64,000 nt of DNA from Chryseosolibacter histidinae. GTDB taxonomy: Bacteria > Bacteroidota > Bacteroidia > Cytophagales > Cyclobacteriaceae. Position 1 is the stretch's first letter. Each line of letters begins with the position of its first letter. The stretch covers positions 1-64,000 of the forward strand of contig NZ_JAHESF010000011.1 in NCBI RefSeq assembly GCF_018598225.1. The letters are read 5' to 3'. Both the position numbers and the translations under genes were made by a program. Shown here piece after piece: positions 1 through 64,000 of the stretch. A model generated the notes under the pieces. It was not told the DNA's origin, did no database searches, and saw nothing but the letters and a program-made list of their open reading frames with translations.

Positions 1-3000
1 CCTGTAGCCGTGATGGTAGCAAATACATTGAAGGTCGTGTTCGCCGTCAAATTGCCTGTCGGGAGATTGATCAGTCCGCCTGTGCCTGCTACCGGTGAGC
101 CGATCGCTATGTCACCAGCATCGTTGCGAAGCTGATAAGTGACACCGCTTTGGCTTCCCGCGATCTGGATATTGGTTGAAGTGCCGTAACAAACCGCCGA
201 TGCTGCTGTGGTTACAGCAAGACCCGTCGGAAGAGGGTTAACCGTAAGCGTGGCTGCGTTGCTCGTCACAGGACAGTTCGGTGTCGCACTTGTCTCCGTC
301 ACCACTACATCAAAATTCCCACCAACGCCTGCTACACTGCTAATCGTCAGCGTTGATGTGTTCACGCCGCTGTAAACTCCTGCATTGGTCAGGTTTACTC
401 CGTTCCTTCTCCACTGATAGGTAAGCGTGGTGCCAGTAGCTGCAACCGTGAACGTCGTTCCGTTATCTGCACATTGCGTTACACTTACAGGATGTGATGT
501 GATCGCTGGCGCAGGATTGATCGTTACATTAATGTTATCGGTTGCTGTAATCCCATTCCCATCCCTGATCGTTACAGTATACGTGTTGTTCACCGATGGT
601 GTAACCGTCGGATTAGACACTGTGGTAGCACTCAGTCCGGCGGCAGGAGTCCATGAATAAATAATGGTCGGGTCGCCGCCAGTAACAGTAGTCGTCAACG
701 CTATCGATCCACCCGGACAAAGCTGGGCTGTAGCACCCTGATCGATCGAAACGGTAGGGCTCGCTCCCCTGATCCCAGTAAAGACAGAAGTCAGGCCTGC
801 AGTCAGCGCCACGCCCGTATACTCCAGCTCATTATTGGCAGCATCAACAACAAAACCAGTTTTTACCCACGGGTTGGTGGTCTGATTGAATGCACCTTCC
901 AGTGTTGCTGCTCCGAGGTTGGCTTCAATGCCACTGATATCGGCATTCAGATAAGTGCCCGTAACATCCACCTGACAATTCGTGATCGCAGATTGCTCGA
1001 TGGCCCAGTACCGGGTCAAAAAATTGGCTGCACTGGCGTTGGACGAATGTTTGGCATCCACCACGGATGCAGCAATGTAAGCGTTGGCACCAAACGCCGT
1101 ACCGGTGACAGTCACTGCTACCGGCGAATACTCGATCATACCTGTATTATCACCGATCGGGAAAGTGAACGCTCCTCCAGCGGTGAATTCTTTCCGCACC
1201 TCACTGCCTGAAGCAATGATAAATCTTGAAGCACCCGCACCTGTGATCACCGCAGAGGGTCCAAGCGTCAGCACATAACCACCCAGGTTCAAATGACCGC
1301 TGGTCATCGTCAGCTGATCGTTGACAGCAAGATCGCCATCCAGCAAAGCCTGTCCGCTCAACTGATTGATGCCCAGGTTCTGATAGGGAGTAGCGAAGAT
1401 GGGCTGGCTGGCGCCAGTATAATTGACAGTATTGTCTGAAGCTGTTGCATCCAATGCTGTGAGCGATGTCGTTCCTCCGATATTCAGTATTGCATTGGGT
1501 TCCTGAATCAATGTTCCGGATCCGCTGAGAGAGGTACTAACCGTCAGCGTGTTGGTATTGGCAAGGATGCCTGATACCACAACCCTGGGAATCGAAAAAG
1601 AGCCCGTGAGGAAACGCGTGTTGTTGAAAGTGTTAACGCCTGAACCCGCGTTAAAAACGTTGTTATTCGTAATGCCTCCTCCAAAAGTCACGTCAGCATT
1701 TGCGCTGTTGTTCCAGCTTGCTCCTGCGTCAATGGTCACCAGACCGGTAAACGTCTTGACGCCCACGGCCGATGAGATCGCCAGGGTTCCTGCTATGGAA
1801 GTGGTACCCGTTACGGTGAGGTTGAAACCTGCCGCCGTAAAAGTGGTTCCCGCTCCCACGGAAAGATTACCTGCAATGGTGGTTGAAACTCCTGTGCTGG
1901 TATTGGTGGCACCCGTAGTAACAACGTTGTTCAGTGTTGTAGCCGCGCTGCCGCCAATTGTTTGCGTCACACCATTGAATGTCACCGTTCCATCGTTGTG
2001 GTCGAAGGTGTCATTATTCGTAAGATCCGAAGCCAGGGTCAGCGAGCCGGAGCTGGTCGGCGCAATCAATGTGCCTCCGTTGATGGTAAGTCCATCAAGG
2101 GTAACGGCATTGTCATCGAAGCTCAGTGTTCCATTGCCGGCTTTTGTGAGATCGGCACCCGGCGCGGAAAGCGCACCTCCAACGGTAAGGGCATTGGCAG
2201 ATACAGTAACCTGTCTGCTGGCACCCATGGTCACAACACCAGTGCCTAGGTTCAATGCGTTTGTTCCCGTAAAGGTGAAGTCTGCATTCCAGGTCTGCGG
2301 GTTGTTATTGCTGAGGGTAATGGTGCCCCCGCTGGTATTATCGATGGTACCGCCATTGATGACCAGTGTTCCTGACCCGATGGCGGTGGCGTGACCGATG
2401 TTAAGGGTTCCGTCCGATAAAGTTGTGGCACCACTGAAGGTGTTTGCGCCGGAGAGCGTCCACGTTCCTGTGCCTGTCTTCGTTACGGCGCCTGTATTGC
2501 TGATCACACCGGAGACCTCACCGTCAGCTGTGCCGTCGAGCGTGAGCACAAAACCTCCGGTGTCGATATTCCCGGTCACATCGATCGTTCCTGAATTTGC
2601 AATGATACTACCGGCACCCGCGAGTGTGATGGCGCCGCTGTATGTGACACCCGTAACCGAACCATTGATCAGCGATCCGCCATCGAGCGTAAGCGGTACA
2701 GCAGATATAAAAGTGAAGCCGTTAAGATCGAGGGTGGCACCGGCATTGATGGTGACAGACAACGCATTTGAAAGCGCATCTACGGTTATGACATGGGCGC
2801 TGGTGATAATGACATCATCATTAGCATCTGGAATACCATCCGTGTCTCCATCGGGAGTACCTCCTATTGTCCAGCTTCCGGTGTCGTTCCAGTTGCCCGA
2901 AGCGTTAGAGGTATATGTGGCCTGGGCCGAGACTTCGGTGGCCAATGCCAGGAGCATCATCGCGCCCAGCGTTCGTAAACTATTCCGAAAGAAAAAATGT

Positions 3001-3017
3001 GTAAAGACTGTTTTCAA
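1..3017 (-). CDS. Giant secreted beta-helix/Ig-like adhesin, N-terminal part
   Basis: An open minus-strand frame runs from 3017 through the left edge, about 1,005 codons with no stop (three distant points checked, all in one frame). The best start is TTG at 3017: it gives a Lys/Arg-bearing n-region, a hydrophobic core and an AQA-type cleavage site near residue 33. The first ATG (2960) would leave a very short, uncharged signal. After it comes a WND.GSW segment typical of Bacteroidota surface proteins. Then follow many Gly/Thr/Asn-rich turns of the type LTL.G..T..G, like autotransporter-associated beta-strand repeats, to about residue 560. Near 780-1 are Ig/PKD-like domains (SWTPAAGLS, QWRRNGVNL). 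Secretion by the type IX system is inference: the C-terminal sorting domain would lie outside the window. Likely role is adhesion or a surface scaffold. The next gene upstream is the coupled unit at 3314-8912, 296 bases away. Confidence 0.8.
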   Translation of the reverse strand, partial: MKTVFTHFFFRNSLRTLGAMMLLALATEVSAQATYTSNASGNWNDTGSWTIGGTPDGDTDGIPDANDDVIITSAHVITVDALSNALSVTINAGATLDLNGFTFISAVPLTLDGGSLINGSVTGVTYSGAITLAGAGSIIANSGTIDVTGNIDTGGFVLTLDGTADGEVSGVISNTGAVTKTGTGTWTLSGANTFSGATTLSDGTLNIGHATAIGSGTLVINGGTIDNTSGGTITLSNNNPQTWNADFTFTGTNALNLGTGVVTMGASRQVTVSANALTVGGALSAPGADLTKAGNGTLSFDDNAVTLDGLTINGGTLIAPTSSGSLTLASDLTNNDTFDHNDGTVTFNGVTQTIGGSAATTLNNVVTTGATNTSTGVSTTIAGNLSVGAGTTFTAAGFNLTVTGTTSIAGTLAISSAVGVKTFTGLVTIDAGASWNNSANADVTFGGGITNNNVFNAGSGVNTFNNTRFLTGSFSIPRVVVSGILANTNTLTVSTSLSGSGTLIQEPNAILNIGGTTSLTALDATASDNTVNYTGASQPIFATPYQNLGINQLSGQALLDGDLAVNDQLTMTSGHLNLGGYVLTLGPSAVITGAGASRFIIASGSEVRKEFTAGGAFTFPIGDNTGMIEYSPVAVTVTGTAFGANAYIAASVVDAKHSSNASAANFLTRYWAIEQSAITNCQVDVTGTYLNADISGIEANLGAATLEGAFNQTTNPWVKTGFVVDAANNELEYTGVALTAGLTSVFTGIRGASPTVSIDQGATAQLCPGGSIALTTTVTGGDPTIIYSWTPAAGLSATTVSNPTVTPSVNNTYTVTIRDGNGITATDNINVTINPAPAITSHPVSVTQCADNGTTFTVAATGTTLTYQWRRNGVNLTNAGVYSGVNTSTLTISSVAGVGGNFDVVVTETSATPNCPVTSNAATLTVNPLPTGLAVTTAASAVCYGTSTNIQIAGSQSGVTYQLRNDAGDIAIGSPVAGTGGLINLPTGNLTANTTFNVFATITAT

Positions 3018-3313
3018 ATCGTTGCTGTTAATGCGTACAACATTTTAACAGCGGGCCTTCCGCGGTCTGCCAGGCCGGGCAATCCGGCTGGAAAACTTTC
3101 CCTGAACGGGAAATGAATTAAAGTTTTCTCAGGATGAGGGTTCCTTCCGGTGAGCTGCTTCCTTAAAATATAAATGAAAAACCCCGAAAACAGGGACATT
3201 AACAGACCTGATCTGTAAATTTTGGGGACTCCAGACATAGGTAAGGCAGCCAACTATCGGTTATATTTTTGTTTTTCCGATTAGGTAACCTTGCAAGATA
3301 AATGTTTTAACAT
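3018..3313 (-). promoter_or_regulatory. Long leader of the adhesin gene with two hairpins
   Basis: This 296-base gap separates the adhesin from the upstream lipoprotein gene. It holds a hairpin GCCGG-(5)-CCGGC at 3074-3088. Beside it is a perfect 9-base inverted repeat GAAAACTTT (3091-3099) / AAAGTTTTC (3120-3128) enclosing a second small stem CCC-TGAAC-GGG. Both lie within about 110 bases of the TTG start, so they could be part of a structured 5' leader. No riboswitch family was recognised. A 79-codon frame here has no coding support. Confidence 0.4.
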
Positions 3314-4597
3314 TTAATCCTGCAGGCGTCCTGAGGAATTGAGCTTAAAAAGAGCCATTTTGGTCTGATTGTCTCCTATCCCTACAGTACCTAATACAAT
3401 TATCTTTCCGTTCGGTAATTCTTGAACCGCCGCAGCTTTGTCATTCTCCTCCTCCGATCCAAGGCTTACCGACCACTGCAGTCTCGCGCTCTGATCGATC
3501 TTCGTAAGCCAGATATTGGTCGTTCCCACACTTCTCAGCTCGTTCGCCAACAGGAAATATCCGCTGGGTGCCGCAACTGATGGCGCAGCAGACACCGCAT
3601 CGAGGGTTCTGTTCTCAATTGAAATATCTTCGTCCAGCTGCACATCATCAATAGAGTTGAAACGAAGTGGTGAGCGCAGCTTGGAGACCTGCAGCGTTGT
3701 GGCTCCCGTGTTGCTCGTTTTTGTTCCTATGATCAGGTATCCTTCACCCAGTGCTGCGGGCACTTTGCAGACGAAAGAGGAACGTGTATCCTGGTTGAAC
3801 TGCCCCAGGTATCCCACATTGCTGCTCACGATCCCGCCTCCGCTGATAGAATAATATTGCATGTTGATCTTGCCGATCTGATTGCCGGGATGATCCTGGT
3901 TCGACGATCCGAAGACATAAAACCTGTCATTCGTAGACTGGATCACTTTGGTACCGAAGTCCAGCTTGCCTGTAGCGCCGTAGAACTCGTACCAGTTAGG
4001 ATCAAATTTCAGGCTGGCATTGCACCTGAAGTGAAAGATATTGGAAAATGCATCCGGGTCTACGGTGCTTACCCTGGCGGTGTCATGCTGTGTTGAACCT
4101 GTGATGATAAAACCACCATCCAGCAGCGGTGTTACCGAACGGGCATTGTCATTTTTCATGTTGCCCGAGCCATAGGTAACGCTGTCTATGGCTTGTCCCT
4201 CGGCAGTGATCCTGATGAGCTTCACGTCAAGGTTATCGGGGCCATTCTCCACTGTGGCCAGGATCACAAAATTGCCATCACTGATCGGCTCTATGTCTTT
4301 CGCTTCTGTTACCTGTAAAGCATCTCCAAACTTTTTTTGCCAGAGGATCTTGCCCTCACTGTCTGCTTTTACCAGGTAGATCCGTTTGGTCACACCCAGC
4401 ATTGAATTTCCCAACAGCAGAAAATTGCCATCATCGAGCGCGACAAGGTCGACACCGCTTTGATCGCCGTCACCGCCGTAGAGCTTCATGAAAAAATTCT
4501 TCTCCGGAGACGGGATGTTGCTGTCTGTATCACACGCTGCCAGCAGTACCGAGCAAATGACCGCGATAAGGGTAATATAAATTCTCGATCGCATCAT
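3314..4597 (-). CDS. Lipoprotein with beta-propeller-like repeats
   Basis: 427 residues. A lipobox LLAAC places the lipidated Cys at 22, so it is probably outer-membrane anchored. The body is a series of repeats of the type DGNFLLLG...D..G.ILW.K.FG, DGGFIITGS and NGKIIVLGTV, each about 45-60 residues, resembling seven-blade propeller or delta-60-type repeats common in Bacteroidota surface lipoproteins. It is the last gene of a three-gene unit: its ATG overlaps the stop of the OM barrel gene by 4 bases (ATGA), implying coupled translation. The adhesin gene lies just downstream. No enzymatic motif is visible. A ligand-binding or scaffold role at the outer membrane, together with the two upstream products, is inference from coupling alone. 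Confidence 0.75.
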   Translation of the reverse strand: MMRSRIYITLIAVICSVLLAACDTDSNIPSPEKNFFMKLYGGDGDQSGVDLVALDDGNFLLLGNSMLGVTKRIYLVKADSEGKILWQKKFGDALQVTEAKDIEPISDGNFVILATVENGPDNLDVKLIRITAEGQAIDSVTYGSGNMKNDNARSVTPLLDGGFIITGSTQHDTARVSTVDPDAFSNIFHFRCNASLKFDPNWYEFYGATGKLDFGTKVIQSTNDRFYVFGSSNQDHPGNQIGKINMQYYSISGGGIVSSNVGYLGQFNQDTRSSFVCKVPAALGEGYLIIGTKTSNTGATTLQVSKLRSPLRFNSIDDVQLDEDISIENRTLDAVSAAPSVAAPSGYFLLANELRSVGTTNIWLTKIDQSARLQWSVSLGSEEENDKAAAVQELPNGKIIVLGTVGIGDNQTKMALFKLNSSGRLQD

Positions 4598-5745
4598 CTT
4601 TTCAATTGTTTCATCACAGATCCTGTTCGCGCCCGTTTCAGCTCGCGGGGTTTATAGAGTGGCCGCAAAAAACCGAAGGAGACCATCACGTTGTCGAGCC
4701 GGAAAAGATCATCCACGTGGGCGAATCGCACTGCCGCCTCCTGGTCTGTCACAAATCCATTGGAAATAGGATTGGCATCTGCATCGGTATAACTCCCCGA
4801 CACAGAAGCAATGTTCTTCAGGCCCATGCTGTACCGTACATCGATGAAGATAAAATCAAGTCCGATCTTGATCTTGGTGCCTCCCCCGACGAGGATGGAT
4901 TGGTTGAACCGGTTCCGCCTGTTCAAAAAATCGAACGTAGGACTTTCCTCACGGGCATCTTCCCTCCTTCCGTCATCGCCGGCCTCTCCGCTGCTGAGCA
5001 CAGGGCGGTTATTGCTTAATGTTATGTTCGCTTTATCCCTGACAAGGTACTCAACGGAATATCCCAGGTAGGCATAAGGTCTGTATTTGCCCTTGTTATC
5101 TCCGTACATTACCGTGAGCGGAATACTGAGCCAGTTCTGCCGATCGATCAGTTGTTTGGAGTCCTGCTCGAAATAATTCACAGTTTGATGCTGATAGGTT
5201 ACCAGGGAGTAGACCGCTTCCATGCGGGCCTGGATCCTGTCCGTGAAATTGTAGTCGCCGCCAATTCCCGCCTGGTACCCGATCTTCAGGTTGTAATCCT
5301 CCTTTACACCAGGTTCCGCAAAAACATCGCGATCATAGATTACCCGGGGCATGGTGATGTTGGATCCCATTTTTACCATCCATGAAAAAATGGGCGTGGC
5401 TGTAAATTTTTTGCTCAGGTAGATCACATCGATGGCGTGCAAAGCTGTGTCTGTCTGAAACTCAGGATTTGCCCTTAAAAGTGAAAGGTAACTTTGCCTG
5501 GCGCTGATGGGATCGTCAAGCAACAGGTAAGCTTGCGTGAGCAGCAGATAAGCACGCTGGCTTTGCTCTTTGGTGAATTGTTCGAGGCACGGGCTTAGTA
5601 CCGAGGGAATGGTGTAGAAATGACCGCTGTTAAATTCCTCCAGCGCCCTGTTAATGGTCACTTCACAATCATCGTTCTGTGCAACCAAACGGCTGGCGCA
5701 AAACATGAGCATAAGCAAAGGCAGACATCGTTTTCTTATGGCCAT
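4594..5745 (-). CDS. Outer-membrane beta-barrel protein with N-terminal TPR-like part
   Basis: 383 residues from ATG 5745. A TTG nine bases upstream is also open, but the ATG gives a clean signal peptide ending CASRLVAQ. Residues about 22-105 look like helical TPR repeats (INRALEEFNSGHF, AYLLLTQAYLLLDD, ARQSYLSLLRANPEF). From about 115 the pattern is alternating aromatic beta strands with glycine-rich turns (GYQAGIGGDYNF, YRPYAYLGYSVEYLV, VDDLFRLDNVMVSFGFLRPL), as in PorT/OmpW-like barrels of Bacteroidota. The start lies 6 bases from the stop of the STAND-WD40 gene, and the stop overlaps the next start. A periplasmic TPR arm on a barrel suits docking of a partner such as the WD40 domain encoded upstream; that is inference. 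Confidence 0.75.
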   Translation of the reverse strand: MAIRKRCLPLLMLMFCASRLVAQNDDCEVTINRALEEFNSGHFYTIPSVLSPCLEQFTKEQSQRAYLLLTQAYLLLDDPISARQSYLSLLRANPEFQTDTALHAIDVIYLSKKFTATPIFSWMVKMGSNITMPRVIYDRDVFAEPGVKEDYNLKIGYQAGIGGDYNFTDRIQARMEAVYSLVTYQHQTVNYFEQDSKQLIDRQNWLSIPLTVMYGDNKGKYRPYAYLGYSVEYLVRDKANITLSNNRPVLSSGEAGDDGRREDAREESPTFDFLNRRNRFNQSILVGGGTKIKIGLDFIFIDVRYSMGLKNIASVSGSYTDADANPISNGFVTDQEAAVRFAHVDDLFRLDNVMVSFGFLRPLYKPRELKRARTGSVMKQLKR

Positions 5746-5750
5746 GGGGA

Positions 5751-8700
5751 TCAATGATCGTTTATGAGCGGGTTGATGCAGGTATATTCATACTTGATGT
5801 CTGCGTCACCCACATATTTTTTCCATTCTTCCTGGGTCATGTTGCGTTTCAGCATGGGGCAGATCTGTTCTGCCAGCAACGCAGGGTCTGTGGGCCACAC
5901 CCTGATCTCAGATTCGCTGCAGGTAGCGATCAGGTATTGTGAACCCGGTGAAAAAGCAATATCCCAAATAAAACCGCTGTTGTTATCCATGATGATGGGC
6001 AGGTCTTCCGGGCGGTCCAGCAACCACAGCAGCAAACGCCTGTCAGCGCCGGCACTGGCCAGCAACTTGCCGTCGGGACTGAACTCGATGTCGTTCACGC
6101 CAGCCCTGTGCCCTGTGAACTGCCGTACTTCGCCCGTGGCAAGATCGTAGGTCCTTACAAGACCGCGTTTGTTGGTCACATCGTCTACGCCATACGCCAG
6201 GAACTTACCGTCAGGACTGAATTTCACAGAAAGTATCCGAAGGGTGCTGTCCTCCTGAAGCACTTCGAAAGCGCTGGTTTGAAGGTCGAGCATGATCACC
6301 TGGCCCGACCATGTGGCACCGGCAAGCTTTTTTCCGTCTGCGCTGATGTTGAAGCTCTTGATCTCGAAGGGTAATGAAGCCAGTGATCTGACAGCTCCCG
6401 TCTTGTGATTTACCAGGGAGAGTGTGTTGCCGGCGCTGGAAACGATGAATCCCGAGCCATCGGGCATGAACTCAAGGTCGTTGGTAGCGCCCTGGAATCC
6501 CCTCACGGTAAGCGAAGGGCGGGTACCGGTACCGTTAAGGTCATACACCTGCACATAGCTCGAATCGCTTCCGTTCACCAGGTACCGTTCGTCTTTGCTG
6601 AGCGCTATGGCTTTACCGAGATGGGGTGTGCTGAAGCCAGTCGGCGTCGCTTTCAATGCCTTGTAGTCGCCTTTCAGGATCCTTCCATCGGCGCCTGATG
6701 TGTAAAACGTGCTGTTGCTGGCCGAGACGGCAACGGATTTGATGTGAACATGTGGGGGGCCCTGCACCTTAATGGCGTTGTAGGTCAGGTTCCTGAGCTT
6801 GGTGAGCGCTGAATACAGACCTTCATAGATGTACGGGTCATAGGATTTGCCGTTGTTCCGCTTGTGAAAATTATAACCCTGCATGGCCAGCAGTCCCGCC
6901 AGTATTTCATCGTCTGTTTCCTGCACCGATTTGGTAGACAGGTTCTGGGCGATGGCCAGCACATAGAGCTGATTGGCTTTTGCCAGGTTCTGTTCGGCGC
7001 GGGAGTACTGGAACTGTGCCTTTCCACGCTGCACCTGTGCTGTATCGCGCTGGATGTTAGCTTCGATCAGGTTATCCTCAGCCTGTTTCTTGGCAATACT
7101 GGCTTCGCGAAGCGCTACCCGCAACTGTCCCAGTGCTTCTTCAACCTGGTTCAGGGCTTTGGCGCGATCGGCCTCGCGCTGCATGGCCAGGTTCTTTTGC
7201 TTCTCGGCTTCCACCCTGCTGCTCTCGGCAAGCTCTGTCTGCTTTTCCGCTTCAAGTCGCTGGGCGTCTGCAATGATGCGCTGGCTATCGGCCGCGATCT
7301 TCTGGATATACGCCAGCACAAAAAACACGATGGCCACCACAAAGGCGGCACCGAGGATCACGGCTGTGGCCCGCGTTCTGCGAAGCACACGCCGTTGCAT
7401 CATTTCCTGGTTCTTTAATTCCGCCTCATAGGTGATGCGGCTTGTATCCAGGAACACGATGGCCCGTTCAAAGGTCTCATCATAACGCTGTGCCCACTCG
7501 CGGGTAGGGCGTTGCTTTTTCTGCCAGTTGAGCGCCAGCTGCAGGTCGGGTGGCCGCCAGAGACCGGTTTTTCCGATCTGGTACATGGCTGCGGCCTCCG
7601 AAAGCCTTTTGTACATCTGGGCCGATTCAAACTCTTCGTCAACCCAGGTATTCAACCGCTTCCATATACGCATCAAGCTTTCGTGTGAAAGCTCGATCAT
7701 GGAATCGTTGTTCAGCGGCACGTTGGCGGCGGGCATCAGCAATGAACGCCCCGGTTTGCGGAAGTGGTTGATCACAAACACCACATCTTCTTCTTCCGCT
7801 TCTGCCAGCTCGGTGACCAGGCCAAGGCGCGCGGGCCTGCGCATACCTTTGTTGTCCTGGTTCTTTTCTGTGATATTCTTGAAAAGGATCTCGGCGATCT
7901 CTTTCTGCTTCGTATTGAGCTCGTCGTAGGCTTCGTTGGCGTGCTGGGAAAGGGCTTCGTGGATCCTTCCTACGGCGTTATAGTGACGGATATCGATGGG
8001 CTCACCGGGCTCGCGGTTGGCGACCCAGTAATCCCAGGTGCGCATGAGGGCGTGCTGCAGAATGGGAAGCTGATCCTGGTCGTTGCCTACATCCGTGAGC
8101 AACCGCTTGACCAGGCGTTGTGAGATCTTTCCACCCCCTACCGCTGTGGGGCCTTCGATGATCATCTTTTTCTGTTCACGCGTCATCTGCGGAACGAGGT
8201 AGTTGCTGTGGTTGATGAGCTCGGTCAGTGCCGGAAACACGGAGCAGTTTCCGATGAAGTCAGACCGCATGGTCAGCGCTACGTATACGGGGATCTTAGT
8301 CTGTGCCACAGCGGTGAGCACCAGGTTCACATAGAGCTGTGCCTCGTTCAGGGCCTCTTCCGTTCCTACGTTCTCGCGGAAGCGGAAGATCTCTTCAAAC
8401 TGATCTACCAGGAAGAATACGTTCTCGCCGTTCTGGTTCTGCAGATACCGTGATACTTCGATAAGGCCTTGCGGACCACTGCGCAGCACGGAACCGATAA
8501 TGGGTTTATGGATGATCTTGTCTTCTTCCTGGATGCGGCCAGTAGTTACCAGGTGCTCGACGATGGCTTCGGTGAGGTTGTCCATCGGAGCGCTTCCGGG
8601 GCGCACGATGATGGCGGTCCAGTTAGGGCCTGTCTGGGTCATAAAACCGCCATAGAGCACGGGAATGAGACCGCAGTACATCAATGATGATTTACCACTT

Positions 8701-8912
8701 CCGGAGTAACCCATCACGGTTACGAAGCGGTTTTCGGCAAGTTTTACGAGGATTTCATCGGCCTGGCCCTCACGGCCAAAGAAAAGATGGCATTCGTCAA
8801 GGGAAAAAGGCCTGAGTCCAGGGAATGGGTTACCGCCCCTAAGTTCAATATCAAGATGAACTTCGGGTGACCTTTTCCCGTAATCCCCGGATGATAGGGG
8901 TTGTTTCAACAT
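5751..8912 (-). CDS. Membrane-spanning STAND NTPase with coiled coil and WD40 repeats
   Basis: 1,053 residues. The nSTAND1-type N-terminus shows the hallmark GGNPFPGLRPF around residues 26-36, GRE at 46-48, Walker A GYSGSGKS at 68-75, and Walker B FFLVDQFEE at 166-174. A winged-helix-like region follows (IELSHESLMRIW near 407-417). Residues about 515-535 form one transmembrane helix preceded by RRVLRRTR, so the ATPase should stay in the cytoplasm. Beyond it comes a long Gln/Ala/Glu-rich coiled coil (about 540-660) and seven WD40-like blades (about 720-1010; FSPDGK repeats) that would then be periplasmic. Such proteins are often annotated as high-affinity carbon uptake protein Hat/HatR, an annotation with no support here. 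It is the first gene of a coupled unit with an OM barrel and a lipoprotein, which suggests signalling or force transfer across the envelope (inference). Confidence 0.85.
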   Translation of the reverse strand: MLKQPLSSGDYGKRSPEVHLDIELRGGNPFPGLRPFSLDECHLFFGREGQADEILVKLAENRFVTVMGYSGSGKSSLMYCGLIPVLYGGFMTQTGPNWTAIIVRPGSAPMDNLTEAIVEHLVTTGRIQEEDKIIHKPIIGSVLRSGPQGLIEVSRYLQNQNGENVFFLVDQFEEIFRFRENVGTEEALNEAQLYVNLVLTAVAQTKIPVYVALTMRSDFIGNCSVFPALTELINHSNYLVPQMTREQKKMIIEGPTAVGGGKISQRLVKRLLTDVGNDQDQLPILQHALMRTWDYWVANREPGEPIDIRHYNAVGRIHEALSQHANEAYDELNTKQKEIAEILFKNITEKNQDNKGMRRPARLGLVTELAEAEEEDVVFVINHFRKPGRSLLMPAANVPLNNDSMIELSHESLMRIWKRLNTWVDEEFESAQMYKRLSEAAAMYQIGKTGLWRPPDLQLALNWQKKQRPTREWAQRYDETFERAIVFLDTSRITYEAELKNQEMMQRRVLRRTRATAVILGAAFVVAIVFFVLAYIQKIAADSQRIIADAQRLEAEKQTELAESSRVEAEKQKNLAMQREADRAKALNQVEEALGQLRVALREASIAKKQAEDNLIEANIQRDTAQVQRGKAQFQYSRAEQNLAKANQLYVLAIAQNLSTKSVQETDDEILAGLLAMQGYNFHKRNNGKSYDPYIYEGLYSALTKLRNLTYNAIKVQGPPHVHIKSVAVSASNSTFYTSGADGRILKGDYKALKATPTGFSTPHLGKAIALSKDERYLVNGSDSSYVQVYDLNGTGTRPSLTVRGFQGATNDLEFMPDGSGFIVSSAGNTLSLVNHKTGAVRSLASLPFEIKSFNISADGKKLAGATWSGQVIMLDLQTSAFEVLQEDSTLRILSVKFSPDGKFLAYGVDDVTNKRGLVRTYDLATGEVRQFTGHRAGVNDIEFSPDGKLLASAGADRRLLLWLLDRPEDLPIIMDNNSGFIWDIAFSPGSQYLIATCSESEIRVWPTDPALLAEQICPMLKRNMTQEEWKKYVGDADIKYEYTCINPLINDH

Positions 8913-9063
8913 AGCCGCCTTTTTCGAACTTGAAAGATAACTAATTGAAGTTTATATACTGTGATCTATACTCAGAAATGACTAAAAAATATTAAATCTA
9001 AATTATAATAACCTTAAAAGAACACGTTTTTTAAGTTATAGAAATTTGCCATAAAAACAAAAA
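8913..9063 (-). promoter_or_regulatory. AT-rich upstream region of the STAND-WD40 unit
   Basis: About 150 AT-rich bases between the rplT terminator and the ATG at 8912. The composition (many TATA/TTTAA steps) suits a promoter region for the three-gene unit. No clean TAnnTTTG element with a spaced -33 TTG was found, so no start site is proposed. Confidence 0.35.
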
Positions 9064-9081
9064 AGGGGCGTAAAGGCCCCT
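9064..9081 (-). terminator. Intrinsic terminator of the infC-rpmI-rplT operon
   Basis: Read on the minus strand, the stem AGGGGC / GCCCCT with a 6-base loop is followed directly by TTTTTTG. It lies 27 bases past the rplT stop, a classic intrinsic terminator position. Confidence 0.85.
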
Positions 9082-9108
9082 GATTTTGTAAGTCGATTTT
9101 TTACTGAA

Positions 9109-9453
9109 TTATTTTACTTTATTAACCACTGCGGTAAAGGCTTCAGGGTGGTTCATGGCCAGATCGGCCAGAACTTTCCGGTTCAGGTCAATGCCTGCCT
9201 TTTTCAATTTGCCCATCAGTTCGGAATAAGACAATCCATGGATTCTAGCTCCTGCATTGATCCTTTGAATCCAAACTGCTCTGAACTCTCTTTTCTTTTG
9301 TTTCCTGTCGCGGTAGGCATATACCAATCCTTTTTCGATGGCATTTTTTGCTACCGTCCACACGTTCTTTTTACGGCCAAAGAAACCTTTGGCCAGCTTC
9401 ATGATGCGTTTGCGTTTTGCCCTGGAGGCAACGTTGTTTACTGATCTTGGCAT
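9109..9453 (-). CDS. rplT: 50S ribosomal protein L20
   Basis: 114 residues, the usual length. It begins [11 protein letters not shown] and contains the basic [12 protein letters not shown] segment and the conserved [21 protein letters not shown] region. L20 binds 23S rRNA and is needed early in large-subunit assembly. It is the last gene of the conserved infC-rpmI-rplT order and is followed by a strong terminator. In E. coli L20 represses its own operon by binding leader RNA; no equivalent structure was identified here. Confidence 0.98.
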
Positions 9454-9534
9454 TTCATTTCATTTTTTGATCGTTGGCGTCCGTCATTGCTGAAGGATCT
9501 TAGGGGCCAAAAACCGGGTTAAACATTTAAACCA

Positions 9535-9729
9535 TTAGAGGATAAGCATCGCTTTCACGTTGTTCATATCCGACTTCTTCACAAGGGATTTGTTTCCAAG
9601 CCTTCTTTTCTGCTTGGTCTCCTTCTTGGTCAGGATGTGGTTCTTGAACGCACGTTTATGCTTGATCTTTCCTGTGCCGGTAACCTTGAAGCGCTTCTTG
9701 GCACCGGACTTTGTCTTTAATTTAGGCAT
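9535..9729 (-). CDS. rpmI: 50S ribosomal protein L35
   Basis: 64 residues, the normal size. It begins [20 protein letters not shown] and contains the signature [16 protein letters not shown]. It is a small, highly basic large-subunit protein. The gene lies 21 bases after infC and 81 bases before rplT, matching the standard operon order. Confidence 0.97.
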
Positions 9730-9750
9730 TGTGTATAAATTATGATCGAC

Positions 9751-10287
9751 TTACTTCTTTCCTACTTTCGGCATCAGCAGCATGCTCATCCGCTTACCTT
9801 CCAGGCGCGGCATGGCCTCTACTTTACCGAACTCTTCCAGTGACTGTGCAAATTTCAATAAGAGGATCTCTCCCCTCTCTTTGTACACAATAGAGCGGCC
9901 GAAAAAGGTTACCGTTGCCTTTACCTTGGATCCATCCTGCAAAAAGCCGGAAGCATGTTTTACCTTGAAGTTAAAATCGTGCTCTTCCGTGTTCGGGCCA
10001 AAGCGGATCTCCTTGATCACCACCTTCTGTGTTTTGGCCTTGATCTCTTTCTGCTTTTTCTTCTGCTCGTACTTGAACTTCGAATAATCTACCACTTTGC
10101 AAACCGGTGGGTCTGCATTGGGTGATATTTCTACGAGGTCCAGGTTTTGTTCCTGGGCAAGTTTTATTGCCTGATGAATCGGGTAAACATCAACTTTAAT
10201 GTTTTCGCCTACCACCCGCACGCGGGGAGCTGTGATGCGCTCGTTGATGCGATAAGGCTCTTCCGGTTTTTGCGGCCCTCGTCTCAT
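9751..10287 (-). CDS. infC: Translation initiation factor IF-3
   Basis: 178 residues from ATG 10287. Both IF-3 domains are present: [21 protein letters not shown] at the N-terminus, the basic linker [20 protein letters not shown], and the C-terminal domain ending [16 protein letters not shown]-3 binds the 30S subunit, enforces start-codon choice and prevents premature 50S joining. The frame stays open 15 codons further upstream to an ATT at 10332, giving an N-terminus rich in Ser/Asn then RPGGFGRP. infC in E. coli starts with AUU, so this longer form is a real alternative. Conversely an AGGAGG, rare in this phylum, sits 13 bases before the ATG, although it also encodes Gly-Gly of the extension. 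The gene follows thrS, with a hairpin in between. Confidence 0.96.
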
Positions 10288-10341
10288 GGGTCGGCCAAAA
10301 CCTCCTGGTCTACTGTTACTGCTACTGTTAATACTCTTTAA

Positions 10342-10385
10342 ATTTAGATCCTACAAAAAAACATAGCCTGCCCACAGGTGGGCAG
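10342..10385 (-). terminator. Hairpin with T-run between thrS and infC (terminator or attenuator)
   Basis: A perfect inverted repeat CTGCCCAC / GTGGGCAG at 10368-10385 is followed on the minus strand by GCTATG and seven T residues. It lies 103 bases past the thrS stop and about 36-80 bases before the possible infC starts. It could end thrS transcripts or tune read-through into the infC operon. Confidence 0.6.
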
Positions 10386-10487
10386 ACCGGGGTGCAAATA
10401 TCGTTAATAATTTTAATTTATTACAACTGGAAAGGCTTTCAGGGCTTTAAAATGATTCTCGCCCGGTTCGCATGACCGCCCTTAAGG

Positions 10488-12419
10488 TTAAGGAGCAGCG
10501 CATTCCACTTTAAAATTGTTCACAAACTCGTCCAAAGAAACGCTTCCCTGGTCGCCCTGGCCGTGTTTTCGCACCGCTACCCTGTTCTCGGCGGCTTCCC
10601 GCTCTCCCACGATCAGCATAAACGGGATCTTTTTGGTCTCCGCATCCCTGATCTTGCGGCCGATCTTTTCGTCGCGATCATCCAGTAATCCCCTGATATC
10701 CTGTGCTTTCAGCGCATCAAATACCTTGGCGGCATAGTCGTTGAAACGTTCGGAGATCGGCAGCACGGCAATTTGATCGGGCGCCAGCCACAACGGGAAG
10801 TTGCCGGCACAGTGTTCGATCAGCACCGCCACAAAACGCTCCAGCGAGCCAAAAGGTGCCCGGTGGATCATTACCGGCGTATGTCTCTGGTTATCAGACC
10901 CTACGTACTCCAGCTCAAAACGCTGGGGCAGGTTATAATCTACCTGAATGGTACCGAGCTGCCAGCTTCTGCCAAGCGCATCTTTCACCATAAAGTCCAG
11001 CTTCGGACCATAGAATGCAGCTTCTCCCTCCACGGCCACGGTCTTCAGCCCGCGTTCGTCGGCAGCTTCCTGAATTTCTTTTTCAGCCTTATCCCAAAGA
11101 TGGTCCTGCCCGATGTATTTCTGCTTGTTGGCGGGATCCCTTAACGATACCTGAGCAGTATAGTTATCAAATCCCAGCGACTTGAACACATGCAGCACCA
11201 GGTCTATCACCTTGATGAACTCATCCTTTACCTGATCGGGACGGCAAAAGATGTGGGCATCGTCCTGTGTAAAGCCCCTCACCCGGGTAAGGCCGTGAAG
11301 CTCGCCGCTTTGCTCATACCGGTACACCGTCCCGAATTCGGCCAGGCGGATCGGAAGGTCGCGGTAAGAACGGGGTTTGGTTTTATAGATCTCGCAGTGG
11401 TGCGGACAGTTCATAGGCTTCAGCAGGAACTCCTCGTTCTCGTCAGGGGTATGGATCGGCTGAAACGAATCCTTACCGTACTTCTCGTAGTGTCCGGAGG
11501 TCACGTACAATGACTTGCCGCCAATGTGCGGGGTCACCACGGGATCATATCCTGCCCTGACCTGTGCCTTGCGCATGAACTGCTCGAGGCGCTCACGCAG
11601 GATGGTACCTTTCGGCAGCCACAACGGTAGCCCCATACCAACTTTCTCGGAGAACGCAAACAGCTCCAGCTCTTTACCAAGCTTGCGGTGGTCGCGTTTT
11701 TTGGCTTCTTCCATCAGGTGGACGTACTCATCCAGCTCTTTCTGCTTGGGGAAAGTGATACCGTAGATACGGGTCAGCATCTTGTTCTTCTCGTCGCCCC
11801 TCCAGTAAGCTCCGGCAACGTTGGTAAGCTTCACAGCCTTGATAAAACCTGTATGCGGAATGTGCGGTCCCTTGCAAAGATCTACGAAATTGCCTTGCTG
11901 GTAGAAGGTTATGCTTCCATCCTGCAGGCCGCTGATGAGCTCGATCTTATACGGATCTGCTTTTTTGTTAAAGTAGTCAAGGGCTTCGGTTTTGCTGACA
12001 TCCTTGCGTACGTAGGCGCTGTCTTTCTTCGCCAGCTCTTTCATCTTGTTCTCAATGGCCACAAGATCACCCTCGCCGAAGGTACGGTCTCCAAGATCTA
12101 CGTCATAATAGAAGCCACTGTCAATGGCCGGACCAATGCCGAATTTCACGCCCGGATAAAGGGCTTCCAATGCCTCTGCCAGCAAGTGTGCCGATGAGTG
12201 CCAGAACGTGGTTTTGCCGCTTTTGTCGTTCCAGGTCAGGATCTTGACCGACGCGTCATTGGTGATGGGGCGTGCAAGATCCCAGACCTCTCCATTCACT
12301 TCAATGGCCAGGGCATTTCGGGCCAGTCCTTCGCTGATGCTCAAGGCAATGTCAGCACCTTTAACACCTTGCGGATATTCACGCTGGCTTCCGTCCGGAA
12401 GAGAAATCTTTACGTTCAT
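10488..12419 (-). CDS. thrS: Threonyl-tRNA synthetase
   Basis: 643 residues, full length for the family. Residues about 1-60 form the TGS domain. An editing domain follows with [11 protein letters not shown] and the zinc/editing motif FVDLCKGPH. The class II core carries [46 protein letters not shown] and [13 protein letters not shown]. The anticodon-binding domain lies at the C-terminus ([10 protein letters not shown]..). It charges tRNA-Thr and removes mis-attached Ser. It is placed just before infC-rpmI-rplT, as in many bacteria. No T-box leader was seen, as expected outside Gram-positives. Confidence 0.98.
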
Positions 12420-12460
12420 GGTCTGTCAAATACAAAATTCAGGGCACAAATATGCGGAAA

Positions 12461-12521
12461 GAAGCTTAAAGCAGAAAGCCCCGGGCCGAAACCTTAGGCA
12501 GAAAGCGGAAACTGTGTTTGG
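12461..12521. repeat. Degenerate 7-base-period repeat between DUF5686 gene and thrS
   Basis: Units such as GCTTAAA, GCAGAAA and GGCAGAA recur in this gap with a spacing near seven. It resembles the clearer array at 20147-20188. Confidence 0.4.
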
Positions 12522-12522
12522 C

Positions 12523-15054
12523 TTACAGGGTGAACTGGAAGCTGAGGAACACGCCAAACTTGCGGGGCGCCGGTTCATCGGGCTCGCGTTCGAGATACGT
12601 AAGCCTGTGAATGAAATCCACGCGCAGGAACTTGAAGATGTTTTCCACGCCGTAGCCCATTTCAACGTATGGTTTCCCGGGCGACAGGAATCCCACGGGC
12701 AGGGTTTCTTCGCCATTACTGTTGGTAGCTGCTATAAGATCGCGGTTTTCCTGGGCCATGCCGCCATAAATGACGTTGGCGGTGCCTACAAACCTCCACT
12801 TGAGCTTGCGCATGAGCGGCACCCGGTTGAGCAGCAATCCCTCGAAATGATGCTGATACTGGAGGGAGGCAAACCGGTCGCTGATGAACTCACCATAATC
12901 CATCAGGTTGTAGGTGACCATGGCGTAAATGGGAGTCTGGTTGCCCAGGTGCAGCGAAAGCAGCGGGTAGGGCAAGGTATTGAACACATATTCGCCGGTA
13001 AGGTTCATGTAACCGGTGCCCAGGGGGCCAAAACGGATACGTTTGGTTACCGTCATCCGCAGCTTATCATAATCGAAATCGCTGCCCGCCACTCCTTTGA
13101 ATCCGTGGGTATACCGCAGGATGATCACGGGCCAGCGTGTGGTACCGAGACTCAATCTTTCGTTATCGTTCATGATGAACAGCTCATCACGCGCATACTT
13201 CGATTCGATGATCACTTCGGCGGTCTCGTAGGTATTCAGGATGGCCGATGATGCTGGTTCTTCCGGATTCTCGTAATAGCCAAAGCTGAACACGGGTTTG
13301 AAGGTGGTGTATCGCACGGCTGTGCGCTGGGTAAAGCCCCTGAACAGCTCACGCTGGAAATTGAAACGCGATTCGTCGAAATAATAACCGCGCCGGAATA
13401 CGCCGAAACGTTGCGCTGCCAGAAAAAGATAGTTGTCGGCCAGGCTTTCGTCGTCGATCCCTACCCTGCCCAGGTCGCTTCTCACCCTCAGGCTGGCGGT
13501 TGTCCATCGCTCGCGCGACAAAATGCGCTGCACAAAACCCGAGTACTTTACCTTCTCATCATCGAAGCCATAACCGATGCTGCCTCCGAACACCCATTTG
13601 TTGCTGAACTCGATGCTTGTTTTGGCACCACCCTGCAACCTGAAACCCTCCACGTTGTTGAATGCAAAAAGGGAGATGTAAGGCCCGAGGTGAAACTTGC
13701 CCGTGTAATAGTAACCGTTCACGGCGATCTTGATGATATCGGTATAGGTTTTCACCACAGGGATATTCTGCAGTGTATCGATCATCTTGTACACGTTCTT
13801 CTCGGTCTCCGTGAGGGGCTCATGCCGCAGTGTATCCCAATATTCCTCTTGCTCGAACTGTCGTGCATCTTCGGCCATCACGATCTGGTGCTCATAAAAA
13901 GATGGCTCGTACGGTTTGTTGACCACCACATTTTTGTTGGATGTGTAAAATTTCGCCAGCATGCCTGCTGAAAACTTGGTGAGCTCGCTGACATCCACCA
14001 GCACACGGTTCTTCACGGGGATCCATGGGCCTTCAGATGTTGGTTCGAGCTCTTGCTGGATCCTTATTTTTTCGATGAAGTTGAGGTTGGCCTGTCGTCC
14101 TACGGCGGCATCGATCTGCTTCAGCGCCCATTCCTTTTTGGTGATCCAGATCGTTCCTGTAAAGGCAAGGTCTTGCGGGCTTCTGGGCGAATAATCGAGC
14201 CTGTAACAGAAGTCATCGCCGATGTAAACACTGTCTGTAAGATCGTAGTTGTAATACAATCTCCATCCGTCTGCGATGGGCGATACAAAATCCTTGCTCA
14301 CGATGTTGAGCCAGTTCTGATAGAAATTGTACTCCTGGAAAGAAGTGCCCACGAATTGTGTGATCAGCGTGCCGTCCTGGATACCGAGACCGTTGATCTT
14401 CGACTTGAGGATGTTCTCATAACGAAGCTGCGGGCTATCGCGGAAGTAGAACTTTGAAACACTTTCGGATATGAACAGCGGGAGAATGGGTTTTCCGTCC
14501 TCACCAGCAATGCGCTCAACGCTGTCAAGAACCTGCGTGATCTTCTTGATCACTTTGCGTTCCCTGAATTTGTCAGACATGTTGTCTACGTCAATCTCAA
14601 CCTTGGTGTAGGTATCGTATTCGTAGGCGGTGAGCTTGCGCTTGTCGTTCTTGTCTTTGTTTCTGACCACGTTCCTGAGAATGGCATAGGCGGGATTTTC
14701 GCCGGCATCAAAAACAATCTCTTGCAGCGTGGTGATCTCTTCTTCGAGCTGAAAATTGATCACCTGGCTTTTGTTGGGCTCGAGCTTTTTGGTTCTGGAC
14801 TTATAGCCGATGTAAGAGGCGATGATCGAATCGGCAGGAGCTGAGGTCTTCACAGAATAGTTGCCGTCGAAGTCGGTGGTGGCGCCTGCGCCTGTTCCAC
14901 GCAGCATGATGTTCACAAAAGGTATTGGGTCGCCTGTATTGGCATCTGTAACTTTTCCTTTTACAACCGTTTGCGCCCATGAGGCCTGCGGCAAAAGGAT
15001 GATTACAAGTATTGAAGCAAAGGCCGGTGAAAGGGGTCTTAAGGCGATACGCAC
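12523..15054 (-). CDS. DUF5686/CarboxypepD_reg-like outer-membrane protein
   Basis: 843 residues; starts with GTG at 15054, which fits because no ATG precedes the signal peptide (ends LLPQASWAQ). Residues about 28-115 are a carboxypeptidase-regulatory-like Ig domain (VVKGKVTDANTGDPIPFVNI, FDGNYSVKT, ASYIGYKSRTK), as at the N-terminus of SusC-type proteins. The rest matches DUF5686 (NPAYAILRNVVRNKDKND, KFRERKVIKKITQVLDS) and ends in a beta-barrel-like section finishing FGVFLSFQFTL. Family members are large outer-membrane proteins of unknown role in Bacteroidota. The protein probably spans the outer membrane with a periplasmic plug-like N-terminus; its substrate is unknown. Confidence 0.85.
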   Translation of the reverse strand: MRIALRPLSPAFASILVIILLPQASWAQTVVKGKVTDANTGDPIPFVNIMLRGTGAGATTDFDGNYSVKTSAPADSIIASYIGYKSRTKKLEPNKSQVINFQLEEEITTLQEIVFDAGENPAYAILRNVVRNKDKNDKRKLTAYEYDTYTKVEIDVDNMSDKFRERKVIKKITQVLDSVERIAGEDGKPILPLFISESVSKFYFRDSPQLRYENILKSKINGLGIQDGTLITQFVGTSFQEYNFYQNWLNIVSKDFVSPIADGWRLYYNYDLTDSVYIGDDFCYRLDYSPRSPQDLAFTGTIWITKKEWALKQIDAAVGRQANLNFIEKIRIQQELEPTSEGPWIPVKNRVLVDVSELTKFSAGMLAKFYTSNKNVVVNKPYEPSFYEHQIVMAEDARQFEQEEYWDTLRHEPLTETEKNVYKMIDTLQNIPVVKTYTDIIKIAVNGYYYTGKFHLGPYISLFAFNNVEGFRLQGGAKTSIEFSNKWVFGGSIGYGFDDEKVKYSGFVQRILSRERWTTASLRVRSDLGRVGIDDESLADNYLFLAAQRFGVFRRGYYFDESRFNFQRELFRGFTQRTAVRYTTFKPVFSFGYYENPEEPASSAILNTYETAEVIIESKYARDELFIMNDNERLSLGTTRWPVIILRYTHGFKGVAGSDFDYDKLRMTVTKRIRFGPLGTGYMNLTGEYVFNTLPYPLLSLHLGNQTPIYAMVTYNLMDYGEFISDRFASLQYQHHFEGLLLNRVPLMRKLKWRFVGTANVIYGGMAQENRDLIAATNSNGEETLPVGFLSPGKPYVEMGYGVENIFKFLRVDFIHRLTYLEREPDEPAPRKFGVFLSFQFTL

Positions 15055-15106
15055 AAAAATGTGTTAAAAATTATTCATTAACTGTAAAATCTGGTGGAGG
15101 TTTCGT

Positions 15107-15751
15107 TCAAGCGTTAACATTTATCTTCTCCTTTTCTCCCAGATAGCGTGGGGCAGTTTTAAAAATATAAAGGTCCAGTACCGCTTTGGTCCGCGCAAGG
15201 TATTCGCGGATGTGTACCCTGAGCGTGTGGTCAAGGTCAGGATCTTCCGCTACCATGGCCACGGCGTCGATGTTATAATAGTTGCTGATGAACAAGGCGC
15301 GATAGCTGTGAAACGATTGGGTGATGATGGTGATCTTGTCCTGGCCGAAGATAGCCTTGCTTCTGACAACCGAGTCAAGGGTGCGTAGCCCCGCATAATC
15401 AAGCGTGATGGCCGTTGCCGGAACACCTTCTTTTATCAACGCCTTTCTCATTTCTATCGGTTCATTATAATACCTGGTGCTGTTATCGCCGCTGAGGATA
15501 AAGTGATCGATCTTGCCCAGCCTGTAAAGCGCCGCCGCCATCTTGATCCTGTTGTGAAAGAAGGGGTTCGGTCCTCCTCCCACAAGCCTGTGACTGGTTC
15601 CCAGCACCAGCGCCACCCGGTGCTCAGGCAACTTAGACAGGTCAGAATAAACTTTAGCTTCAGTACTTTTAACGATCCAGATATTGCAAACACTCAAGAT
15701 TACAACAAAGAGCAAGATTAAAGCCAGAATAATTCTCTTCACCCAACGCAT
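15107..15751 (-). CDS. SanA/YdcF-family (DUF218) membrane protein
   Basis: 214 residues. One N-terminal transmembrane helix (about 7-27) after MRWVKR anchors a periplasmic DUF218 domain. Motifs are RVALVLGTSHRL, a Gly-rich FF.NRI segment, FILSGD, and ITQSFHSYRALFI. SanA of E. coli affects envelope permeability to vancomycin, and the fold resembles a nucleotide-like-ligand binding protein, but no reaction is established. It lies between DUF5686 and TrmH genes on the same strand, with short gaps. Confidence 0.8.
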   Translation of the reverse strand: MRWVKRIILALILLFVVILSVCNIWIVKSTEAKVYSDLSKLPEHRVALVLGTSHRLVGGGPNPFFHNRIKMAAALYRLGKIDHFILSGDNSTRYYNEPIEMRKALIKEGVPATAITLDYAGLRTLDSVVRSKAIFGQDKITIITQSFHSYRALFISNYYNIDAVAMVAEDPDLDHTLRVHIREYLARTKAVLDLYIFKTAPRYLGEKEKINVNA

Positions 15752-15782
15752 AAACTATAGACACCCATTAAGCCATTGCAAT

Positions 15783-16466
15783 TTACTGAATTGTACGTAA
15801 AAACTCCCGTTCGAGTATATCCGAACGTCGCACGATCTTTCTGTACCACGATAATTTAATTATTCTCTTTTCTTCTTCAGATAAACTGATGGATGCCTGC
15901 GATTGCCTGAGCTTTCCCAGGATCGTATTGAGGCAGATGGCAACACTCACGGAAATATTAAGGCTTTCGGTAAAACCATACATCGGAATCTTCACTTTCT
16001 GGTCGCCATGATCCAGTGCGTATGACGAAGCGCCGCGCAGCTCATTGCCAAACACGATCGCCATCCTGCTCTGCTCAACATCCACTTCATCAATTGATAT
16101 GCCATCTTCCGCGGGATCTGCCACCAGGATCCTGTATCCCTCGCTGCGAAGGCGTTTGAAGCACGTCTCCGTGTTATTCTCTCCCCTTTCACGGTACCGC
16201 TCAAGGTTCAGCCATTTGTCGGCCCCTTTCAATACCCTAACGTTAAGCTGATACTTGGCAGTATTTTCCACAATGTGAATATCCTGCAACCCCATGCACT
16301 CACAGGTTCTCACCGCGGCGCTTGCATTTTGCGACTGATAGATATTTTCAAGCACTACCGTCACGTAACGCGTACGCTCGTTCAGCACTTTGTCCACAAA
16401 AGATTTTTTGTGATCAGAAACAAACTGCGCCAGGTGATCGAACAATAGCGCTTCCTTATTTATCAT
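15783..16466 (-). CDS. SpoU/TrmH-family RNA 2'-O-methyltransferase
   Basis: 227 residues from ATG 16466. A longer frame to 16508 would overlap the upstream gene by 53 bases and adds no family sequence, so the shorter start is preferred; it overlaps the upstream stop by 11 bases. The SPOUT motifs are clear: motif 1 NASAAVRTCECMGL, motif 2 MAIVFGNELRGAS, motif 3 KIPMYGFTESLNISVSVAICL. The family methylates ribose 2'-OH in tRNA (Gm18, TrmH) or rRNA using SAM, through a knotted dimer. Size and sequence fit tRNA (guanosine-18) methylase best, but the exact target cannot be fixed by reading alone. Confidence 0.88.
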   Translation of the reverse strand: MINKEALLFDHLAQFVSDHKKSFVDKVLNERTRYVTVVLENIYQSQNASAAVRTCECMGLQDIHIVENTAKYQLNVRVLKGADKWLNLERYRERGENNTETCFKRLRSEGYRILVADPAEDGISIDEVDVEQSRMAIVFGNELRGASSYALDHGDQKVKIPMYGFTESLNISVSVAICLNTILGKLRQSQASISLSEEEKRIIKLSWYRKIVRRSDILEREFLRTIQ

Positions 16467-17514
16467 ATTGATGCTTGGCAAAGGTATTCTTCCTGATCCA
16501 TTCTTCAATCAACGCAACGCCTTCTTTATGGATCTGCTCCCTGCCTATCTCCGGCATAGCGATGGCCGGATCATTGGTTCGCATCCTGAAGATCATGATC
16601 GAGTTGTGCGGTTCGCCCGGCTTGATATCCACCAGCAGATCACCTGCGCCACGTCCTGCCGCCACCGGGGCTTTGTTAACACCGAGGTGGGCAGGATCGT
16701 TTTCGCGGATGTCGAGAAACAGTCCCGAGGTGCTGGCGGGGCCGGAGCGTGCGTGACAATGGGCGCAGTTAACGTCGAGATAAGCGCGAGCCCTCGCATT
16801 GAGGTCCCCGCTTTTCGGATCATCCCATGCGGCAAGTCGCGGTATATTTTCACGGGCGGGCAGCCCCCTCAGCAGTCCTGACGTGCTCCAGTGCTGCAGT
16901 TGGTTTTCCACTGTGCCGCCATAAGAATGGTCGCCATTCAGCTGCCTGGCCGAAGGTCCCACCGGAACAAGCTTCTCGTTGCGGATATGACATCCCTTGC
17001 ACTGATTCTTGTTAGGGATCACGTACGGCGTGGTGATCTTTTTGCCGGAGCTATTGATGTAAGAAATGGTCTTCGTCTCCCCTGCGGGATCGTAGTAAGC
17101 TTCCGTCTGATCTTCGTTCCAGATGTAGGGATAAGCCTGCCAGCCGTCTGACTCATGTACCAGCAATCTTGTTTCGAGGATACTCCTTCCCTTCTCAGGT
17201 TTACGAAAATCAGCAGGAAAATAAAAATTCTTGATGAGCACGGTTCCCGGGGGAAAATCGAACACAACGGAGTCATTATACTCAACCGTTGTTCCGGGGG
17301 GCAATTTGACGAAACGAAGCTTTTCGGCGTAGTTGCTGAACAGCGCCGAGTTCAGGGTGTAAGGTACAACACCCTGTGCGGGCTTCAGGTCTGCCAGCCT
17401 GCCCTGAAAAAATCCATAATCCGAAAGTTTCTCCTTTCTTTCAAAAAGCGTCTGCTGCTGGAAAGAAGCCTGAAAAATCGCCAACAACACCCCTACGATC
17501 AGCACTGTTTTCAT
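16456..17514 (-). CDS. SO2930-type diheme c-type cytochrome (TIGR03806-like)
   Basis: 352 residues with an N-terminal signal (MKTVLIVGVLLAIFQASF). Two heme-binding motifs are visible: CKGCH around residue 175 and CAHCH around 252. Other family marks are FPPGTVLIKNF, YIWNEDQTEAYY and the closing MPEIGRE..H..GVALIEEWI, which supplies a possible distal Met. Members are exported. The family occurs next to, or fused with, a beta-helix protein (TIGR03805), and exactly that partner is encoded 10 bases upstream. The function of the pair is unknown; extracytoplasmic redox chemistry on a bound polymer is a reasonable guess only. Confidence 0.85.
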   Translation of the reverse strand: MKTVLIVGVLLAIFQASFQQQTLFERKEKLSDYGFFQGRLADLKPAQGVVPYTLNSALFSNYAEKLRFVKLPPGTTVEYNDSVVFDFPPGTVLIKNFYFPADFRKPEKGRSILETRLLVHESDGWQAYPYIWNEDQTEAYYDPAGETKTISYINSSGKKITTPYVIPNKNQCKGCHIRNEKLVPVGPSARQLNGDHSYGGTVENQLQHWSTSGLLRGLPARENIPRLAAWDDPKSGDLNARARAYLDVNCAHCHARSGPASTSGLFLDIRENDPAHLGVNKAPVAAGRGAGDLLVDIKPGEPHNSIMIFRMRTNDPAIAMPEIGREQIHKEGVALIEEWIRKNTFAKHQYDK

Positions 17515-17524
17515 AAGCAGGATC

Positions 17525-18712
17525 CTAACGCGCCGTTAACACCACAGGACTGATCGGCTGCTGCTCGCATTCATGCGGTTTCACATCCCGTGATTTGTTC
17601 TTGAAACCATTTTCTGCATCGATGTTGACAAAGCTGGCATTGGTGTTATTCCTGATGCAGATATTTCTGTTCGTCATCTTCTTGTCCACAATGCCGTCAT
17701 ACTGGATGTGGGGAACATCCTTTCCAAACCTGAGCTTGAAGCGGTACATCTTGCCCATTCTTCCCTTGCCGGTGGCCTTCACACGCGGCCTTTCGTAGTA
17801 GTTGTCGTGGATGTAGATATCGCTGGGGAACGGGTTGTAGGACTTATCGTTGATGGGATTCTCCGTCATGTAATAGCTGACGATCGCAGTGCTGGCTGTG
17901 ATGTTGTTGACGATCTTGTTATCGAAAGCTTCCACATGCCGTGTGGCCAGGATCATGAGGCCTGTTCCCTGCGGAACCTTGCCTACGGTATTACCCTTGG
18001 GCGCAAAGTTAATGTGATTGTTGTCGTGGATGTTGTTCCTGAACACACGCACATATCCGCCTTCTTTCTGGATCAGGTCGGGCAGGTCGAATACCAGTAT
18101 CCCGCCCGTGTTATCGTACGCTTCGTTGTCGTACACATCGGCATACCACGAATTCTCGATCTCGATGCCGGCCACGTTCTGGTAGGCTTTGGAGTTCTTC
18201 ACGATGATGTACTTCGACTGGCCAACGTAGATCCCGGCGTCGCTGGCGCCCACAGCCGTACAGTGGTCGATGAGCACATTGGTGCACTGCACGGGATACA
18301 GCCCATAACCGCCGTTGTCTTTATCGCTGCCCCGCGTCCATTCAGCCTTTACGTTAATGAACGACATGCCGTCTACGAGCTGGGTCTTAATGCCATCGCC
18401 TTTTGCGTCCTGCACGGTGAGGTCGCGCACGGTGATGTCTGAAGCGTTGGTGATCTTGATGCCTTCAGCGCCGGAGATCTGGCCTTTGAAGCTGATAATG
18501 GTTTTGTCTTCACCGGCTCCTTTGATGGTCACGTTCTTTTTGCCATCGAGCCAGAGGCTGGCATCCATCTGGAAACGACCTGCCGGAAGTTCAATAGTGG
18601 AGCCGTTGGCAGCCTCTATGAACTGTGTCTGGAATTTTTTCTGGATCTCTTTCTGCGCGTGTGCAGGTATGGTCAGCGCAATCAGTACCGCAAGTATGAA
18701 TGGTGGCTTCAT
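17525..18712 (-). CDS. Parallel beta-helix protein paired with diheme cytochrome (TIGR03805-like)
   Basis: 395 residues from ATG 18712, which gives the signal peptide MKPPFILAVLIALTIPAHAQ; an upstream alternative start at 18742 only adds a non-signal stretch. Repeats of about 22-24 residues (ITNASDITVRDLTVQDA, TNVLIDHCTAVGASDAGIYV, KYIIVKNSKAYQNVAGIEI, ADVYDNEAYDNTGGILV) form a right-handed beta-helix, the fold of pectate-lyase-like polysaccharide-binding proteins. No lyase catalytic set was recognised. It is followed after 10 bases by the diheme cytochrome gene, a linkage known for these two families. Confidence 0.88.
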   Translation of the reverse strand: MKPPFILAVLIALTIPAHAQKEIQKKFQTQFIEAANGSTIELPAGRFQMDASLWLDGKKNVTIKGAGEDKTIISFKGQISGAEGIKITNASDITVRDLTVQDAKGDGIKTQLVDGMSFINVKAEWTRGSDKDNGGYGLYPVQCTNVLIDHCTAVGASDAGIYVGQSKYIIVKNSKAYQNVAGIEIENSWYADVYDNEAYDNTGGILVFDLPDLIQKEGGYVRVFRNNIHDNNHINFAPKGNTVGKVPQGTGLMILATRHVEAFDNKIVNNITASTAIVSYYMTENPINDKSYNPFPSDIYIHDNYYERPRVKATGKGRMGKMYRFKLRFGKDVPHIQYDGIVDKKMTNRNICIRNNTNASFVNIDAENGFKNKSRDVKPHECEQQPISPVVLTAR

Positions 18713-18729
18713 AACGAAAATTGTGTTAC

Positions 18730-18765
18730 AAAAAGTTAACACTTTTTCCTGAGAAAATCAGGAAT
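18730..18765 (-). terminator. Possible terminator between nupC and the beta-helix gene
   Basis: AAAAAGT-TAAC-ACTTTTT at 18730-18747 is a perfect 7-base stem, and CCTGA-(5)-TCAGG at 18749-18763 lies beside it. On the minus strand both stems come after the nupC stop and the series ends in a T-run. They may instead be part of the beta-helix gene leader. Confidence 0.4.
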
Positions 18766-18828
18766 TTCAGGATCCGGCGATCCCAATTTTCGCCCGGTGA
18801 TTTCCGACCAAAAAGCCAGATCAGGATC

Positions 18829-20136
18829 TTATCCGAACAGTGCGCCGGCGATGGTAGCCGTCATCATGGTAGCCAGCGTTGCGGCGATCATGGCACGCAT
18901 ACCGAGTTTGGAAATGTCGGCCTGCCGGGAAGGTGCCATACCTCCTGTGCCGCCGATCTGGATGGCGATGGAGCTGAAGTTTGCAAAACCGCACAACGCA
19001 TAAGTGGAGATAAGTACAGATTTATCGCTCAGTGTGCCCGCAGCTTTCATGGTGCCGAGGTCATAGTAAGCGATAAATTCGTTGATCACCATTTTTTGTC
19101 CCAGCAGGCTGCCCACATACAGGGTCTCATTCCATTCCACGCCGATAAAAAAGGCGAAAACACGGAATACCTGGCCGAGAATGTACTGTAACGAAAATCC
19201 GTTGTAAGCGCCGTTGGTGCTGGTCACCACAAACTCATTCAAACCTGAATATGCGCCGATGAAATCCACCAGGATCCAGTTGACAGCGTAGATCACCGCG
19301 ATAAAGGCCAGCAGCATGGCGCCGATGTTGAGGGCCAGCTTGAGGCCATCGGCAGCGCCCGTGGCAATTGAATCGATCAGGTTGACCCCTACATGATCTT
19401 TGGTGAGCTTCAGCGACCGGTCTATCTTTTCAGTTTCAGGCAAAAAAAGCTTGGCCAACACTACTGCAGCGGGTGCGCTCATGATGGAAGCTGTTAGCAG
19501 GTACGTGGCAAACTTCGTTTGTTCCGCGGGGCTGCCGCCACCGAGAAAGGAGACGTAGGCACCGAACACACTTCCGGCAATGGTGGCCATTCCGCCCGTC
19601 ATCAGGCAGTGCAGCTCCGATCTTGTCATGCTCGGGATAAAGGGTTTCACCAGCAGCGGGGCTTCGGTTTGTCCCATAAAAACATCGCCCGCAACGGAAA
19701 GGCTTTCGGCACCTGACATGCGCATGGTGCGGGTCATCACCCAGGCAAATCCGTATACGATCTTCTGCAGCACCCCCAGGTGATAGAGGCCGGCAGTGAC
19801 AGCAGAAAAGAAAATGACCGAAGGCAATGTCTGGAAGGCAAAAAGAAATCCGAGGTTATGGCGCACACCCTGGTTTGCGTCAGAGTTCTTGGAGAGATCG
19901 CCGTACAGGAACTCCGCGCCTTTCTGGGCAAAGCTGAGGAAGGTGATGAACTTGGCGCTGACGTATTCGAAGAACAGCTGAACGGCGGGGATCTTAGCGA
20001 TCAGGAGGCCGAACACGATCTGAAGGATCACCCCGGCGATCACCAGGCGCCAGTCGATGGCCTTGCGATTATTCGAGAACAGGTAGCCGATACCGATAAT
20101 GAATAACAGGCCGATGAGGGCGCGCAGATAATCCAT
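18829..20136 (-). CDS. nupC: NupC/CNT-family concentrative nucleoside transporter
   Basis: 435 residues, typical for CNT carriers, with about 10 hydrophobic helices. Family motifs include SFAQKGAEFLYGDL, GQTEAPLLVKPF, ELHCLMTGGMATIAGSV and YALCGFANFSSIAIQIGG. The protein imports nucleosides across the inner membrane using an ion gradient (Na+ or H+). It lies downstream of the bifunctional nuclease gene on the same strand but is separated from it by a terminator and a heptad-repeat tract. Confidence 0.92.
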   Translation of the reverse strand: MDYLRALIGLLFIIGIGYLFSNNRKAIDWRLVIAGVILQIVFGLLIAKIPAVQLFFEYVSAKFITFLSFAQKGAEFLYGDLSKNSDANQGVRHNLGFLFAFQTLPSVIFFSAVTAGLYHLGVLQKIVYGFAWVMTRTMRMSGAESLSVAGDVFMGQTEAPLLVKPFIPSMTRSELHCLMTGGMATIAGSVFGAYVSFLGGGSPAEQTKFATYLLTASIMSAPAAVVLAKLFLPETEKIDRSLKLTKDHVGVNLIDSIATGAADGLKLALNIGAMLLAFIAVIYAVNWILVDFIGAYSGLNEFVVTSTNGAYNGFSLQYILGQVFRVFAFFIGVEWNETLYVGSLLGQKMVINEFIAYYDLGTMKAAGTLSDKSVLISTYALCGFANFSSIAIQIGGTGGMAPSRQADISKLGMRAMIAATLATMMTATIAGALFG

Positions 20137-20146
20137 AGGTCAGGGT

Positions 20147-20188
20147 TTAAAACTTAAAGCTAAACGCAAAAAGCCGAAAGCAAAAGGC
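20147..20188. repeat. Six exact 7-base units between nupC and the nuclease gene
   Basis: TTAAAAC, TTAAAGC, TAAACGC, AAAAAGC, CGAAAGC and AAAAGGC follow one another without a gap. All share the shape A-rich core + C and belong to the window-wide heptad class. Confidence 0.65.
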
Positions 20189-20235
20189 TGTATCTTTTTA
20201 TTTCGCTCACAGCAAACGTTGGCCGAAAAAAGAAA

Positions 20236-20265
20236 GCAGGAAGCCTGATCACTCAAACTTCCTGC
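20236..20265 (-). terminator. Terminator after the etf-nuclease operon
   Basis: Perfect 8-base stem GCAGGAAG / CTTCCTGC with a 14-base loop. On the minus strand it is followed by TTTCTTTTTT; the plus-strand side also has a T-run (TTATATTTTTT). It lies 21 bases past the nuclease stop. Confidence 0.75.
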
Positions 20266-20286
20266 GTTATATTTTTTGTGGTGATA

Positions 20287-20886
20287 TCAGTTTCTTTTGC
20301 TCAGCTCGTCGCGGATCTTGGCGGCACGCTCATAATCTTCTTTATCGATGGCATCTTTGAGAAGGTCGTTGAGCTTTTCAACGGAATAGTTCTTGAAGTC
20401 GTCTTTGCGAACGCTTTCTTTCTTGGCTTTGACCTTGGCTTCGGCTTTGGGCTCGGCTTTTTCTTCCTCAGCTTCGTCAGTGAGCACAATGCCCGCTTCT
20501 GCCAGGATGTTCTCGTAGGTATAGATGGGAGAATCGAAACGCAGGCCGATGGCAATGGCATCAGACGGTCTTGCGTCTACTTCAGACTTCTTGAGTCCGT
20601 CAGAGCAAACGATCTTTGCAAAGAACACTCCCTCCTTCAGGTCAGAGATAATGATCTCTTCAACAGTGAAATGGAAATTGTTCGCAAACGATTTAAAGAG
20701 GTCGTGGGTCATTGGCCGGTTGGGAATGATCTTCTCGATCTCGATGGCAATCGCTTGTGCTTCGAACATGCCGATGATGATGGGAAGTCTACGGTTGCCT
20801 TCGGTTTCACCCAGTACCAGTGCAAACGAACCAGTTTGCGACTGGCTCGAAGAAAGTCCTAATATTTCTAGTTTGATCTTCTTCAC
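20287..20886 (-). CDS. Bifunctional nuclease family protein (DUF151) with UVR motif
   Basis: 199 residues from GTG at 20886, placed directly after the etfA stop codon with no spacing. Residues about 1-135 match the bifunctional nuclease domain (LILGETEGNRRLPIIIGMFEAQAIAIE-like segment, HDLFKSFANNFHFTVEEIIISDLKEGVFFA, ARPSDAIAIGLRF). A Lys/Glu/Ala-rich linker follows. The last 30 residues form a UvrB/UvrC-type motif (LNDLLKDAIDKEDYERAAKIRDELSK). Plant BFN-like homologues show DNase/RNase activity; the bacterial role is unclear. Tight coupling to etfBA suggests co-expression with beta-oxidation, for reasons not known. Confidence 0.88.
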   Translation of the reverse strand: MKKIKLEILGLSSSQSQTGSFALVLGETEGNRRLPIIIGMFEAQAIAIEIEKIIPNRPMTHDLFKSFANNFHFTVEEIIISDLKEGVFFAKIVCSDGLKKSEVDARPSDAIAIGLRFDSPIYTYENILAEAGIVLTDEAEEEKAEPKAEAKVKAKKESVRKDDFKNYSVEKLNDLLKDAIDKEDYERAAKIRDELSKRN

Positions 20887-21840
20887 TTACTTCGCGGCTT
20901 TGATCGCCTCGGTCAATTTAGGAATAATTTCGAAAGCATCACCAACGATACCATAGTCGGCTGCCTTAAAAAATGGTGCCTCAGCGTCTTTGTTGATCAC
21001 CACGATGCACTTCGAGGAATTTACACCCGCTAAATGCTGGATGGCACCTGAAATGCCCACAGCAATATACAACTGCGGTGCAACTTTTACCCCTGTCTGG
21101 CCAACGTGCTCATGGTGCGGCCGCCATCCCATATCCGATACCGGCTTGCTGCATCCTGTGGCGGCGTGCAGCGTTTTGGCAAGACCTTCCAGCATACCCC
21201 AGTGCTCGGGGCCTTTCATTCCGCGGCCTCCGGAAACAACAATGTTCGCTTCGGGCAACAGCACTTCGCCGGTAGCTTTTTCGGAAGAAAGGATCTTCAC
21301 GGCAAACAAAGCATCGGGAAGCTGAACAGTATAAGGCGTTACCTGGGCAGCACCACCTACTTCTTTCAGCTCAGCAGCATTCTTTTTCAGTGCAATAACT
21401 TTTTTCTTGTTGCTCAGCTCGACAAACGAAAAGGCCTTACCAGTATAGATGCTTTTCTTGACCACAAAACCGGAAGCGGTCTCTGGCAGGCTGACCACAT
21501 TGGTTGCGAGGCTTGCGCCTGTTCTGGCGGCAACCCGGGCGGCAACCGGCGTACCCAGCGAAGAGTTTGCCAGCACCAGCACATCGGCGTTCTCATCCTG
21601 CAGCGCTTTGACCAGCACTTCGGCGTAAGCCTGAATGATGCCCTGATTCAATTTTTCATCACTGGCATGGAGCACTTTCTGTGCACCGTACTTGCCAAGA
21701 TTTTCCAGCTCGCTTTTTTCCGCAGCACCCAGTGCTATCGCGGTAACCGGACCACCCATGGCGTGCGCGTAAGCCACTGCTTCAAGCGAGGTCTTTTTGA
21801 TCTTTCCTTCTGCACTCTCAACAAAAACTAAAATTGGCAT
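20887..21840 (-). CDS. etfA: Electron transfer flavoprotein subunit alpha
   Basis: 317 residues. The C-terminal FAD-binding domain is clear: VVSGGRGMKGPEHWGMLEGL, GCSKPVSDMGWRPHHEHVGQTG, PQLYIAVGISGAIQHLAG, IVVINKDAEAPFF and ADYGIVGD. With EtfB it carries electrons from acyl-CoA dehydrogenases to ETF:quinone oxidoreductase. It follows etfB by 46 bases and its TAA is followed immediately by the GTG of the nuclease gene. Confidence 0.97.
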   Translation of the reverse strand: MPILVFVESAEGKIKKTSLEAVAYAHAMGGPVTAIALGAAEKSELENLGKYGAQKVLHASDEKLNQGIIQAYAEVLVKALQDENADVLVLANSSLGTPVAARVAARTGASLATNVVSLPETASGFVVKKSIYTGKAFSFVELSNKKKVIALKKNAAELKEVGGAAQVTPYTVQLPDALFAVKILSSEKATGEVLLPEANIVVSGGRGMKGPEHWGMLEGLAKTLHAATGCSKPVSDMGWRPHHEHVGQTGVKVAPQLYIAVGISGAIQHLAGVNSSKCIVVINKDAEAPFFKAADYGIVGDAFEIIPKLTEAIKAAK

Positions 21841-21886
21841 TGGAGGTTAAATTTTTATAAATGATTGAACAGACGGTTGGCTGAAA

Positions 21887-22624
21887 TTATAAAACTCTTG
21901 CTTCATTCTTCAATAAATTCACCAGCTCCGGAACATTATCGGCTGGTATCATCTTCACGGCGCCTTTGGGTGGCGGAAGCTCAAATTTCTGAGTCTTCAC
22001 CCCGCTCTCCGCGGTTTTCGGCTCAACAACTTTCAAAGGTTTGGTGCGGGCAGACATGATGCCACGCATGTTGGGGATCTTCCATTCAGCGATGGGCTCC
22101 TGGCAGCCAGCCACAAAAGGCAGGTTCACTTCAAGATACTCTTTGCCGCCTTCGATCTCGCGCGCCAGCTTGGCCTTGGTTCCGTCAAGGTCGAGCTTCA
22201 TCACCGGCGAAACCGAGGGAATGCCCAGCATCTCACCAACAATGCTGTGAACCACACCACTGTTGTAGTCGATGGACTCTCTTCCCATCAATATCAGGTC
22301 AAAGCCTCCCGCCTTGGCATGCTCCGCGATCTGCGAGGCCACAAAAAATGAATCGGTGGGCTCGGCATTTACCCTGATGGCATCATCAGCACCGATGGCC
22401 AGGGCCTTACGGATGGTAGGCTCTGTATCGGCAGGTCCTACATTGAGCACCGTAACGGTAGCACCCGAAGCTTCCTTGATCTCGATGGCGCGCGCGAGGG
22501 CGTAGTCATCGTAAGGACCAATAATAAACTGAACACCAGTGGTGTCGAATCGGGTATTATTATCTTTGAAATTGATTTTGGAGGTAGTGTCCGGTACGTG
22601 AGTGATGCAAACTAATATCTTCAT
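21887..22624 (-). CDS. etfB: Electron transfer flavoprotein subunit beta
   Basis: 245 residues. Family marks are MKILVCITHVPDT, IGPYDDYALARAIEIKEASGATVTVL, AIGADDAIRV, FDLILMGRESIDYNSGVV, and the C-terminal IMSARTKPLKVVEP. EtfB binds AMP and forms the ETF heterodimer with EtfA, the next gene. It is the promoter-proximal gene of etfB-etfA-nuclease, and a divergent TPR gene starts 170 bases upstream. Confidence 0.97.
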   Translation of the reverse strand: MKILVCITHVPDTTSKINFKDNNTRFDTTGVQFIIGPYDDYALARAIEIKEASGATVTVLNVGPADTEPTIRKALAIGADDAIRVNAEPTDSFFVASQIAEHAKAGGFDLILMGRESIDYNSGVVHSIVGEMLGIPSVSPVMKLDLDGTKAKLAREIEGGKEYLEVNLPFVAGCQEPIAEWKIPNMRGIMSARTKPLKVVEPKTAESGVKTQKFELPPPKGAVKMIPADNVPELVNLLKNEARVL

Positions 22625-22793
22625 CTCATTCTAAATCAATATGTTGTATGCAATTTCTTTGGAAACAGGGCTCAAGATACAAAAATCTCAAAGTCATGCT
22701 TCGAATTGTTCAAAATTTTAACGGTTTGGCCAATTGCAGACCCGGGTTGATAAAAAACTATACCTTAAGCCCACTTTTTTTATCGAATTGATC

Positions 22794-23111
22794 ATGACTA
22801 CAAACCGGTTAGACCAGCTACTCGCTTATTATAAGGAAGATCCCAGCGATCCTTTCAACATCTATGCGCTTGCGCTGGAATACCTGAAACACGATGTGGC
22901 AAAAGCGAAAGCGTATTTCGACCTGTTGCTGAAGGAACACGAAGGTTATGTTGCCACCTATTATCACGCAGCCAAACTTTACCAGGACCTCGACGAAAAA
23001 GAGAAGGCCGCAGAAGTTTATGAAAAAGGAATTGCGATAGCAAAGAAGCTCAATGAGTTGAAAGCGGCGAGGGAGTTGCAGTCGGCGTATGATGAGATGA
23101 TGTTTGAATGA
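22794..23111 (+). CDS. Small TPR-like protein
   Basis: 105 residues from ATG 22794; a TTG 60 bases upstream is open but adds sequence unlike the rest. Helical pairs read NRLDQLLAYYKEDPSDPFNIYALALEYLK, then AKAYFDLLLKEHEGYVATYYHAAKLYQDL, then KAAEVYEKGIAIAKK, which is about two and a half tetratricopeptide repeats. There is no signal peptide, so it should be a cytoplasmic adaptor. It is transcribed away from etfB. The stop codon is followed after 8 bases by an array of 7-base repeats. Confidence 0.75.
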   Translation: MTTNRLDQLLAYYKEDPSDPFNIYALALEYLKHDVAKAKAYFDLLLKEHEGYVATYYHAAKLYQDLDEKEKAAEVYEKGIAIAKKLNELKAARELQSAYDEMMFE

Positions 23112-23119
23112 GAAAATTA

Positions 23120-23182
23120 GGAGTAAGGAGTAAGGAGTAAAAAGCAAGGAGCCAGAAGTCAGGAGCCAGGAGTCAGGAGGGG
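23120..23182. repeat. Nine-unit AG-rich heptad array
   Basis: Nine contiguous 7-base units of the form GGAGTAA, AAAGCAA, GGAGCCA, GAAGTCA, GGAGTCA. It begins 8 bases after the TPR gene stop. Units on the complementary strand recur at 23260-23347, so the two arrays form an inverted pair. Confidence 0.8.
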
Positions 23183-23259
23183 GAAGGCTTCGAACGGAGT
23201 TTGCGTGATCACTACTTCGGAAGCCCCATACTAGATTTACACACATAGTTCATTCGAAG

Positions 23260-23347
23260 GGCTTCTGGCTCCTGACTTCTAGCAAGCACACCACATTCAT
23301 TCGAAGGACTCCCTCTTTTGGCTTCTGACTTCTGGCTTCTGACTTCT
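23260..23347. repeat. TC-rich heptad arrays, inverted to those at 23120
   Basis: Three units (GGCTTCT, GGCTCCT, GACTTCT) at 23260-23280 and four (GGCTTCT, GACTTCT, twice) at 23320-23347. They are separated by a segment containing CATTCGAAGG-like words that also occur near 23251. They are reverse complements of the AG-rich units upstream. Confidence 0.8.
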
Positions 23348-23404
23348 GGCGAACACACCTACTCACTATTTGGAGAATTACGCTATTTTAGCGTGTCTGC
23401 CTCT

Positions 23405-23746
23405 ATGCTTAGAATCTTCAGATTAGGTGTATACTGCTTCGTTCTGGCCTCCTGCGTCTATCACGACCTTTCGCCTGACAGTCCACCAGTTGAGCCTGTT
23501 TGTGATCCGGCAACGACCAGCTGGCAAAACGATATTCTTCCCATCATGACAAACGCCTGCGCTACCAGTGGATGCCACGATGGGATTACACGCCGCGATT
23601 GGCGCAACTACAATGAAGTGAAACAATATGCGGCCTCCATCAAAAAGAAAACCCAGGACCGAAGCATGCCGTTCGACGGGCCATTGCCTCAACATGAGAT
23701 CGATCTCATTGCCTGCTGGGTGGATGGGGGGGCTTTGAATAATTAG
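23405..23746 (+). CDS. Small lipoprotein with C-x4-CH cytochrome-like motif
   Basis: 113 residues from ATG 23405. The N-terminus reads MLRIFRLGVYCFVLASC, with lipobox LASC and lipidated Cys 17. A longer start upstream lies inside the heptad repeats and would bury the signal. The body resembles short Bacteroidota cytochrome-like lipoproteins: WQNDILPIMTNACATSGCHDG, then MPFDGPLPQHEIDLIACWVDGGA. The heme-like site is C-A-T-S-G-C-H, two residues wider than CxxCH. Whether heme is attached is uncertain. Probably an extracytoplasmic redox or copper/heme-binding lipoprotein. Confidence 0.75.
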   Translation: MLRIFRLGVYCFVLASCVYHDLSPDSPPVEPVCDPATTSWQNDILPIMTNACATSGCHDGITRRDWRNYNEVKQYAASIKKKTQDRSMPFDGPLPQHEIDLIACWVDGGALNN

Positions 23747-23760
23747 TAGACTTTTGACTA

Positions 23761-23795
23761 GGAGCCAGAAGTAAGGAGCCAGGAGTAAGGAGTCC
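23761..23795. repeat. Five-unit AG-rich heptad array
   Basis: GGAGCCA, GAAGTAA, GGAGCCA, GGAGTAA, GGAGTCC in register, starting 14 bases after the cytochrome-like lipoprotein stop. Same family as 23120-23182. Confidence 0.8.
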
Positions 23796-23854
23796 AAACT
23801 TTATGATGATCTGCGCCTCATCGGGACTGCGATCTTAATATAGTAATGCATCAC

Positions 23855-23882
23855 CGTACCTCGTACTTCGTATCTCGTACCT
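23855..23882. repeat. Four-unit CGTACCT heptad array
   Basis: CGTACCT, CGTACTT, CGTATCT, CGTACCT in register, within the gap between two convergent genes. Same unit as the perfect array at 38101-38156. Confidence 0.8.
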
Positions 23883-23893
23883 TGACAAATCGT

Positions 23894-23911
23894 TCCCGAT
23901 AGCTATCGGGA
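23894..23911. terminator. Perfect 18-base palindrome downstream of dnaB
   Basis: TCCCGATAGCTATCGGGA, a perfect palindrome, ends 6 bases past the dnaB stop. A degenerate relative (CCCGATAGTCACCGGG) occurs near 57833. It lies between convergent genes and may act as a bidirectional terminator or a repeated palindromic element; it has no T-run. Confidence 0.5.
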
Positions 23912-23917
23912 TCGTGC

Positions 23918-25441
23918 CTAGAACGGTGTTTCGTCATCATTCCGCGGTGGCATCGGCGGTGCGTCATCTCCCGGGAAGCTGTTAAGCCTGCTTTCACGGG
24001 TGATCATGCCAGAGAATGGATTATCGAATGAGCTGGGTTCATCCAGGTCGCCGAACTTGGTGAACTTGCCTATGAATTTCAGTTTGGCTGTTCCGGTAGA
24101 ACCGTTCCTGTGTTTGGCGATGATCACTTCGCCCACCCCCTGCGTTGGTAAGCCTTCTTCGTCAACGGTGATCTTGTAGTATTCAGGACGATAGAGGAAC
24201 ATTACGATGTCGGCATCCTGTTCGATGGAACCGGATTCACGCAAGTCGGCGAGCTGCGGGCGTTTATCTCCTCCACGGGTTTCAACGCTACGACTGAGCT
24301 GTGACAGCGCCAGCACCGGTACGTTAAGCTCCTTGGCGATGCCTTTCAACGCACGGGAGATGGAAGCGATCTCCTGTTCGCGGTTACCACCCTGGTCGCC
24401 ACGCATCAGCTGGAGGTAATCGATCACCACCAGTTGGATGCCGTGCTCCGCCTTCAACCTGCGGCACTTGGCACGCAGCTCGAGCACGGAAAGCGCGGGG
24501 GTATCATCTATGAAGATCGGGGCTGAAGACAGGCGGCTTGTTTTATGCACAAGCTGCGCCCACTCATGGTCAGCCAGCTGACCTTTTTTAAGCTTCTCAC
24601 CTTCCAGCTCTGCTTCTGCGGAGATCATCCTGTTCACCAGCTGAATCGAGGCCATCTCCAACGAGAAGATCGCTACGGGGATCTTGAAATCGACCGCGGC
24701 ATTTCTGAGCGAAGAGACCACGAACGCGGTTTTACCCATACCAGGCCTTGCTGCAATGATCACAAGGTCAGACCGTTGCCAGCCGGAGGTCATCCTGTCC
24801 AGCGCTGTGAAACCACTGGGCACACCGGTCAACCCGTCTTTATGATCCTTCAAAAGCTGAAGCTCGTTGATAGCCTGCGCCATGAGGTTGCGCATGTTAT
24901 CATAGTTCTTGCGCAGGTTGGAGTCGGAGATCTCAAAGACCGACTGCTCCGTTTTATCGAGCAGCTCGAACACGTCTGTGGTGTCTTCGTAAGCATCGCT
25001 CTGGATCTGGGAGGCCACTTCGATCAGCGTACGCTTGATGGCCATCTCCATAATAACACGGGCGTGGTATTCGATGTTGGCCGCGGAGCTTACTTTGGCG
25101 GTGAGCTCTGCAATGTAATAGGCCCCTCCTACCAGCTCGATCTTTCCGTTCTTGCGCAGCTGATTGACCACTGTGCGCATGTCCACAGGCTCAGTGGCCT
25201 TGAACAGATCGATGATGGCCGTGTAAATTTCTTTGTGCCGGTCGTCATAAAAGTGATCGGGCTTGAGAAACTCGACCACGGCATTCAGCGCGTTCTTCTC
25301 GAGCATGAGCGCACCGAGCACCACTTCTTCCAGATCAAGCGCCTGAGGTGGCAACTTTCCCAAACCCTCCGAGATTTCTCTCGGAATCAGTTTGTTAGAC
25401 TTGTTGCTGAACCTCAGTGACGTTGATCGGCCTTGCTCCAT
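23918..25441 (-). CDS. dnaB: Replicative DNA helicase DnaB
   Basis: 507 residues. The N-terminal primase-binding domain starts PPQALDLEEVVLGALMLEK. The RecA-like core carries Walker A AARPGMGKTAF (about 230-240), Walker B region LVVIDYLQLM, SQLSRSVETR, and the motif RPQLADLRESGSIEQDADIVMFLYRPEYY. It unwinds DNA ahead of the replication fork as a hexamer. The C-terminal tail is acidic and proline-rich (GDDAPPMPPRNDDE). It is transcribed away from the Mpl-like ligase gene and convergent with the small lipoprotein. Confidence 0.98.
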   Translation of the reverse strand: MEQGRSTSLRFSNKSNKLIPREISEGLGKLPPQALDLEEVVLGALMLEKNALNAVVEFLKPDHFYDDRHKEIYTAIIDLFKATEPVDMRTVVNQLRKNGKIELVGGAYYIAELTAKVSSAANIEYHARVIMEMAIKRTLIEVASQIQSDAYEDTTDVFELLDKTEQSVFEISDSNLRKNYDNMRNLMAQAINELQLLKDHKDGLTGVPSGFTALDRMTSGWQRSDLVIIAARPGMGKTAFVVSSLRNAAVDFKIPVAIFSLEMASIQLVNRMISAEAELEGEKLKKGQLADHEWAQLVHKTSRLSSAPIFIDDTPALSVLELRAKCRRLKAEHGIQLVVIDYLQLMRGDQGGNREQEIASISRALKGIAKELNVPVLALSQLSRSVETRGGDKRPQLADLRESGSIEQDADIVMFLYRPEYYKITVDEEGLPTQGVGEVIIAKHRNGSTGTAKLKFIGKFTKFGDLDEPSSFDNPFSGMITRESRLNSFPGDDAPPMPPRNDDETPF

Positions 25442-25802
25442 ACAGTGGTTGTTGTACGTGTTTTATTTTATCAGGGCGACAAACGTACGGACAACAAGCT
25501 TCATAATACACACAACTTGTTAACAAAAGATTCACAAAAGGATGTTAACAAATAACATTCACCGCTGTGACAATTTGTGACAATCCAAATCTTTGCATCG
25601 TCATATCCCCAAAAACAGTGAGCGAAAACGCAAAGGATCAGGCCGGTCATGCACCCCAGCATACCCGCCGGTGAATTCGTTAATGTGCTGACCATGAGCT
25701 GCCAGCCCGAAGCCGCCATGAAAAAATACGCCCGGGCCCGCACCACCAGCTAGTGACTATTGAGTTTTTTTCATTTACTTTAAGCTCGAATTTTTACTGT
25801 CC
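25442..25802. promoter_or_regulatory. Divergent gap between dnaB and the Mpl-like ligase gene
   Basis: 361 bases between two divergent starts. The half near dnaB is AT-rich, with TGTTAACA-like words and a direct repeat (GTGACAATTTGTGACAAT around 25567-25584). It should hold the dnaB promoter. The other half carries a short possible ORF at 25650-25754, and an AT-rich stretch (25757-25800) just before the ligase ATG that could serve as its promoter. Confidence 0.4.
25650..25754 (+). CDS. Possible 34-residue ORF
   Basis: ATG to TAG, 34 codons. The product begins MHPSIPAGEFVNVLTMSCQP and ends in a basic tail. GC-rich coding-like composition contrasts with the AT-rich flanks. There is no recognised family, signal or membrane segment. 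It may be a relic or chance; a GTG frame starting at 25618 also crosses this place. Confidence 0.2.
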
Positions 25803-27170
25803 ATGCAGAAAAAGAAAATTCACTTTATAGCTATTGGTGGAAGTGTGATGCATAACCTGGCGATCGCCCTGAAGCAGGCGGGCCATGAGGTTAGCGGGTC
25901 TGACGATGAGATATTTGAGCCTTCACGCGCTGCATTGGCCAAGCACGGATTATTACCCGCGAAAGATGGCTGGCAACCGGAGAAGCTGGATGCTTCAACC
26001 GACATGGTCATTTTGGGCATGCATGCGGCAAAGGATAATCCCGAGCTTCTGAAAGCACAGCAGCTGGGTTTGAACATCCTCTCCTTTCCTGAGTACATTT
26101 TCGAGCACGCCAAAGATAAACAGCGGATCGTGATCGCGGGCAGCCACGGCAAAACCACCATCACGGCCATCATCATTCATGTGCTCAATTATTTTAACCG
26201 GAAGTTCGACTACGTGATCGGCGCCCGTGTAAGGGGCATCGAAAACACGGTAAGGCTCACCGACGCCCCCATGATCGTGATCGAAGGTGATGAATACCTC
26301 GCTTCAGCGCTCGACCCCACACCGAAATTCCTGGAATACCAGCACCATATCGGATTGATCAGCGGCATCGCGTGGGACCACGCCAACGTTTTTCCTTCCG
26401 AAGAAGAATATGTGCGCCAGTTCGACCTGTTTGCCGACCAGACCCCGAAAGGTGGCATCCTCATTTACTGCGAGCAGGATTCCATGGCCCTCATGATCGG
26501 CAAAAAAGAACGCGCAGACGTGACCGAGATCACTTACAAGAGTCATGCGCACACCTCCGATAACAACGGCCAGTTCTTCCTGACCGATGGAAAAGACCGT
26601 TTCCCCATAAAAATATTCGGCAGCCACAACTACCAGAATATCAGCGGGGCCAAGGAAGTGCTGAAACGTGTAGGCATCACCAACGAACAGTTCTTCGAAG
26701 CCATCACAAGCTTCCAGGGCGCAGCGGGCCGGCTTGAAGTGGTCAAAGAAAACACGCTTGCAACGGTCTACAAAGATTTTGCCCATGCACCTTCTAAAGT
26801 AAAGGCCACCGTGAAAGCTGTCAAAGAGATCCATCCTTCACGCGAGCTTCTGGCATGCGTGGAGCTTCATACGTTCAGCAGCCTGAATAAAAAATTCCTG
26901 CCCCAGTACAAGGACAGTCTGAAGAACGCCCAGGTGCCGGTGGTGTACTACAACCCCGAGAAGGTAAAAGCGAAAAAGCTCGAACCACTCGCTGAGTCAG
27001 ACATCAAATCGGCCTTTGCCAACCCGAACATCAGGGTTTTTGATAATACCGAAAAGCTGGAGAATTTTCTGATGGAACAATCATGGAAGAATAAGAACCT
27101 GCTCATGATGAGCTCCGGAAACTTCGGCGGCATAGACATCGGCAAGCTTTCTGAAAAAATACTTTCCTGA
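25803..27170 (+). CDS. mpl: Mpl-like Mur ligase (UDP-MurNAc : tripeptide ligase)
   Basis: 455 residues, the right length for Mpl. The N-terminal Rossmann part begins MQKKKIHFIAIGGSVMHNLA. The ATP site is GSHGKTT (113-119). Further marks are VIEGDEYLASALDPTPKF, GIAWDHANVFPS, GSHNYQNISGAKEVLK and VYKDFAHAPSKVKAT. Mpl attaches the recycled L-Ala-gamma-D-Glu-mesoDAP tripeptide to UDP-MurNAc in peptidoglycan recycling, in the cytoplasm. The ligase family is certain; the assignment to Mpl rather than MurC rests on length and the SGSD/HAPSK pattern. Confidence 0.88.
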   Translation: MQKKKIHFIAIGGSVMHNLAIALKQAGHEVSGSDDEIFEPSRAALAKHGLLPAKDGWQPEKLDASTDMVILGMHAAKDNPELLKAQQLGLNILSFPEYIFEHAKDKQRIVIAGSHGKTTITAIIIHVLNYFNRKFDYVIGARVRGIENTVRLTDAPMIVIEGDEYLASALDPTPKFLEYQHHIGLISGIAWDHANVFPSEEEYVRQFDLFADQTPKGGILIYCEQDSMALMIGKKERADVTEITYKSHAHTSDNNGQFFLTDGKDRFPIKIFGSHNYQNISGAKEVLKRVGITNEQFFEAITSFQGAAGRLEVVKENTLATVYKDFAHAPSKVKATVKAVKEIHPSRELLACVELHTFSSLNKKFLPQYKDSLKNAQVPVVYYNPEKVKAKKLEPLAESDIKSAFANPNIRVFDNTEKLENFLMEQSWKNKNLLMMSSGNFGGIDIGKLSEKILS

Positions 27171-27259
27171 GCACCGGGCCAGTTGAACGTAGACTCACAC
27201 AATGACACATTAAACCTGTTGGCTTCATAAAATAACGGCATCATCGCTTTGACGAAGGA

Positions 27260-28063
27260 ATGAAACTGAATTTACGCAACCCTATTTGCTTTTTTGATCT
27301 TGAGACAACGGGCGTGAACATCACACATGACCGTATCATCGAAATTGCCGTGATCAAGGTGATGCCCAACGGAGAGGTTCATCGCAAAACCAACCTGTTG
27401 AACCCGGGCATTCCCATTCCGCCGGAGAGCTCCGTATTTCACGGCATTTACGATGAGGATGTGAAAGACAAGCCCACCTTTAAAGAAGTGGCGAAAGAAT
27501 ATGCGAAGTTCATTGAAGGCGCCGACCTCTCAGGTTTCAGCATCCTGAAAATGGATGTGCCCATGCTGGTAGAGGAGTTCCTGCGCGCCGGAGTTGATTT
27601 CGACTACCAGCGCAAGAAGATCATCGACGCCCAAAAGATCTTTCACCTGATGGAGAAGCGAACGCTCGCTGCCGCCTATCGTTTTTACATGAACAAAGAG
27701 CTGCAGGAGTCACATACTGCCGAGGCGGATGCAGAAGCTTCCATGGAGGTATTGCTCGCCCAGGTTGAAAAGTACGATGGACAGGACGTGACCGATATCT
27801 CCGGGAAAAAGATCGGCGAGATCAAAAACGACATGGAAGTGCTGAGCAAGCTCACCGCCGCAGACATGGTGGACCTCGCCGGCCGCATGATCAAAAATGA
27901 AAAAGGAGAAGAGATCTTCAACTTCGGAAAGCACAAAAGCAAAAAAGTTACCGCCGTGCTGAAAGAAGAACCCGCCTACTACGACTGGATGATGAACGGC
28001 GATTTCCCGCAAGACACCAAACGAAAGCTCACCGAGATCAAGTTGAGAGGATTTAAGAAATAG
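27260..28063 (+). CDS. DnaQ-like 3'-5' exonuclease with ExoX-like C-terminal domain
   Basis: 267 residues. Exo I FFDLETTG lies at 11-18 (catalytic D13, E15), Exo II FSILKMDVPMLVEEF around 95, and Exo III HTAEADAEASMEV around 153, so the DEDD set is complete and of the DEDDh type. The C-terminal 65 residues (EEIFNFGKHKSKKVTAVLKEEPAYYDWMM) resemble the small domain found at the end of exonuclease X-like proteins. Likely a stand-alone proofreading or repair exonuclease, not the replicase epsilon subunit itself. A near-consensus -7 element (TCGCTTTG, 27244-27251) lies 8 bases before the ATG. Confidence 0.88.
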   Translation: MKLNLRNPICFFDLETTGVNITHDRIIEIAVIKVMPNGEVHRKTNLLNPGIPIPPESSVFHGIYDEDVKDKPTFKEVAKEYAKFIEGADLSGFSILKMDVPMLVEEFLRAGVDFDYQRKKIIDAQKIFHLMEKRTLAAAYRFYMNKELQESHTAEADAEASMEVLLAQVEKYDGQDVTDISGKKIGEIKNDMEVLSKLTAADMVDLAGRMIKNEKGEEIFNFGKHKSKKVTAVLKEEPAYYDWMMNGDFPQDTKRKLTEIKLRGFKK

Positions 28064-28067
28064 TCCT

Positions 28068-28233
28068 CAGTCGACGGTCCACGGTTCACAGTAGTGTGGT
28101 ATGACATTGGAGAATCGTACCTCGTAAAATCGTACCTCGTACCTCCACGAAGTAGGCGGTAGGCAATGAAAAGTAGGCAAATTAAAGACACAGCAACATA
28201 CGGCTGTGGACTGTCGACCATGGACTGTGGACT
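28068..28233. repeat. Composite heptad tract between convergent genes
   Basis: Four kinds of 7-base unit succeed one another: CAGTCGA/CGGTCCA/CGGTTCA at 28068-28088, CGTACCT at 28116-28144, GTAGGCG/GTAGGCA at 28152-28179, and GTGGACT/GTCGACC/ATGGACT at 28206-28233. The first and last sets are reverse complements of each other in type, so they again form an inverted pair. Confidence 0.75.
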
Positions 28234-28245
28234 CTGCGCGCAGGA

Positions 28246-28881
28246 CTAGTGGGTAGTTTTAAACTTCTTCTCCCCTGCCGGGATGGCAATGGAAAGCTGA
28301 TTGGGAGCGGGTGGAATAGGACATGAAAACCGGGGACTGTAACTGCAATAGGGATTGTAACACTGGTTGAAATCCACAATAACATCTTCGGTTTTGGGGA
28401 TCCTGAATTCAAGGTACCGCCCCACCTCGTACGTTTCGTGCCCGTTGGTCAGGTCTGTAAAAGGAATGAACAGATAATCTTCATAACCGGGCCGTTTCAT
28501 GATCTCGGGATTCTGGTAAACCTCAAGCTTGAAAGCCTGGCTGTCGATCGAGAAGTGCACCTCACCGTATTTGACATATTCTGGCAAACGCTCGGTGGTA
28601 GTCTTCATTTTGAACAGTGGCATGTTCTCCGTTCTGACAAACTTTGCATTCACCCGGTATTTCAGATCGATCGGGTAATATTTCAGTCCTTTAAATTTTC
28701 TCCGGTCGGCAGGCAGCAAGGGCGAACCTTTCTTATCCTTAAACTCTTTCTGCTGTTTCTCGCGATGGTCTTCGATCTCTTTTCGCGCGATAGCCTCATC
28801 CTGGGCATGAAGTGCGGACAAAGAAAAGGCCAGGAGAATGAGGGTTGCTCCTGACCGGATATGTGTTTTTAGATCTATCAT
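28246..28881 (-). CDS. DUF1684 secreted protein
   Basis: 211 residues with a signal peptide (residues about 1-26, ending SLSALHAQ). The DUF1684 signature is strong at the C-terminus: FIPFTDLTNGHETYEVGRYLEFRIP, VDFNQCYNPYCSYSPRFSCPIPP, and AIPAGEKKF. Earlier the RRKFKGLKYYPIDL segment also fits. Family members are short extracytoplasmic proteins of unknown function with a conserved Asn/Tyr/Cys cluster. It is transcribed together with, or just after, the M48 peptidase gene, separated by a 29-base inverted repeat. Confidence 0.85.
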   Translation of the reverse strand: MIDLKTHIRSGATLILLAFSLSALHAQDEAIARKEIEDHREKQQKEFKDKKGSPLLPADRRKFKGLKYYPIDLKYRVNAKFVRTENMPLFKMKTTTERLPEYVKYGEVHFSIDSQAFKLEVYQNPEIMKRPGYEDYLFIPFTDLTNGHETYEVGRYLEFRIPKTEDVIVDFNQCYNPYCSYSPRFSCPIPPAPNQLSIAIPAGEKKFKTTH

Positions 28882-28893
28882 TCATTAAAGAAG

Positions 28894-28995
28894 TTGACAA
28901 TTGACAAGATGGCAATTGACAACGGACCGAGCAAATATCTCGAGCCCTTCCCAATTCTGGCAGCCCTTGTCAACTGCCCCATTGTCAACTGTCAA
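28894..28995. repeat. Inverted pair of TTGACAA heptads (potential 29-bp hairpin)
   Basis: Arm 1 (28894-28922) and arm 2 (28967-28995) are 29 bases each and match at 24 of 29 positions as reverse complements, with a 44-base loop. The units are TTGACAA and its complement TTGTCAA. Arm 2 ends at the base before the M48 stop codon, and arm 1 lies 12 bases upstream of the DUF1684 start. Confidence 0.8.
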
Positions 28996-29793
28996 CTATT
29001 TCTTATAGTACTGCATCGCTTCAGGAATGGCATCATTCAGGTCTTTGATGCGGGTGCTGTGTGAAGGGTGGGTCGACAACCATTCCGGGGGCGCGCCTCC
29101 GCCACTGTCAGACGACATCCTTTCCCAGAACTTGGGTGCTTCGTGGGGATCGTAGCCAGCCATGGCCATAAAGATCAAACCGATCTTATCGGCTTCGGAT
29201 TCGTGCTGACGTGAGAACTTGAGCATACCTACCTGCGCTCCAACACCCACCGCCTGGAACAGCAGTTGTTTGGTCAATGTGGGATTCTGGCCCAAGGCCG
29301 CCCCAAAAGTGCCCAACAGGCCATTGGCCACCATGCCCTGGCTCATGCGCTCACGGCCATGGTTCGCAATCGCGTGCGCTACTTCGTGGCCCATTACCAC
29401 GGCTACTCCCGCCTCATCTTTACAAATGGGCATAATACCCGTGTAAAAAGCCACTTTACCACCGGGCATACACCAGGCGTTGACGGTTTTAGGGTCGTCT
29501 ATCAGGTTAAATTCCCACTGGAAGCCGGCGAGTTGGGAAGAGAGGTTCTTTTCGGCCATGTACCTTTCAACGGCCTTCTGGATCTTGACACCAACCTCCT
29601 TTACCATGGCAGTCTGCCGGGCGTCGGACGAGAGCTTGGCGGTTTTAACAATTGAATCATATTGGTGATTGACAACAGGAATGATCTCCTCGTTTGAAAC
29701 CAGGTTGAGCTGCTGGCGGCCGGTAACCGCTACCGTGGCGCAGGCATACAGAATCAGACCGAGAAAAGAAAAAATTACCGCGTATCGTATCAT
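28996..29793 (-). CDS. M48-family metallopeptidase, lipoprotein
   Basis: 265 residues. Lipobox LYAC puts the lipidated Cys at 18. Zinc site HEVAH is at 136-140, with the ESEADKIG third-ligand motif at about 198-205. VTGRQQLNLVS near the start and NAWCMPGGKVAFYTGI are typical of the LoiP/YcaL/BepA group. Such enzymes degrade misfolded outer-membrane proteins in the periplasm. It is divergent from the FAH-family gene, and the two share an inverted promoter pair. Confidence 0.92.
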   Translation of the reverse strand: MIRYAVIFSFLGLILYACATVAVTGRQQLNLVSNEEIIPVVNHQYDSIVKTAKLSSDARQTAMVKEVGVKIQKAVERYMAEKNLSSQLAGFQWEFNLIDDPKTVNAWCMPGGKVAFYTGIMPICKDEAGVAVVMGHEVAHAIANHGRERMSQGMVANGLLGTFGAALGQNPTLTKQLLFQAVGVGAQVGMLKFSRQHESEADKIGLIFMAMAGYDPHEAPKFWERMSSDSGGGAPPEWLSTHPSHSTRIKDLNDAIPEAMQYYKK

Positions 29794-29816
29794 AGTACTA
29801 TTTTTAAGTTAAAGTG

Positions 29817-29824
29817 CAAATCTA
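29817..29824 (-). promoter_or_regulatory. Candidate -7 element for the M48 peptidase gene
   Basis: TAGATTTG on the minus strand, an exact match to the Bacteroidota -7 consensus TAnnTTTG, 23 bases before the ATG at 29793. No good -33 TTG is seen. It forms an inverted pair with the element at 29842. Confidence 0.45.
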
Positions 29825-29841
29825 TACAGATATTGTTTCAC

Positions 29842-29849
29842 TAGATTTG
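29842..29849 (+). promoter_or_regulatory. Candidate -7 element for the FAH-family gene
   Basis: TAGATTTG on the plus strand, exact TAnnTTTG, 33 bases before the ATG at 29883. Paired with the minus-strand copy at 29817-29824, it makes a compact divergent promoter region. Confidence 0.45.
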
Positions 29850-29882
29850 TGCCAGAATTATTTACCAAAATAAACCTATTCG

Positions 29883-30497
29883 ATGAGAATTTTCGCTATT
29901 GGCCGCAATTATGCTGAGCACATTAAGGAGCTTAACAATGAAAGGCCTGACGAACCCGTGATCTTCACCAAGCCTGACACCGCCCTGCTCCGGGCCAATG
30001 CGCCGTTCTATTATCCTGACTTTTCAAAAGACATTCACCATGAAGTGGAGCTGGTGGTACGCATCAGCAAGGAAGGCAAAAACATCCAGGAGAATTTTGC
30101 ATCCAAGTACTACGATGCCATCGGTGTTGGCATAGACTTTACGGCACGTGACTTGCAACAGAAAGCAAAGGAGAAAGGCTTGCCCTGGGATATCGCGAAA
30201 GGCTTCAACGGATCGGCACCTGTCTCTGATAAGTTTATCCCGGTATCGGAATTTAAGAACTTGAAAGATATTAACTTCAGCTTGTCGATAAATGGGGAAC
30301 TTCGGCAACAAGGAAACACAAGCCTTATGTTGTTTAACTTCGATTATATAATTTCGTATCTCTCAAGATTTTTTACACTGCGGTCAGGAGATTTAATTTT
30401 TACGGGAACTCCGAAAGGGGTTGGCCCGGTTAAGATCGGTGACACCTTATCTGCTTCGATTGAAAATGAAACATTACTGGAGTTTAGCGTTAAGTAA
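29883..30497 (+). CDS. Fumarylacetoacetate hydrolase family protein
   Basis: 204 residues, the size of the short FAHD1/YcgM-like branch. It opens MRIFAIGRNYAEHIKELN, then PVIFTKPDTALL, HHEVELVVRIS (metal-binding His/Glu), YYDAIGVGIDFTARDLQ, KGFNGSAPVS and LRSGDLIFTGTPKGVGPV. Relatives hydrolyse acylpyruvates or decarboxylate oxaloacetate; the substrate cannot be set from sequence. Its 3' end overlaps the start of the M23 peptidase gene by 32 bases. Confidence 0.9.
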   Translation: MRIFAIGRNYAEHIKELNNERPDEPVIFTKPDTALLRANAPFYYPDFSKDIHHEVELVVRISKEGKNIQENFASKYYDAIGVGIDFTARDLQQKAKEKGLPWDIAKGFNGSAPVSDKFIPVSEFKNLKDINFSLSINGELRQQGNTSLMLFNFDYIISYLSRFFTLRSGDLIFTGTPKGVGPVKIGDTLSASIENETLLEFSVK

Positions 30498-32406
30498 AAC
30501 CGTTATACTTTTCTTAACGGTTTGTCCATTTTTTTCCTCAGCACAATTCAGCCGGCCGGAAGAAAAATTTCCTGCTGGAGAAAAGTACCTGTACCCGATC
30601 AATCCGGGATATCCAGGCTCGCTTGCTGGGACCATGGGCGAACTCCGTAACACACACTTTCACTCCGGCATCGACATCAGAACCAACAACATCATCGGGC
30701 TGCCGGTGCTTGCCTCCAAAAGCGGATACATTTCACGCATCACCGTGAGCCCCTCGGGATACGGTAACGTGCTCTACATCACACACCCCGACGGAAACAC
30801 AACCTTATACGCGCACCTCGACAAATTCAGCGGCCCGGTGGCGGCCTTCGTGCTGCAGGAACAGTACCGGCAGAAACAGGGTGATGTCGACCTGTTCTTC
30901 AAGGAAAACCAATTCCTGGTGAAACGTGGCGACACCGTTGCCCTTTCGGGAAATTCAGGCTCGAGCAGCGGACCACACCTGCACTTCGACATCCGCGATC
31001 CCAACAATTTTGCGCTGAACCCTTTATTGGTAGAGTCGTTTCCCGAGATCACAGATAACCTGCCGCCGGCCATCGAAAAGATCGCCCTCAAGACCCTCGA
31101 TATTAATTCAAGGATCAACGACAGGTTTGGAAGGTTCGAGTTCTACGCACAACGCGTAGGTCAAAACTTCATTTTACCGGTTCCCATCATGGCAAGCGGC
31201 AATATCGGGGTCGAGATCCTGGCAAAGGATAAGCTGGCCCTGAAGAGCAGGTTCTACGGCGGCGTGAACTACATCGAGATGATGGTAGACAGCCAGCTGG
31301 TCTTCAATCAATCGATCGACAAGATCAACATTGCCGAGACCCGCAGCATCTACACGCTCATGGATTTTAAAACGCTGCGCACCCACGGTACACGCTTCTA
31401 TAAATTGTATGTGGATGATGGAAACGACCTTAAGTTCTATGACAAGTCGCCTGGAAGGGGAAAGATAAAGATCGATCCGGCGCGCGCCTCGAAAGTACGC
31501 ATCACCATGCGCGATACCTATGGCAACACCAGCAATGTCTCCTTCAGCCTGAAGCCCTCCGCTCCTTCCAGGAATGCAAAACTTCTCGAGCCGCTGAAGA
31601 ATGCTGTTGAATACGATATCCTTGAAAACGTAATGATGGTCTCCGCACAGCCCTGTGCTACCGACAGTAACCGGGCCATCGTATACTCAAAAGCAGGACA
31701 GCAAACCATCGGGCCCGATTACGCCAACGCATTCAGGTCAGTTTATCTGATCGACCTTCGTAAAGATATTCCTGACTCGATAGTGGTATGCGGAAAATCC
31801 ATTGTTCCGCACATCAGGGTAAGCGTTCCGCCCGGCCGTGACTATAGTTATTACAGTGACCTGATCGACATCCAGTTTCCTGATAAGGCATTGTATGATA
31901 CGGTATACCTGAACGTGGATACCCAGATCACAGCTGACAGCAACGAGGTATACACCGTGGGCCCCAGAACGGCGCCGCTGGATAAGAGCATCAGTATTAC
32001 GCTGCGGCCTGCGAAGCCACTGACGTGGGATAAGTCGCTGGCAGTTTACCGGGTGAACGGCAGAGCCTATACGTACCTGGGCGGTGGCTGGGAGAATGGT
32101 GGCATTCACTTCGCTACCCGGGAGTTCGGCCAGTTCGTGGTGCTGCGCGATACCGTTGCCCCCATCATTAAACCCGTTGGCGTGAATAATACCGCCGTAC
32201 GGTTCAAGATCCGTGATAATCTTTCAGGTATTGCTACCTTTGAAGCGAGCATTAACGGCCAATGGCTGCTGATGCACTACGATAGCAAAACAGCAACGAT
32301 CTGGTCGGAGAAGCTGAACAAGGCAGAGCCATTGAGGGGTGATTTTAAGCTGGTGGTAACCGATCTTGCGGGAAACGAAGCAACGTATACCCATAAAATA
32401 TTCTAA
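30466..32406 (+). CDS. M23-family metallopeptidase, secreted
   Basis: 646 residues from ATG 30466, chosen because it gives the signal peptide MKHYWSLALSKTVILFLTVC ending SSAQ; the longer frame to 30421 has no signal at its N-terminus. The LytM domain shows zinc ligands H66-x3-D70 (HFHSGID) and HLHFD with H173. Most of the remaining 450 residues are beta-rich and unassigned, ending in an Ig-like domain (IKPVGVNNTAVRFKIRDNLSGI, GDFKLVVTDLAGNE). Likely a periplasmic or outer-membrane endopeptidase of peptidoglycan, or a LytM regulator. It overlaps the FAH gene by 32 bases and is followed after 5 bases by the peroxiredoxin gene. Confidence 0.88.
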   Translation: MKHYWSLALSKTVILFLTVCPFFSSAQFSRPEEKFPAGEKYLYPINPGYPGSLAGTMGELRNTHFHSGIDIRTNNIIGLPVLASKSGYISRITVSPSGYGNVLYITHPDGNTTLYAHLDKFSGPVAAFVLQEQYRQKQGDVDLFFKENQFLVKRGDTVALSGNSGSSSGPHLHFDIRDPNNFALNPLLVESFPEITDNLPPAIEKIALKTLDINSRINDRFGRFEFYAQRVGQNFILPVPIMASGNIGVEILAKDKLALKSRFYGGVNYIEMMVDSQLVFNQSIDKINIAETRSIYTLMDFKTLRTHGTRFYKLYVDDGNDLKFYDKSPGRGKIKIDPARASKVRITMRDTYGNTSNVSFSLKPSAPSRNAKLLEPLKNAVEYDILENVMMVSAQPCATDSNRAIVYSKAGQQTIGPDYANAFRSVYLIDLRKDIPDSIVVCGKSIVPHIRVSVPPGRDYSYYSDLIDIQFPDKALYDTVYLNVDTQITADSNEVYTVGPRTAPLDKSISITLRPAKPLTWDKSLAVYRVNGRAYTYLGGGWENGGIHFATREFGQFVVLRDTVAPIIKPVGVNNTAVRFKIRDNLSGIATFEASINGQWLLMHYDSKTATIWSEKLNKAEPLRGDFKLVVTDLAGNEATYTHKIF

Positions 32407-32411
32407 CACCC

Positions 32412-33017
32412 ATGGCCCTGCAAGCTGGCGACAAAGCCCCTGACTTCACAGTGAACGATCAGGACGGCAACCCTGTAAAACTTTCAGACCTGAAAGGCAA
32501 AAAAGTGGTGCTGTATTTCTATCCCAAAGACATGACGCCAGGCTGCACCGCCGAAGCCTGCAACCTCCGGGATAATTACCGGTTCATGCAAAAGCAGGGT
32601 TATGAAGTGCTGGGGGTCAGCACCGACAACGAAAAGTCGCACCGGAAATTCATCGAAAAAGAAAAACTGCCTTTCCGCCTGCTGGCCGATACAAACAAAG
32701 TGATGCACGACGCTTACGGCACATGGGTGGAGAAATCCATGTATGGCAGAAAGTATATGGGCACGGCCCGCGTCACCTTTGTGATCGATGAGAACGGCGT
32801 CATCGAAGAGATCATTGGCAAAGTAGATACCAAAAACCATGCTGCACAGATCCTGAAGAACGAAGCGACAGCACCTGTAAAGGCAGTGGTTAAAGAACGT
32901 CCCGCCAAAAAAACTTCCGCCGTTAAAAAGGTGAAGAAGGCCGCACCCAAAAAGGTGAAAAAGGCTTCAGCCAAAGCAAAGCCGGCAAGGAAAGCAGCCG
33001 TAAAGAGAAAGAAGTAA
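32412..33017 (+). CDS. bcp: Bcp/PrxQ-type peroxiredoxin with histone-H1-like tail
   Basis: 201 residues against about 150 usual. Residues 1-150 are a complete thioredoxin-dependent thiol peroxidase: FYPKDMTPGCTAEACNLRDN with peroxidatic Cys 45 and resolving Cys 50, GVSTDNEKSHRKFIEK, and MGTARVTFVIDENGVIE. From about 155 to the end is a Lys/Ala/Pro-rich tail with AKK, KKVKKA and KPARKA repeats, like eukaryotic H1 or the bacterial H1-like proteins Hc1/HctA. The tail could bring the peroxidase to DNA or RNA. The frame is continuous, with no sign of a frameshift joining two genes. Its stop lies 4 bases from the convergent glycosyltransferase stop. Confidence 0.9.
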   Translation: MALQAGDKAPDFTVNDQDGNPVKLSDLKGKKVVLYFYPKDMTPGCTAEACNLRDNYRFMQKQGYEVLGVSTDNEKSHRKFIEKEKLPFRLLADTNKVMHDAYGTWVEKSMYGRKYMGTARVTFVIDENGVIEEIIGKVDTKNHAAQILKNEATAPVKAVVKERPAKKTSAVKKVKKAAPKKVKKASAKAKPARKAAVKRKK

Positions 33018-33021
33018 ACGT

Positions 33022-33978
33022 TTACTCCCCTCCCATTTTAACAGCTCCGGCCTCAACGGTCTCCGGCTCTTCCTTGTGTATAGTCCTGAATTTTTTGAAA
33101 TACTTCAGCGCAGGCGGAACATAGTTCTTCGAATTCTTCACGTCATGCTGGGGTTGTGTATAGAAATAATGCTTTACCCTGGTGAGCTCGATGATCACTC
33201 TCGCCATGATGGAGTAGATGAGTCCCGGCTCTTTATCCAGTGTTCTCGGAAGCGTCCATACCCGGATGGAGCGATCGCGCACCTGCCTGATCTTACCATA
33301 GCGCATGAGTTGGAAGCACATCCTTCCGTCTTCACCGCGGATCTTGCGATCGACAAAACCTGTTTTTAATCCGAGTTCCTTCACATAGCCCATGCTCATG
33401 CCAAGGGCGTTAATACAAGGGCGATTGATATGTCGCAGCTCGCCGACAACATCACGGAGACATTCATACACAAACAACTTCCAGCGCGGTTTGTCTTTTG
33501 TTCCCAAAAAAGAATAGCGGCCGTAGATGCACGGTGTGTTGTCGCGCTCGAGTGTACGGGTCATTTTCTCGATCCATCCGGGTGGATACATGCAATCACC
33601 GTCAGCCATCAATATGTATTTTCCCTTCGCCATCTGTTGCCCCAGTTGTCTCGCAGGTCCGCATCCGGGTTTTGTTTGTATAAAAGATTTTACGTTGAGA
33701 CGATTCAACACTTCTTGTGTACGGTCGGTTGAATTGTTGTTGATGACGATGATCTCTGCAGGAAAAGAAGTTCTGTTTCGCGACAGCGAATAAATTGTTC
33801 TTACGATGTTCGCTTCTTCATTGAACGCGGGTATCACGATCGATACAATAGGATCCTCACTTTGAATGGTTCCGAGATTTTTATTGATCTCGTAAAAAAT
33901 AGATTCAGGAAAGTCTTCAAGCTTAGTGGCAGCGAGCAAGCGCTTGTCGATCCACGAAGGGTTTTTATAAAAATACAT
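33022..33978 (-). CDS. Family 2 glycosyltransferase
   Basis: 318 residues. The GT-A core lies at about 43-260: VSIVIPAFNEEANIVRTIYSL, EIIVINNNSTDRT, GPARQLGQQMAKGKYILMADGDCMYPPGW with a DGD metal-binding site, and GEDGRMCFQL. No membrane helix or signal. The lineup resembles glycosyltransferases used for surface glycans or lipids, but donor and acceptor are unknown. It is divergent from the serpin gene and stands apart from the larger glycan cluster 9 kb away. Confidence 0.88.
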   Translation of the reverse strand: MYFYKNPSWIDKRLLAATKLEDFPESIFYEINKNLGTIQSEDPIVSIVIPAFNEEANIVRTIYSLSRNRTSFPAEIIVINNNSTDRTQEVLNRLNVKSFIQTKPGCGPARQLGQQMAKGKYILMADGDCMYPPGWIEKMTRTLERDNTPCIYGRYSFLGTKDKPRWKLFVYECLRDVVGELRHINRPCINALGMSMGYVKELGLKTGFVDRKIRGEDGRMCFQLMRYGKIRQVRDRSIRVWTLPRTLDKEPGLIYSIMARVIIELTRVKHYFYTQPQHDVKNSKNYVPPALKYFKKFRTIHKEEPETVEAGAVKMGGE

Positions 33979-34053
33979 GAGTTGATGATTTATAATTTAA
34001 ACTCGATTCGCATAAAATTTTGTACCGCAGAAATGAGTCACGCGAAACGAAAG

Positions 34054-34070
34054 TGATGTGAATCACATGA
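34054..34070. promoter_or_regulatory. Near-perfect 17-base palindrome between glycosyltransferase and serpin genes
   Basis: TGATGTGAATCACATGA, with a perfect 13-base core ATGTGA-A-TCACAT (34056-34068). It lies in the 182-base divergent gap, 91 bases before the serpin start. It looks like a dimeric regulator operator. It is not a standard CRP site, because the half-sites are 1 base apart rather than 6. Confidence 0.45.
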
Positions 34071-34160
34071 GAAAAATCATCGCGAGAAAAAAATAACGAA
34101 GCGGGCATTCCAACCTTTCAGCAAGCGGCCGTGTCTTAATAACAGACTAACACCAAATGC

Positions 34161-35363
34161 ATGAAAAAGATAATTCCATTTGTACTGATCATTTTCGTTA
34201 TGGCCTGCGAGTCCGCTCATGTCCAGCCAGACAATACGCCGAATTTACGGGCGATGTCTGCGGCAGAAGTGCAGATAACCCGAGGCGTCAACGACTTTAC
34301 GTTCGATCTCTTCAAGCGTATAGACGAGCCTGCAAAAAATTCTTTCATGTCGCCGCTGAGCGTGAGCATGGCACTGGGCATGGTTATGAACGGCACGTCG
34401 GATGAAACCCGGCAAAGCATTCTCAATACGATAGACTATTCGGAATTTACTGCCGCTGAAGTAAACCAGGCATACAAAGACCTTACAGAACTGCTGCTTT
34501 CTATGGATCGGACAGTAACCATGGACGTTGCCAATTCGGTATGGCACAATCGTAACTACGCCGTAAACCGGGATTTCGTATCCATCGTACGGCAACAGTA
34601 CGATGCCAAAGTTGAAGGACTTAATTTTTCCGCGGATGACGCGAAGAATACGATCAACAATTGGGTGGCAAACAAAACCCGTGAAAAGATCACCAAGGTT
34701 ATCGAGAGAATCGCCCCTGAAGATGTGATGTTCCTGATCAACGCTATTTATTTCAAGGGAAGCTGGGCGCAGCAGTTCGATAAAACCCGAACCAGCGTGG
34801 CACCTTTCAAGACCGTTGACGGTACATCAGTTACAGCAGACATGATGCATGCGAAAGACGCTGTTGTGCAGCTTTATCAAAATGACGAGGTGCAGGTTGT
34901 AGACGTGCCTTACGGGAATGGACAGTTCAGCTTCACCATTGTGGCACCCTTTTCAAATCTTAATGAAATGACAGGTGTTCTCGATGCAGCACAACTTACA
35001 GGCTGGATCTCCCATGCCGACAGCACAAAGATAACGCTCAGGATGCCACGGTTTAAAATGCGCTGGCAAAAGGACCTCAAAGAAACGCTTATGAGTATGG
35101 GAATGAAGATAAACGGGTTCCCGAATCTGTTTGAGTCCATCTCCGACAACCTGGAGATCTCAAAGGTTGATCACCAGGCCTATCTCGATGTGAACGAAGA
35201 AGGCACGGAAGCAGCCGCCGTAACTACAGTAGGCATTCAGTTGACTTCTGCGCCAATAGAACGCGTGATCACCATCGACAGACCCTTCCTCTTCATGATC
35301 CGTGAAAAACACTCCGGCGTCATCCTGTTCATGGGAAAACTCGTGAACCCGTCAGACCTCTAA
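34161..35363 (+). CDS. Lipoprotein serpin (serine/cysteine protease inhibitor)
   Basis: 400 residues. The lipobox VMAC gives lipidated Cys 16, so it is displayed on the membrane. The full serpin fold is present: NSFMSPLSVSMALGMVMNGT, INNWVANKTREKITKVI, LINAIYFKGSWAQQFD, LRMPRFKM, DHQAYLDVNEEGTEAAAVT, and DRPFLFMIREKHSGVILFMGKLVNP. The reactive-loop hinge EEGTEAAAVTTVG has small residues at P12-P9, the mark of inhibitory serpins. Counting 17 residues from P17 places P1-P1' near Thr-Ser in IQLTSAP, so elastase-like or similar proteases are plausible targets. It may guard the cell surface against its own or foreign proteases. Confidence 0.95.
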   Translation: MKKIIPFVLIIFVMACESAHVQPDNTPNLRAMSAAEVQITRGVNDFTFDLFKRIDEPAKNSFMSPLSVSMALGMVMNGTSDETRQSILNTIDYSEFTAAEVNQAYKDLTELLLSMDRTVTMDVANSVWHNRNYAVNRDFVSIVRQQYDAKVEGLNFSADDAKNTINNWVANKTREKITKVIERIAPEDVMFLINAIYFKGSWAQQFDKTRTSVAPFKTVDGTSVTADMMHAKDAVVQLYQNDEVQVVDVPYGNGQFSFTIVAPFSNLNEMTGVLDAAQLTGWISHADSTKITLRMPRFKMRWQKDLKETLMSMGMKINGFPNLFESISDNLEISKVDHQAYLDVNEEGTEAAAVTTVGIQLTSAPIERVITIDRPFLFMIREKHSGVILFMGKLVNPSDL

Positions 35364-35378
35364 GTGTATTAACCAACG

Positions 35379-35425
35379 CAATGTGCAGGTGACTGTAACA
35401 CTTACTGCATTTCACCTGCACATTG
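35379..35425. terminator. 14-bp hairpin between convergent serpin and serine hydrolase genes
   Basis: Perfect arms CAATGTGCAGGTGA (35379-35392) and TCACCTGCACATTG (35412-35425) with a 19-base loop, 15 bases after the serpin stop. There is no T-run on either side. Probably an end-of-transcript structure for both genes. Confidence 0.6.
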
Positions 35426-35436
35426 TAAAGTTCTGT

Positions 35437-35481
35437 TGCTCCTCCTGACTCCTTGCTCCTGGCTTCTTACTCCTGTTTCCT
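35437..35481. repeat. TC-rich heptad array overlapping a stop codon
   Basis: TGCTCCT, then GACTCCT, TGCTCCT, GGCTTCT, TACTCCT, GTTTCCT in register from 35447. The last two units code for the C-terminal residues of the serine hydrolase, and its TAA lies across the join of GGCTTCT and TACTCCT. Reverse complement of the AG-rich family at 23120. Confidence 0.75.
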
Positions 35482-36987
35482 CACCTTCAGCTCTTCGAAG
35501 AAGAAATCATCATTCGGCACATCGAAGGTCAGGCCAGTGATCTTATTGTTGTTATCAAGATCAAACCGCACCGTTCCAAATGAGAACCACGCCAGCACTT
35601 CAGGATTTTCCCATTTGAGCTCCCACACGTCATAGTGCCAGTGCTCCAGCGAGGCCGCAAGATCGGGCGTATGTTCGAATGACACTTTCAACTTTCCCGC
35701 CTCTTGCTTCACCGTGATCTTGCCGTAGCTGTCGCTGATATAAGTGCCGGCATAAGCATCAAGCGGTAACGAAGGTTTCGTGCTCATTACCCGCGCTTTT
35801 TTCCGGTCTTCAACCCGGGTATCCTTATTTTTGGCTGCGTTGGCCAAGGCTTCCGCCGACCAGTCTTTTTCGGGCGCTTTCAGGAATGCATCGATGGTGT
35901 AGTTCACCAGCGGCGCGAACACGGACCTCATGCCATTGGTGAGCACAACAACACCAAGGTTCTCATCGGGGATCAACGCTACGGCTGACAGCATGCCCGA
36001 GTATCCACCGGTATGCCCTACCCGCAGCCTTCCGCGGTAATCGTTGATGGTCCATCCCAGCCCGTATGCCCTCATGTGCACCGACTTGTCTTTACCGGTA
36101 TGGTCAACGGTGAAGGTATTGTGCGGAGTCCACACCATATTGCGTGCTTGTTTCGAAAGCAACGTATCGCCATTCCAGATACCATGGTTGAGGTTAAACA
36201 TCATCCACTGCGCCATGTCTCTCACGCTGGAGATGACACCGCCGGTAGCCGCCACGTGCTCCCAATCTTCCCACGAAATAGGCTTGTGCACATTGTCGAA
36301 CAAAGCGTGGGGCGTGGCATAGTTTCCTTTTTTAGCGAGGTCTTTTGTTGTGGTAACAGACCTGCTCATGCCCAGCGGCGTGAAGAAACGTTCGCGGATG
36401 GTTTCTCCCCATGACTGGCCTGTGATCTTTCTCATCACCTCTCCTGCCGTGATGTACATTACGTTGGAATAACCGTATCCGGAACGGAAATCATATGCCC
36501 TCGGAAGATACTTCACACGTTTAATGATCTCTTCAGCATTGAGCGTTGAACGATACCAGATGAGGTCACCACTGAATGTACCGAGCCCCACGCGATGGCA
36601 TAACAGGTCGCGGATGGTGGCCTCATGCGAGACCCAGGGATCGTACAATTCAAAATACGGAAGGTGCTTTTTCACCTTGTCGTTCCAGCCCAGCTTGCCT
36701 TCGTCCACAAGCTGCGCGATGGCCGCGGAGGTAAAGGCCTTCGAGTTAGAGGCAATGGCAAACAGCGTATGTTCGTCAGGCGCTTCAGGCTTGCCCAGTT
36801 CCTTAACTCCATAACCTTTGCTGAAAACTACTTTGCCATCTTTTACAATGGCGATGCTCATGCCGGGTATGCCCCAGTCTTTCAGGGCCTTGCTGTAATA
36901 GGCATCCAGTTTTTTCAGGTCTGCCTGAGCGTGCAGGCCGGAATAAGAAACGTGAACGATCAGGAGCAGGAAGACAAGCTTTTTCAT
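35467..36987 (-). CDS. Serine hydrolase of the class C beta-lactamase family, secreted
   Basis: 506 residues from ATG 36987, which opens the signal peptide MKKLVFLLLIVHVSYSGLHA; a 19-codon longer frame lacks signal character. The penicillin-binding-like triad is complete: SNSK with nucleophile Ser 80 and Lys 83, YSN in GYGYSNVMY, and HTG in VGHTGGYSG. The C-terminal 110 residues form a lipocalin-like DUF3471-type domain (YAGTYISDSYGKITVK). Substrates may be peptides, esters or D-amino-acid peptides; a role in antibiotic resistance is not implied. The last codons lie within a heptad repeat array. Confidence 0.9.
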   Translation of the reverse strand: MKKLVFLLLIVHVSYSGLHAQADLKKLDAYYSKALKDWGIPGMSIAIVKDGKVVFSKGYGVKELGKPEAPDEHTLFAIASNSKAFTSAAIAQLVDEGKLGWNDKVKKHLPYFELYDPWVSHEATIRDLLCHRVGLGTFSGDLIWYRSTLNAEEIIKRVKYLPRAYDFRSGYGYSNVMYITAGEVMRKITGQSWGETIRERFFTPLGMSRSVTTTKDLAKKGNYATPHALFDNVHKPISWEDWEHVAATGGVISSVRDMAQWMMFNLNHGIWNGDTLLSKQARNMVWTPHNTFTVDHTGKDKSVHMRAYGLGWTINDYRGRLRVGHTGGYSGMLSAVALIPDENLGVVVLTNGMRSVFAPLVNYTIDAFLKAPEKDWSAEALANAAKNKDTRVEDRKKARVMSTKPSLPLDAYAGTYISDSYGKITVKQEAGKLKVSFEHTPDLAASLEHWHYDVWELKWENPEVLAWFSFGTVRFDLDNNNKITGLTFDVPNDDFFFEELKVRKQE

Positions 36988-37157
36988 GATGAGGAGGTGG
37001 TTTATTATTCCAAAGTAGCAGTTTTTTGTGCATTGCCACAGCAACGGGCTCAGATTAGCCCCCGGGATGGGGATTTTGGGAAATACACGGCATTCGCCGC
37101 ATAAAACTTTGCGTGGTTTCTAAATTTCCTCCATCTTCGCGCCAAAATTTGCCATTC

Positions 37158-38006
37158 ATGAGCCAACCTGATTTGAACCGCCTGAATAAACTTGCTACCC
37201 AGATCCGCAGGGATATTGTACGTATGGTACATGCCTGCCAGTCCGGTCACCCGGGCGGATCGCTGGGCTGTACGGAATATTTTGTGGCATTGTACTTCCA
37301 CCTGATGAAGCACGATCCGAAGTTCAACATGAATGGTACTGGCGAAGACCTTTGTTTCCTGTCGAATGGCCATATTTCACCTGTCTGGTATGCTACGCTG
37401 GCACGGGCCGGATACTTCGATGTGAAAGAGCTGTCGACATTCCGTTTTATCGACTCAAGGCTTCAGGGTCACCCTGCCACACATGAGCACCTTCCTGGCA
37501 TTCGTGTAGCCTCCGGTTCACTGGGACAGGGATTGTCTGTGGCAACCGGTGCCGCGCAGGCAAAAAAGCTGAACAACGACGATCGTTTCGTTTATGTACT
37601 GATGGGTGACGGCGAACAGCAGGAAGGTCAGATCTGGGAAGCCGCCATGTATGCTCCCCACCACAAGGTTGATAACCTGATCGCCACCATCGATGTCAAC
37701 GGACAACAGATAGACGGCCCCGTAGACAAGATCATGTCACTGCTCGACCTGAAAGCGAAATGGGAATCTTTCGGTTGGATCGTACAATCGTTCAACGGAA
37801 ACAAGATGGAAGAAGTCATTGCAGGACTTGAAAAAGCAAAATCGCTGGCCAAACAAGGCAAGCCTGTGATGAACCTGATGAAAACCGAAATGGGCTTCGG
37901 CGTAGACTTCATGATGGGTTCTCACAAATGGCACGGCGTTGCCCCCAACGACGAAGAGCTGAAGAAAGCCCTCGCACAGCTCGAAGAAACCCTCGGCGAC
38001 TACTAA
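37158..38006 (+). CDS. Transketolase, N-terminal subunit
   Basis: 282 residues from ATG 37158; the upstream frame to 37113 has no family sequence. It holds the thiamine-diphosphate pyrophosphate half: HACQSGHPGGSLGCTEYFVALYF, FLSNGHISPVWYA, GHPATHEHLPGIRVASGSLGQGLSVATGAA, and the ThDP motif GDGEQQEGQIWEAAMYA..N..IATIDVNGQ. It must pair with the C-terminal (pyrimidine-binding) half, encoded at 41208-42161, to form active transketolase of the pentose phosphate pathway. The two halves are usually adjacent in genomes with split transketolase; here 3.2 kb with two unrelated genes lies between them. Confidence 0.94.
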   Translation: MSQPDLNRLNKLATQIRRDIVRMVHACQSGHPGGSLGCTEYFVALYFHLMKHDPKFNMNGTGEDLCFLSNGHISPVWYATLARAGYFDVKELSTFRFIDSRLQGHPATHEHLPGIRVASGSLGQGLSVATGAAQAKKLNNDDRFVYVLMGDGEQQEGQIWEAAMYAPHHKVDNLIATIDVNGQQIDGPVDKIMSLLDLKAKWESFGWIVQSFNGNKMEEVIAGLEKAKSLAKQGKPVMNLMKTEMGFGVDFMMGSHKWHGVAPNDEELKKALAQLEETLGDY

Positions 38007-38349
38007 AATTAGACATGAGTTTTAGATATGAGATTTGAGACAATGCAGTCTCGGGAAATTCTCATGTCCTTGTTTTGCTCCTGCTTATCAGCCCCCATCT
38101 CGTACCTCGTACCTCGTACCTCGTACCTCGTACCTCGTACCTCGTACCTCGTACCTCTCTTCCCTGTAGAAAATATCCACACTTTTCCCCAAATTTATTA
38201 CATCCATTTTCTGACAGCAGCTCGACGCCTGTTTTAGGCTGTTAGTTGTTTTTAAGCAACGATTCGACGCTCAGCACCCGCTTTCCACAGTTACGCCACA
38301 ATGTTTTGCCGTATAAGTGATCATAAATATTACACAACCAAAACAAACA
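38007..38349 (+). promoter_or_regulatory. Gap between transketolase N-half and DUF4382 gene
   Basis: 343 bases. The first third contains weak 7-base words (GAGTTTT, TAGATAT, GAGATTT) and the perfect CGTACCT array (38101-38156). The remainder is AT-rich, with small stems such as GCCT-(5)-AGGC near 38228, and ends ACACAACCAAAACAAACA before the ATG. The promoter of the lipoprotein gene should be here, but no exact TAnnTTTG was found. Confidence 0.35.
38101..38156. repeat. Eight perfect tandem CGTACCT units
   Basis: CGTACCT repeated eight times without a single change (56 bases), 95 bases past the transketolase N-subunit stop. It is the purest member of the heptad class and, being perfect, probably the youngest or most length-variable. 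Confidence 0.95.
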
Positions 38350-39327
38350 ATGTTTATGAGAAAGAACAGTCTTAGTTGGATTACAGGGCTTTTATTTGGC
38401 TGTGCAGTAGCTACGTTCACAGCCTGCGATAATGATTCAAATGAGCCCATGGGGCAGGGAGAAGTTGAGTTCGAGATCACGGATGCCCCCGTTGACGATG
38501 CCAGTGTTAAGAGTGTGGTGGTGACAGTAGCCGATGTAAAAGTGGATGGCCAGTCACTGGCGGGTTTCACCAAACAAACCATTGACCTGAAAGCTTACTT
38601 CGACGGCAACACCAAGATCCTTGGAAGCGCCGTGATGGATGCCCGCGCGTATTCCAATGTTGCGCTCGTGCTTGACCTCGATGCCGATGCACAAGGTAAC
38701 AGTCCTGGATGTTACGTGCTGGGTCAGGATAACGTGAAGTACAAGCTCAAGAGCACCACCACCGGAAAAACAGATATCATTCTCAACCAGTCGTGGAGGG
38801 CGGCCAAAGACACGAAAACAAAAATTGTGATGGACTTCGATCTGCGCAAAGCCATCCGTTATTCAGATGATGCCGCGGTTCGTTACAGCTTTGTGAGCGA
38901 CAACAACCTGCAGGCTGCCGTAAGATTGGTGGCGCGTGAGCAGTCGGGCACGCTGAAGGGAAGTTTCCAGGAGAGCTCGGAAGTGAACGCCGAAAAGATC
39001 ATTGTGTACGCTTATAAAAAGGGAACGTTCAACGCCACCACAGAAACGCAGGCACAAGGCACCGACGGCATCTACTTTAAAAATGCCGTTGCCAGCGCTG
39101 AAGTGAAAGATGGTCTCACCGGCAAGGTATACACCCTCGCTTTTTTGCAGGAAGGTGATTATGAGTTGTACTTTGCCGCGTACTCTAAAAATTCATCCAC
39201 AGGAAGGGTTTCGTTCGATGCCATGCTTCAATCCGAAACACGTGTCGATGGAACGGTAGCAAGCATTATCAAGGTGAAGGCCGCTACATCACTCAACGTA
39301 TCCACTTCCATCAAAGGAATAATTTAA
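38350..39327 (+). CDS. DUF4382 lipoprotein
   Basis: 325 residues from ATG 38350 (ATG 38356 is equally possible). A lipobox FTAC gives lipidated Cys 26, followed by DNDSNEP. Residues about 35-185 match DUF4382: GEVEFEITDAPVDDASVKSVVVTVADVKVDG, TIDLKAY, ARAYSNVALVLDLDAD and IVMDFDLRKAI. The rest is beta-rich (GSFQESSEVNAEKIIVYAYKKGTF) and ends VKAATSLNVSTSIKG. DUF4382 proteins are outer-membrane or surface lipoproteins of unknown role in Bacteroidota. It is followed by a strong terminator. Confidence 0.85.
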   Translation: MFMRKNSLSWITGLLFGCAVATFTACDNDSNEPMGQGEVEFEITDAPVDDASVKSVVVTVADVKVDGQSLAGFTKQTIDLKAYFDGNTKILGSAVMDARAYSNVALVLDLDADAQGNSPGCYVLGQDNVKYKLKSTTTGKTDIILNQSWRAAKDTKTKIVMDFDLRKAIRYSDDAAVRYSFVSDNNLQAAVRLVAREQSGTLKGSFQESSEVNAEKIIVYAYKKGTFNATTETQAQGTDGIYFKNAVASAEVKDGLTGKVYTLAFLQEGDYELYFAAYSKNSSTGRVSFDAMLQSETRVDGTVASIIKVKAATSLNVSTSIKGII

Positions 39328-39352
39328 AAGTCGGTTTTAGTTGCTTTAGTCT

Positions 39353-39392
39353 GATGCCTTCACGAGACCGATCTTGTGAAGGCATCTTTATT
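39353..39392 (+). terminator. Strong intrinsic terminator after the DUF4382 gene
   Basis: GATGCCTTCAC (39353-39363) pairs perfectly with GTGAAGGCATC (39376-39386). The stem extends four more pairs inward to a 4-base loop CCGA, and TTTATTT follows. It ends the DUF4382 transcript 26 bases past its stop. Confidence 0.9.
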
Positions 39393-39430
39393 TCCCATCG
39401 CTCCACGCAATGATGTTCGCATTTTTGAGT

Positions 39431-39438
39431 TATACTTG
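39431..39438 (+). promoter_or_regulatory. Candidate -7 element of the vWA gene
   Basis: TATACTTG, one mismatch from TAnnTTTG, ends only 3 bases before the ATG at 39442. If used, the transcript would be leaderless or nearly so. No clear -33 element is seen. Confidence 0.35.
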
Positions 39439-39441
39439 AAC

Positions 39442-40848
39442 ATGGAGCCACTTTACAAGACCATACAACGTCCCCGCTTCTTTTTTTTATGCTTCGTTAT
39501 TTCTGCCTCGTTTGCCGTCACTGCCGCATGGGGTCAGAACAAATTGCAGCAGAAGGTTCCGGAAAAAACGCGGATCCTGTTTGTATTGGATGGCTCGGGC
39601 AGCATGGAAGCCCTTTGGCATGGTCAGCAATCTAAAATGGATGTGGCGAAAAATATCCTGACGAAGCTGGTCGATTCATTGCGCATCAACAATGACCTCG
39701 AGCTCGGCCTCAGGGTCTATGGCCACCGGTTCTCACGCCAGGCCAACAATTGCCAGGACAGCAATCTGGAGGTACCGTTTGCGCCGAAGAATCACAACAC
39801 CATCATCGGCAAGATCAAAGCGATAAAACCCAAGGGCGTCACTCCGATCACTTTCTCGTTGCTGCAGGCGGCGAAAGATTTTCCTGCTACGGCGGGGTAC
39901 CGGAATATCCTGATCCTGATCACCGATGGTATTGAGTCGTGCGGCGGCGATCCCTGCGCGGTGTCGCTGGAGCTTCAGCGCAAAGGTGTTTTTCTAAGAC
40001 CTTACGTTATCGGGCTGGGACTTCAGGGCGGAAGGGTGCTCGACTGCGTTGGGAAGTATATCGATTCGGATAACTCGCGCTCGTTCAATAAAGTGCTGAA
40101 CAAAAGCATCGAAACCAGCCTTGCGAAGACCACCGTGAGCGTTGAGCTGTTGAACGGTGACGGCAAACCTGTGGAGACCAGCGTGAACGTAACGTTTACC
40201 AATGCCATCACGAATGTAGCTGCCTATGAATTTGTACATTATCGCGACAAGCAGGGCCGCCCCGACTCGGTGCAGGTTGACCCGGTGCCTACCTATGACA
40301 TCACCGTAAACACCGTGCCCCCCGTGATCGTGAAAAATCCGGAGATCGTTAACGGTACACATAACGTGATCACCATCGCGGTGCCTCAGGGAAGGCTCGT
40401 AGCACGGCCCGAAGGAAGAGGCAACGCGTTCTCGTTCGTGGTTCGGCAGAAAGGGCGAAGTGAGATCCTGAACCAGCAGCGCAGTGGAGAATTGTACCGG
40501 TACCTGGCAGGCGAATACGAAGTGGAAACACTCACCCTGCCACGAAGGATCTTTGCCGTTTCTATCAAAGCAGACCAGACTGAAACCATTATGTTGCCTT
40601 CTACCGGCCTGGTGAATATCAATACGCTATCACCAGGTATCGGCAGCCTGTTCGAGATCCTGGAATCGGGCGAAACGCGGTGGGTGTGCCACCTCGAAGA
40701 AACAGCCGCGCAACATTCCTACAACCTGCTGCCAGGAAAATACAAGATCGCCTTCCGGGTGCGTCAGGCGGCGGGCAGCAAATACACCGCCATCAAGACC
40801 TTTGAGCTGAAGTCAGGACAGACGCTGAATCTGAATATGTTTAATTAG
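39442..40848 (+). CDS. Secreted von Willebrand factor A domain protein
   Basis: 468 residues from ATG 39442; the longer frame to 39376 would start inside the upstream terminator. A signal peptide ends near TAAWGQ (residue 32). The vWA domain (about 43-240) has a complete metal site: ILFVLDGSGSM (D50, S52, S54), GVTPITFSLL and ILITDGIESCGG. The C-terminal half is beta-sandwich-like with three related blocks (VSVELLNGDGKPVET, GRLVARPEGRGNAFSFVVR, LVNINTLSPGIGSLFEIL). An extracytoplasmic binding or adhesion protein; its ligand is unknown. It stands between the two transketolase halves but has its own terminator upstream. Confidence 0.88.
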   Translation: MEPLYKTIQRPRFFFLCFVISASFAVTAAWGQNKLQQKVPEKTRILFVLDGSGSMEALWHGQQSKMDVAKNILTKLVDSLRINNDLELGLRVYGHRFSRQANNCQDSNLEVPFAPKNHNTIIGKIKAIKPKGVTPITFSLLQAAKDFPATAGYRNILILITDGIESCGGDPCAVSLELQRKGVFLRPYVIGLGLQGGRVLDCVGKYIDSDNSRSFNKVLNKSIETSLAKTTVSVELLNGDGKPVETSVNVTFTNAITNVAAYEFVHYRDKQGRPDSVQVDPVPTYDITVNTVPPVIVKNPEIVNGTHNVITIAVPQGRLVARPEGRGNAFSFVVRQKGRSEILNQQRSGELYRYLAGEYEVETLTLPRRIFAVSIKADQTETIMLPSTGLVNINTLSPGIGSLFEILESGETRWVCHLEETAAQHSYNLLPGKYKIAFRVRQAAGSKYTAIKTFELKSGQTLNLNMFN

Positions 40849-41207
40849 TAAAAGGGTGCTGATATTTTCTCCCGCGGATTTCGGGGATGAGCGCAGATTT
40901 TGTTGAGCATTTATCAGCGGATTTCTGCGCAATCTGCGGGCAATGCATTCTAATCCAGCACGAACCAGGGCAGCAGCATAATGATCAATCCTATAATAAA
41001 CCAGAGCAGATATTTGCGGTTTGTGTTATCGGTGGAAGTCATAGGTTAAGGATTCGCTTATGGATGCCTTTACGGGGCTGTGGTGGAGCGGGTTCCTTCC
41101 GTTTTGGGGTATATTAGGTTCTTTAACAAATCATTAACAGATTGGCAGGCAGACTGCTGGCAGTTCAAAATTATTTTACGACTTTCGCGGAGCATTTTTA
41201 CAAAATC
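40849..41207. other. Gap between vWA and transketolase C-half, with repeat tract
   Basis: At about 40873-40940 related words recur: GCGGATTTCGGGG, GCGCAGATTTTG, GCGGATTTCTGCGC, AATCTGCGGG. These look like a dispersed intergenic repeat, distinct from the heptads. The middle holds a 30-codon minus-strand ORF (40950-41042), listed separately. The last 100 bases are AT-rich and should carry the promoter for the transketolase C-half. Confidence 0.45.
40950..41042 (-). CDS. Possible 30-residue single-pass membrane peptide
   Basis: ATG 41042 to TAG, 30 codons on the minus strand. The product has a polar head (MTSTDNTNRK), then a hydrophobic stretch YLLWFIIGLIIMLLPWFVL of membrane-spanning length, and a final Asp. 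The positive residues lie before the helix, so N-inside is expected. Small membrane peptides like this are often missed. It has no neighbour on its strand within 1 kb on either side. There is no family match from memory. Confidence 0.45.
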   Translation of the reverse strand: MTSTDNTNRKYLLWFIIGLIIMLLPWFVLD

Positions 41208-42161
41208 ATGACTAAATACACCTTTACCGAGAAGAAAGACACCCGTTCAGGCTTTGGCGCTGGCCTTCATGAGCTTGGCAAGAAAAATCCGAACGTAGTG
41301 ACCCTTTGTGCCGACCTTACCGGATCGCTCAAAATGGACGCCTTCAAGAAAGATTTTCCCGAAAGGTTCTTCCAGGTGGGCATTGCGGAAGCCAATATGA
41401 TGGGACTTGCTGCGGGCATGACCATCGGGGGTAAGATCCCTTTTACGGGTACTTTTGCCAATTTCTCCACCGGAAGGGTGTATGACCAGATCCGTCAGTC
41501 CATCGCCTATTCCGGTAAAAACGTAAAGATCTGTGCTTCGCACGCCGGGCTTACCCTGGGCGAAGACGGTGCCACACACCAGATCCTCGAAGACATCGGC
41601 ATGATGAAAATGCTTCCCGGCATGACGGTGATCGTTCCCTGCGACCACAACCAGACCAAACAAGCCACGCTGGCATTGGGAGATCACGTTGGTCCAGCTT
41701 ATTTAAGGTTCGGAAGACCCAGCTGGCCGATCTTCATCGCGCCTGACCGCCCGTTTACCATCGGTAAGGCAGACAAGATGATCGAAGGCAAAGACGTAAC
41801 CATATTCGCCTGTGGCCACATGGTATGGCAGGCCATCGAAGCGGAAGCAAAACTTGCCGAAAAAGGTATCAGCGTTGAGCTCATCAATATCCACACCATC
41901 AAGCCGCTGGACGTGGAAGCTATTCTGGCATCGGTACAAAAAACAAAATGCGCCGTTACCTGCGAAGAGCATCAGATCAATGGTGGCCTTGGCGATAGTG
42001 TTGCCCAGGTGCTGTCACGTTTCGCTCCTGCTCCGCTGGAGATGGTTGCCGTGAACGATTCTTTCGGCGAAAGCGGTACACCTACACAGCTTCTGAAAAA
42101 ATACGGACTGGGTCCTGAGAATATCATTGACGCAGTGCAAAGAGTTTTAAAAAGAAAGTAA
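41208..42161 (+). CDS. Transketolase, C-terminal subunit
   Basis: 317 residues from ATG 41208; the open frame back to 41142 adds nothing family-like. It contains the pyrimidine-binding half: TLCADLTGSLKMDAFKKDFPERFFQVGIAEANMMGLAAGM, PFTGTFANFSTGRVYDQIRQSIAY, HAGLTLGEDGATHQILEDIGMMK, and the C-terminal domain GKDVTIFACGHMVWQAIEA and SFGESGTPTQLLKKYGL. It should join the product of 37158-38006 to form transketolase. The last 38 bases overlap the 3' end of a convergent glycosyltransferase gene. Confidence 0.94.
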   Translation: MTKYTFTEKKDTRSGFGAGLHELGKKNPNVVTLCADLTGSLKMDAFKKDFPERFFQVGIAEANMMGLAAGMTIGGKIPFTGTFANFSTGRVYDQIRQSIAYSGKNVKICASHAGLTLGEDGATHQILEDIGMMKMLPGMTVIVPCDHNQTKQATLALGDHVGPAYLRFGRPSWPIFIAPDRPFTIGKADKMIEGKDVTIFACGHMVWQAIEAEAKLAEKGISVELINIHTIKPLDVEAILASVQKTKCAVTCEEHQINGGLGDSVAQVLSRFAPAPLEMVAVNDSFGESGTPTQLLKKYGLGPENIIDAVQRVLKRK

Positions 42162-43221
42162 TTCTGAAACGGGCCGCAAATTGCGGCTCTTTTCTTTTTA
42201 TCCCCTGCGCTTCAACGCACGCATCCTTGAATTTGAGGATCTCTTCGTGCGTTCTCACAATGGCATTGAATTCCTTGAAATAGGCCACCAGCTTGCATTT
42301 CAGGATCACATGCCTGAAGTATAACAACCTTCCCTGCACAGACATTGGCGCCGTCACCAGCCTCCTGCCATTGACCCTGATGAATTGCCGCAAGCAGAAG
42401 AAGAAATCCCTGATCATGGTAATGATGGAGAATTTACTGGTGCTCGTGTCAGCAGCGATCATCTTGTAAGAAGTAAGCACATCAAAACAACGCGAGCTCT
42501 CGCGCGCATACCGCATCAGGTATTGCCAGGTGAGGCGATCTTTGGTGATGAAGTGCGAAAAACAAAGACGGTCGTCGTACCAAATATCGTAGCCCATGAT
42601 GGACAACGCGAAGCAAAGCTCATGATCGCCACCCGAGGTTAATTCCGTTCCCTTACGGTCGGTCAACAAGCTTCTGAAGCCCAGCTCCCTCAACTGGAGA
42701 TAGGCAGACCTTCTGATCACGCAACCCGCGCCATAGATGCGGTTCTTCATCACTTTCCCGGGGCGGTCTGCCTGCTCGCCCGCTGCAAAGATGCCCGCGT
42801 GCTTGACCCACTCGGGTGGCTCCACTTCAAACACGAGCTTACCGAGTCCTCCCAGCGCGGCAATACGGGCGTTTCCCATCATGATCTCGTAGGCCGTGGC
42901 GGCGTAGCTCTCTTCGATCCAGTTATCATCATCACATAAGATCACAAACTCATACCTGGCTTCTGCAAATCCCCGGGCGCGGGCATGGCTCAATCCCAGT
43001 GCAGGCTCGTACACGATGCGCAACTCCCCTGAAGGATCAAGGGAATTCCAGATCGATTCAACGATCGCCGATGATTGGTCTGTGGAAGCATTATCAACCA
43101 GGATAAACTCCCACGGCACATACCGCGGAACTGCCTGACGGGCTATGTGCCTGACGGTTTCAGGAAGCCGTGCTGCGCCGTTGTGGCAGCAAATGATGAT
43201 GGAGACGCCATGCCAGCTCAT
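42124..43221 (-). CDS. Family 2 glycosyltransferase (polysaccharide cluster)
   Basis: 365 residues. GT-A core: VSIIICCHNGAARLPETVRHI, FILVDNASTDQSSAIVE, GLSHARARGFAEARYEFVILCDDDNWIEE with DDD metal site, GAGCVIRRSAYL and SGGDHELCFAL. The C-terminal 24 residues are encoded across the terminator and end of the convergent transketolase gene, so they may be a read-through extension. Its ATG overlaps the stop of the upstream glycosyltransferase by 4 bases. It is the last gene of the cluster that starts at 52297. Confidence 0.9.
   Translation of the reverse strand: MSWHGVSIIICCHNGAARLPETVRHIARQAVPRYVPWEFILVDNASTDQSSAIVESIWNSLDPSGELRIVYEPALGLSHARARGFAEARYEFVILCDDDNWIEESYAATAYEIMMGNARIAALGGLGKLVFEVEPPEWVKHAGIFAAGEQADRPGKVMKNRIYGAGCVIRRSAYLQLRELGFRSLLTDRKGTELTSGGDHELCFALSIMGYDIWYDDRLCFSHFITKDRLTWQYLMRYARESSRCFDVLTSYKMIAADTSTSKFSIITMIRDFFFCLRQFIRVNGRRLVTAPMSVQGRLLYFRHVILKCKLVAYFKEFNAIVRTHEEILKFKDACVEAQGIKRKEPQFAARFRITFFLKLFALRQ
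42173..42199 (+). terminator. Terminator of the transketolase C-half gene, inside a convergent gene
   Basis: GCCGCAA-A-TTGCGGC (practical stem GCCGC/GCGGC with a 5-base loop) is followed by TCTTTTCTTTTT, 12 bases after the transketolase stop. It lies inside the antisense glycosyltransferase reading frame. Confidence 0.75.
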
Positions 43222-44204
43222 AAATTCAAGGTCATTCGTGTATAAAGCTTGAGGATCTTATAGAACAATCCGAAGTCTCTGCTCATGGTCCAGGCGGCAC
43301 GCGCTTGTGCCACGGCTGCGCCCCTGTGCTTTAAATGCTTCCATAACGTGTTGGCCGTGCGCAGGGCATAATGCGCATAGAACCTGCGGCTGCGCTTCAT
43401 GATCGTGGTACGCCTGTCCGGGGGCAGGTACTGCTGGATCCTTTCCATCACCAGCGAAAGCTCTTTCATATTCCGCCCGGTGAGAAACGATTTGCCCGAG
43501 ATAGAAGAAAAATGCCTCCTGTATTCCGCCAGTACGTTCGGGATGTAGGCCGTTTGATACTGTGAGGCTATGCGCATCCACATCTCCCAGTCTTCGCCAT
43601 ATTCAACGCCATAAAAACTGCCCAGCTTTTCATATACGGCGCGTCTTACCACCATGGCCACATACTGGATCCGCTGATGCTCGCCGAGCTTTGAAACCCA
43701 GTTGCGCAGAATGCCTTCCTGATCCATCTCCTGCTCATGGTTGTACATGAATTGACCCTGGGCATCGATGTAAGCGTAACGGCAAAAACCGGCGCCAGCT
43801 TCCGGATATTTGGTGAACAGTTGTTCAAACTGGTTATAAAAACCGTTTCTGATCCGGTCGTCGCCATGCAGGATGTGCACCAGGTGGCCGCGCGCACGAT
43901 CGATGCAGGTCTGGAAATTTCTCAGGCTGCCCACGTTCTGCGGCTGCCTGAAATACAATACCCTGCCCTTCCCTACTTCTTCCACTATGGCTCTAACATC
44001 TGCGTCGGTGCTCGCATCATCGATCACTTCCACCTGCATGTGGTCTGCACCGGGGTACTGGCATAAAACGCTCACGAGTGTTTCGCGGAGATAAGCCGAG
44101 CAATTGTAAACAGGGATCATCACCGACCATGTAGGCCTCTTCACGCCCGGTGGAATGGCCCTGATCACAGGAGGTTTGTCCGGTATTCTTTCTGCTGTAC
44201 GCAT
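43218..44204 (-). CDS. Family 2 glycosyltransferase (polysaccharide cluster)
   Basis: 328 residues from ATG 44204. A TTG at 44228 would add 8 residues and overlap the upstream stop; the ATG, 16 bases after that stop, is preferred. Core motifs: WSVMIPVYNCSAYLRETLVSVL, VEVIDDASTDADVRA, VGSLRNFQTCIDRARGHLVHILHGDDRIRNGFY with GDD metal site, and EYGEDWEMWMRIA. No membrane segment. It adds one sugar to the growing glycan at the inner membrane; donor sugar unknown. Confidence 0.9.
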   Translation of the reverse strand: MRTAERIPDKPPVIRAIPPGVKRPTWSVMIPVYNCSAYLRETLVSVLCQYPGADHMQVEVIDDASTDADVRAIVEEVGKGRVLYFRQPQNVGSLRNFQTCIDRARGHLVHILHGDDRIRNGFYNQFEQLFTKYPEAGAGFCRYAYIDAQGQFMYNHEQEMDQEGILRNWVSKLGEHQRIQYVAMVVRRAVYEKLGSFYGVEYGEDWEMWMRIASQYQTAYIPNVLAEYRRHFSSISGKSFLTGRNMKELSLVMERIQQYLPPDRRTTIMKRSRRFYAHYALRTANTLWKHLKHRGAAVAQARAAWTMSRDFGLFYKILKLYTRMTLNL

Positions 44205-44220
44205 TGTTCCTGCTTTGTTT

Positions 44221-45291
44221 CTAAACAACCCTTTGAGGGTTCAGAACCCTCAAAGGGTTACCTACTATCCGGATGGCTTCCTTGATCCGCCACCGCAGCG
44301 AATGCAGGGCTAACGCACACAGTATTGGCCATGCGTTGGTTCGCAGCAACAGCCCAACCGATTGTGCTTTCGGCAGCGCCTTTCCCAGCTCCATGAGCAT
44401 AAATCTTTTTTTGAAATAGTGTGCAGCCCTGATCGAGCGCGGATCCCCGTTGGGATTTTCTGTTCGCAGGATCCGTTCAGTGATCGCGTCAAGCACTGAG
44501 AAACACGCCAGAATCTCGGCCATATCTCCAGTTTCAACTACCGGCCCGAAGTTGTGCCTGAGGCATTCCAGCACGGGCATGGAGATGGTAAAATCATCTC
44601 CCATATAGTACCGGATGTTACGGAGCACATTCTGCTCATTGGCCAGGTCATATTCCTTCTTCTTCGTCACGGCATTCAGGCTGGAAGAAGAGAGCCGATA
44701 ATCCAGTAAAGGTTCTGCCAGGTTGCCGATCTCGAAACGGGTGGAGAGCTTCCAGAACAGATCGTAATCTTCGGAGTATGGCATGCTGTACATATCCACG
44801 CGCTCCGCAGCCTTTTTTCTGAACATGATCGTGGGATGATACATCCAGCACTCGAACGTCAGGTTGTAGTAGTAAAAATTGCTTCTGTACCGCTCCAGGC
44901 GTACAAATTTTTTGTCTTCGGTGACCACCCTCGCCCAGGTTGATAAAAGCGCGCAGGCAGGGTGACGCAACATGTAATCATACTGCTTCTGAAGCCGTGT
45001 GGGATAGCTGATGTCATCTGCGTCCATACGGGCGATCAGCTCTGTCGATGACAGCGCGATCCCTTTATTGAGGGTGGCCGAAATGCCAAGGTTCTTTTCG
45101 TTTTTGAACAGCCTGATCCTGGCATCGTTATACGACTCAACGATGGCTACACTATCGTCAGTAGAGCCGTCGTCGATGATCAGGAATTCAAAATCCGCAA
45201 ACGTCTGGCGAAGAATGCTCTCCATCGCTTCACGTAAAAACGGTCCGGCGTTGTATACCGGCATCAGAACGGTGACCTTCGGTGTGCTCAT
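44221..45291 (-). CDS. Family 2 glycosyltransferase (polysaccharide cluster)
   Basis: 356 residues. Core: KVTVLMPVYNAGPFLREAMESILRQTFADFEFLIIDDGSTDDSV, NLGISATLNKGIALSSTELIARMDADD with the DAD site, and MPYSEDYDLFWKLS. The C-terminal 120 residues are helical and basic, with no transmembrane helix. The gene overlaps the upstream glycosyltransferase by 4 bases, so the two are translationally coupled. Confidence 0.92.
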   Translation of the reverse strand: MSTPKVTVLMPVYNAGPFLREAMESILRQTFADFEFLIIDDGSTDDSVAIVESYNDARIRLFKNEKNLGISATLNKGIALSSTELIARMDADDISYPTRLQKQYDYMLRHPACALLSTWARVVTEDKKFVRLERYRSNFYYYNLTFECWMYHPTIMFRKKAAERVDMYSMPYSEDYDLFWKLSTRFEIGNLAEPLLDYRLSSSSLNAVTKKKEYDLANEQNVLRNIRYYMGDDFTISMPVLECLRHNFGPVVETGDMAEILACFSVLDAITERILRTENPNGDPRSIRAAHYFKKRFMLMELGKALPKAQSVGLLLRTNAWPILCALALHSLRWRIKEAIRIVGNPLRVLNPQRVV

Positions 45292-46223
45292 GTCTTGCTG
45301 TAGCTAAGAATTCCGAGCTTGACCAGCACCCTTGCTGCCAGCGCTTTGGCCATCTTCGGGTAATCAACCATAACCTTGTATCTGAACGGCTCAATGTAAG
45401 GCATTCGGGCACGCTGCACCAGCGCTTTCACCCGCCGGTAAGGTATCTTCTGATATTTCAGATACTGAGAGAACCATTGCAAAAAATAACTTCTCACCAT
45501 GTGATACTTCCCACCGTTGCTGATGGAAGCCACCAGTGATGTGGGGCGCTGGCGGTATCGGTTATGCCATGCGGCGGATACGTATACAACCTCCTTCAGA
45601 TACACCTTGCAGAGAAAAGCCTGGTCTTCGTACATCTGATAAATGCCCCGGAATGATTCTTCAAATCCATAATTATCCAGCACTGAACGGCGCACCATCA
45701 TACCGGATGGGCACGGCGCAGCACCGGCCCCCAGCGGATACAGTGTAAGGCTCAGCTGCGGCGGCCTGTAGATGCCTTCCTGCGCACCCACCGGAACGAT
45801 CACGTCGGGTTTAGACGGGTCGTTCCAGCTGTTCCAGTACTGTGAAGCTTCCAGCACCACGGTGACGTTGGTTCTTCTGAAGATTTTCAGCTGCGCGCTG
45901 AGCTTGTCGGGCAACCATACATCGTCTGCATCGATGAAGGCCACGTAATCGCCCTGGGCGCTTTCGATACCAAGGTTCCGGCTTGCGCTGAGGCCTTCGT
46001 TGCAGTGCCCCCGGTGATGCATGTAACGGATCTTGTCAGGATAACGCGCAGCATACTGCTTTGCGATAGCGGTGCTCCGGTCTACGGATCCGTCATCCAC
46101 CAAAAGCAATTCCCAACGGTTATGATCCTGGGCAAGCACGCTGTCGATAGCCTCTTCGATAAATCGCTCTTCGTTAAAAAAACAAAGGATCACCGAAACA
46201 AGTGGTTTGTCTGTCGCTTCCAT
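45288..46223 (-). CDS. Family 2 glycosyltransferase (polysaccharide cluster)
   Basis: 311 residues. Core: VSVILCFFNEERFIEEAIDSVLAQDHNRWELLLVDDGSVDRSTAIA, CNEGLSASRNLGIESAQGDYVAFIDADDVWLPDKL with DAD site, SGMMVRRSVLDNYGF and MYEDQAFLCKVYL. It starts 6 bases after the polysaccharide deacetylase stop. The basic C-terminus may help membrane association. Confidence 0.92.
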   Translation of the reverse strand: MEATDKPLVSVILCFFNEERFIEEAIDSVLAQDHNRWELLLVDDGSVDRSTAIAKQYAARYPDKIRYMHHRGHCNEGLSASRNLGIESAQGDYVAFIDADDVWLPDKLSAQLKIFRRTNVTVVLEASQYWNSWNDPSKPDVIVPVGAQEGIYRPPQLSLTLYPLGAGAAPCPSGMMVRRSVLDNYGFEESFRGIYQMYEDQAFLCKVYLKEVVYVSAAWHNRYRQRPTSLVASISNGGKYHMVRSYFLQWFSQYLKYQKIPYRRVKALVQRARMPYIEPFRYKVMVDYPKMAKALAARVLVKLGILSYSKT

Positions 46224-46229
46224 ATCGTA

Positions 46230-47240
46230 TCAATTCATGAGTTGCTGTATCCTGAAAGAAAATTCCGCTGCCTGCCAATTCTTTACCTGCACGCGGGGCA
46301 GTGCATAAAGGTCCGCCGCGGAAGTTACTGCACGCGATTCTGTTGAAACCGCATACTGGTATCCAGCCTCGCGCAGCAATGATTTTGTCGTGGCATTGTA
46401 GTTGCCATAGGGGTACGCAAAGCCATGGATATTTTTTCCCAGCAGCTTTTCAATTTCGCGTTTGCTCTGCTGCACCTCATAAGCTTGCACTGCCTCATCC
46501 TGCTCCCCGAGCATGGCGTGGTTTACCGTATGTGCGCCGATGGAAAACAGCCCATTGGCATTGAGCTTCTGCACCTGGTAAGTGTCCATCACAGCACTGT
46601 GTGTATCACAAACCCTTGACGTGCCCGCCCATGCACGAAGCTGGTCAAGTACGGCGCGCTGATCTTCGTGTGTTAAGGGCTGCATCCGCTGCCACAGTCC
46701 AAGATACAGGGCTATTCGCTCGTTGGGCACCTGCATACCATAACGCCAGCAGCTGATCTCCTGGATGACCTTGCAGCTCAGGTGAGAGTGTCTTCTGAAA
46801 TGGAAACTGAAATCCTCACCGCCGATGCGGATGTCGAGACAGAATGGAAGGTGCTGGCTATTGAGAATGATGGCCTGAAGCTCATCCCACCAGTACATCT
46901 GCGGATGTTTCAACGCATGGGTGGCGATATAAAAAGTTGCCGGCAACCGGTACCATTCCAGCAGCGGGGCGGCGTTGCTGTAATTGTCTGCGAAGCCATC
47001 ATCGAACGTAATGGCTACCATATTTTTTCGTAGTCTTTTTTGAAGCAAGCTGTGCACAAGCTCGTCGATGGACACTACATCGAACGTTCGCTTCAACCTG
47101 TCAAGCTGTTGCTCGAACCTGTCAGGATACACCGCCAGCTCCCAGGGATCACTTCGCTTCTCGCATACCTGATGATACATCAGTATAATGGCTTTTTTCG
47201 CGCCTGCATTCCTGATCCGGTTCCAAAGGTTACACAACAT
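46230..47240 (-). CDS. Polysaccharide deacetylase (NodB homology domain)
   Basis: 336 residues. NodB motifs are present: MYHQVCEKRSDPW near the start, motif 1 VAITFDDGFADNY with the metal and base Asp pair, motif 2 SIGAHTVNHAML (H-x3-H), and motif 3 GFAYPYGNYN. Such enzymes remove N- or O-acetyl groups from glycans. In this cluster it could deacetylate the exported polysaccharide. There is no export signal, so it may act in the cytoplasm on the lipid-linked chain, as in similar capsule clusters. Start ATG 47240 lies 3 bases after the upstream stop. Confidence 0.88.
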   Translation of the reverse strand: MLCNLWNRIRNAGAKKAIILMYHQVCEKRSDPWELAVYPDRFEQQLDRLKRTFDVVSIDELVHSLLQKRLRKNMVAITFDDGFADNYSNAAPLLEWYRLPATFYIATHALKHPQMYWWDELQAIILNSQHLPFCLDIRIGGEDFSFHFRRHSHLSCKVIQEISCWRYGMQVPNERIALYLGLWQRMQPLTHEDQRAVLDQLRAWAGTSRVCDTHSAVMDTYQVQKLNANGLFSIGAHTVNHAMLGEQDEAVQAYEVQQSKREIEKLLGKNIHGFAYPYGNYNATTKSLLREAGYQYAVSTESRAVTSAADLYALPRVQVKNWQAAEFSFRIQQLMN

Positions 47241-47243
47241 ACT

Positions 47244-48884
47244 TTAAGCTTTAACCGCCTTTACTGAAATGATAACCTGGTAGTCCGGATCGTGACGATA
47301 CAACGCATCCTTTCTGACCTCAGGTAGTCCCATGCCATAGAGGAATGCCGCCGCCGTGTAAACATTGCCATAGGTCTGGACGTCTACTTTCGAACCGTTG
47401 AAAGTTTCCTGCATCAGTCTTTTCATAGACGTATCCGTGAATGACCAGAGCCAGTAGTCTTTCCATGCGCCGCGGTCGATCTGGCTGATACCGGGCACCG
47501 TGAGCAGAAGACAACCACCGGGTTTCAGAATGCGGTAGCAGGTCTTCAATGCGTTTTTGAAATCATAGATGAGGTGCAGCGTTTGTGTGAAGATGATACA
47601 ATCAAAACGGCCTGACGGGATCTGCGGCACGTGACTGATATCGCCTACGATGGTGGCTTTTGCATTGGAAGAGTCGATGTGAAGGATATCACTTTGCTGA
47701 ACGCAGTCTCTCCCGAAGCGCATCGTATATTCATTGTCACCGATCTCGAGCACCGAGCCCCGGATGTGATCGCTGCTGGCGCCGAGGAAGCTCTCGATAT
47801 AAAATCTGTCGATCGCGCCACCCCTTTCGAAACCGAAATCATTGCTGAACGGCGTCATGCGGTCAAAGTCTCCGGGCTGTACATTCCCTTGCGCAGGTAC
47901 GTATTGTCTGTAGTATCCCTTGCGATGCAAAAACTTCAACAATACATCCGGCAGAGATCCCTTCAGCGCACTCCTTGCGGAAACGCCGGCTTTCTTGATC
48001 AGATACACGAGAAATTTCTTCGGTTTTTCGCGGGCCAAAAGAGTCAGCGATTGCAACGATGGCCAGCGGCCTCCTCCTGCCTCCTCCCACAATCTGCTGA
48101 ACAGGCGTGATGCATAGTAGGCACGCCAGGTCTTCAGCCCTGACTGGTACGCTGCGCGCTCCTCCTGGTTTTTCAGAAGCGATCTCTGCCTTCTGCATAC
48201 CTTCATCACATGCCGCAGCATAAATACAACGTTGGCCGACATGTTAGTGCCGTGAATACGGTAGGCCGCTATTTTCCGGTCATGTGATCCAACGGGATGC
48301 CTGCGAGCGATCCGGAAATACAGGTCATAGTCCTCGCATGCCTTCAGCGTGGTGTCAAACCTGAAGTGCTGGAAGAGCCATCGCTGATACATCACCGCCG
48401 CATGCATGCCGATATAATTACCTTTTAACAGGCTCAGATAATGTTTCTCACTGACCGTCTGTTGTACTTCATCATCCAGCGGATAACCCCACTCGTCAAC
48501 CTTGTCATGCCATCCTGAAACAAAAGCACACCCGGGATGCTGCTCCAGGTATTTCAAATGAGTGGCAACCGCTTCGGGATATAACCAGTCATCGGCATCG
48601 AGGAACACCAGGAAACTTCCCGTGCTTTCGTCGATACCTTTGTTTCGCGCTGCTGACAGTCCTGCATTGGGCTGATGAACGTAATGCACACCGGTGAATG
48701 ACGATGCCACCTCGCGTGTGTTGTCTGTCGACCCATCATCCACCACCACAATATCGATGTGAGGATAGCTTTGCCGTTGCGCGCTTTGTATGGCGTCAGC
48801 CAGGTATCTCCCGTGGTTATAACAGGTGATAATGACCGATACCACGGGTTGTATCTGCGGAGCTGTCTCTCTATAATCATCCAT
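47244..48884 (-). CDS. Glycosyltransferase-methyltransferase fusion (polysaccharide cluster)
   Basis: 546 residues in two domains. Residues about 12-230 are GT-A: VSVIITCYNHGRYLADAIQSAQRQSYPHIDIVVVDDGSTDNT, GLSAARNKGIDESTGSFLVFLDADDWLYPEA with DADD site, and EDYDLYFRIA. A basic helical linker leads to a class I SAM-dependent methyltransferase (about 340-546): DRFYIESFL.. GSVLEIGDNEYTMRFG (motif I region), HIDSSNAKATIVGDISHVPQI, FDCIIFTQTLHLIYDFKNALKTCYRILKPGGCLLLTVPG. It could add a sugar and then methylate it. In ABC-exported O-antigens, methylation of the chain end stops growth, so this is a candidate terminator enzyme (inference). Confidence 0.9.
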   Translation of the reverse strand: MDDYRETAPQIQPVVSVIITCYNHGRYLADAIQSAQRQSYPHIDIVVVDDGSTDNTREVASSFTGVHYVHQPNAGLSAARNKGIDESTGSFLVFLDADDWLYPEAVATHLKYLEQHPGCAFVSGWHDKVDEWGYPLDDEVQQTVSEKHYLSLLKGNYIGMHAAVMYQRWLFQHFRFDTTLKACEDYDLYFRIARRHPVGSHDRKIAAYRIHGTNMSANVVFMLRHVMKVCRRQRSLLKNQEERAAYQSGLKTWRAYYASRLFSRLWEEAGGGRWPSLQSLTLLAREKPKKFLVYLIKKAGVSARSALKGSLPDVLLKFLHRKGYYRQYVPAQGNVQPGDFDRMTPFSNDFGFERGGAIDRFYIESFLGASSDHIRGSVLEIGDNEYTMRFGRDCVQQSDILHIDSSNAKATIVGDISHVPQIPSGRFDCIIFTQTLHLIYDFKNALKTCYRILKPGGCLLLTVPGISQIDRGAWKDYWLWSFTDTSMKRLMQETFNGSKVDVQTYGNVYTAAAFLYGMGLPEVRKDALYRHDPDYQVIISVKAVKA

Positions 48885-50127
48885 AGATCTTCGAATTCGT
48901 GTTGCGATGGCGCCAGTAATAAAACAAACCGCTCACAATGCCGCGCATCTCCGAGAGCAATGTGCGATACTGAAACTTGTAATATGGAAACCCTTTGCGG
49001 ATCAGACTCAGGTAATAGAGCGGCACCACCTTCAGCAGGTGCAGTAAGTTTCCACGGTGACCGAAGCGCTGATGCTGAATCAGTATGGCAACGGTGAATC
49101 CTCTCATATAAGCATACAGCTGACCTTTCAGCTCCTGGATAGAATGCCTGTGATGATGCTGGACCACAGCTTTCGGATTATACCGGATGGTAAAACCGTT
49201 GGCGAGTATCCTGTACCAAAGCTCCGAGTCTCCGTTGCAACCCGCCGCGCCGGCATCCAGTCGTTCATCAAAATACCCTACCTCTTCAAAGATCGCTTTG
49301 CGGAATGCCATGTTGGCGCCGGCACCGATCTCCCAAACCGGTGGTCCCGCTTCAAGCGTTGCGTTGAAAAAATGATGGTCGTATTGTTTGCTGATGTATC
49401 CGCGGTTGAAAGGCCAGTACTTTTCAAAGATCACTTCAGCTTCCGTGCTCAGCGATGCTGCGATCACCAGCCCCGTCATGGCTGCCAGCGACGGATCACG
49501 GAATGTTTCAAAGACGCGGTAAGTCCAGTGGATATCGGGAATGGTATCATCGTCAAGGTAGGCTACAATAGCGCTCTCCGCCTCCAATGCACCGCGGTTG
49601 CGTGCAATGTCAAGCCCCGGCCTGTCTTCCCGTACATATCGAACGCCTTCAAATTCCGCCACAACATTCTCTGTGTCGTTGTTGGAGGGAGCATTGTCCA
49701 CCACCACAATTTCGGCGGGCCGGCACTGCTGCAACTGCAGGTGTTTTAAACATTCGCGCAGAAAAGCAGCACGATTACGGGTGCAAATGACGATGGATAC
49801 ATCGCATTGGCGGGGAATGTTAACGGGATGAAGGTGCGCTACGGCATCATCACACAAGGCTTTCAATGATGCTGCGTTGGGCGATGAAGGCTTTGCGGGT
49901 AATGGTGATATTCCCTGTTCATCGTAATACCACGACAACGCCGGCCAGATGGCATCCAGGCATTCACGCCAGAAAAGATCTTCTGAAACGGATGCTCTCA
50001 GGTAGCGCTCACCCAGGGGTATCGATCTGTACCAGAATACGCAGTAGTGCGCGCCACTGCCCAGGTCAACACGCACGTTATCTGCTGCGAGATCGAGGTG
50101 ATGAATTTTATATGTATTAAAGATCAT
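48877..50127 (-). CDS. Family 2 glycosyltransferase with N-terminal extension (polysaccharide cluster)
   Basis: 416 residues from ATG 50127, which overlaps the stop of the Wzt gene by 4 bases (ATGA); a TTG at 50217 would overlap that gene by 94 bases. The first 120 residues are not GT-A and are of unknown nature. The core follows: DVSIVICTRNRAAFLRECLKHLQLQQ, EIVVVDNAPSNNDTENVV, RPGLDIARNRGALEAESAIVAYLDDDTIPD with DDD site, GAGANMAFRKAIFEEVGYFDERLDAG and GDSELWYRILANG. It overlaps the next gene by 8 bases. Confidence 0.9.
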   Translation of the reverse strand: MIFNTYKIHHLDLAADNVRVDLGSGAHYCVFWYRSIPLGERYLRASVSEDLFWRECLDAIWPALSWYYDEQGISPLPAKPSSPNAASLKALCDDAVAHLHPVNIPRQCDVSIVICTRNRAAFLRECLKHLQLQQCRPAEIVVVDNAPSNNDTENVVAEFEGVRYVREDRPGLDIARNRGALEAESAIVAYLDDDTIPDIHWTYRVFETFRDPSLAAMTGLVIAASLSTEAEVIFEKYWPFNRGYISKQYDHHFFNATLEAGPPVWEIGAGANMAFRKAIFEEVGYFDERLDAGAAGCNGDSELWYRILANGFTIRYNPKAVVQHHHRHSIQELKGQLYAYMRGFTVAILIQHQRFGHRGNLLHLLKVVPLYYLSLIRKGFPYYKFQYRTLLSEMRGIVSGLFYYWRHRNTNSKIYG

Positions 50128-51407
50128 GATCCTGGCACCGCTTCCTTGGCGTGGGCAAGCTGCCGCACGCGAAAAGGAAACTTCGGACGAACATGTCCTG
50201 ACCACTTCCCAAACCAATTCATGTTTTCCCGGTAATCTTCAACCTCCAGCGAAAGACAATCCTCCAGATAGAACAGCTCCACTGATGTGTCTTTCACGAA
50301 GATCAATGAAAAGTAGTAACTGCCATCGTTCAAAAAATTACCGGGGATATCAACCTGGCCTTCTGCCAACCCCTTCCTAAATTCTTGTGGTGTTGAGCTT
50401 ACATCAAAAATGCATTCCCGACTCTGCGTGAATAAGTGTAACCCCACGCAGATGTTCTGGCCTTCTATCAAATTCCAGAATTTAAAGCGGATCGTTATCG
50501 GTGTGCGAATATCGACAGGGTCATCTGCGTTTTTTAAATGTGGAATTAGCTCCACGAAATTGACCCGGATAAAGTTATTTCCCGGTGAGTGGTTGATATC
50601 ATCCCACGACTGACGATAACGTTTCTGCTGATGCCGACTCATGTAAGCGTTAACCACTTTGAGTGACGTACCGATGTCGATCATTTTTCCTTTCTGCAGA
50701 TGCATGGCGCGATGACAAAGGCTGATCACCGATTGCATGTTGTGGCTCACATAAAGAATGGTTCGCCCCTGCCGCGACGACACCTCCTGCATTTTGCCCA
50801 GGCATTTCTTCTGAAAATCGGCATCACCCACGGCCAGCACCTCATCTACGATGAGAATGTCGGGCTCGAGGTGCGCTGCCACGGCAAATGCCAGTCGCAT
50901 ATACATGCCCGATGAATAACGTTTCACCGGCGTATCGATGAATTGCTCCACCCCGGAAAACGCAACGATCTCGTCGAACTTCTTTTTTATTTCGCGGCGC
51001 TGCATACCTAGAAAATAACCGTTGAGGTAAATATTCTCGCGACCCGACAGCTCATCGTTGAACCCGGTGCCGATCTCGAGCAGGCTGTTGATGCGCCCCC
51101 TCCCGCGCACGATGCCCCGCGTAGGATTGATGATTCCCGATAAGATCTTCAGCAGTGTCGATTTGCCCGCGCCGTTGCTGCCAATGATCCCGAACACCTC
51201 GCCTTCTTTGACATCGAACGACACATCATGGAGCGCCCAGATGTGCGAATCGTCTGCAGCACCGGTCTCCGAAAAGAACGGATCGTTTTTCTTCAGCACC
51301 GAAGAGAGCCACCACCGTTTGATATCCTGACGGAAAGACCCGGTACCTACTTTTCCCAGCGCATAGAGCTTGGAAAGTGCCTCAACCTGGATGATGGGTT
51401 CTGCCAT
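50124..51407 (-). CDS. wzt: Wzt-type ABC transporter ATP-binding protein with carbohydrate-binding tail
   Basis: 427 residues. ATPase domain about 1-250: Walker A GSNGAGKS (76-83), Q-loop region, signature YSSGM (164-168), Walker B ILIVDE (184-189) and the switch His in LYVSHNMQ. The extra C-terminal domain (about 275-410) is beta-rich: DIRTPITIRFKFWNL, CVGLHLFTQSRECIFDVSS, and PGNFLNDGSYYFSLIFV. It matches the Wzt carbohydrate-binding domain, which reads the modified chain end before export in E. coli O8/O9a-type systems. With Wzm (next gene upstream) it exports a finished lipid-linked glycan across the inner membrane. Confidence 0.93.
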   Translation of the reverse strand: MAEPIIQVEALSKLYALGKVGTGSFRQDIKRWWLSSVLKKNDPFFSETGAADDSHIWALHDVSFDVKEGEVFGIIGSNGAGKSTLLKILSGIINPTRGIVRGRGRINSLLEIGTGFNDELSGRENIYLNGYFLGMQRREIKKKFDEIVAFSGVEQFIDTPVKRYSSGMYMRLAFAVAAHLEPDILIVDEVLAVGDADFQKKCLGKMQEVSSRQGRTILYVSHNMQSVISLCHRAMHLQKGKMIDIGTSLKVVNAYMSRHQQKRYRQSWDDINHSPGNNFIRVNFVELIPHLKNADDPVDIRTPITIRFKFWNLIEGQNICVGLHLFTQSRECIFDVSSTPQEFRKGLAEGQVDIPGNFLNDGSYYFSLIFVKDTSVELFYLEDCLSLEVEDYRENMNWFGKWSGHVRPKFPFRVRQLAHAKEAVPGS

Positions 51408-51418
51408 ACGTTTAATGG

Positions 51419-52297
51419 TTAAATAACATCCTGCAACCTGTTGCCGAACTTGTTAAAGAGCAGTGAGCCCGCCAGCACCAACAACAGTGTGCTTCCGGCG
51501 CTGTAAAGCAATTGCACGCCGGTGAAAGTGCCCTGCCCCATGAACCCGAACCTGAAGAACTCAACTACGGGGCACATCGGGTTCAGGCTTACCCAAAGGC
51601 GGAAAGCAGGGTCAACTATCGACAACGGATAAATGATGGGTGTGGCAAACATGAGCAACCGCACAATCAGGTGGATCACGTTGACCAGGTCGCGGTACTT
51701 GGCTGTGAGGATCGAAAAGATCAGCCCCATGCCGAGGCCGAAGCTGGCAACAACAACCGTTGAAAATATCATGGCTGAGAACCATCGCAGCGGATGGTCG
51801 ATCACCTGGCGAGGGTCTACCACCAGCAGCATCACAAAGAAGATCAAGAACTGGATGCCGAAGCGGATGAAGTTGACCAGCATCACTGACAGGGGCATGA
51901 TGAGGCGTGGAAAGTAAACCTTGCCGAACAGCGACCCGTTTTGGATAAAAGTGAAGGAGGTGCCGGTGAAGCATTCGGCGAAAAGAGTCCACAGGATGAT
52001 GCCCGACAGGTAAAAAAGCGAAGGTGGCAGGCCATCGGTAGAAAGTCCCACCGCCTTTTCAAAGATCAGCACATAGATGATCAGCACGATCACAGGTTGA
52101 AAAACGATCCAGAGAGGTCCCAACAGGGTTTGCTGGTGATGGATCAGGAAATCCCTTCGCACAAGCCTCAGAAGCAGATGCCGGTAGCTCCACAACTGCA
52201 AAAACTGCCCTTTCCACCAGAACGATTCCGGTTTGATTTCCCAGGCCCAGCTTTTCTTGGATGACGTAGTCTGGCTCAAGTCAAAGATTGTTTCCAT
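51419..52297 (-). CDS. wzm: Wzm-type ABC-2 polysaccharide export permease
   Basis: 292 residues from ATG 52297; a GTG one codon earlier is possible. About six transmembrane helices follow the amphipathic N-terminus (FLQLWSYRHLLLRLVRRDFLIHHQQTLLGPLWIVFQPVIVLIIYVLIF). Marks of the family are SLFGKVYFPRLIMPLSVMLVN, FSILTAKYRDLVNVIHLIVRLLMFATPIIYP and LNPMCPVVEFFRFGF. It forms the membrane channel for the glycan; the ATPase is encoded 11 bases downstream. It is the first gene of the cluster. Confidence 0.94.
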   Translation of the reverse strand: METIFDLSQTTSSKKSWAWEIKPESFWWKGQFLQLWSYRHLLLRLVRRDFLIHHQQTLLGPLWIVFQPVIVLIIYVLIFEKAVGLSTDGLPPSLFYLSGIILWTLFAECFTGTSFTFIQNGSLFGKVYFPRLIMPLSVMLVNFIRFGIQFLIFFVMLLVVDPRQVIDHPLRWFSAMIFSTVVVASFGLGMGLIFSILTAKYRDLVNVIHLIVRLLMFATPIIYPLSIVDPAFRLWVSLNPMCPVVEFFRFGFMGQGTFTGVQLLYSAGSTLLLVLAGSLLFNKFGNRLQDVI

Positions 52298-52592
52298 CAC
52301 TGACTAATAATTTAATGCCCGGTTAAAGGCACTGGGAATTGGGCATCAGGTGTTACCCCTTTCGGGGGATCAGAAAGCCCCGAACAGCGCAACTGCACCG
52401 GAGCGCAGGAACAGATCACTGTTGTATCGCAGGCCATTGAAGCGTATACAAGCCGGGTTGACAACGCGGCCAGGATCCGTCACCGCTGTAAGAACGATGT
52501 TTTGTTCGCGACCGGTGAGAAGCAAAAAGAAAAAAGATAACGCTACGAAATGAGGTTTTCTCGGTTTATCTTGATGCTGCAACTGAAACGGT
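52298..52592. promoter_or_regulatory. Divergent gap between wzm and ArsN2-like gene
   Basis: 295 bases. It should contain promoters for the polysaccharide cluster and the acetyltransferase. A small stem CCCC-TTTC-GGGG lies near 52356-52367, and a direct repeat GAACAG occurs at about 52382 and 52409. Cobalamin, SAM, TPP, SRP, 6S and RNase P patterns were looked for and not found. Frames open here on both strands do not look coding. Confidence 0.35.
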
Positions 52593-53033
52593 ATGGAACT
52601 GACGTACAGACTCATTGATGACACGGCGAGCTTCGAAGCTTTCCGTTCGCTGCTGAAAGCCTCCAGCCTTCCAGCCGATGACCTCAACTACAAAAGGGAC
52701 CTTCTCGTGGGCTATTACGAAGGGGACTCGCTTGTAGGCACCGGTGCGCTCGAGATCCATGGCAACTATGCCTTGCTGCGATCATTGTCAGTGAAGCTCG
52801 GCATCCGCGGCAAGTCCGTGGGTACCACCATCACAGAGTACCTGCTCGATGAGGCCCGGAAGAAGAAACTGAAAGCGATCTACCTGCTCACCGAAACTGC
52901 CCGTGGCTTTTTTCTGAAAAAAGGATTCACAGAAGTGCAGCGCGATGAAGTCCCCGCCGACGTCAAGGCTTCCTCTGAGTTCTCACAGGTGTGCCCTGTA
53001 ACAGCGGTGGTGATGGTATTGCCAATTAATTGA
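52593..53033 (+). CDS. ArsN2-like GNAT N-acetyltransferase
   Basis: 146 residues. GNAT features: KRDLLVGYYEGDSLVGTGALEIHGNYALLRSLSVKLGIRGKSVGTTITEYLLDEARKKKLKAIYLLTETARGFFLKKGFTEVQRDEVPADVK has the acetyl-CoA loop at GIRGKSVG and the FFLKKGF closing motif. The LRSLSV and LLTETA segments are typical of ArsN2, annotated as an arsenic-resistance acetyltransferase. No arsR, arsB, arsC or arsM gene is nearby, so the arsenic link is only by family. Substrate unproven. Confidence 0.8.
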   Translation: MELTYRLIDDTASFEAFRSLLKASSLPADDLNYKRDLLVGYYEGDSLVGTGALEIHGNYALLRSLSVKLGIRGKSVGTTITEYLLDEARKKKLKAIYLLTETARGFFLKKGFTEVQRDEVPADVKASSEFSQVCPVTAVVMVLPIN

Positions 53034-53034
53034 A

Positions 53035-53173
53035 GAGTCCAAAGACCACAGTCGACAGTCCACAGCCATCTGGTGCGCCCTCTCAAATTGAAGGTACGAG
53101 GTACGAATTACGAAGTACGATTTCGGTACTCCACACTAACCTGCTGTGGTCCGTCGACAGTGGACCGTGGACC
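53035..53173. repeat. Composite heptad tract before the SerB-SerA gene
   Basis: GAGTCCA/AAGACCA/CAGTCGA/CAGTCCA (53035-53062), GGTACGA/GGTACGA/ATTACGA/AGTACGA (53093-53120), and GTGGTCC/GTCGACA/GTGGACC/GTGGACC (53146-53173). The first and last sets are inverted relative to each other. It starts one base after the acetyltransferase stop. Confidence 0.8.
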
Positions 53174-53246
53174 ATCCGTCAACTATCAATCGTTAGCCCT
53201 TCAATTAATATTTCCCTCTCCCGTGGACTGTTGACACGGGGCTTAT

Positions 53247-53254
53247 TACATTTG
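53247..53254 (+). promoter_or_regulatory. Candidate -7 element of the SerB-SerA gene
   Basis: TACATTTG matches TAnnTTTG exactly and ends 17 bases before the ATG at 53272. The only TTG upstream (53231) is 13 bases away, closer than the usual spacing of about 19. Confidence 0.45.
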
Positions 53255-53271
53255 CGGTTCATAGAGCTTGC

Positions 53272-55164
53272 ATGAAACTGAATAAGTACTTCGTAATCGA
53301 TTTCGACAGCACATTCACCAAAGTAGAAGCGTTTGACGTGCTGGCGGATATCTCGTTGAAAGACCATCCTGAGAGAGAAGAGCGTAAAAAACAGATCGTT
53401 CAGATCACGAACCAGGGTATGGACGGTTCGATCTCCTTCCGGGAATCGCTCGAAAGAAGGCTGAACCTGCTCGCACCAAGCAAGCAGCATCTCAACCCGC
53501 TGATCAGCGAGCTGAAGGGAAGCGTATCGGAATCATTCAAGCGCAACCGCGATTTCTTCACCCGGTATGCGGATAACATCTACATTATCTCCAATGGGTT
53601 CAGGGAGTTCATTGAACCGATCGTGACGGAATTCGGCATCAAATCGGAGAATATTCTGGCCAATGAGTTTAAATTTGACAAGGAAGGTAAGGTTGTGGGT
53701 TTCGATGTGGAGAACCCGCTTTCTGCCAACGGCGGGAAAGTGGCACAGCTGAAGAAACTTAATCTTCCGGGCGACGTTTACGTGATCGGTGACGGGTATA
53801 CCGATTACGAGATCAAACACGCCGGTCTGGCCAACAAGTTCTACGCCTTCACTGAAAACGTGGCGCGTGAGAACGTGAAGAGCAAGGCCGACCACATTAC
53901 CCCCAGCCTCGACGAATTTTTATACCTCAACAAATTGAATACCGCCATCTCCTACCCCAAGAACAGGATCAACGTGCTGCTGTTGGAGAATGTCCATCCG
54001 GTAGCCATTGAACTGCTGAAAGCCGAAGGTTTCAATGTAGAGACGTATCACGCGGCGTTAACCGAAGAAGAGCTGTGTGAAAAGATCAAGAACGTCTCTG
54101 TGCTGGGTATCCGTTCCAAAACACAGGTAACGGCCAAAGTGCTTGAGAACGCGAACCGCCTGATGACCATCGGTGCGTTTTGTATCGGTACCAACCAGAT
54201 CGATCTCAAGGAGGCCACCCGCAAGGGCATCGCCGTGTTCAACGCGCCGTTCAGCAATACCCGCTCCGTTGTAGAGCTCGCGGTGGCGGAGATGATCATG
54301 CTGATGCGCAACATCGTAGACAAGTCTGTGAAGATGCATCAGGGTGTGTGGGACAAGTCGGCCAAAGGAAGCTTCGAAGTGCGCGGAAAGAAACTGGGCC
54401 TCATCGGTTACGGCAATATCGGCACACAACTTTCCGTGATCGCTGAATCGCTGGGCATGAAGGTCTACTACTACGACACCGAAGAAAAACTTTCACTTGG
54501 AAACGCTGTCAAGTGCAAATCCATGAAAGAGGTGCTCGAGCAGGTTGATGTGGTGTCGCTGCATGTTGACGGAAGAAAATCCAACACCAACCTGATCGGT
54601 GCGAAAGAATTCGCCATCATGAAGAAAGGTGTGATCTTCATCAACCTCAGCCGCGGCCATGTGGTAGACATCCAGGCCCTGCGTGAAAATATTCTCAGCG
54701 GAAGAGTAGCAGGCGCTGCCATCGACGTTTTCCCTTACGAGCCTGTGAGCAACGACGAGGAATTTAAATCGGAGCTGCGTGGACTGCCTAATACGATCCT
54801 GACACCTCACATCGGCGGAAGCACGCTGGAGGCGCAGGAGAACATCGGCAATTTCGTGCCGGGCAAGATCATGGAGTACATCAACACGGGAAGCACTTCC
54901 AACAGCGTGAACTTCCCTAACCTGACATTGCCCATACTGGAAAATGCACACCGCCTGATCCATATCCATAACAATGTGCCGGGTATCCTTGCCAAGATCA
55001 ACCAGATCCTGGCTGCCCATGGTATCAACATCGTGGGCCAGTACCTGAAAACCACTGAATCGATCGGATACGTGATCACTGATATCAACAAGGAATACGA
55101 TAAGGAGGTTGTAAAAGCGCTGCGCGAGATCGAGCACACAATAAAGTTCCGCATCCTGTATTGA
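53272..55164 (+). CDS. Phosphoserine phosphatase-phosphoglycerate dehydrogenase fusion with ACT domain
   Basis: 630 residues. Residues about 1-215 are a HAD phosphatase of SerB type: VIDFDSTFT with D10 nucleophile and D12, IYIISNGFREF, GGKVAQLKKL and VIGDGYTDYEI. Residues about 230-545 are SerA-type dehydrogenase: IRSKTQVTAKVLE, GAFCIGTNQIDL, NAD motif KKLGLIGYGNIGTQ, INLSRGHVVD, GAAIDVFPYEP and TPHIGGSTLEAQENIG with catalytic His. The final 80 residues form an ACT domain (HIHNNVPGILAKINQILAAHGINI) that may sense serine. It joins steps 1 and 3 of serine synthesis in one chain. Step 2 may be supplied by the aminotransferase at 58031. Confidence 0.94.
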   Translation: MKLNKYFVIDFDSTFTKVEAFDVLADISLKDHPEREERKKQIVQITNQGMDGSISFRESLERRLNLLAPSKQHLNPLISELKGSVSESFKRNRDFFTRYADNIYIISNGFREFIEPIVTEFGIKSENILANEFKFDKEGKVVGFDVENPLSANGGKVAQLKKLNLPGDVYVIGDGYTDYEIKHAGLANKFYAFTENVARENVKSKADHITPSLDEFLYLNKLNTAISYPKNRINVLLLENVHPVAIELLKAEGFNVETYHAALTEEELCEKIKNVSVLGIRSKTQVTAKVLENANRLMTIGAFCIGTNQIDLKEATRKGIAVFNAPFSNTRSVVELAVAEMIMLMRNIVDKSVKMHQGVWDKSAKGSFEVRGKKLGLIGYGNIGTQLSVIAESLGMKVYYYDTEEKLSLGNAVKCKSMKEVLEQVDVVSLHVDGRKSNTNLIGAKEFAIMKKGVIFINLSRGHVVDIQALRENILSGRVAGAAIDVFPYEPVSNDEEFKSELRGLPNTILTPHIGGSTLEAQENIGNFVPGKIMEYINTGSTSNSVNFPNLTLPILENAHRLIHIHNNVPGILAKINQILAAHGINIVGQYLKTTESIGYVITDINKEYDKEVVKALREIEHTIKFRILY

Positions 55165-55190
55165 TAACACGCCCGGGTTTAATACGTTTG
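55161..55190 (+). promoter_or_regulatory. Consensus Bacteroidota promoter for the bestrophin genes
   Basis: TTG at 55161-55163, a 19-base spacer, then TACGTTTG at 55183-55190, the canonical TTG-N19-TAnnTTTG layout. The ATG at 55195 is 4 bases beyond, so the mRNA would be leaderless or nearly so. The promoter partly overlaps the end of the SerB-SerA coding region. Confidence 0.65.
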
Positions 55191-55194
55191 TATT

Positions 55195-56097
55195 ATGAAA
55201 TCCAGGCTTAAGGATACGATCTGGTTTTTGGATCTAAGGCATGCCTTCCGGACGCCCACCTGGAAAGCGCTGGCCCTGAGCATGGTGCTGATCTCAGCTT
55301 ACTACCTGGCACTGTATTTCCTGGTTAATCATTTCATCAATTTCGAATTTGAGATCCCTGGCTTCGTGATCTATTCGCTGGGCTATGTGATCGCCATCCT
55401 GTTCTATTTCAGACTCAATAATTCCTACTACCGCTGGAATGATGGTAACAAGGCCATGGCACAGCTGCGGGCGCTGAACGAATCGTTCGTGATGAAAGCC
55501 AGGACCTACCTTGGCGGCGATGAGGAGGAGTTGAAATTCCTGGCCACCATGGTCAAGAACCATTACCGTGCCCTGCGCGACCTCGTACGCGGATTTCAAA
55601 ATCCTAAAAACCTGATCGAACCCAGGCCGGGCTACAGCAGCAAAATGGAAGGCTCGCAACATCTGGCCACCCGGCTTACCAGCCTGCTCGTGCAACGGGT
55701 CAACGCGCTGTACAACGATGGCAAGCTCACCCGCATTCAGTTCCTCGACCTGAGCAGGATCATTCATAAGAATACCGAAATTGTATCCACTTGTGAGGCG
55801 TTACAAGACTCACCGCCACCGAAAACGTATATCTTCCACATCCGTGGATTCATTCTCGCTTACGCCGCCATGATCCCTTTCGGTTTCATGGGGCATTTCG
55901 AAGCATGGGTGCTGTTGTTCCTGGTGGTGTTCTTTTACTTCTATGCAGGGCTCGAAATGGTGAGTGATGAAATGGAAGACCCCTTTGGCTTCGATGAGAA
56001 CGACATACCCGTGGCGCAGCTCACTGACCTTGTGGAAAAAAGGATAGATGCAATAACCTCCCCCTACCCCCCTCAATATGAACGACCCAAAACTTAA
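55195..56097 (+). CDS. Bestrophin-family channel protein, first copy
   Basis: 300 residues with four hydrophobic segments, the bestrophin/UPF0187 layout. Marks are FLDLRHAFRTPTWKALAL, YVIAILFYFRLNNSYYRWNDG (compare the Arg-Trp motif of the family), IPFGFMGHFEAWVLLFLVVFFYFYAGLEMVSDEMEDPFGFDENDIP, where the last part is the highly conserved EDPFG.D.ND.P. Bacterial bestrophins are pentameric ion channels, some cation-selective. The gene overlaps the second copy by 20 bases. Confidence 0.9.
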   Translation: MKSRLKDTIWFLDLRHAFRTPTWKALALSMVLISAYYLALYFLVNHFINFEFEIPGFVIYSLGYVIAILFYFRLNNSYYRWNDGNKAMAQLRALNESFVMKARTYLGGDEEELKFLATMVKNHYRALRDLVRGFQNPKNLIEPRPGYSSKMEGSQHLATRLTSLLVQRVNALYNDGKLTRIQFLDLSRIIHKNTEIVSTCEALQDSPPPKTYIFHIRGFILAYAAMIPFGFMGHFEAWVLLFLVVFFYFYAGLEMVSDEMEDPFGFDENDIPVAQLTDLVEKRIDAITSPYPPQYERPKT

Positions 56098-56992
56098 AAA
56101 CAGAGAAAAATCCGTTTGGTTCTCTGTACTCTTTGACTTTCACCGCACCAAAACGCTCAAGAGGCTTTTGGTGAGTATGCTGCTGGTAGGAGCATATGCT
56201 TTTGTGGTGGATTATATCGAAAGCGAAATGCTTCACATCGACTTCAGGCCGCCCTCGTATGTGTACTCCATGCTTGGCATTGTGCTGGGTATTCTGCTGG
56301 TGTTCAGGACCAACACGGCCTACGATCGCTGGTGGGAAGGCCGCAAGCTGCTCAGCAAGTTGGGGTATAACTGGAAGAATGTAGCCCTGAAGCTCAATGC
56401 GTTTCTGCCTGCCAACGACCAGGAGAACCGTAAATATTTCGCCGCCATGATCGCCAACCACAGTTACTCCCTGAAAGAGAGTCTGCGCAATGGTGTGAAG
56501 AAGCACGAGCTGGTGGAAGCCGAGCCGGGTATGCTTGACAACCTCGACAAGATCTACCACGTTCCGAATTATTTTGCAGCAGGCATCTGCAACCGATTCA
56601 ACGAGCTGTACAAGAGAGGTGTCATCACCGACATGCAGTTCCTGGAGCTCAGCAAACACATCGACGATGCTTCTGAAGTGGTAAGCAGCTGCGAACGGAT
56701 CCACACCTCGCCTATCCCGTTTTCGTACGCCATTCACCTGAAAAAATTTCTCTTCGCGTTCGTGCTCATCCTGCCGTTCGGTTTCATTCACGATCTCGGT
56801 TACTGGTGTATCCTCATTGTGATGCTCATCTTCTATGCCATGGTAGGTCTCGATGTGATCGGCGAAGAGATCGAAGATCCGTTCGGCCAGGACGAGAACG
56901 ACCTTCCTTTCGATGCCATCTGCAAATCGCTGAAAAAATCAGTGAACGAAATATTGATCCAACCCACCGTTAACGAATTTGTAAAAGCCTGA
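56078..56992 (+). CDS. Bestrophin-family channel protein, second copy
   Basis: 304 residues, clearly related to the preceding gene along its length: SVWFSVLFDFHRTKTLKRLL, LGIVLGILLVFRTNTAYDRWWEGRKL (the canonical bestrophin motif, better conserved than in copy 1), FMGH-like position replaced by IHDLGYW, and VIGEEIEDPFGQDENDLP. Coupled expression with copy 1 suggests a mixed pentamer or sequential specialisation (inference). A lipoprotein gene follows after 4 bases and may belong to the same transcript. Confidence 0.9.
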   Translation: MNDPKLKNREKSVWFSVLFDFHRTKTLKRLLVSMLLVGAYAFVVDYIESEMLHIDFRPPSYVYSMLGIVLGILLVFRTNTAYDRWWEGRKLLSKLGYNWKNVALKLNAFLPANDQENRKYFAAMIANHSYSLKESLRNGVKKHELVEAEPGMLDNLDKIYHVPNYFAAGICNRFNELYKRGVITDMQFLELSKHIDDASEVVSSCERIHTSPIPFSYAIHLKKFLFAFVLILPFGFIHDLGYWCILIVMLIFYAMVGLDVIGEEIEDPFGQDENDLPFDAICKSLKKSVNEILIQPTVNEFVKA

Positions 56993-56996
56993 CCCC

Positions 56997-57638
56997 ATGA
57001 GCCGTAAATTTTACCTCGCCCTCTCCTGTCTCGGCGCTTCATTTCTGCTCGCTTCGTGCAGCAACCCGCTCGACAAGGAATTCAACCGCGAAACTGCTGA
57101 AGCTGATTTCACACGATTGGTGAAGCTCGGAAAGCTCGATTCAACCGACGCCTCGATCATGGCGCATTTTATGGTTGAACATGAGCTCATCGGCGCGCAG
57201 GTGCTGGAGATCGGCGCCACGTATCGCGATATACTCGCAGAATCCAGGAACTACTGGAACAGGACCGAGCATACCCGGAACGGAAAAGCAAAACACAGTG
57301 AAAGCAATGCGTTGGTACAAATAGAAGCGACGCCAGATCCGAAAAAGATCCAGCAGTCAGAATGGTCAAGCTCGCTGCCATATAAAGTGTCCATCCACAA
57401 CACATCAGAAAAGAACATCCGGGCGCTGAAAGGCAAATTCGTTTTCATCGATGCCTTCGGAGAAACGTTGCATGAAGTTGAGTATAAATACCTGAATGCG
57501 CTTGCGCCTAACCAGAGGGTGGAAGAGCAGGTGAATTTCAGGATCATGCATATCGTATCACCGAACAAGATCGTTCAGTACAGCGAGCACAATCCATTCC
57601 GTGTAACATGGCAGGCCGACAGCGTTATTACGAACTAA
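56997..57638 (+). CDS. Lipoprotein of unknown function
   Basis: 213 residues. Lipobox LLASC gives lipidated Cys 21, followed by SNPLDKEFN. The mature part has a helical first half (ETAEADFTRLVKLGKLDSTDASIMAHFMVEHELIG) and a beta-rich second half (LPYKVSIHNTSEKNIRALKGKFVFIDAFGETL, APNQRVEEQVNFRIMHIVSPN), the latter like a small Ig-type fold. No family recognised. It lies 4 bases after the second bestrophin, so a role tied to those channels is possible but unproven. Confidence 0.75.
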   Translation: MSRKFYLALSCLGASFLLASCSNPLDKEFNRETAEADFTRLVKLGKLDSTDASIMAHFMVEHELIGAQVLEIGATYRDILAESRNYWNRTEHTRNGKAKHSESNALVQIEATPDPKKIQQSEWSSSLPYKVSIHNTSEKNIRALKGKFVFIDAFGETLHEVEYKYLNALAPNQRVEEQVNFRIMHIVSPNKIVQYSEHNPFRVTWQADSVITN

Positions 57639-58030
57639 GGCTAAATGACGGGCGGCAATTTCAGAAAACTTTGCACGTGTTGCGCAGCCTTGACGGCCTT
57701 CGCGCGAATGCATTAAAAAAAAGAAAACCCATCGGATCTGGTGAGGTGTTTCTGAACCCCATAAAGACAAGTTTTGAGCTGCCTGCAATCTCAACCTTCT
57801 TCTGTTAACCTGCTTTTTGGGCGAGGGCCCGACCCGATAGTCACCGGGAAGGGATGAGGCCTGATTTCAATTGAAAGCTACACTCGGTATTGTTTTAAAT
57901 TGTTAGGTTCAGCAAACGTGTCCCAAATCCGAGTGGGAATTCGTTACGAACATATTGAAAAGTCATTTCCGCAGCAATGTTGAAAAAAAAGTATTTTTTC
58001 CGTAAGCAAATGATAGCTTTGTAACCCGTT
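57639..58030. other. 392-base gap before the aminotransferase gene
   Basis: No convincing gene. It contains a GC-rich tract with the partial palindrome CCCGATAGTCACCGGG (57833-57848), a degenerate relative of 23894-23911. A 7-base stem CACTCGG (57881-57887) / CCGAGTG (57929-57935) with a 41-base loop follows. The last 60 bases are AT-rich and hold the candidate promoter at 58014. A 66-codon plus-strand frame (57608-57808) has no coding features. Confidence 0.4.
58014..58021 (+). promoter_or_regulatory. Candidate -7 element of the class-V aminotransferase gene
   Basis: TAGCTTTG matches TAnnTTTG exactly and ends 9 bases before the ATG at 58031, so the leader would be only a few bases. No TTG is found at the usual -33 spacing; T-rich sequence lies there instead. 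Confidence 0.45.
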
Positions 58031-59113
58031 ATGGTACACCACGTTAATTTCACCCCCGGACCTTCTCAACTATATTTTACGGTAGCCGATCACGCACGGC
58101 AGGCCTTCAAGGAAAACATCCCGTCACTGTCGCACCGGAGCAAATTGTTCGAACAGATCTCCAGCGAAACCACCGGAGGATTGCGCCAGTTGCTTGGCAT
58201 ACCGGCAAGCCACCATATTTTTTTCACCGGCTCCGCCACGGAAGTATGGGAAAGGATCATACAAAATCTCGTGGCAGAAAGTTCATTTCACCTGGTGAAT
58301 GGTTCCTTCTCTAAAAAGTTCTACGAGACCGCCGTGCAGCTGAACAAAAAGCCACAGAAGCTCGAAGTGAAAGAAGGCCTCGGATTCGATCCGCAGATCT
58401 CCATACCGCAAGGCACCGAGCTGATCGCTGTAACACACAACGAGACCAGCACAGGCGTTTCACTGCCGCTGGAAACCATCTACGCGCTGAAAGAAAATAA
58501 TCCGCACGCGCTCGTGGCCGTAGATGCTGTATCATCACTGCCCTACCCTCAATTCGATTTTACAAAACTCGACTCTGTCTTCTTCTCCGTTCAGAAAGGA
58601 TTTGGTTTGCCTGCAGGGTTGGGCGTATGGATCGTGAATGAAAAATGCATCGCGAAAGCGGATCAGCTTTTATCGAAAGGTTTCTCCATCGGCTCATACC
58701 ACAACATTCCCAGCCTGAAAGTTCACGCCGTCAAAAACCAGACGCCCGAAACACCAAATGTGCTGGGCATCTACCTGCTGAACAAAGTAGTGCAGGATTT
58801 TTTAAGACGTGGCATCGACACCATCCGGAAAGAGACAGACTACAAAGCTGCGATCTTGTATCAGGCGCTGGAACAACATCCGCTGTTGTCTGCGTTTGTG
58901 CAGGAAAAGAAATTTCAGTCCAGAACGGTGATCGTGGCCGACTGCCAGAGTCACACTGAAAAAGCTACCGCGTTCCTGCAGCAGAAAGGTTTGTATCCGG
59001 GAGACGGTTATGGTCCTTCCAAAAAAACACAGCTGCGCTTTGCTAACTTCCCGGCGCACTCCAAAGAGCAGTATGAATTGCTTGTGGATTCCCTTTTAGA
59101 ATTTAGAATTTAG
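58031..59113 (+). CDS. Class-V aminotransferase, SerC-like
   Basis: 360 residues, typical for SerC and alanine-glyoxylate aminotransferases. Start: VNFTPGPSQLYF; then FFTGSATEVWERI, VTHNETSTGVSLP, VAVDAVSSLPYPQFDF, and the PLP-lysine region FFSVQKGFGLPAGLGVWIV. The end reads TQLRFANFPAHSKEQYELLV. Residues fit a fold-type I class-V enzyme. Phosphoserine aminotransferase is the most useful guess because the SerB-SerA fusion is encoded 3 kb upstream, but the TPGPS and N-E-T-S-T-G motifs are shared by several substrate classes. Confidence 0.82.
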   Translation: MVHHVNFTPGPSQLYFTVADHARQAFKENIPSLSHRSKLFEQISSETTGGLRQLLGIPASHHIFFTGSATEVWERIIQNLVAESSFHLVNGSFSKKFYETAVQLNKKPQKLEVKEGLGFDPQISIPQGTELIAVTHNETSTGVSLPLETIYALKENNPHALVAVDAVSSLPYPQFDFTKLDSVFFSVQKGFGLPAGLGVWIVNEKCIAKADQLLSKGFSIGSYHNIPSLKVHAVKNQTPETPNVLGIYLLNKVVQDFLRRGIDTIRKETDYKAAILYQALEQHPLLSAFVQEKKFQSRTVIVADCQSHTEKATAFLQQKGLYPGDGYGPSKKTQLRFANFPAHSKEQYELLVDSLLEFRI

Positions 59114-59205
59114 AATATAGATTCTTTCTCCAGAAAAATTTGATGCATGTTTAAACCTTAGACAGGCCGAAATGTCTATATTCAAACACCAAGCCTCACC
59201 GCTAT

Positions 59206-59745
59206 TTGGAAGACAAGGAACTGCTGGAAAAGGTCAGGAATCCGGATACACTGAACTACGGGTTCAATCTGCTGGTACGGGCTTACCAGCAAAAGGTGTA
59301 TTGGCATATCCGCAAGATGGTGATCGACCACGACGATGCTGATGACATCACCCAGGAAGTGTTCATCAAGGTGTATAAGAATATCGGCGGCTTTCGTGAA
59401 GACTCTCAGCTTTACACCTGGATCTACCGCATTGCCACCAACGAGTGCCTGAGCTTCCTTCAACGCAAAAAGCGCAGGTTCTTTCTGCCCATCGGAGACG
59501 TAGCCGGAGAACTGTCAGGAAAGCTCGATAGCTCACCGCATATTTCTGGCGACGAGATCCAGCTGCAGCTTCAGAAAGCGTTGCTGACGTTACCGGACAA
59601 GCAGCGGTTGGTGTTCAACATGAGGTATTTTGACGATATGAGCTATGAAGACATTTCGGAGATCACCAACACCAGTGTGGGCGCCCTGAAAGCGAGCTTC
59701 CACCACGCCGTTAAAAAAATCGAGGACTTTTTAGCATCGCGTTAA
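59206..59745 (+). CDS. ECF-type RNA polymerase sigma factor
   Basis: 179 residues from TTG at 59206; no in-frame ATG precedes region 2, and the TTG start gives the usual Bacteroidota N-terminus (EDKELLEKVRNP). Region 2: FNLLVRAYQQKVYWHIRKMV, DADDITQEVFIKVYKNIGGF and LYTWIYRIATNECLSFL. Region 4: ALLTLPDKQRLVFNMRYFDDMSYEDISEITNTSVGALKASFHHAVKKI. It should direct polymerase to a small regulon, likely including the three genes that follow on the same strand at short spacing. Confidence 0.93.
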   Translation: MEDKELLEKVRNPDTLNYGFNLLVRAYQQKVYWHIRKMVIDHDDADDITQEVFIKVYKNIGGFREDSQLYTWIYRIATNECLSFLQRKKRRFFLPIGDVAGELSGKLDSSPHISGDEIQLQLQKALLTLPDKQRLVFNMRYFDDMSYEDISEITNTSVGALKASFHHAVKKIEDFLASR

Positions 59746-59780
59746 ACCTTTGTATCTCAGGGAAGTCAATAGAAAAGACC

Positions 59781-60206
59781 ATGAAAAAACTGGAAAACAT
59801 ACCTAAAAAAGAGATCTTCAGCGTGCCTGATGGCTATTTCGATACGCTGCCAGGTAAAATACAGGCGCGGATCTCCAAAGAAACGCCAGCCCGCGAGCAG
59901 GGCTTCGTTTTCAGGTATAAATTGCAGTATGTGCTGCCCGTTGTTGTACTGCTTGCGGCAGGCATCTACTGGTTTGCGAGCTCAAACCAAACCAACGATC
60001 CTGAAACATTGCTCGCCTCCGTGCAAACCGAAGCGCTCATGGCATACCTGAGTGAATCAGACCTGACAACGGAAGACATTCTCGAAACCATTGACTTCAA
60101 CACGTCAGACCTGGACGCCATCGAAAGCGAAGTGTATGAGCTCAACCTCGACGCCTTGCCGCTGGAAGATGGGATAGACGACGATATTAACCCGGAAGAT
60201 ATTTGA
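59781..60206 (+). CDS. Single-pass membrane protein following ECF sigma (possible anti-sigma)
   Basis: 141 residues. The N-terminus has the F.VPDGYFDTLPGKIQARI motif seen in many small Bacteroidota proteins encoded beside ECF sigma factors. One transmembrane helix (about 50-66, LQYVLPVVVLLAAGIYWF) follows, then an acidic periplasmic tail rich in Asp/Glu (TTEDILETIDFNTSDLDAIESEVYELNLDALPLEDG). The topology, cytoplasmic N-part and external C-part, suits an anti-sigma factor or a stress sensor. It lies 35 bases after the sigma gene and 2 bases before the Spy-like gene. Confidence 0.7.
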   Translation: MKKLENIPKKEIFSVPDGYFDTLPGKIQARISKETPAREQGFVFRYKLQYVLPVVVLLAAGIYWFASSNQTNDPETLLASVQTEALMAYLSESDLTTEDILETIDFNTSDLDAIESEVYELNLDALPLEDGIDDDINPEDI

Positions 60207-60208
60207 CC

Positions 60209-60703
60209 ATGAAAACCCTTAAGATATTGCTGCTCCTGCTCTGCGTGGTGCCGGCCTTCGCCCAGGAAGATGAGGCGATGGAGATCGACAGAGATCCGAA
60301 GGCCCAGCAGAAGATCAAAGCCGCCCATGCCGCCTACATCACCGAATGCCTTGGACTTACGCCTGACGAAGCGGAAAAATTCTGGCCCGTATACCGTGAG
60401 TATGCCGGCAAAAGACAGGAGCTCAGACAACAGTTCAGGGACGCCCGGAAGAACGGCCAGGATGAAAAAGCTTTGCTCGACCTCGACCTGAAGATCAAAC
60501 AACAGGAGCTCGACCTCGAAAAAGATTACTCGGGGCGTTTTCAGAAGATCATCACGCCGCAGAAGCTGATGAACCTGCGGCAGGCTGAAGGTGATTTCAG
60601 GCGCCTGATCCTCCGGCAGATCCAGCAACGGCAGCAACAAATAGAAAAACGTCACCAGATGCGCGACCGGTCAAACCAACGCCTGCAGCAACGAAACAAT
60701 TAG
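60209..60703 (+). CDS. Spy/CpxP-like periplasmic protein
   Basis: 164 residues from ATG 60209, 2 bases after the upstream stop; a TTG at 60203 is also open. Signal peptide MKTLKILLLLLCVVPAFA. The mature protein is wholly helical and charged: AAYITECLGLTPDEAEKFWPVYREYAGKRQELRQQF, LDLDLKIKQQELDLEKDYSGRFQKIITPQKL. The LTPDEAEKFWPVY.EY motif is the Bacteroidota version of the LTxxQ-like repeat of Spy/CpxP chaperones, which sense or hold misfolded periplasmic proteins. With the ECF sigma and membrane protein it forms a likely envelope-stress unit. Confidence 0.82.
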   Translation: MKTLKILLLLLCVVPAFAQEDEAMEIDRDPKAQQKIKAAHAAYITECLGLTPDEAEKFWPVYREYAGKRQELRQQFRDARKNGQDEKALLDLDLKIKQQELDLEKDYSGRFQKIITPQKLMNLRQAEGDFRRLILRQIQQRQQQIEKRHQMRDRSNQRLQQRNN

Positions 60704-60720
60704 ATATACGTCAACAGCGA

Positions 60721-61668
60721 ATGGACAGGATCCGATGTTGGCTTTTAGCGCTCACCATGGCAGCATCCCAGGCTTATGCCCAGGATGCTGATTCGTTATT
60801 GACAAACGCTTCGTCTTTCTCTGCCGCAGATTCACTCTCCATCTTCAGCCTCATTGACAGCCTGCTCAGTCTCGAAGACGCATCAGGCTCGCAACTGGCG
60901 CTTCGCATGGCCTACAACAGCAACGTACTGTCTGCGGGCAGAACGCTGGGCATCGAAAATTTCGGGCTCGCGCCAGGCGTTTCATATTATCACCGTTCAG
61001 GCTTTTACGGCGATCTTTCGGGCTACTGGAGCAAGGATTTTGAGCCTGCGTATTACCTTACCGTGGCATCGCTCGGCTATATGCGCGACCTCTCGAAACA
61101 TTTTTCGGTGATGGCAGGATATGACCGATATTTTTACAACATCGCAACGAACGAGAACAGTTACATCCCTTACAAAAACACGTTATCCGTCAGCCCTATC
61201 GTGGAGCTCAAACCGTTGTCGCTGAGCGCGAACTATTCGTTCTATTTTGGTGATCAGCGTGCGCACAGGATCATGCCCTGCCTGACGCTCACCTTCCAGA
61301 AAAGGAAATTCCGGAGCATCGACCGCATCGCCTTCATGCCTTCGGTATTTGCGCTGATGGGTGACGAGGTGATCACAAAAATGGAATTTGTGCCGCCGAA
61401 AACACTACGCGAGGCAGCCGATAATATCAGGAAGTACGGAACCCGTTTCAGTGTTGCGCAGGTACGCAACCATGTATTCGGTATGATGAATTATGCCTTC
61501 AGCACGCCTTTAAGTATCTCCCACAAACAATGGATGCTGACCTTCACCTGGTCTTACAGCATTCCCAAAGCGCTGCCCGGAGAAACCCTTACCCTGTCTG
61601 AAAGCACTTACCTGTCTGGCAGCCTCACCTACATTATAGACCTCAGGCGGCATAAAAACCCTTTGTAA
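60721..61668 (+). CDS. Secreted outer-membrane beta-barrel-like protein
   Basis: 315 residues with signal peptide (ends MAASQAYAQ). After a Ser-rich section (ADSLLTNASSFSAADSLSIFSLIDSLLS) the rest shows regular amphipathic beta strands with aromatic ends: FGLAPGVSYYHRSGFYGDLSGYWSK, VASLGYMRDLSKHFSVMAGYDRYFYN, SLSANYSFYFGD, MLTFTWSYSIPKAL and YLSGSLTYIIDL. It probably forms a barrel of 12 or so strands. It lies 17 bases after the Spy-like gene and may be under the ECF sigma. Confidence 0.72.
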   Translation: MDRIRCWLLALTMAASQAYAQDADSLLTNASSFSAADSLSIFSLIDSLLSLEDASGSQLALRMAYNSNVLSAGRTLGIENFGLAPGVSYYHRSGFYGDLSGYWSKDFEPAYYLTVASLGYMRDLSKHFSVMAGYDRYFYNIATNENSYIPYKNTLSVSPIVELKPLSLSANYSFYFGDQRAHRIMPCLTLTFQKRKFRSIDRIAFMPSVFALMGDEVITKMEFVPPKTLREAADNIRKYGTRFSVAQVRNHVFGMMNYAFSTPLSISHKQWMLTFTWSYSIPKALPGETLTLSESTYLSGSLTYIIDLRRHKNPL

Positions 61669-61691
61669 AATAGTGGGGTTTGGATATTTTG
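61662..61691 (+). promoter_or_regulatory. Candidate promoter of the M1 aminopeptidase gene
   Basis: TTTG at 61662-61665, a 19-base spacer and TATTTTG at 61685-61691, close to the Bacteroidota TTTG-N19-TAnnTTTG layout with one base less in the -7 box. The ATG follows 26 bases later. Confidence 0.4.
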
Positions 61692-61717
61692 CAAACGTTA
61701 ACACCAAACCACCTATC

Positions 61718-63577
61718 ATGCTTAAGATCAGATTATTGTTCTGCCTCGCAACCGTTGTTCTCCAGCAGGCCGTTGCACAGGAATACCGCTGGCAACAAAG
61801 GGCTGAATATGTGATGGACATCCGCCTGGATGTGAATACACACCGTGTCAATGGCACGCAGAAGCTCACCTACTACAACAATTCAAAAGATACACTTGCC
61901 AAAGTATATTATCACCTCTACTTCAATGCATTCCAGCCCGGCAGCATGATGGATGTAAGGTCGAGGAACATCATGGATCCAGACCCGCGGGTCACCGACC
62001 GCATCTCGAAGCTAAGAGAAGATGAGATCGGCTACCAGCACATCCAGAGCCTGAAGCAGGATGGCAAAAATGTGAGCTACATCATCAACGGAACAGTGCT
62101 GGAGGTGACGTTGGCGAAAGCCCTTGTGCCCGGAGGAAAAACGGTGTTCGACATGACGTTCGAATCGCAGGTGCCCGTGCAGATCAGAAGGTCGGGACGG
62201 AATAACAAGGAAGGCATCTCCTACTCCATGACACAGTGGTATCCGAAGATGGCCGAATATGATTTTCAGGGATGGCATGCTTACCAATATGTGGCGCGTG
62301 AATTCCATGGCGTGTGGGGAGACTTTGACGTGAAGATCACCCTCGATCCCTCCTTCATGGTAGCGGGCACCGGCAAGCTTCAGAATGCCGACAAGATCGG
62401 ATATGGTTACGAAAAAGCAGGCACCACGGTAAAAAGACCGGAAGGAAACCTGACGTGGCACTTCATCGCTAAAAATGTTCACGACTTTGCATGGGCTGCA
62501 GATCCGGAATATGAGCACGAGAAACTCCAGGTACCTGGCGGACCCGAGCTGCATTACTTTTATCAGCCGGGCGCCAAGACCACTGAGGTATGGAAAAAAA
62601 TGATGGAGTACGGCGTGCGCCATTTCGAGTTCATGAATAAAACCTTCGGCCAGTATCCGTACGACACTTATTCGATCATACAGGGTGGAGACGGCGGCAT
62701 GGAGTACCCGATGTGCACGCTCATTACCGGAGAAAGAACTTTTGGCAGCCTCGTTGGCGTGATGGCCCACGAAGCCGCGCACAGCTGGTACCAGGGGGTG
62801 CTCGCCTCCAATGAATCGTTGTATCCGTGGGTGGACGAAGGCTTCACCGATTTCGCCGCAAACGAGTCGATGGCTTTCATGTTCAATGAGACCGATCCTC
62901 ACAAAGGAAGTTACGGCGGGTATTTCTCGCTCGTGAAAAGTGGTTTACAGGAGCCTGCCAGCCAGCACTCAGATCACTACAGCACCAACAGGGCTTATGG
63001 CACTGCGGCGTACAATATGGGTACCGTTTTTCTGCATCAGCTCAAGTACATCATTGGTGAGGAACAATTCTACCATGGCATGCGCCGGTATTACAACGCG
63101 TGGAAATTCAGACATCCCGAGCCGGAAGATTTCATCCGGATCATGGAAAAGGTTTCGGGCCTGCAACTGGCATGGTACCTGAACTACTGGATCAGTACCA
63201 CTAAACGTATCGACTACAACGTTAAAGCAGTAGTGGCTGCCGGTGACGAGACCATGGTAACACTGGAACGTGTGGGTGAGTTTCCCATGCCGGTAGACCT
63301 TCTGGTAACTTACAAGGACGGAAGCAAAGAGATGTATTATGTGCCCCTGAATGAAACCCTCGGCAACAAACCGGTGGAAGATAAGACCGTTCAGCGTTAC
63401 GATCTCCAGGCATGGCCCTGGGTAAATCCCACGTACACGCTGAGGATCAAACGCAGGGCCGCCGACGTTGCATCGGTTGAGATCGACCCCAGCCTTCGCC
63501 TGGCCGATATTGACCGGAAGAATAACAAGATCGACATGGCCCAGGCAATGAAGCCATACCAGGATCCGACTAAATAG
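61718..63577 (+). CDS. M1-family metallopeptidase, secreted
   Basis: 619 residues from ATG 61718, which opens the signal peptide (MLKIRLLFCLATVVLQQAVAQ); the longer frame from 61673 would overlap the promoter. Zinc site HEAAH at 351-355 and third ligand Glu 374 (WVDEGF), the HExxH-x18-E spacing of the family. The exopeptidase motif appears as GGMEYP instead of GAMEN. N-terminal beta domain: YVMDIRLDVNTHRVNGTQKLTYYNNS. The late section NYWISTTKRIDYNVKAV is typical of this Bacteroidota branch. It is an exported aminopeptidase for peptide nutrition. Confidence 0.94.
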   Translation: MLKIRLLFCLATVVLQQAVAQEYRWQQRAEYVMDIRLDVNTHRVNGTQKLTYYNNSKDTLAKVYYHLYFNAFQPGSMMDVRSRNIMDPDPRVTDRISKLREDEIGYQHIQSLKQDGKNVSYIINGTVLEVTLAKALVPGGKTVFDMTFESQVPVQIRRSGRNNKEGISYSMTQWYPKMAEYDFQGWHAYQYVAREFHGVWGDFDVKITLDPSFMVAGTGKLQNADKIGYGYEKAGTTVKRPEGNLTWHFIAKNVHDFAWAADPEYEHEKLQVPGGPELHYFYQPGAKTTEVWKKMMEYGVRHFEFMNKTFGQYPYDTYSIIQGGDGGMEYPMCTLITGERTFGSLVGVMAHEAAHSWYQGVLASNESLYPWVDEGFTDFAANESMAFMFNETDPHKGSYGGYFSLVKSGLQEPASQHSDHYSTNRAYGTAAYNMGTVFLHQLKYIIGEEQFYHGMRRYYNAWKFRHPEPEDFIRIMEKVSGLQLAWYLNYWISTTKRIDYNVKAVVAAGDETMVTLERVGEFPMPVDLLVTYKDGSKEMYYVPLNETLGNKPVEDKTVQRYDLQAWPWVNPTYTLRIKRRAADVASVEIDPSLRLADIDRKNNKIDMAQAMKPYQDPTK

Positions 63578-63578
63578 T

Positions 63579-63780
63579 CGAAAGTTTGAAGTTTAAAATG
63601 GTTTCCAGTTACCAGTTTCCGGGTAGCCAGTTGGGAGTGCACGGCCTTCATGAAAGCTTCAGCCCGAGGGAACATAGCTCAGAAGGCGATTTAACTCAAC
63701 GAAACCGGTAACTGGCAACCGGCAACCATACTGAGGCGTTTTTAATTTTAAACTTTTAACTTTAAACTTCGAACTTGAAA
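63579..63780. repeat. Inverted heptad arrays between M1 peptidase and ligA
   Basis: Left: TCGAAAG, TTTGAAG, TTTAAAA and TTTCCAG, TTACCAG (63579-63635). Right: CCGGTAA, CTGGCAA, CCGGCAA and TTTAAAC, TTTTAAC, TTTAAAC, TTCGAAC, TTGAAAC (63701-63780). The two sides are reverse complements in type and in nested order (AAAGTTT outside, CCAGTTACC inside), enclosing about 65 bases of unique sequence. The right array ends 8 bases before the ligA start. Confidence 0.8.
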
Positions 63781-63788
63781 CCAAACCC

Positions 63789-64000
63789 ATGACCGCTGCA
63801 CAGGCACAAAAAGAAATTATTGCCTTAACGGAAAAGATCAATTATCACAATACGCTGTACTATCAGCAGAACAGAACTGAGATCAGCGATTATGAATTTG
63901 ACCAGCTCCTGGAAAAACTGATCCAGCTGGAAAAAGAGTATCCGCAATTCAAGCAACAGGATTCTCCCACACAACGTGTAGGCGGAACCATCACCAAAGA
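63789..64000 (+). CDS. ligA: NAD-dependent DNA ligase, N-terminal fragment
   Basis: 70 residues up to the window edge, in frame with no stop. The Ia domain is clear: AAQAQKEIIALTEKINYHNTLYYQQNRTEISDYEFDQLLEKL, with the conserved Tyr-His-x3-Tyr-Tyr that binds NMN, and then the PQFKQQDSPTQRVGG start of the adenylation domain. LigA seals nicks in replication and repair, using NAD+. Its ATG lies 8 bases after the heptad tract. Confidence 0.97.
   Translation, partial: MTAAQAQKEIIALTEKINYHNTLYYQQNRTEISDYEFDQLLEKLIQLEKEYPQFKQQDSPTQRVGGTITK

Follow-up and report, generated by a model that had tools for sequence, protein, structure and literature searches.

Intergenic heptamer arrays of Chryseosolibacter histidinae as candidate arms of dispersed extragenic palindromes

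The window, the 64,000-nucleotide stretch of Chryseosolibacter histidinae DNA analysed here, carries tandem arrays of 7-nt units between its genes, many of them beside or over stop codons (Table 1). Genes were taken as dicodon-scored open reading frames rather than from an annotation, with starts set at the first possible positions, and arrays were detected by TRF (score 30), by a lag-7 scan (score 11) or by reading the letters. Twelve array starts had been given in the first-pass annotation (as "at least eleven"), of which ten were recovered by one of these routes (20147, 23120, 23761, 23855, 28068, 28894, 35437, 38101, 53035 and 63579), the array at 20147 being weak and A-rich. The start at 23260 corresponds only to a short arm, and 12461 is not counted because it is missing from both the TRF rows and the lag-7 scan. 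The array at 38101 is perfect in TRF, as had been stated. The inverted pairing of most arrays, the nesting of several elements and the array at 59095-59121 had been missed.

Table 1. Heptamer arrays and arms located in the window
Position	Strand	Feature	Family	Context
23119..23179	+	left (5') arm	AGTCAGG	starts 7 nt past stop of 22734-23111
23260..23281	+	short right-type arm, in loop	AGTCAGG	CTTCTGGCTCCTGACTTCT; by reading
23315..23350	+	right arm	AGTCAGG	partner of 23119-23179
23760..23793	+	single left-type arm	AGTCAGG	
23855..23882	+	single right-type arm	RGTACGA (reads CGTACCT)	35 nt from dnaB stop (23918-25441, minus)
28062..28092	+	left arm	RGTCSAY	overlaps stop of 27260-28063
28115..28145	+	nested array	RGTACGA	in loop of RGTCSAY element
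28204..28236	+	right arm	RGTCSAY	
28894..28922	+	left arm	RRTTGAC	predicted fold with right arm, z -6.2
28968..28997	+	right arm	RRTTGAC	at stop of 28996-29793 (minus)
35442..35481	+	single right-type arm	AGTCAGG	overlaps 3' end of 35467-37044 (minus)
38099..38157	+	perfect CTCGTAC array, 8.4 copies (TRF)		no partner arm seen
53036..53065	+	left arm	RGTCSAY	starts 2 nt past stop of 52593-53033
53092..53120	+	nested array	RGTACGA	in loop of RGTCSAY element
53146..53176	+	right arm	RGTCSAY	
59095..59121	+	array	TAGAATT	over stop of 58031-59113
63580..63599	+	outer left arm	RGTTTAA	by reading
63601..63633	+	inner left arm	RGTTRCC	
63703..63727	+	inner right arm	RGTTRCC	
63739..63781	+	outer right arm	RGTTTAA	

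The autocorrelation comparison proposed in the first-pass annotation revealed an excess at lag 7 in the intergenic DNA of the window (self-match 0.323 vs 0.257 shuffled, z 10.7), with harmonics at lag 14 (z 10.0) and lag 21 (z 4.0), while lag 15 gave a lower value (z 3.0); no such lag-7 excess was found in the coding sequences of the window. Two further contigs, surveyed over 200 kb each, gave z values of 19.9 and 11.9. Across a sample of 1.264 Mb of this 8.04-Mb genome, which is related to Chryseolinea serpens, 193 intergenic arrays of period 7 were counted, compared with 0-5 for each of the periods 4-6, 8-13 and 15; arrays with half or more of their length in called genes (19 of 212 of period 7) were left out of these counts. 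The class is thus dispersed beyond the window, as had been supposed, and its tandem 7-nt intergenic units are those of a heptanucleotide simple-sequence repeat (STRR/LSSR).

The array had been treated as the element itself, yet it is mostly one arm of an inverted pair: adjacent arrays in the sample formed 85 inverted pairs, 3 direct pairs and 33 of neither type, those of the last type listed for the first 464 kb being mostly cross-family neighbours. Random array pairs drawn from the same 464 kb were inverted in 8% and direct in 7% of cases. Each arm consists of about four to five degenerate heptamers of one family, and the earlier impression of several families in strict register held, eight families (whose patterns were fixed only after the first part of the sample had been viewed) taking in 184 of the 193 arrays and 9 fitting none. 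Family polarity was kept in all 84 classified pairs, with mostly purine-rich 5' arms; the sole inverted pair without a family (C89:190525-190616) was scored as reversed by the script on an incidental word. In the RGTCSAY profile, positions 2, 4 and 6 are conserved at 0.96 or above in both arms, and positions 1, 5 and 7 are two-fold degenerate. A universal RGT core fits seven of the genome's own families and was rejected, since it fails for such units as AAGCTTC and CCAAATA of a second genome of the same genus (G002). Loops are mostly 8-60 nt long in the RGTACGA, RGTTTAA and RGTAATC families and mostly 50-170 nt in RGTTRCC, RGTCSAY and AGTCAGR. Predicted RNA folds had z from -3.7 to -9.1 in eight sequences with both arms, and values of -3.6 and -0.65 in two sequences with one arm only; REP elements too have inverted units that fold into larger hairpins. 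Rfam covariance models had no matches in the window at gathering scores.

The vocabularies turn over among relatives. The heptamer units of G002 are largely different, in agreement with the earlier proposal that the unit changes while the period stays, and 200 kb of C. serpens contained no intergenic period-7 array. The 182-bp gap of the window that holds the RGTCSAY element at 28062..28236 corresponds to an orthologous gap of 1 bp in C. serpens. The loop of this element (28064) was considered as an ancestral 3' UTR and rejected, its C. serpens match being the end of the neighbouring gene.

Near the outer ends the GTAG tag of REP elements occurred in 11 of 170 cases (0.065; intergenic control 0.024) and the CGTC tag in 0 of 170. 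A Y1_Tnp search of the genome returned four matches, and an array pair lay within the surrounding 3.2-kb stretch for only one of them, a weak match; a RAYT/REPIN origin was rejected for want of a consistent array neighbour. Target-site duplications of 4-8 nt, as expected of MITEs or DDE transposon derivatives, showed no excess, the outer boundaries being fuzzy. Among 51 loops of at least 30 nt only short matches were found, except at one locus with overlapping calls and in one local duplication. Such unshared loops argue against the copying of whole elements, which predicts loops common to young copies. An nhmmer search seeded with 16 loops shrank to 6 matches, and shared loop homology was set aside, leaving only a short inner motif near TAGTGYGGTGT.

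The elements sit at the 3' ends of upstream and convergent genes, the location also known for REP elements, and arms usually start less than 10 nt from a stop codon in both convergent and tandem gaps. With gaps over 800 bp left out, convergent gaps with a pair had a median leftover of 7 bp (n = 29), and the median distance from stop to arm in tandem genes was 3 nt (n = 44); only 5 divergent gaps held a pair. Our best reading, held with modest confidence, is that the arrays are mostly arms of dispersed extragenic palindromes, REP/BIME-like 3'-UTR hairpins with heptamer-built arms. Geometry, families, polarity, placement, foldability and lineage-specific presence were observed directly; from these we infer the REP/BIME-like behaviour. 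The elements might spread by some copying process, exact direct and inverted repeats might be purged by deletion so that units stay degenerate, and any role could be that of RNA hairpins at the 3' end, which would delay 3' exonucleases or act on ribosomes terminating immediately before them.

Could the elements instead be bidirectional intrinsic terminators that replaced native ones? Strong predicted hairpins and the enrichment of array-bearing gaps among convergent genes (29/66, vs 69/260 tandem and 12/72 divergent, gaps under 40 bp being left out) would be consistent with this, but we consider it unlikely: T5 runs are depleted from the stop through the element end (3/100 vs 12.6 expected), and a T4 run just past the element is only mildly raised (21/100 vs 12.7 shuffled), unlike a hairpin followed directly by a U-tract. 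In tandem cases a T5 run persists within 70 nt past the element (17/43 vs 4.7), so a native-looking terminator still follows. Selection on RNA pairing was rejected, G-U and A-C combinations in tandem stems being almost equally common (46 vs 44). Alternatively, a protein or RNA that recognises heptads might bind the units, in which some positions are fixed and two or three vary, mostly in two-base classes (e.g., RGTCSAY). The inner motif adjoins arms of several families, although its scoring matrix was trained on the same ends; on contigs not used for motif discovery, GTGY[GA]GTGT lay directly 3' of an arm in 6 of 9 intergenic matches, as it did in 6 of 9 on the discovery contigs. However, about eight vocabularies here, and largely others in G002, would need many recognisers, making binding sites a quite improbable explanation.

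As to the origin of the arms, slippage had been suggested as the process keeping period 7. Ordinary replication slippage, with 7-nt steps favoured by the polymerase footprint (an idea that PMC4679880 and PMC4692102 credit to Mrazek 2007) and inverted pairs arising by hairpin template switching, would explain the strict period, the one perfect 8-copy array and the long perfect AGTCAGG-type arrays seen in other genomes and on proteobacterial plasmids. Over six families, however, identical neighbouring units, the mark of STRR/LSSR expansion, are too rare (44 vs 65.2 expected, sd 6.5, p about 0.001), with RGTTTAA alone lacking a deficit (16 vs 14.2), and complementarity between arms is lower within one element than across elements in three of the six, so slippage alone does not fit. 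Own arms were no more complementary than foreign ones in five of six families (RGTCSAY leaning the other way, p 0.049), and template switching or gene conversion between them was rejected on this ground. The same few families also recur across contigs, and switching on either side should yield both polarities rather than the fixed one, all of which makes this origin improbable. A far more speculative and very unlikely alternative is that a trans-acting, template-directed activity with telomerase-like logic writes degenerate 7-nt words onto both 3' ends where the DNA has broken close to the end of a gene. If so, a single template per family would produce, in one step, inverted pairs of fixed polarity whose arms sample the same vocabulary independently and whose loops are unrelated; the period would be constant, and each species would have its own vocabularies, changing with the template. 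Any mechanism must account quantitatively for arms that are independent of each other, for exact repeats being avoided and for 5' arms that are mostly rich in purines.

Read as palindromes, the elements resemble known extragenic palindromes in an unusual form made up of several families. As in REP/BIME, described by Di Nocera et al. 2013 (PMC3733652), dispersed palindromes lie beside the 3' ends of convergent or upstream ORFs, with inverted units, several types per genome and patchy presence; unlike them, these elements have no general GTAG/CGTC tag, no RAYT association that we found, arms of 7-bp units and no conserved loop. Their closest known counterparts are the inverted GGGAATC arrays of Xanthomonas, reported by Rehm et al. 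2015 (PMC4692102) as degenerate intergenic heptamers, mostly of four units, whose convergent inverted pairs number 70 in one of the two genomes studied and 75 in the other, and which lie closer to the ORF on their 5' side (28 nt on average). Degenerate intergenic heptamers, the usual number of units, inverted pairs and nearness to the 5' ORF are shared; Xanthomonas has one G-rich unit with proposed G-quadruplexes, whereas this Bacteroidota genome has at least eight families, consensus sequences without G-tracts and arms a few nt from stops. By inspection, none of the six main families has a GGG tract in its consensus, or with it such a G-quadruplex-capable unit, GGGACGA being a minor variant (5 among 88 RGTACGA units).

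That no equivalent had been described in the group does not hold, as MacGregor 2015 (PMC4679880) reports TAACTGA direct repeats patchily in Beggiatoaceae, Cyanobacteria and five Bacteroidetes, some of which bear other heptamer repeats in the same intergenic regions. In the main genome of that study the repeats are direct and mostly just upstream of starts, unlike the inverted pairs after stops seen here. Among long simple repeats, those of 7 nt are the most frequent in many bacterial genomes (Mrazek 2007, cited in PMC4679880), and why this is so becomes directly testable where about eight unit families share geometry and placement within one genome and period 7 persists between two genomes of one genus despite largely different units. 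In at least one Bacteroidota member, 3' UTRs also abound in long hairpins a few nt past the stop, a position at which an effect of REPs on translation is reported for E. coli (PMC12306157). PMC4692102 also refers to heptanucleotides in Calothrix and Nostoc.

In the cyanobacterial tRNA-Leu intron, the P6b stem is likewise built of degenerate heptanucleotide repeats, but at one intron locus rather than dispersed. Cyanobacterial STRRs are tandem heptanucleotide repeats, and the AGTCAGG unit occurs on Nostoc and Kovacikia plasmids; in contrast to STRRs as described, our arrays form inverted pairs. Inverted heptamer pairs also occur on two cyanobacterial plasmid stretches.

The intergenic DNA of the window carried a pronounced period of seven bases, with a self-match at lag 7 of 0.323 vs 0.257 in shuffled sequence (z = 10.7) and harmonics at lags 14 and 21; a lag-7 excess over shuffles was absent from its coding DNA. 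The excess recurred on two more contigs of the same genome (z = 19.9 and 11.9). A run-score search of 1.264 Mb of the 8.04-Mb genome, comprising the window and parts of seven contigs, recovered 193 period-7 intergenic arrays of degenerate units, compared with 0, 0, 0, 1, and 5 arrays at periods 4, 5, 6, 8, and 9, and 1, 2, 3, 2, and 5 at periods 10, 11, 12, 13, and 15; the 110 arrays at period 14 are a harmonic of period 7. Genome-wide, three CGTACCT units with up to three mismatches gave 234 + 232 overlapping matches, vs 1 + 1 for the reversed pattern. Eight unit families, namely six main ones, GAGATAT and TAGAATT, hold 184 of the 193 arrays. These results bear out the dispersed intergenic class with several unit families described in the first-pass annotation.

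The element itself is an inverted pair of arrays. Among adjacent arrays at most 250 bp apart in the 1.264-Mb sample, 85 pairs were inverted, 3 direct and 33 neither, while random pairings of arrays from the first 464 kb were 8% inverted and 7% direct; the 'neither' cases listed for that 464 kb were mostly neighbors of different families, often nested. Six families were represented by six or more pairs (RGTCSAY, 21; RGTTTAA and RGTTRCC, 15 each; RGTAATC and RGTACGA, 12 each; AGTCAGR, named AGGAGTC in the analysis scripts, 6), and the others were TAGAATT (2), RRTTGAC (1) and one unclassified pair. The same family strand formed the 5' arm in all 84 classified pairs, and the opposite polarity score of the unclassified pair rested on one incidental word. 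Median arm length by family was 4.4 to 5.4 units; individual arms measured 2.4 to 10.4 units, and the longest of these represent runs that span the entire hairpin. Arm ends favored particular phases in RGTTRCC (outer phase 0 in 21/30 arms; 29/30 inner ends confined to two neighboring phases) and RGTTTAA (inner phase 3 in 22/30), but showed little such preference in RGTAATC and RGTACGA. Relative to shuffles, eight two-arm sequences folded with z-scores of −3.7 to −9.1, and two single-arm sequences with −3.6 and −0.65.

Loop lengths of the main families, and positions of pairs with nested arrays in the window and of tandem arrays in stretches of proteobacterial plasmid records (L233, L234, L236)
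Feature	Source	Coordinates	Loop length (nt)
RGTACGA pairs	Own genome		8-36
RGTTTAA pairs	Own genome		8-60
RGTAATC pairs	Own genome		10-25 mostly, maximum 115
RGTTRCC pairs	Own genome		52-120
RGTCSAY pairs	Own genome		23-169
AGTCAGR pairs	Own genome		67-147
RGTCSAY pair with RGTACGA array nested in its loop	Window	28062-28236	
RGTCSAY pair with RGTACGA array nested in its loop	Window	53036-53173	
Perfect AGTCAGG/AGCCAGG array, 10 to 13 copies, no partner arms	L233	9975-10066	
Perfect AGTCAGG/AGCCAGG array, 10 to 13 copies, no partner arms	L234	9970-10063	
Perfect AGTCAGG/AGCCAGG array, 10 to 13 copies, no partner arms	L236	9996-10069	

Where loops were at least 35 nt long, a short motif near TAGTGYGGTGT, shared across families, sat just inside the arms. 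With a matrix fitted to those same ends, scores above 8 were reached by 34 of the 102 arm ends tested and by 59 of 4000 control segments; on contigs outside its discovery, 6 of 9 intergenic matches lay directly 3' of an arm. The purine fraction of the 5' arm exceeded 0.5 in seven of nine own families (exceptions RGTCSAY, 0.48, and RGTTRCC, 0.43). Of 19 inverted pairs in other genomes, 17 had a purine-rich 5' arm, one a purine-poor arm and one an even arm; these pairs do not represent 19 independent families. In this wider set, inverted pairs outnumbered direct ones by only 19 to 7.

The arrays were enriched between convergent genes: across 864 kb, and counting gaps of 40 bp or longer, an array was present in 29/66 convergent gaps, 69/260 tandem gaps and 12/72 divergent gaps. 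In the 1.264-Mb sample, convergent gaps with an inverted pair left a median residue of 7 bp (n = 29), array-free convergent gaps had a median length of 54 (n = 67), and five divergent gaps contained a pair. In tandem gaps with a pair (n = 44), the median distance was 3 nt from stop codon to arm and 66 nt from element end to the next start. Runs of T5 were rare between stop and element end (3/100 vs 12.6 expected) and common within 70 nt beyond the element in tandem cases (17/43 vs 4.7), a rate resembling that of native gene ends (90/303 vs 26.6); the hairpin therefore seems to be inserted between the stop codon and the native terminator rather than to substitute for the latter. TAG stops were found at 36 of the 92 gene ends lying within 20 nt of the outer end of a pair, vs 207 of 876 stop-bearing genes in the sample, as though the stop codon were in some cases provided by the element.

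The elements are most likely REP/BIME-like dispersed palindromes with heptamer-built arms and putative 3'-UTR hairpins: some spreading process would have dispersed them through the genome, and they may act in 3'-UTRs. Simple slippage (proposed earlier as a common mechanism, with a replicating element as the alternative) does not fit the scarcity of identical neighboring units within arms (44 vs 65.2 expected from shuffling units within families, s.d. 6.5, p ~0.001). This deficit was clear in RGTACGA (7 vs 14.6) and RGTAATC (3 vs 7.4) and absent from RGTTTAA (16 vs 14.2); in RGTCSAY (7 vs 12.0), AGTCAGR (3 vs 5.8) and RGTTRCC (8 vs 11.1) it did not reach significance. Similarity between the two arms of one element did not exceed that between arms taken from separate elements, apart from a weak tendency in RGTCSAY (p = 0.049), and it was lower in RGTAATC (p = 0.002), RGTTTAA (p = 0.007) and RGTACGA (p = 0.002). 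A purge of exact repeats, whether direct or inverted, would fit both the few identical neighbors and the unlikeness of the arms. G-U was not favored over A-C (46 vs 44), and a search for target-site duplications at the elements found none.

Recent copying of whole elements is disfavored by the loops: among 51 that were 30 nt or longer, only a few short matches and one overlap at a single locus were found, in addition to one local duplication of an RRTTGAC element. A templated process writing the arms would be compatible with their independence and fixed polarity, and we consider it improbable. REP elements have the same placement (PMC3733652), but judged by tags and RAYT, the palindromes described here did not belong to the tagged REP family. 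The closest known system is the Xanthomonas GGGAATC arrays, which typically have four units, form 70 and 75 convergent pairs and lie near the 5' neighboring ORF (PMC4692102). PMC4679880 reports TAACTGA repeats extending to five Bacteroidetes, some with other heptamer repeats in the same intergenic regions, and lying mostly ahead of start codons in the main genome studied; it credits a polymerase-footprint slippage idea to Mrazek 2007. In a search mostly outside subscription literature, and judging by titles and opening lines of abstracts, no paper described inverted heptamer pairs of multiple families from Bacteroidota.

Among 80 loci kept from a DnaB comparison, the nearest named relative was Chryseolinea serpens (Fulvivirgaceae, Cytophagales; 88% identity). 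A 200-kb stretch of its DNA lacked intergenic arrays of period 7, its genome had no CGTACCT match, and an element-bearing 182-bp convergent gap of the window corresponds to a 1-bp gap there. The same-genus genome G002 contained 19 arrays in 200 kb (9 inverted pairs, 0 direct), largely with different units (ACGAATR, AAGCTTC, CCAAAWA, RGTTCCA); the RGTTTAA type was common to the own genome, G002 (as short DNA matches) and a second congener, G001. Of 58 other relatives, 8 carried the CGTACCT pattern, with 1 to 14 matches per genome; in G038, one of these eight, the reversed control outscored it (23 vs 8). A run of three exact AGYMAGR units was present in 24 of the 295 other Bacteroidota genomes searched, at 1 to 31 matches per genome (own genome 180 + 176), and the reversed control also scored in some. 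In one genome, G297, that control gave 117 + 64 matches, so G297 may contain its own large family of heptamers. The AGTCAGG unit was present on eight plasmid records, including those of Nostoc, Kovacikia, Pseudomonas silvicola and Paracoccus; among five stretches examined, inverted heptamer pairs were seen in the two from cyanobacteria, and the other three, from proteobacteria, carried nothing but perfect tandem arrays.

Non-heptamer words, GCTATCGGGA (within CCCGATAGCTATCGGG) and GAAGGATCCC, each recurred in 8 of 227 gaps, including window positions 23890-23915, and probably represent another repeat family. The ORF at 53272-55164 is a SerB-SerA fusion, matching phosphoserine phosphatase over residues 3-212 and phosphoglycerate dehydrogenase over 224-630. 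A serpin-family protein at 34161-35363 shares ~28-34% identity with prokaryotic plasmid-borne serpins among the matches listed. A separate long hairpin, CAATGTGCAGGTGA ... TCACCTGCACATTG, lies between convergent genes at 35379-35425, flanking a single heptamer arm.
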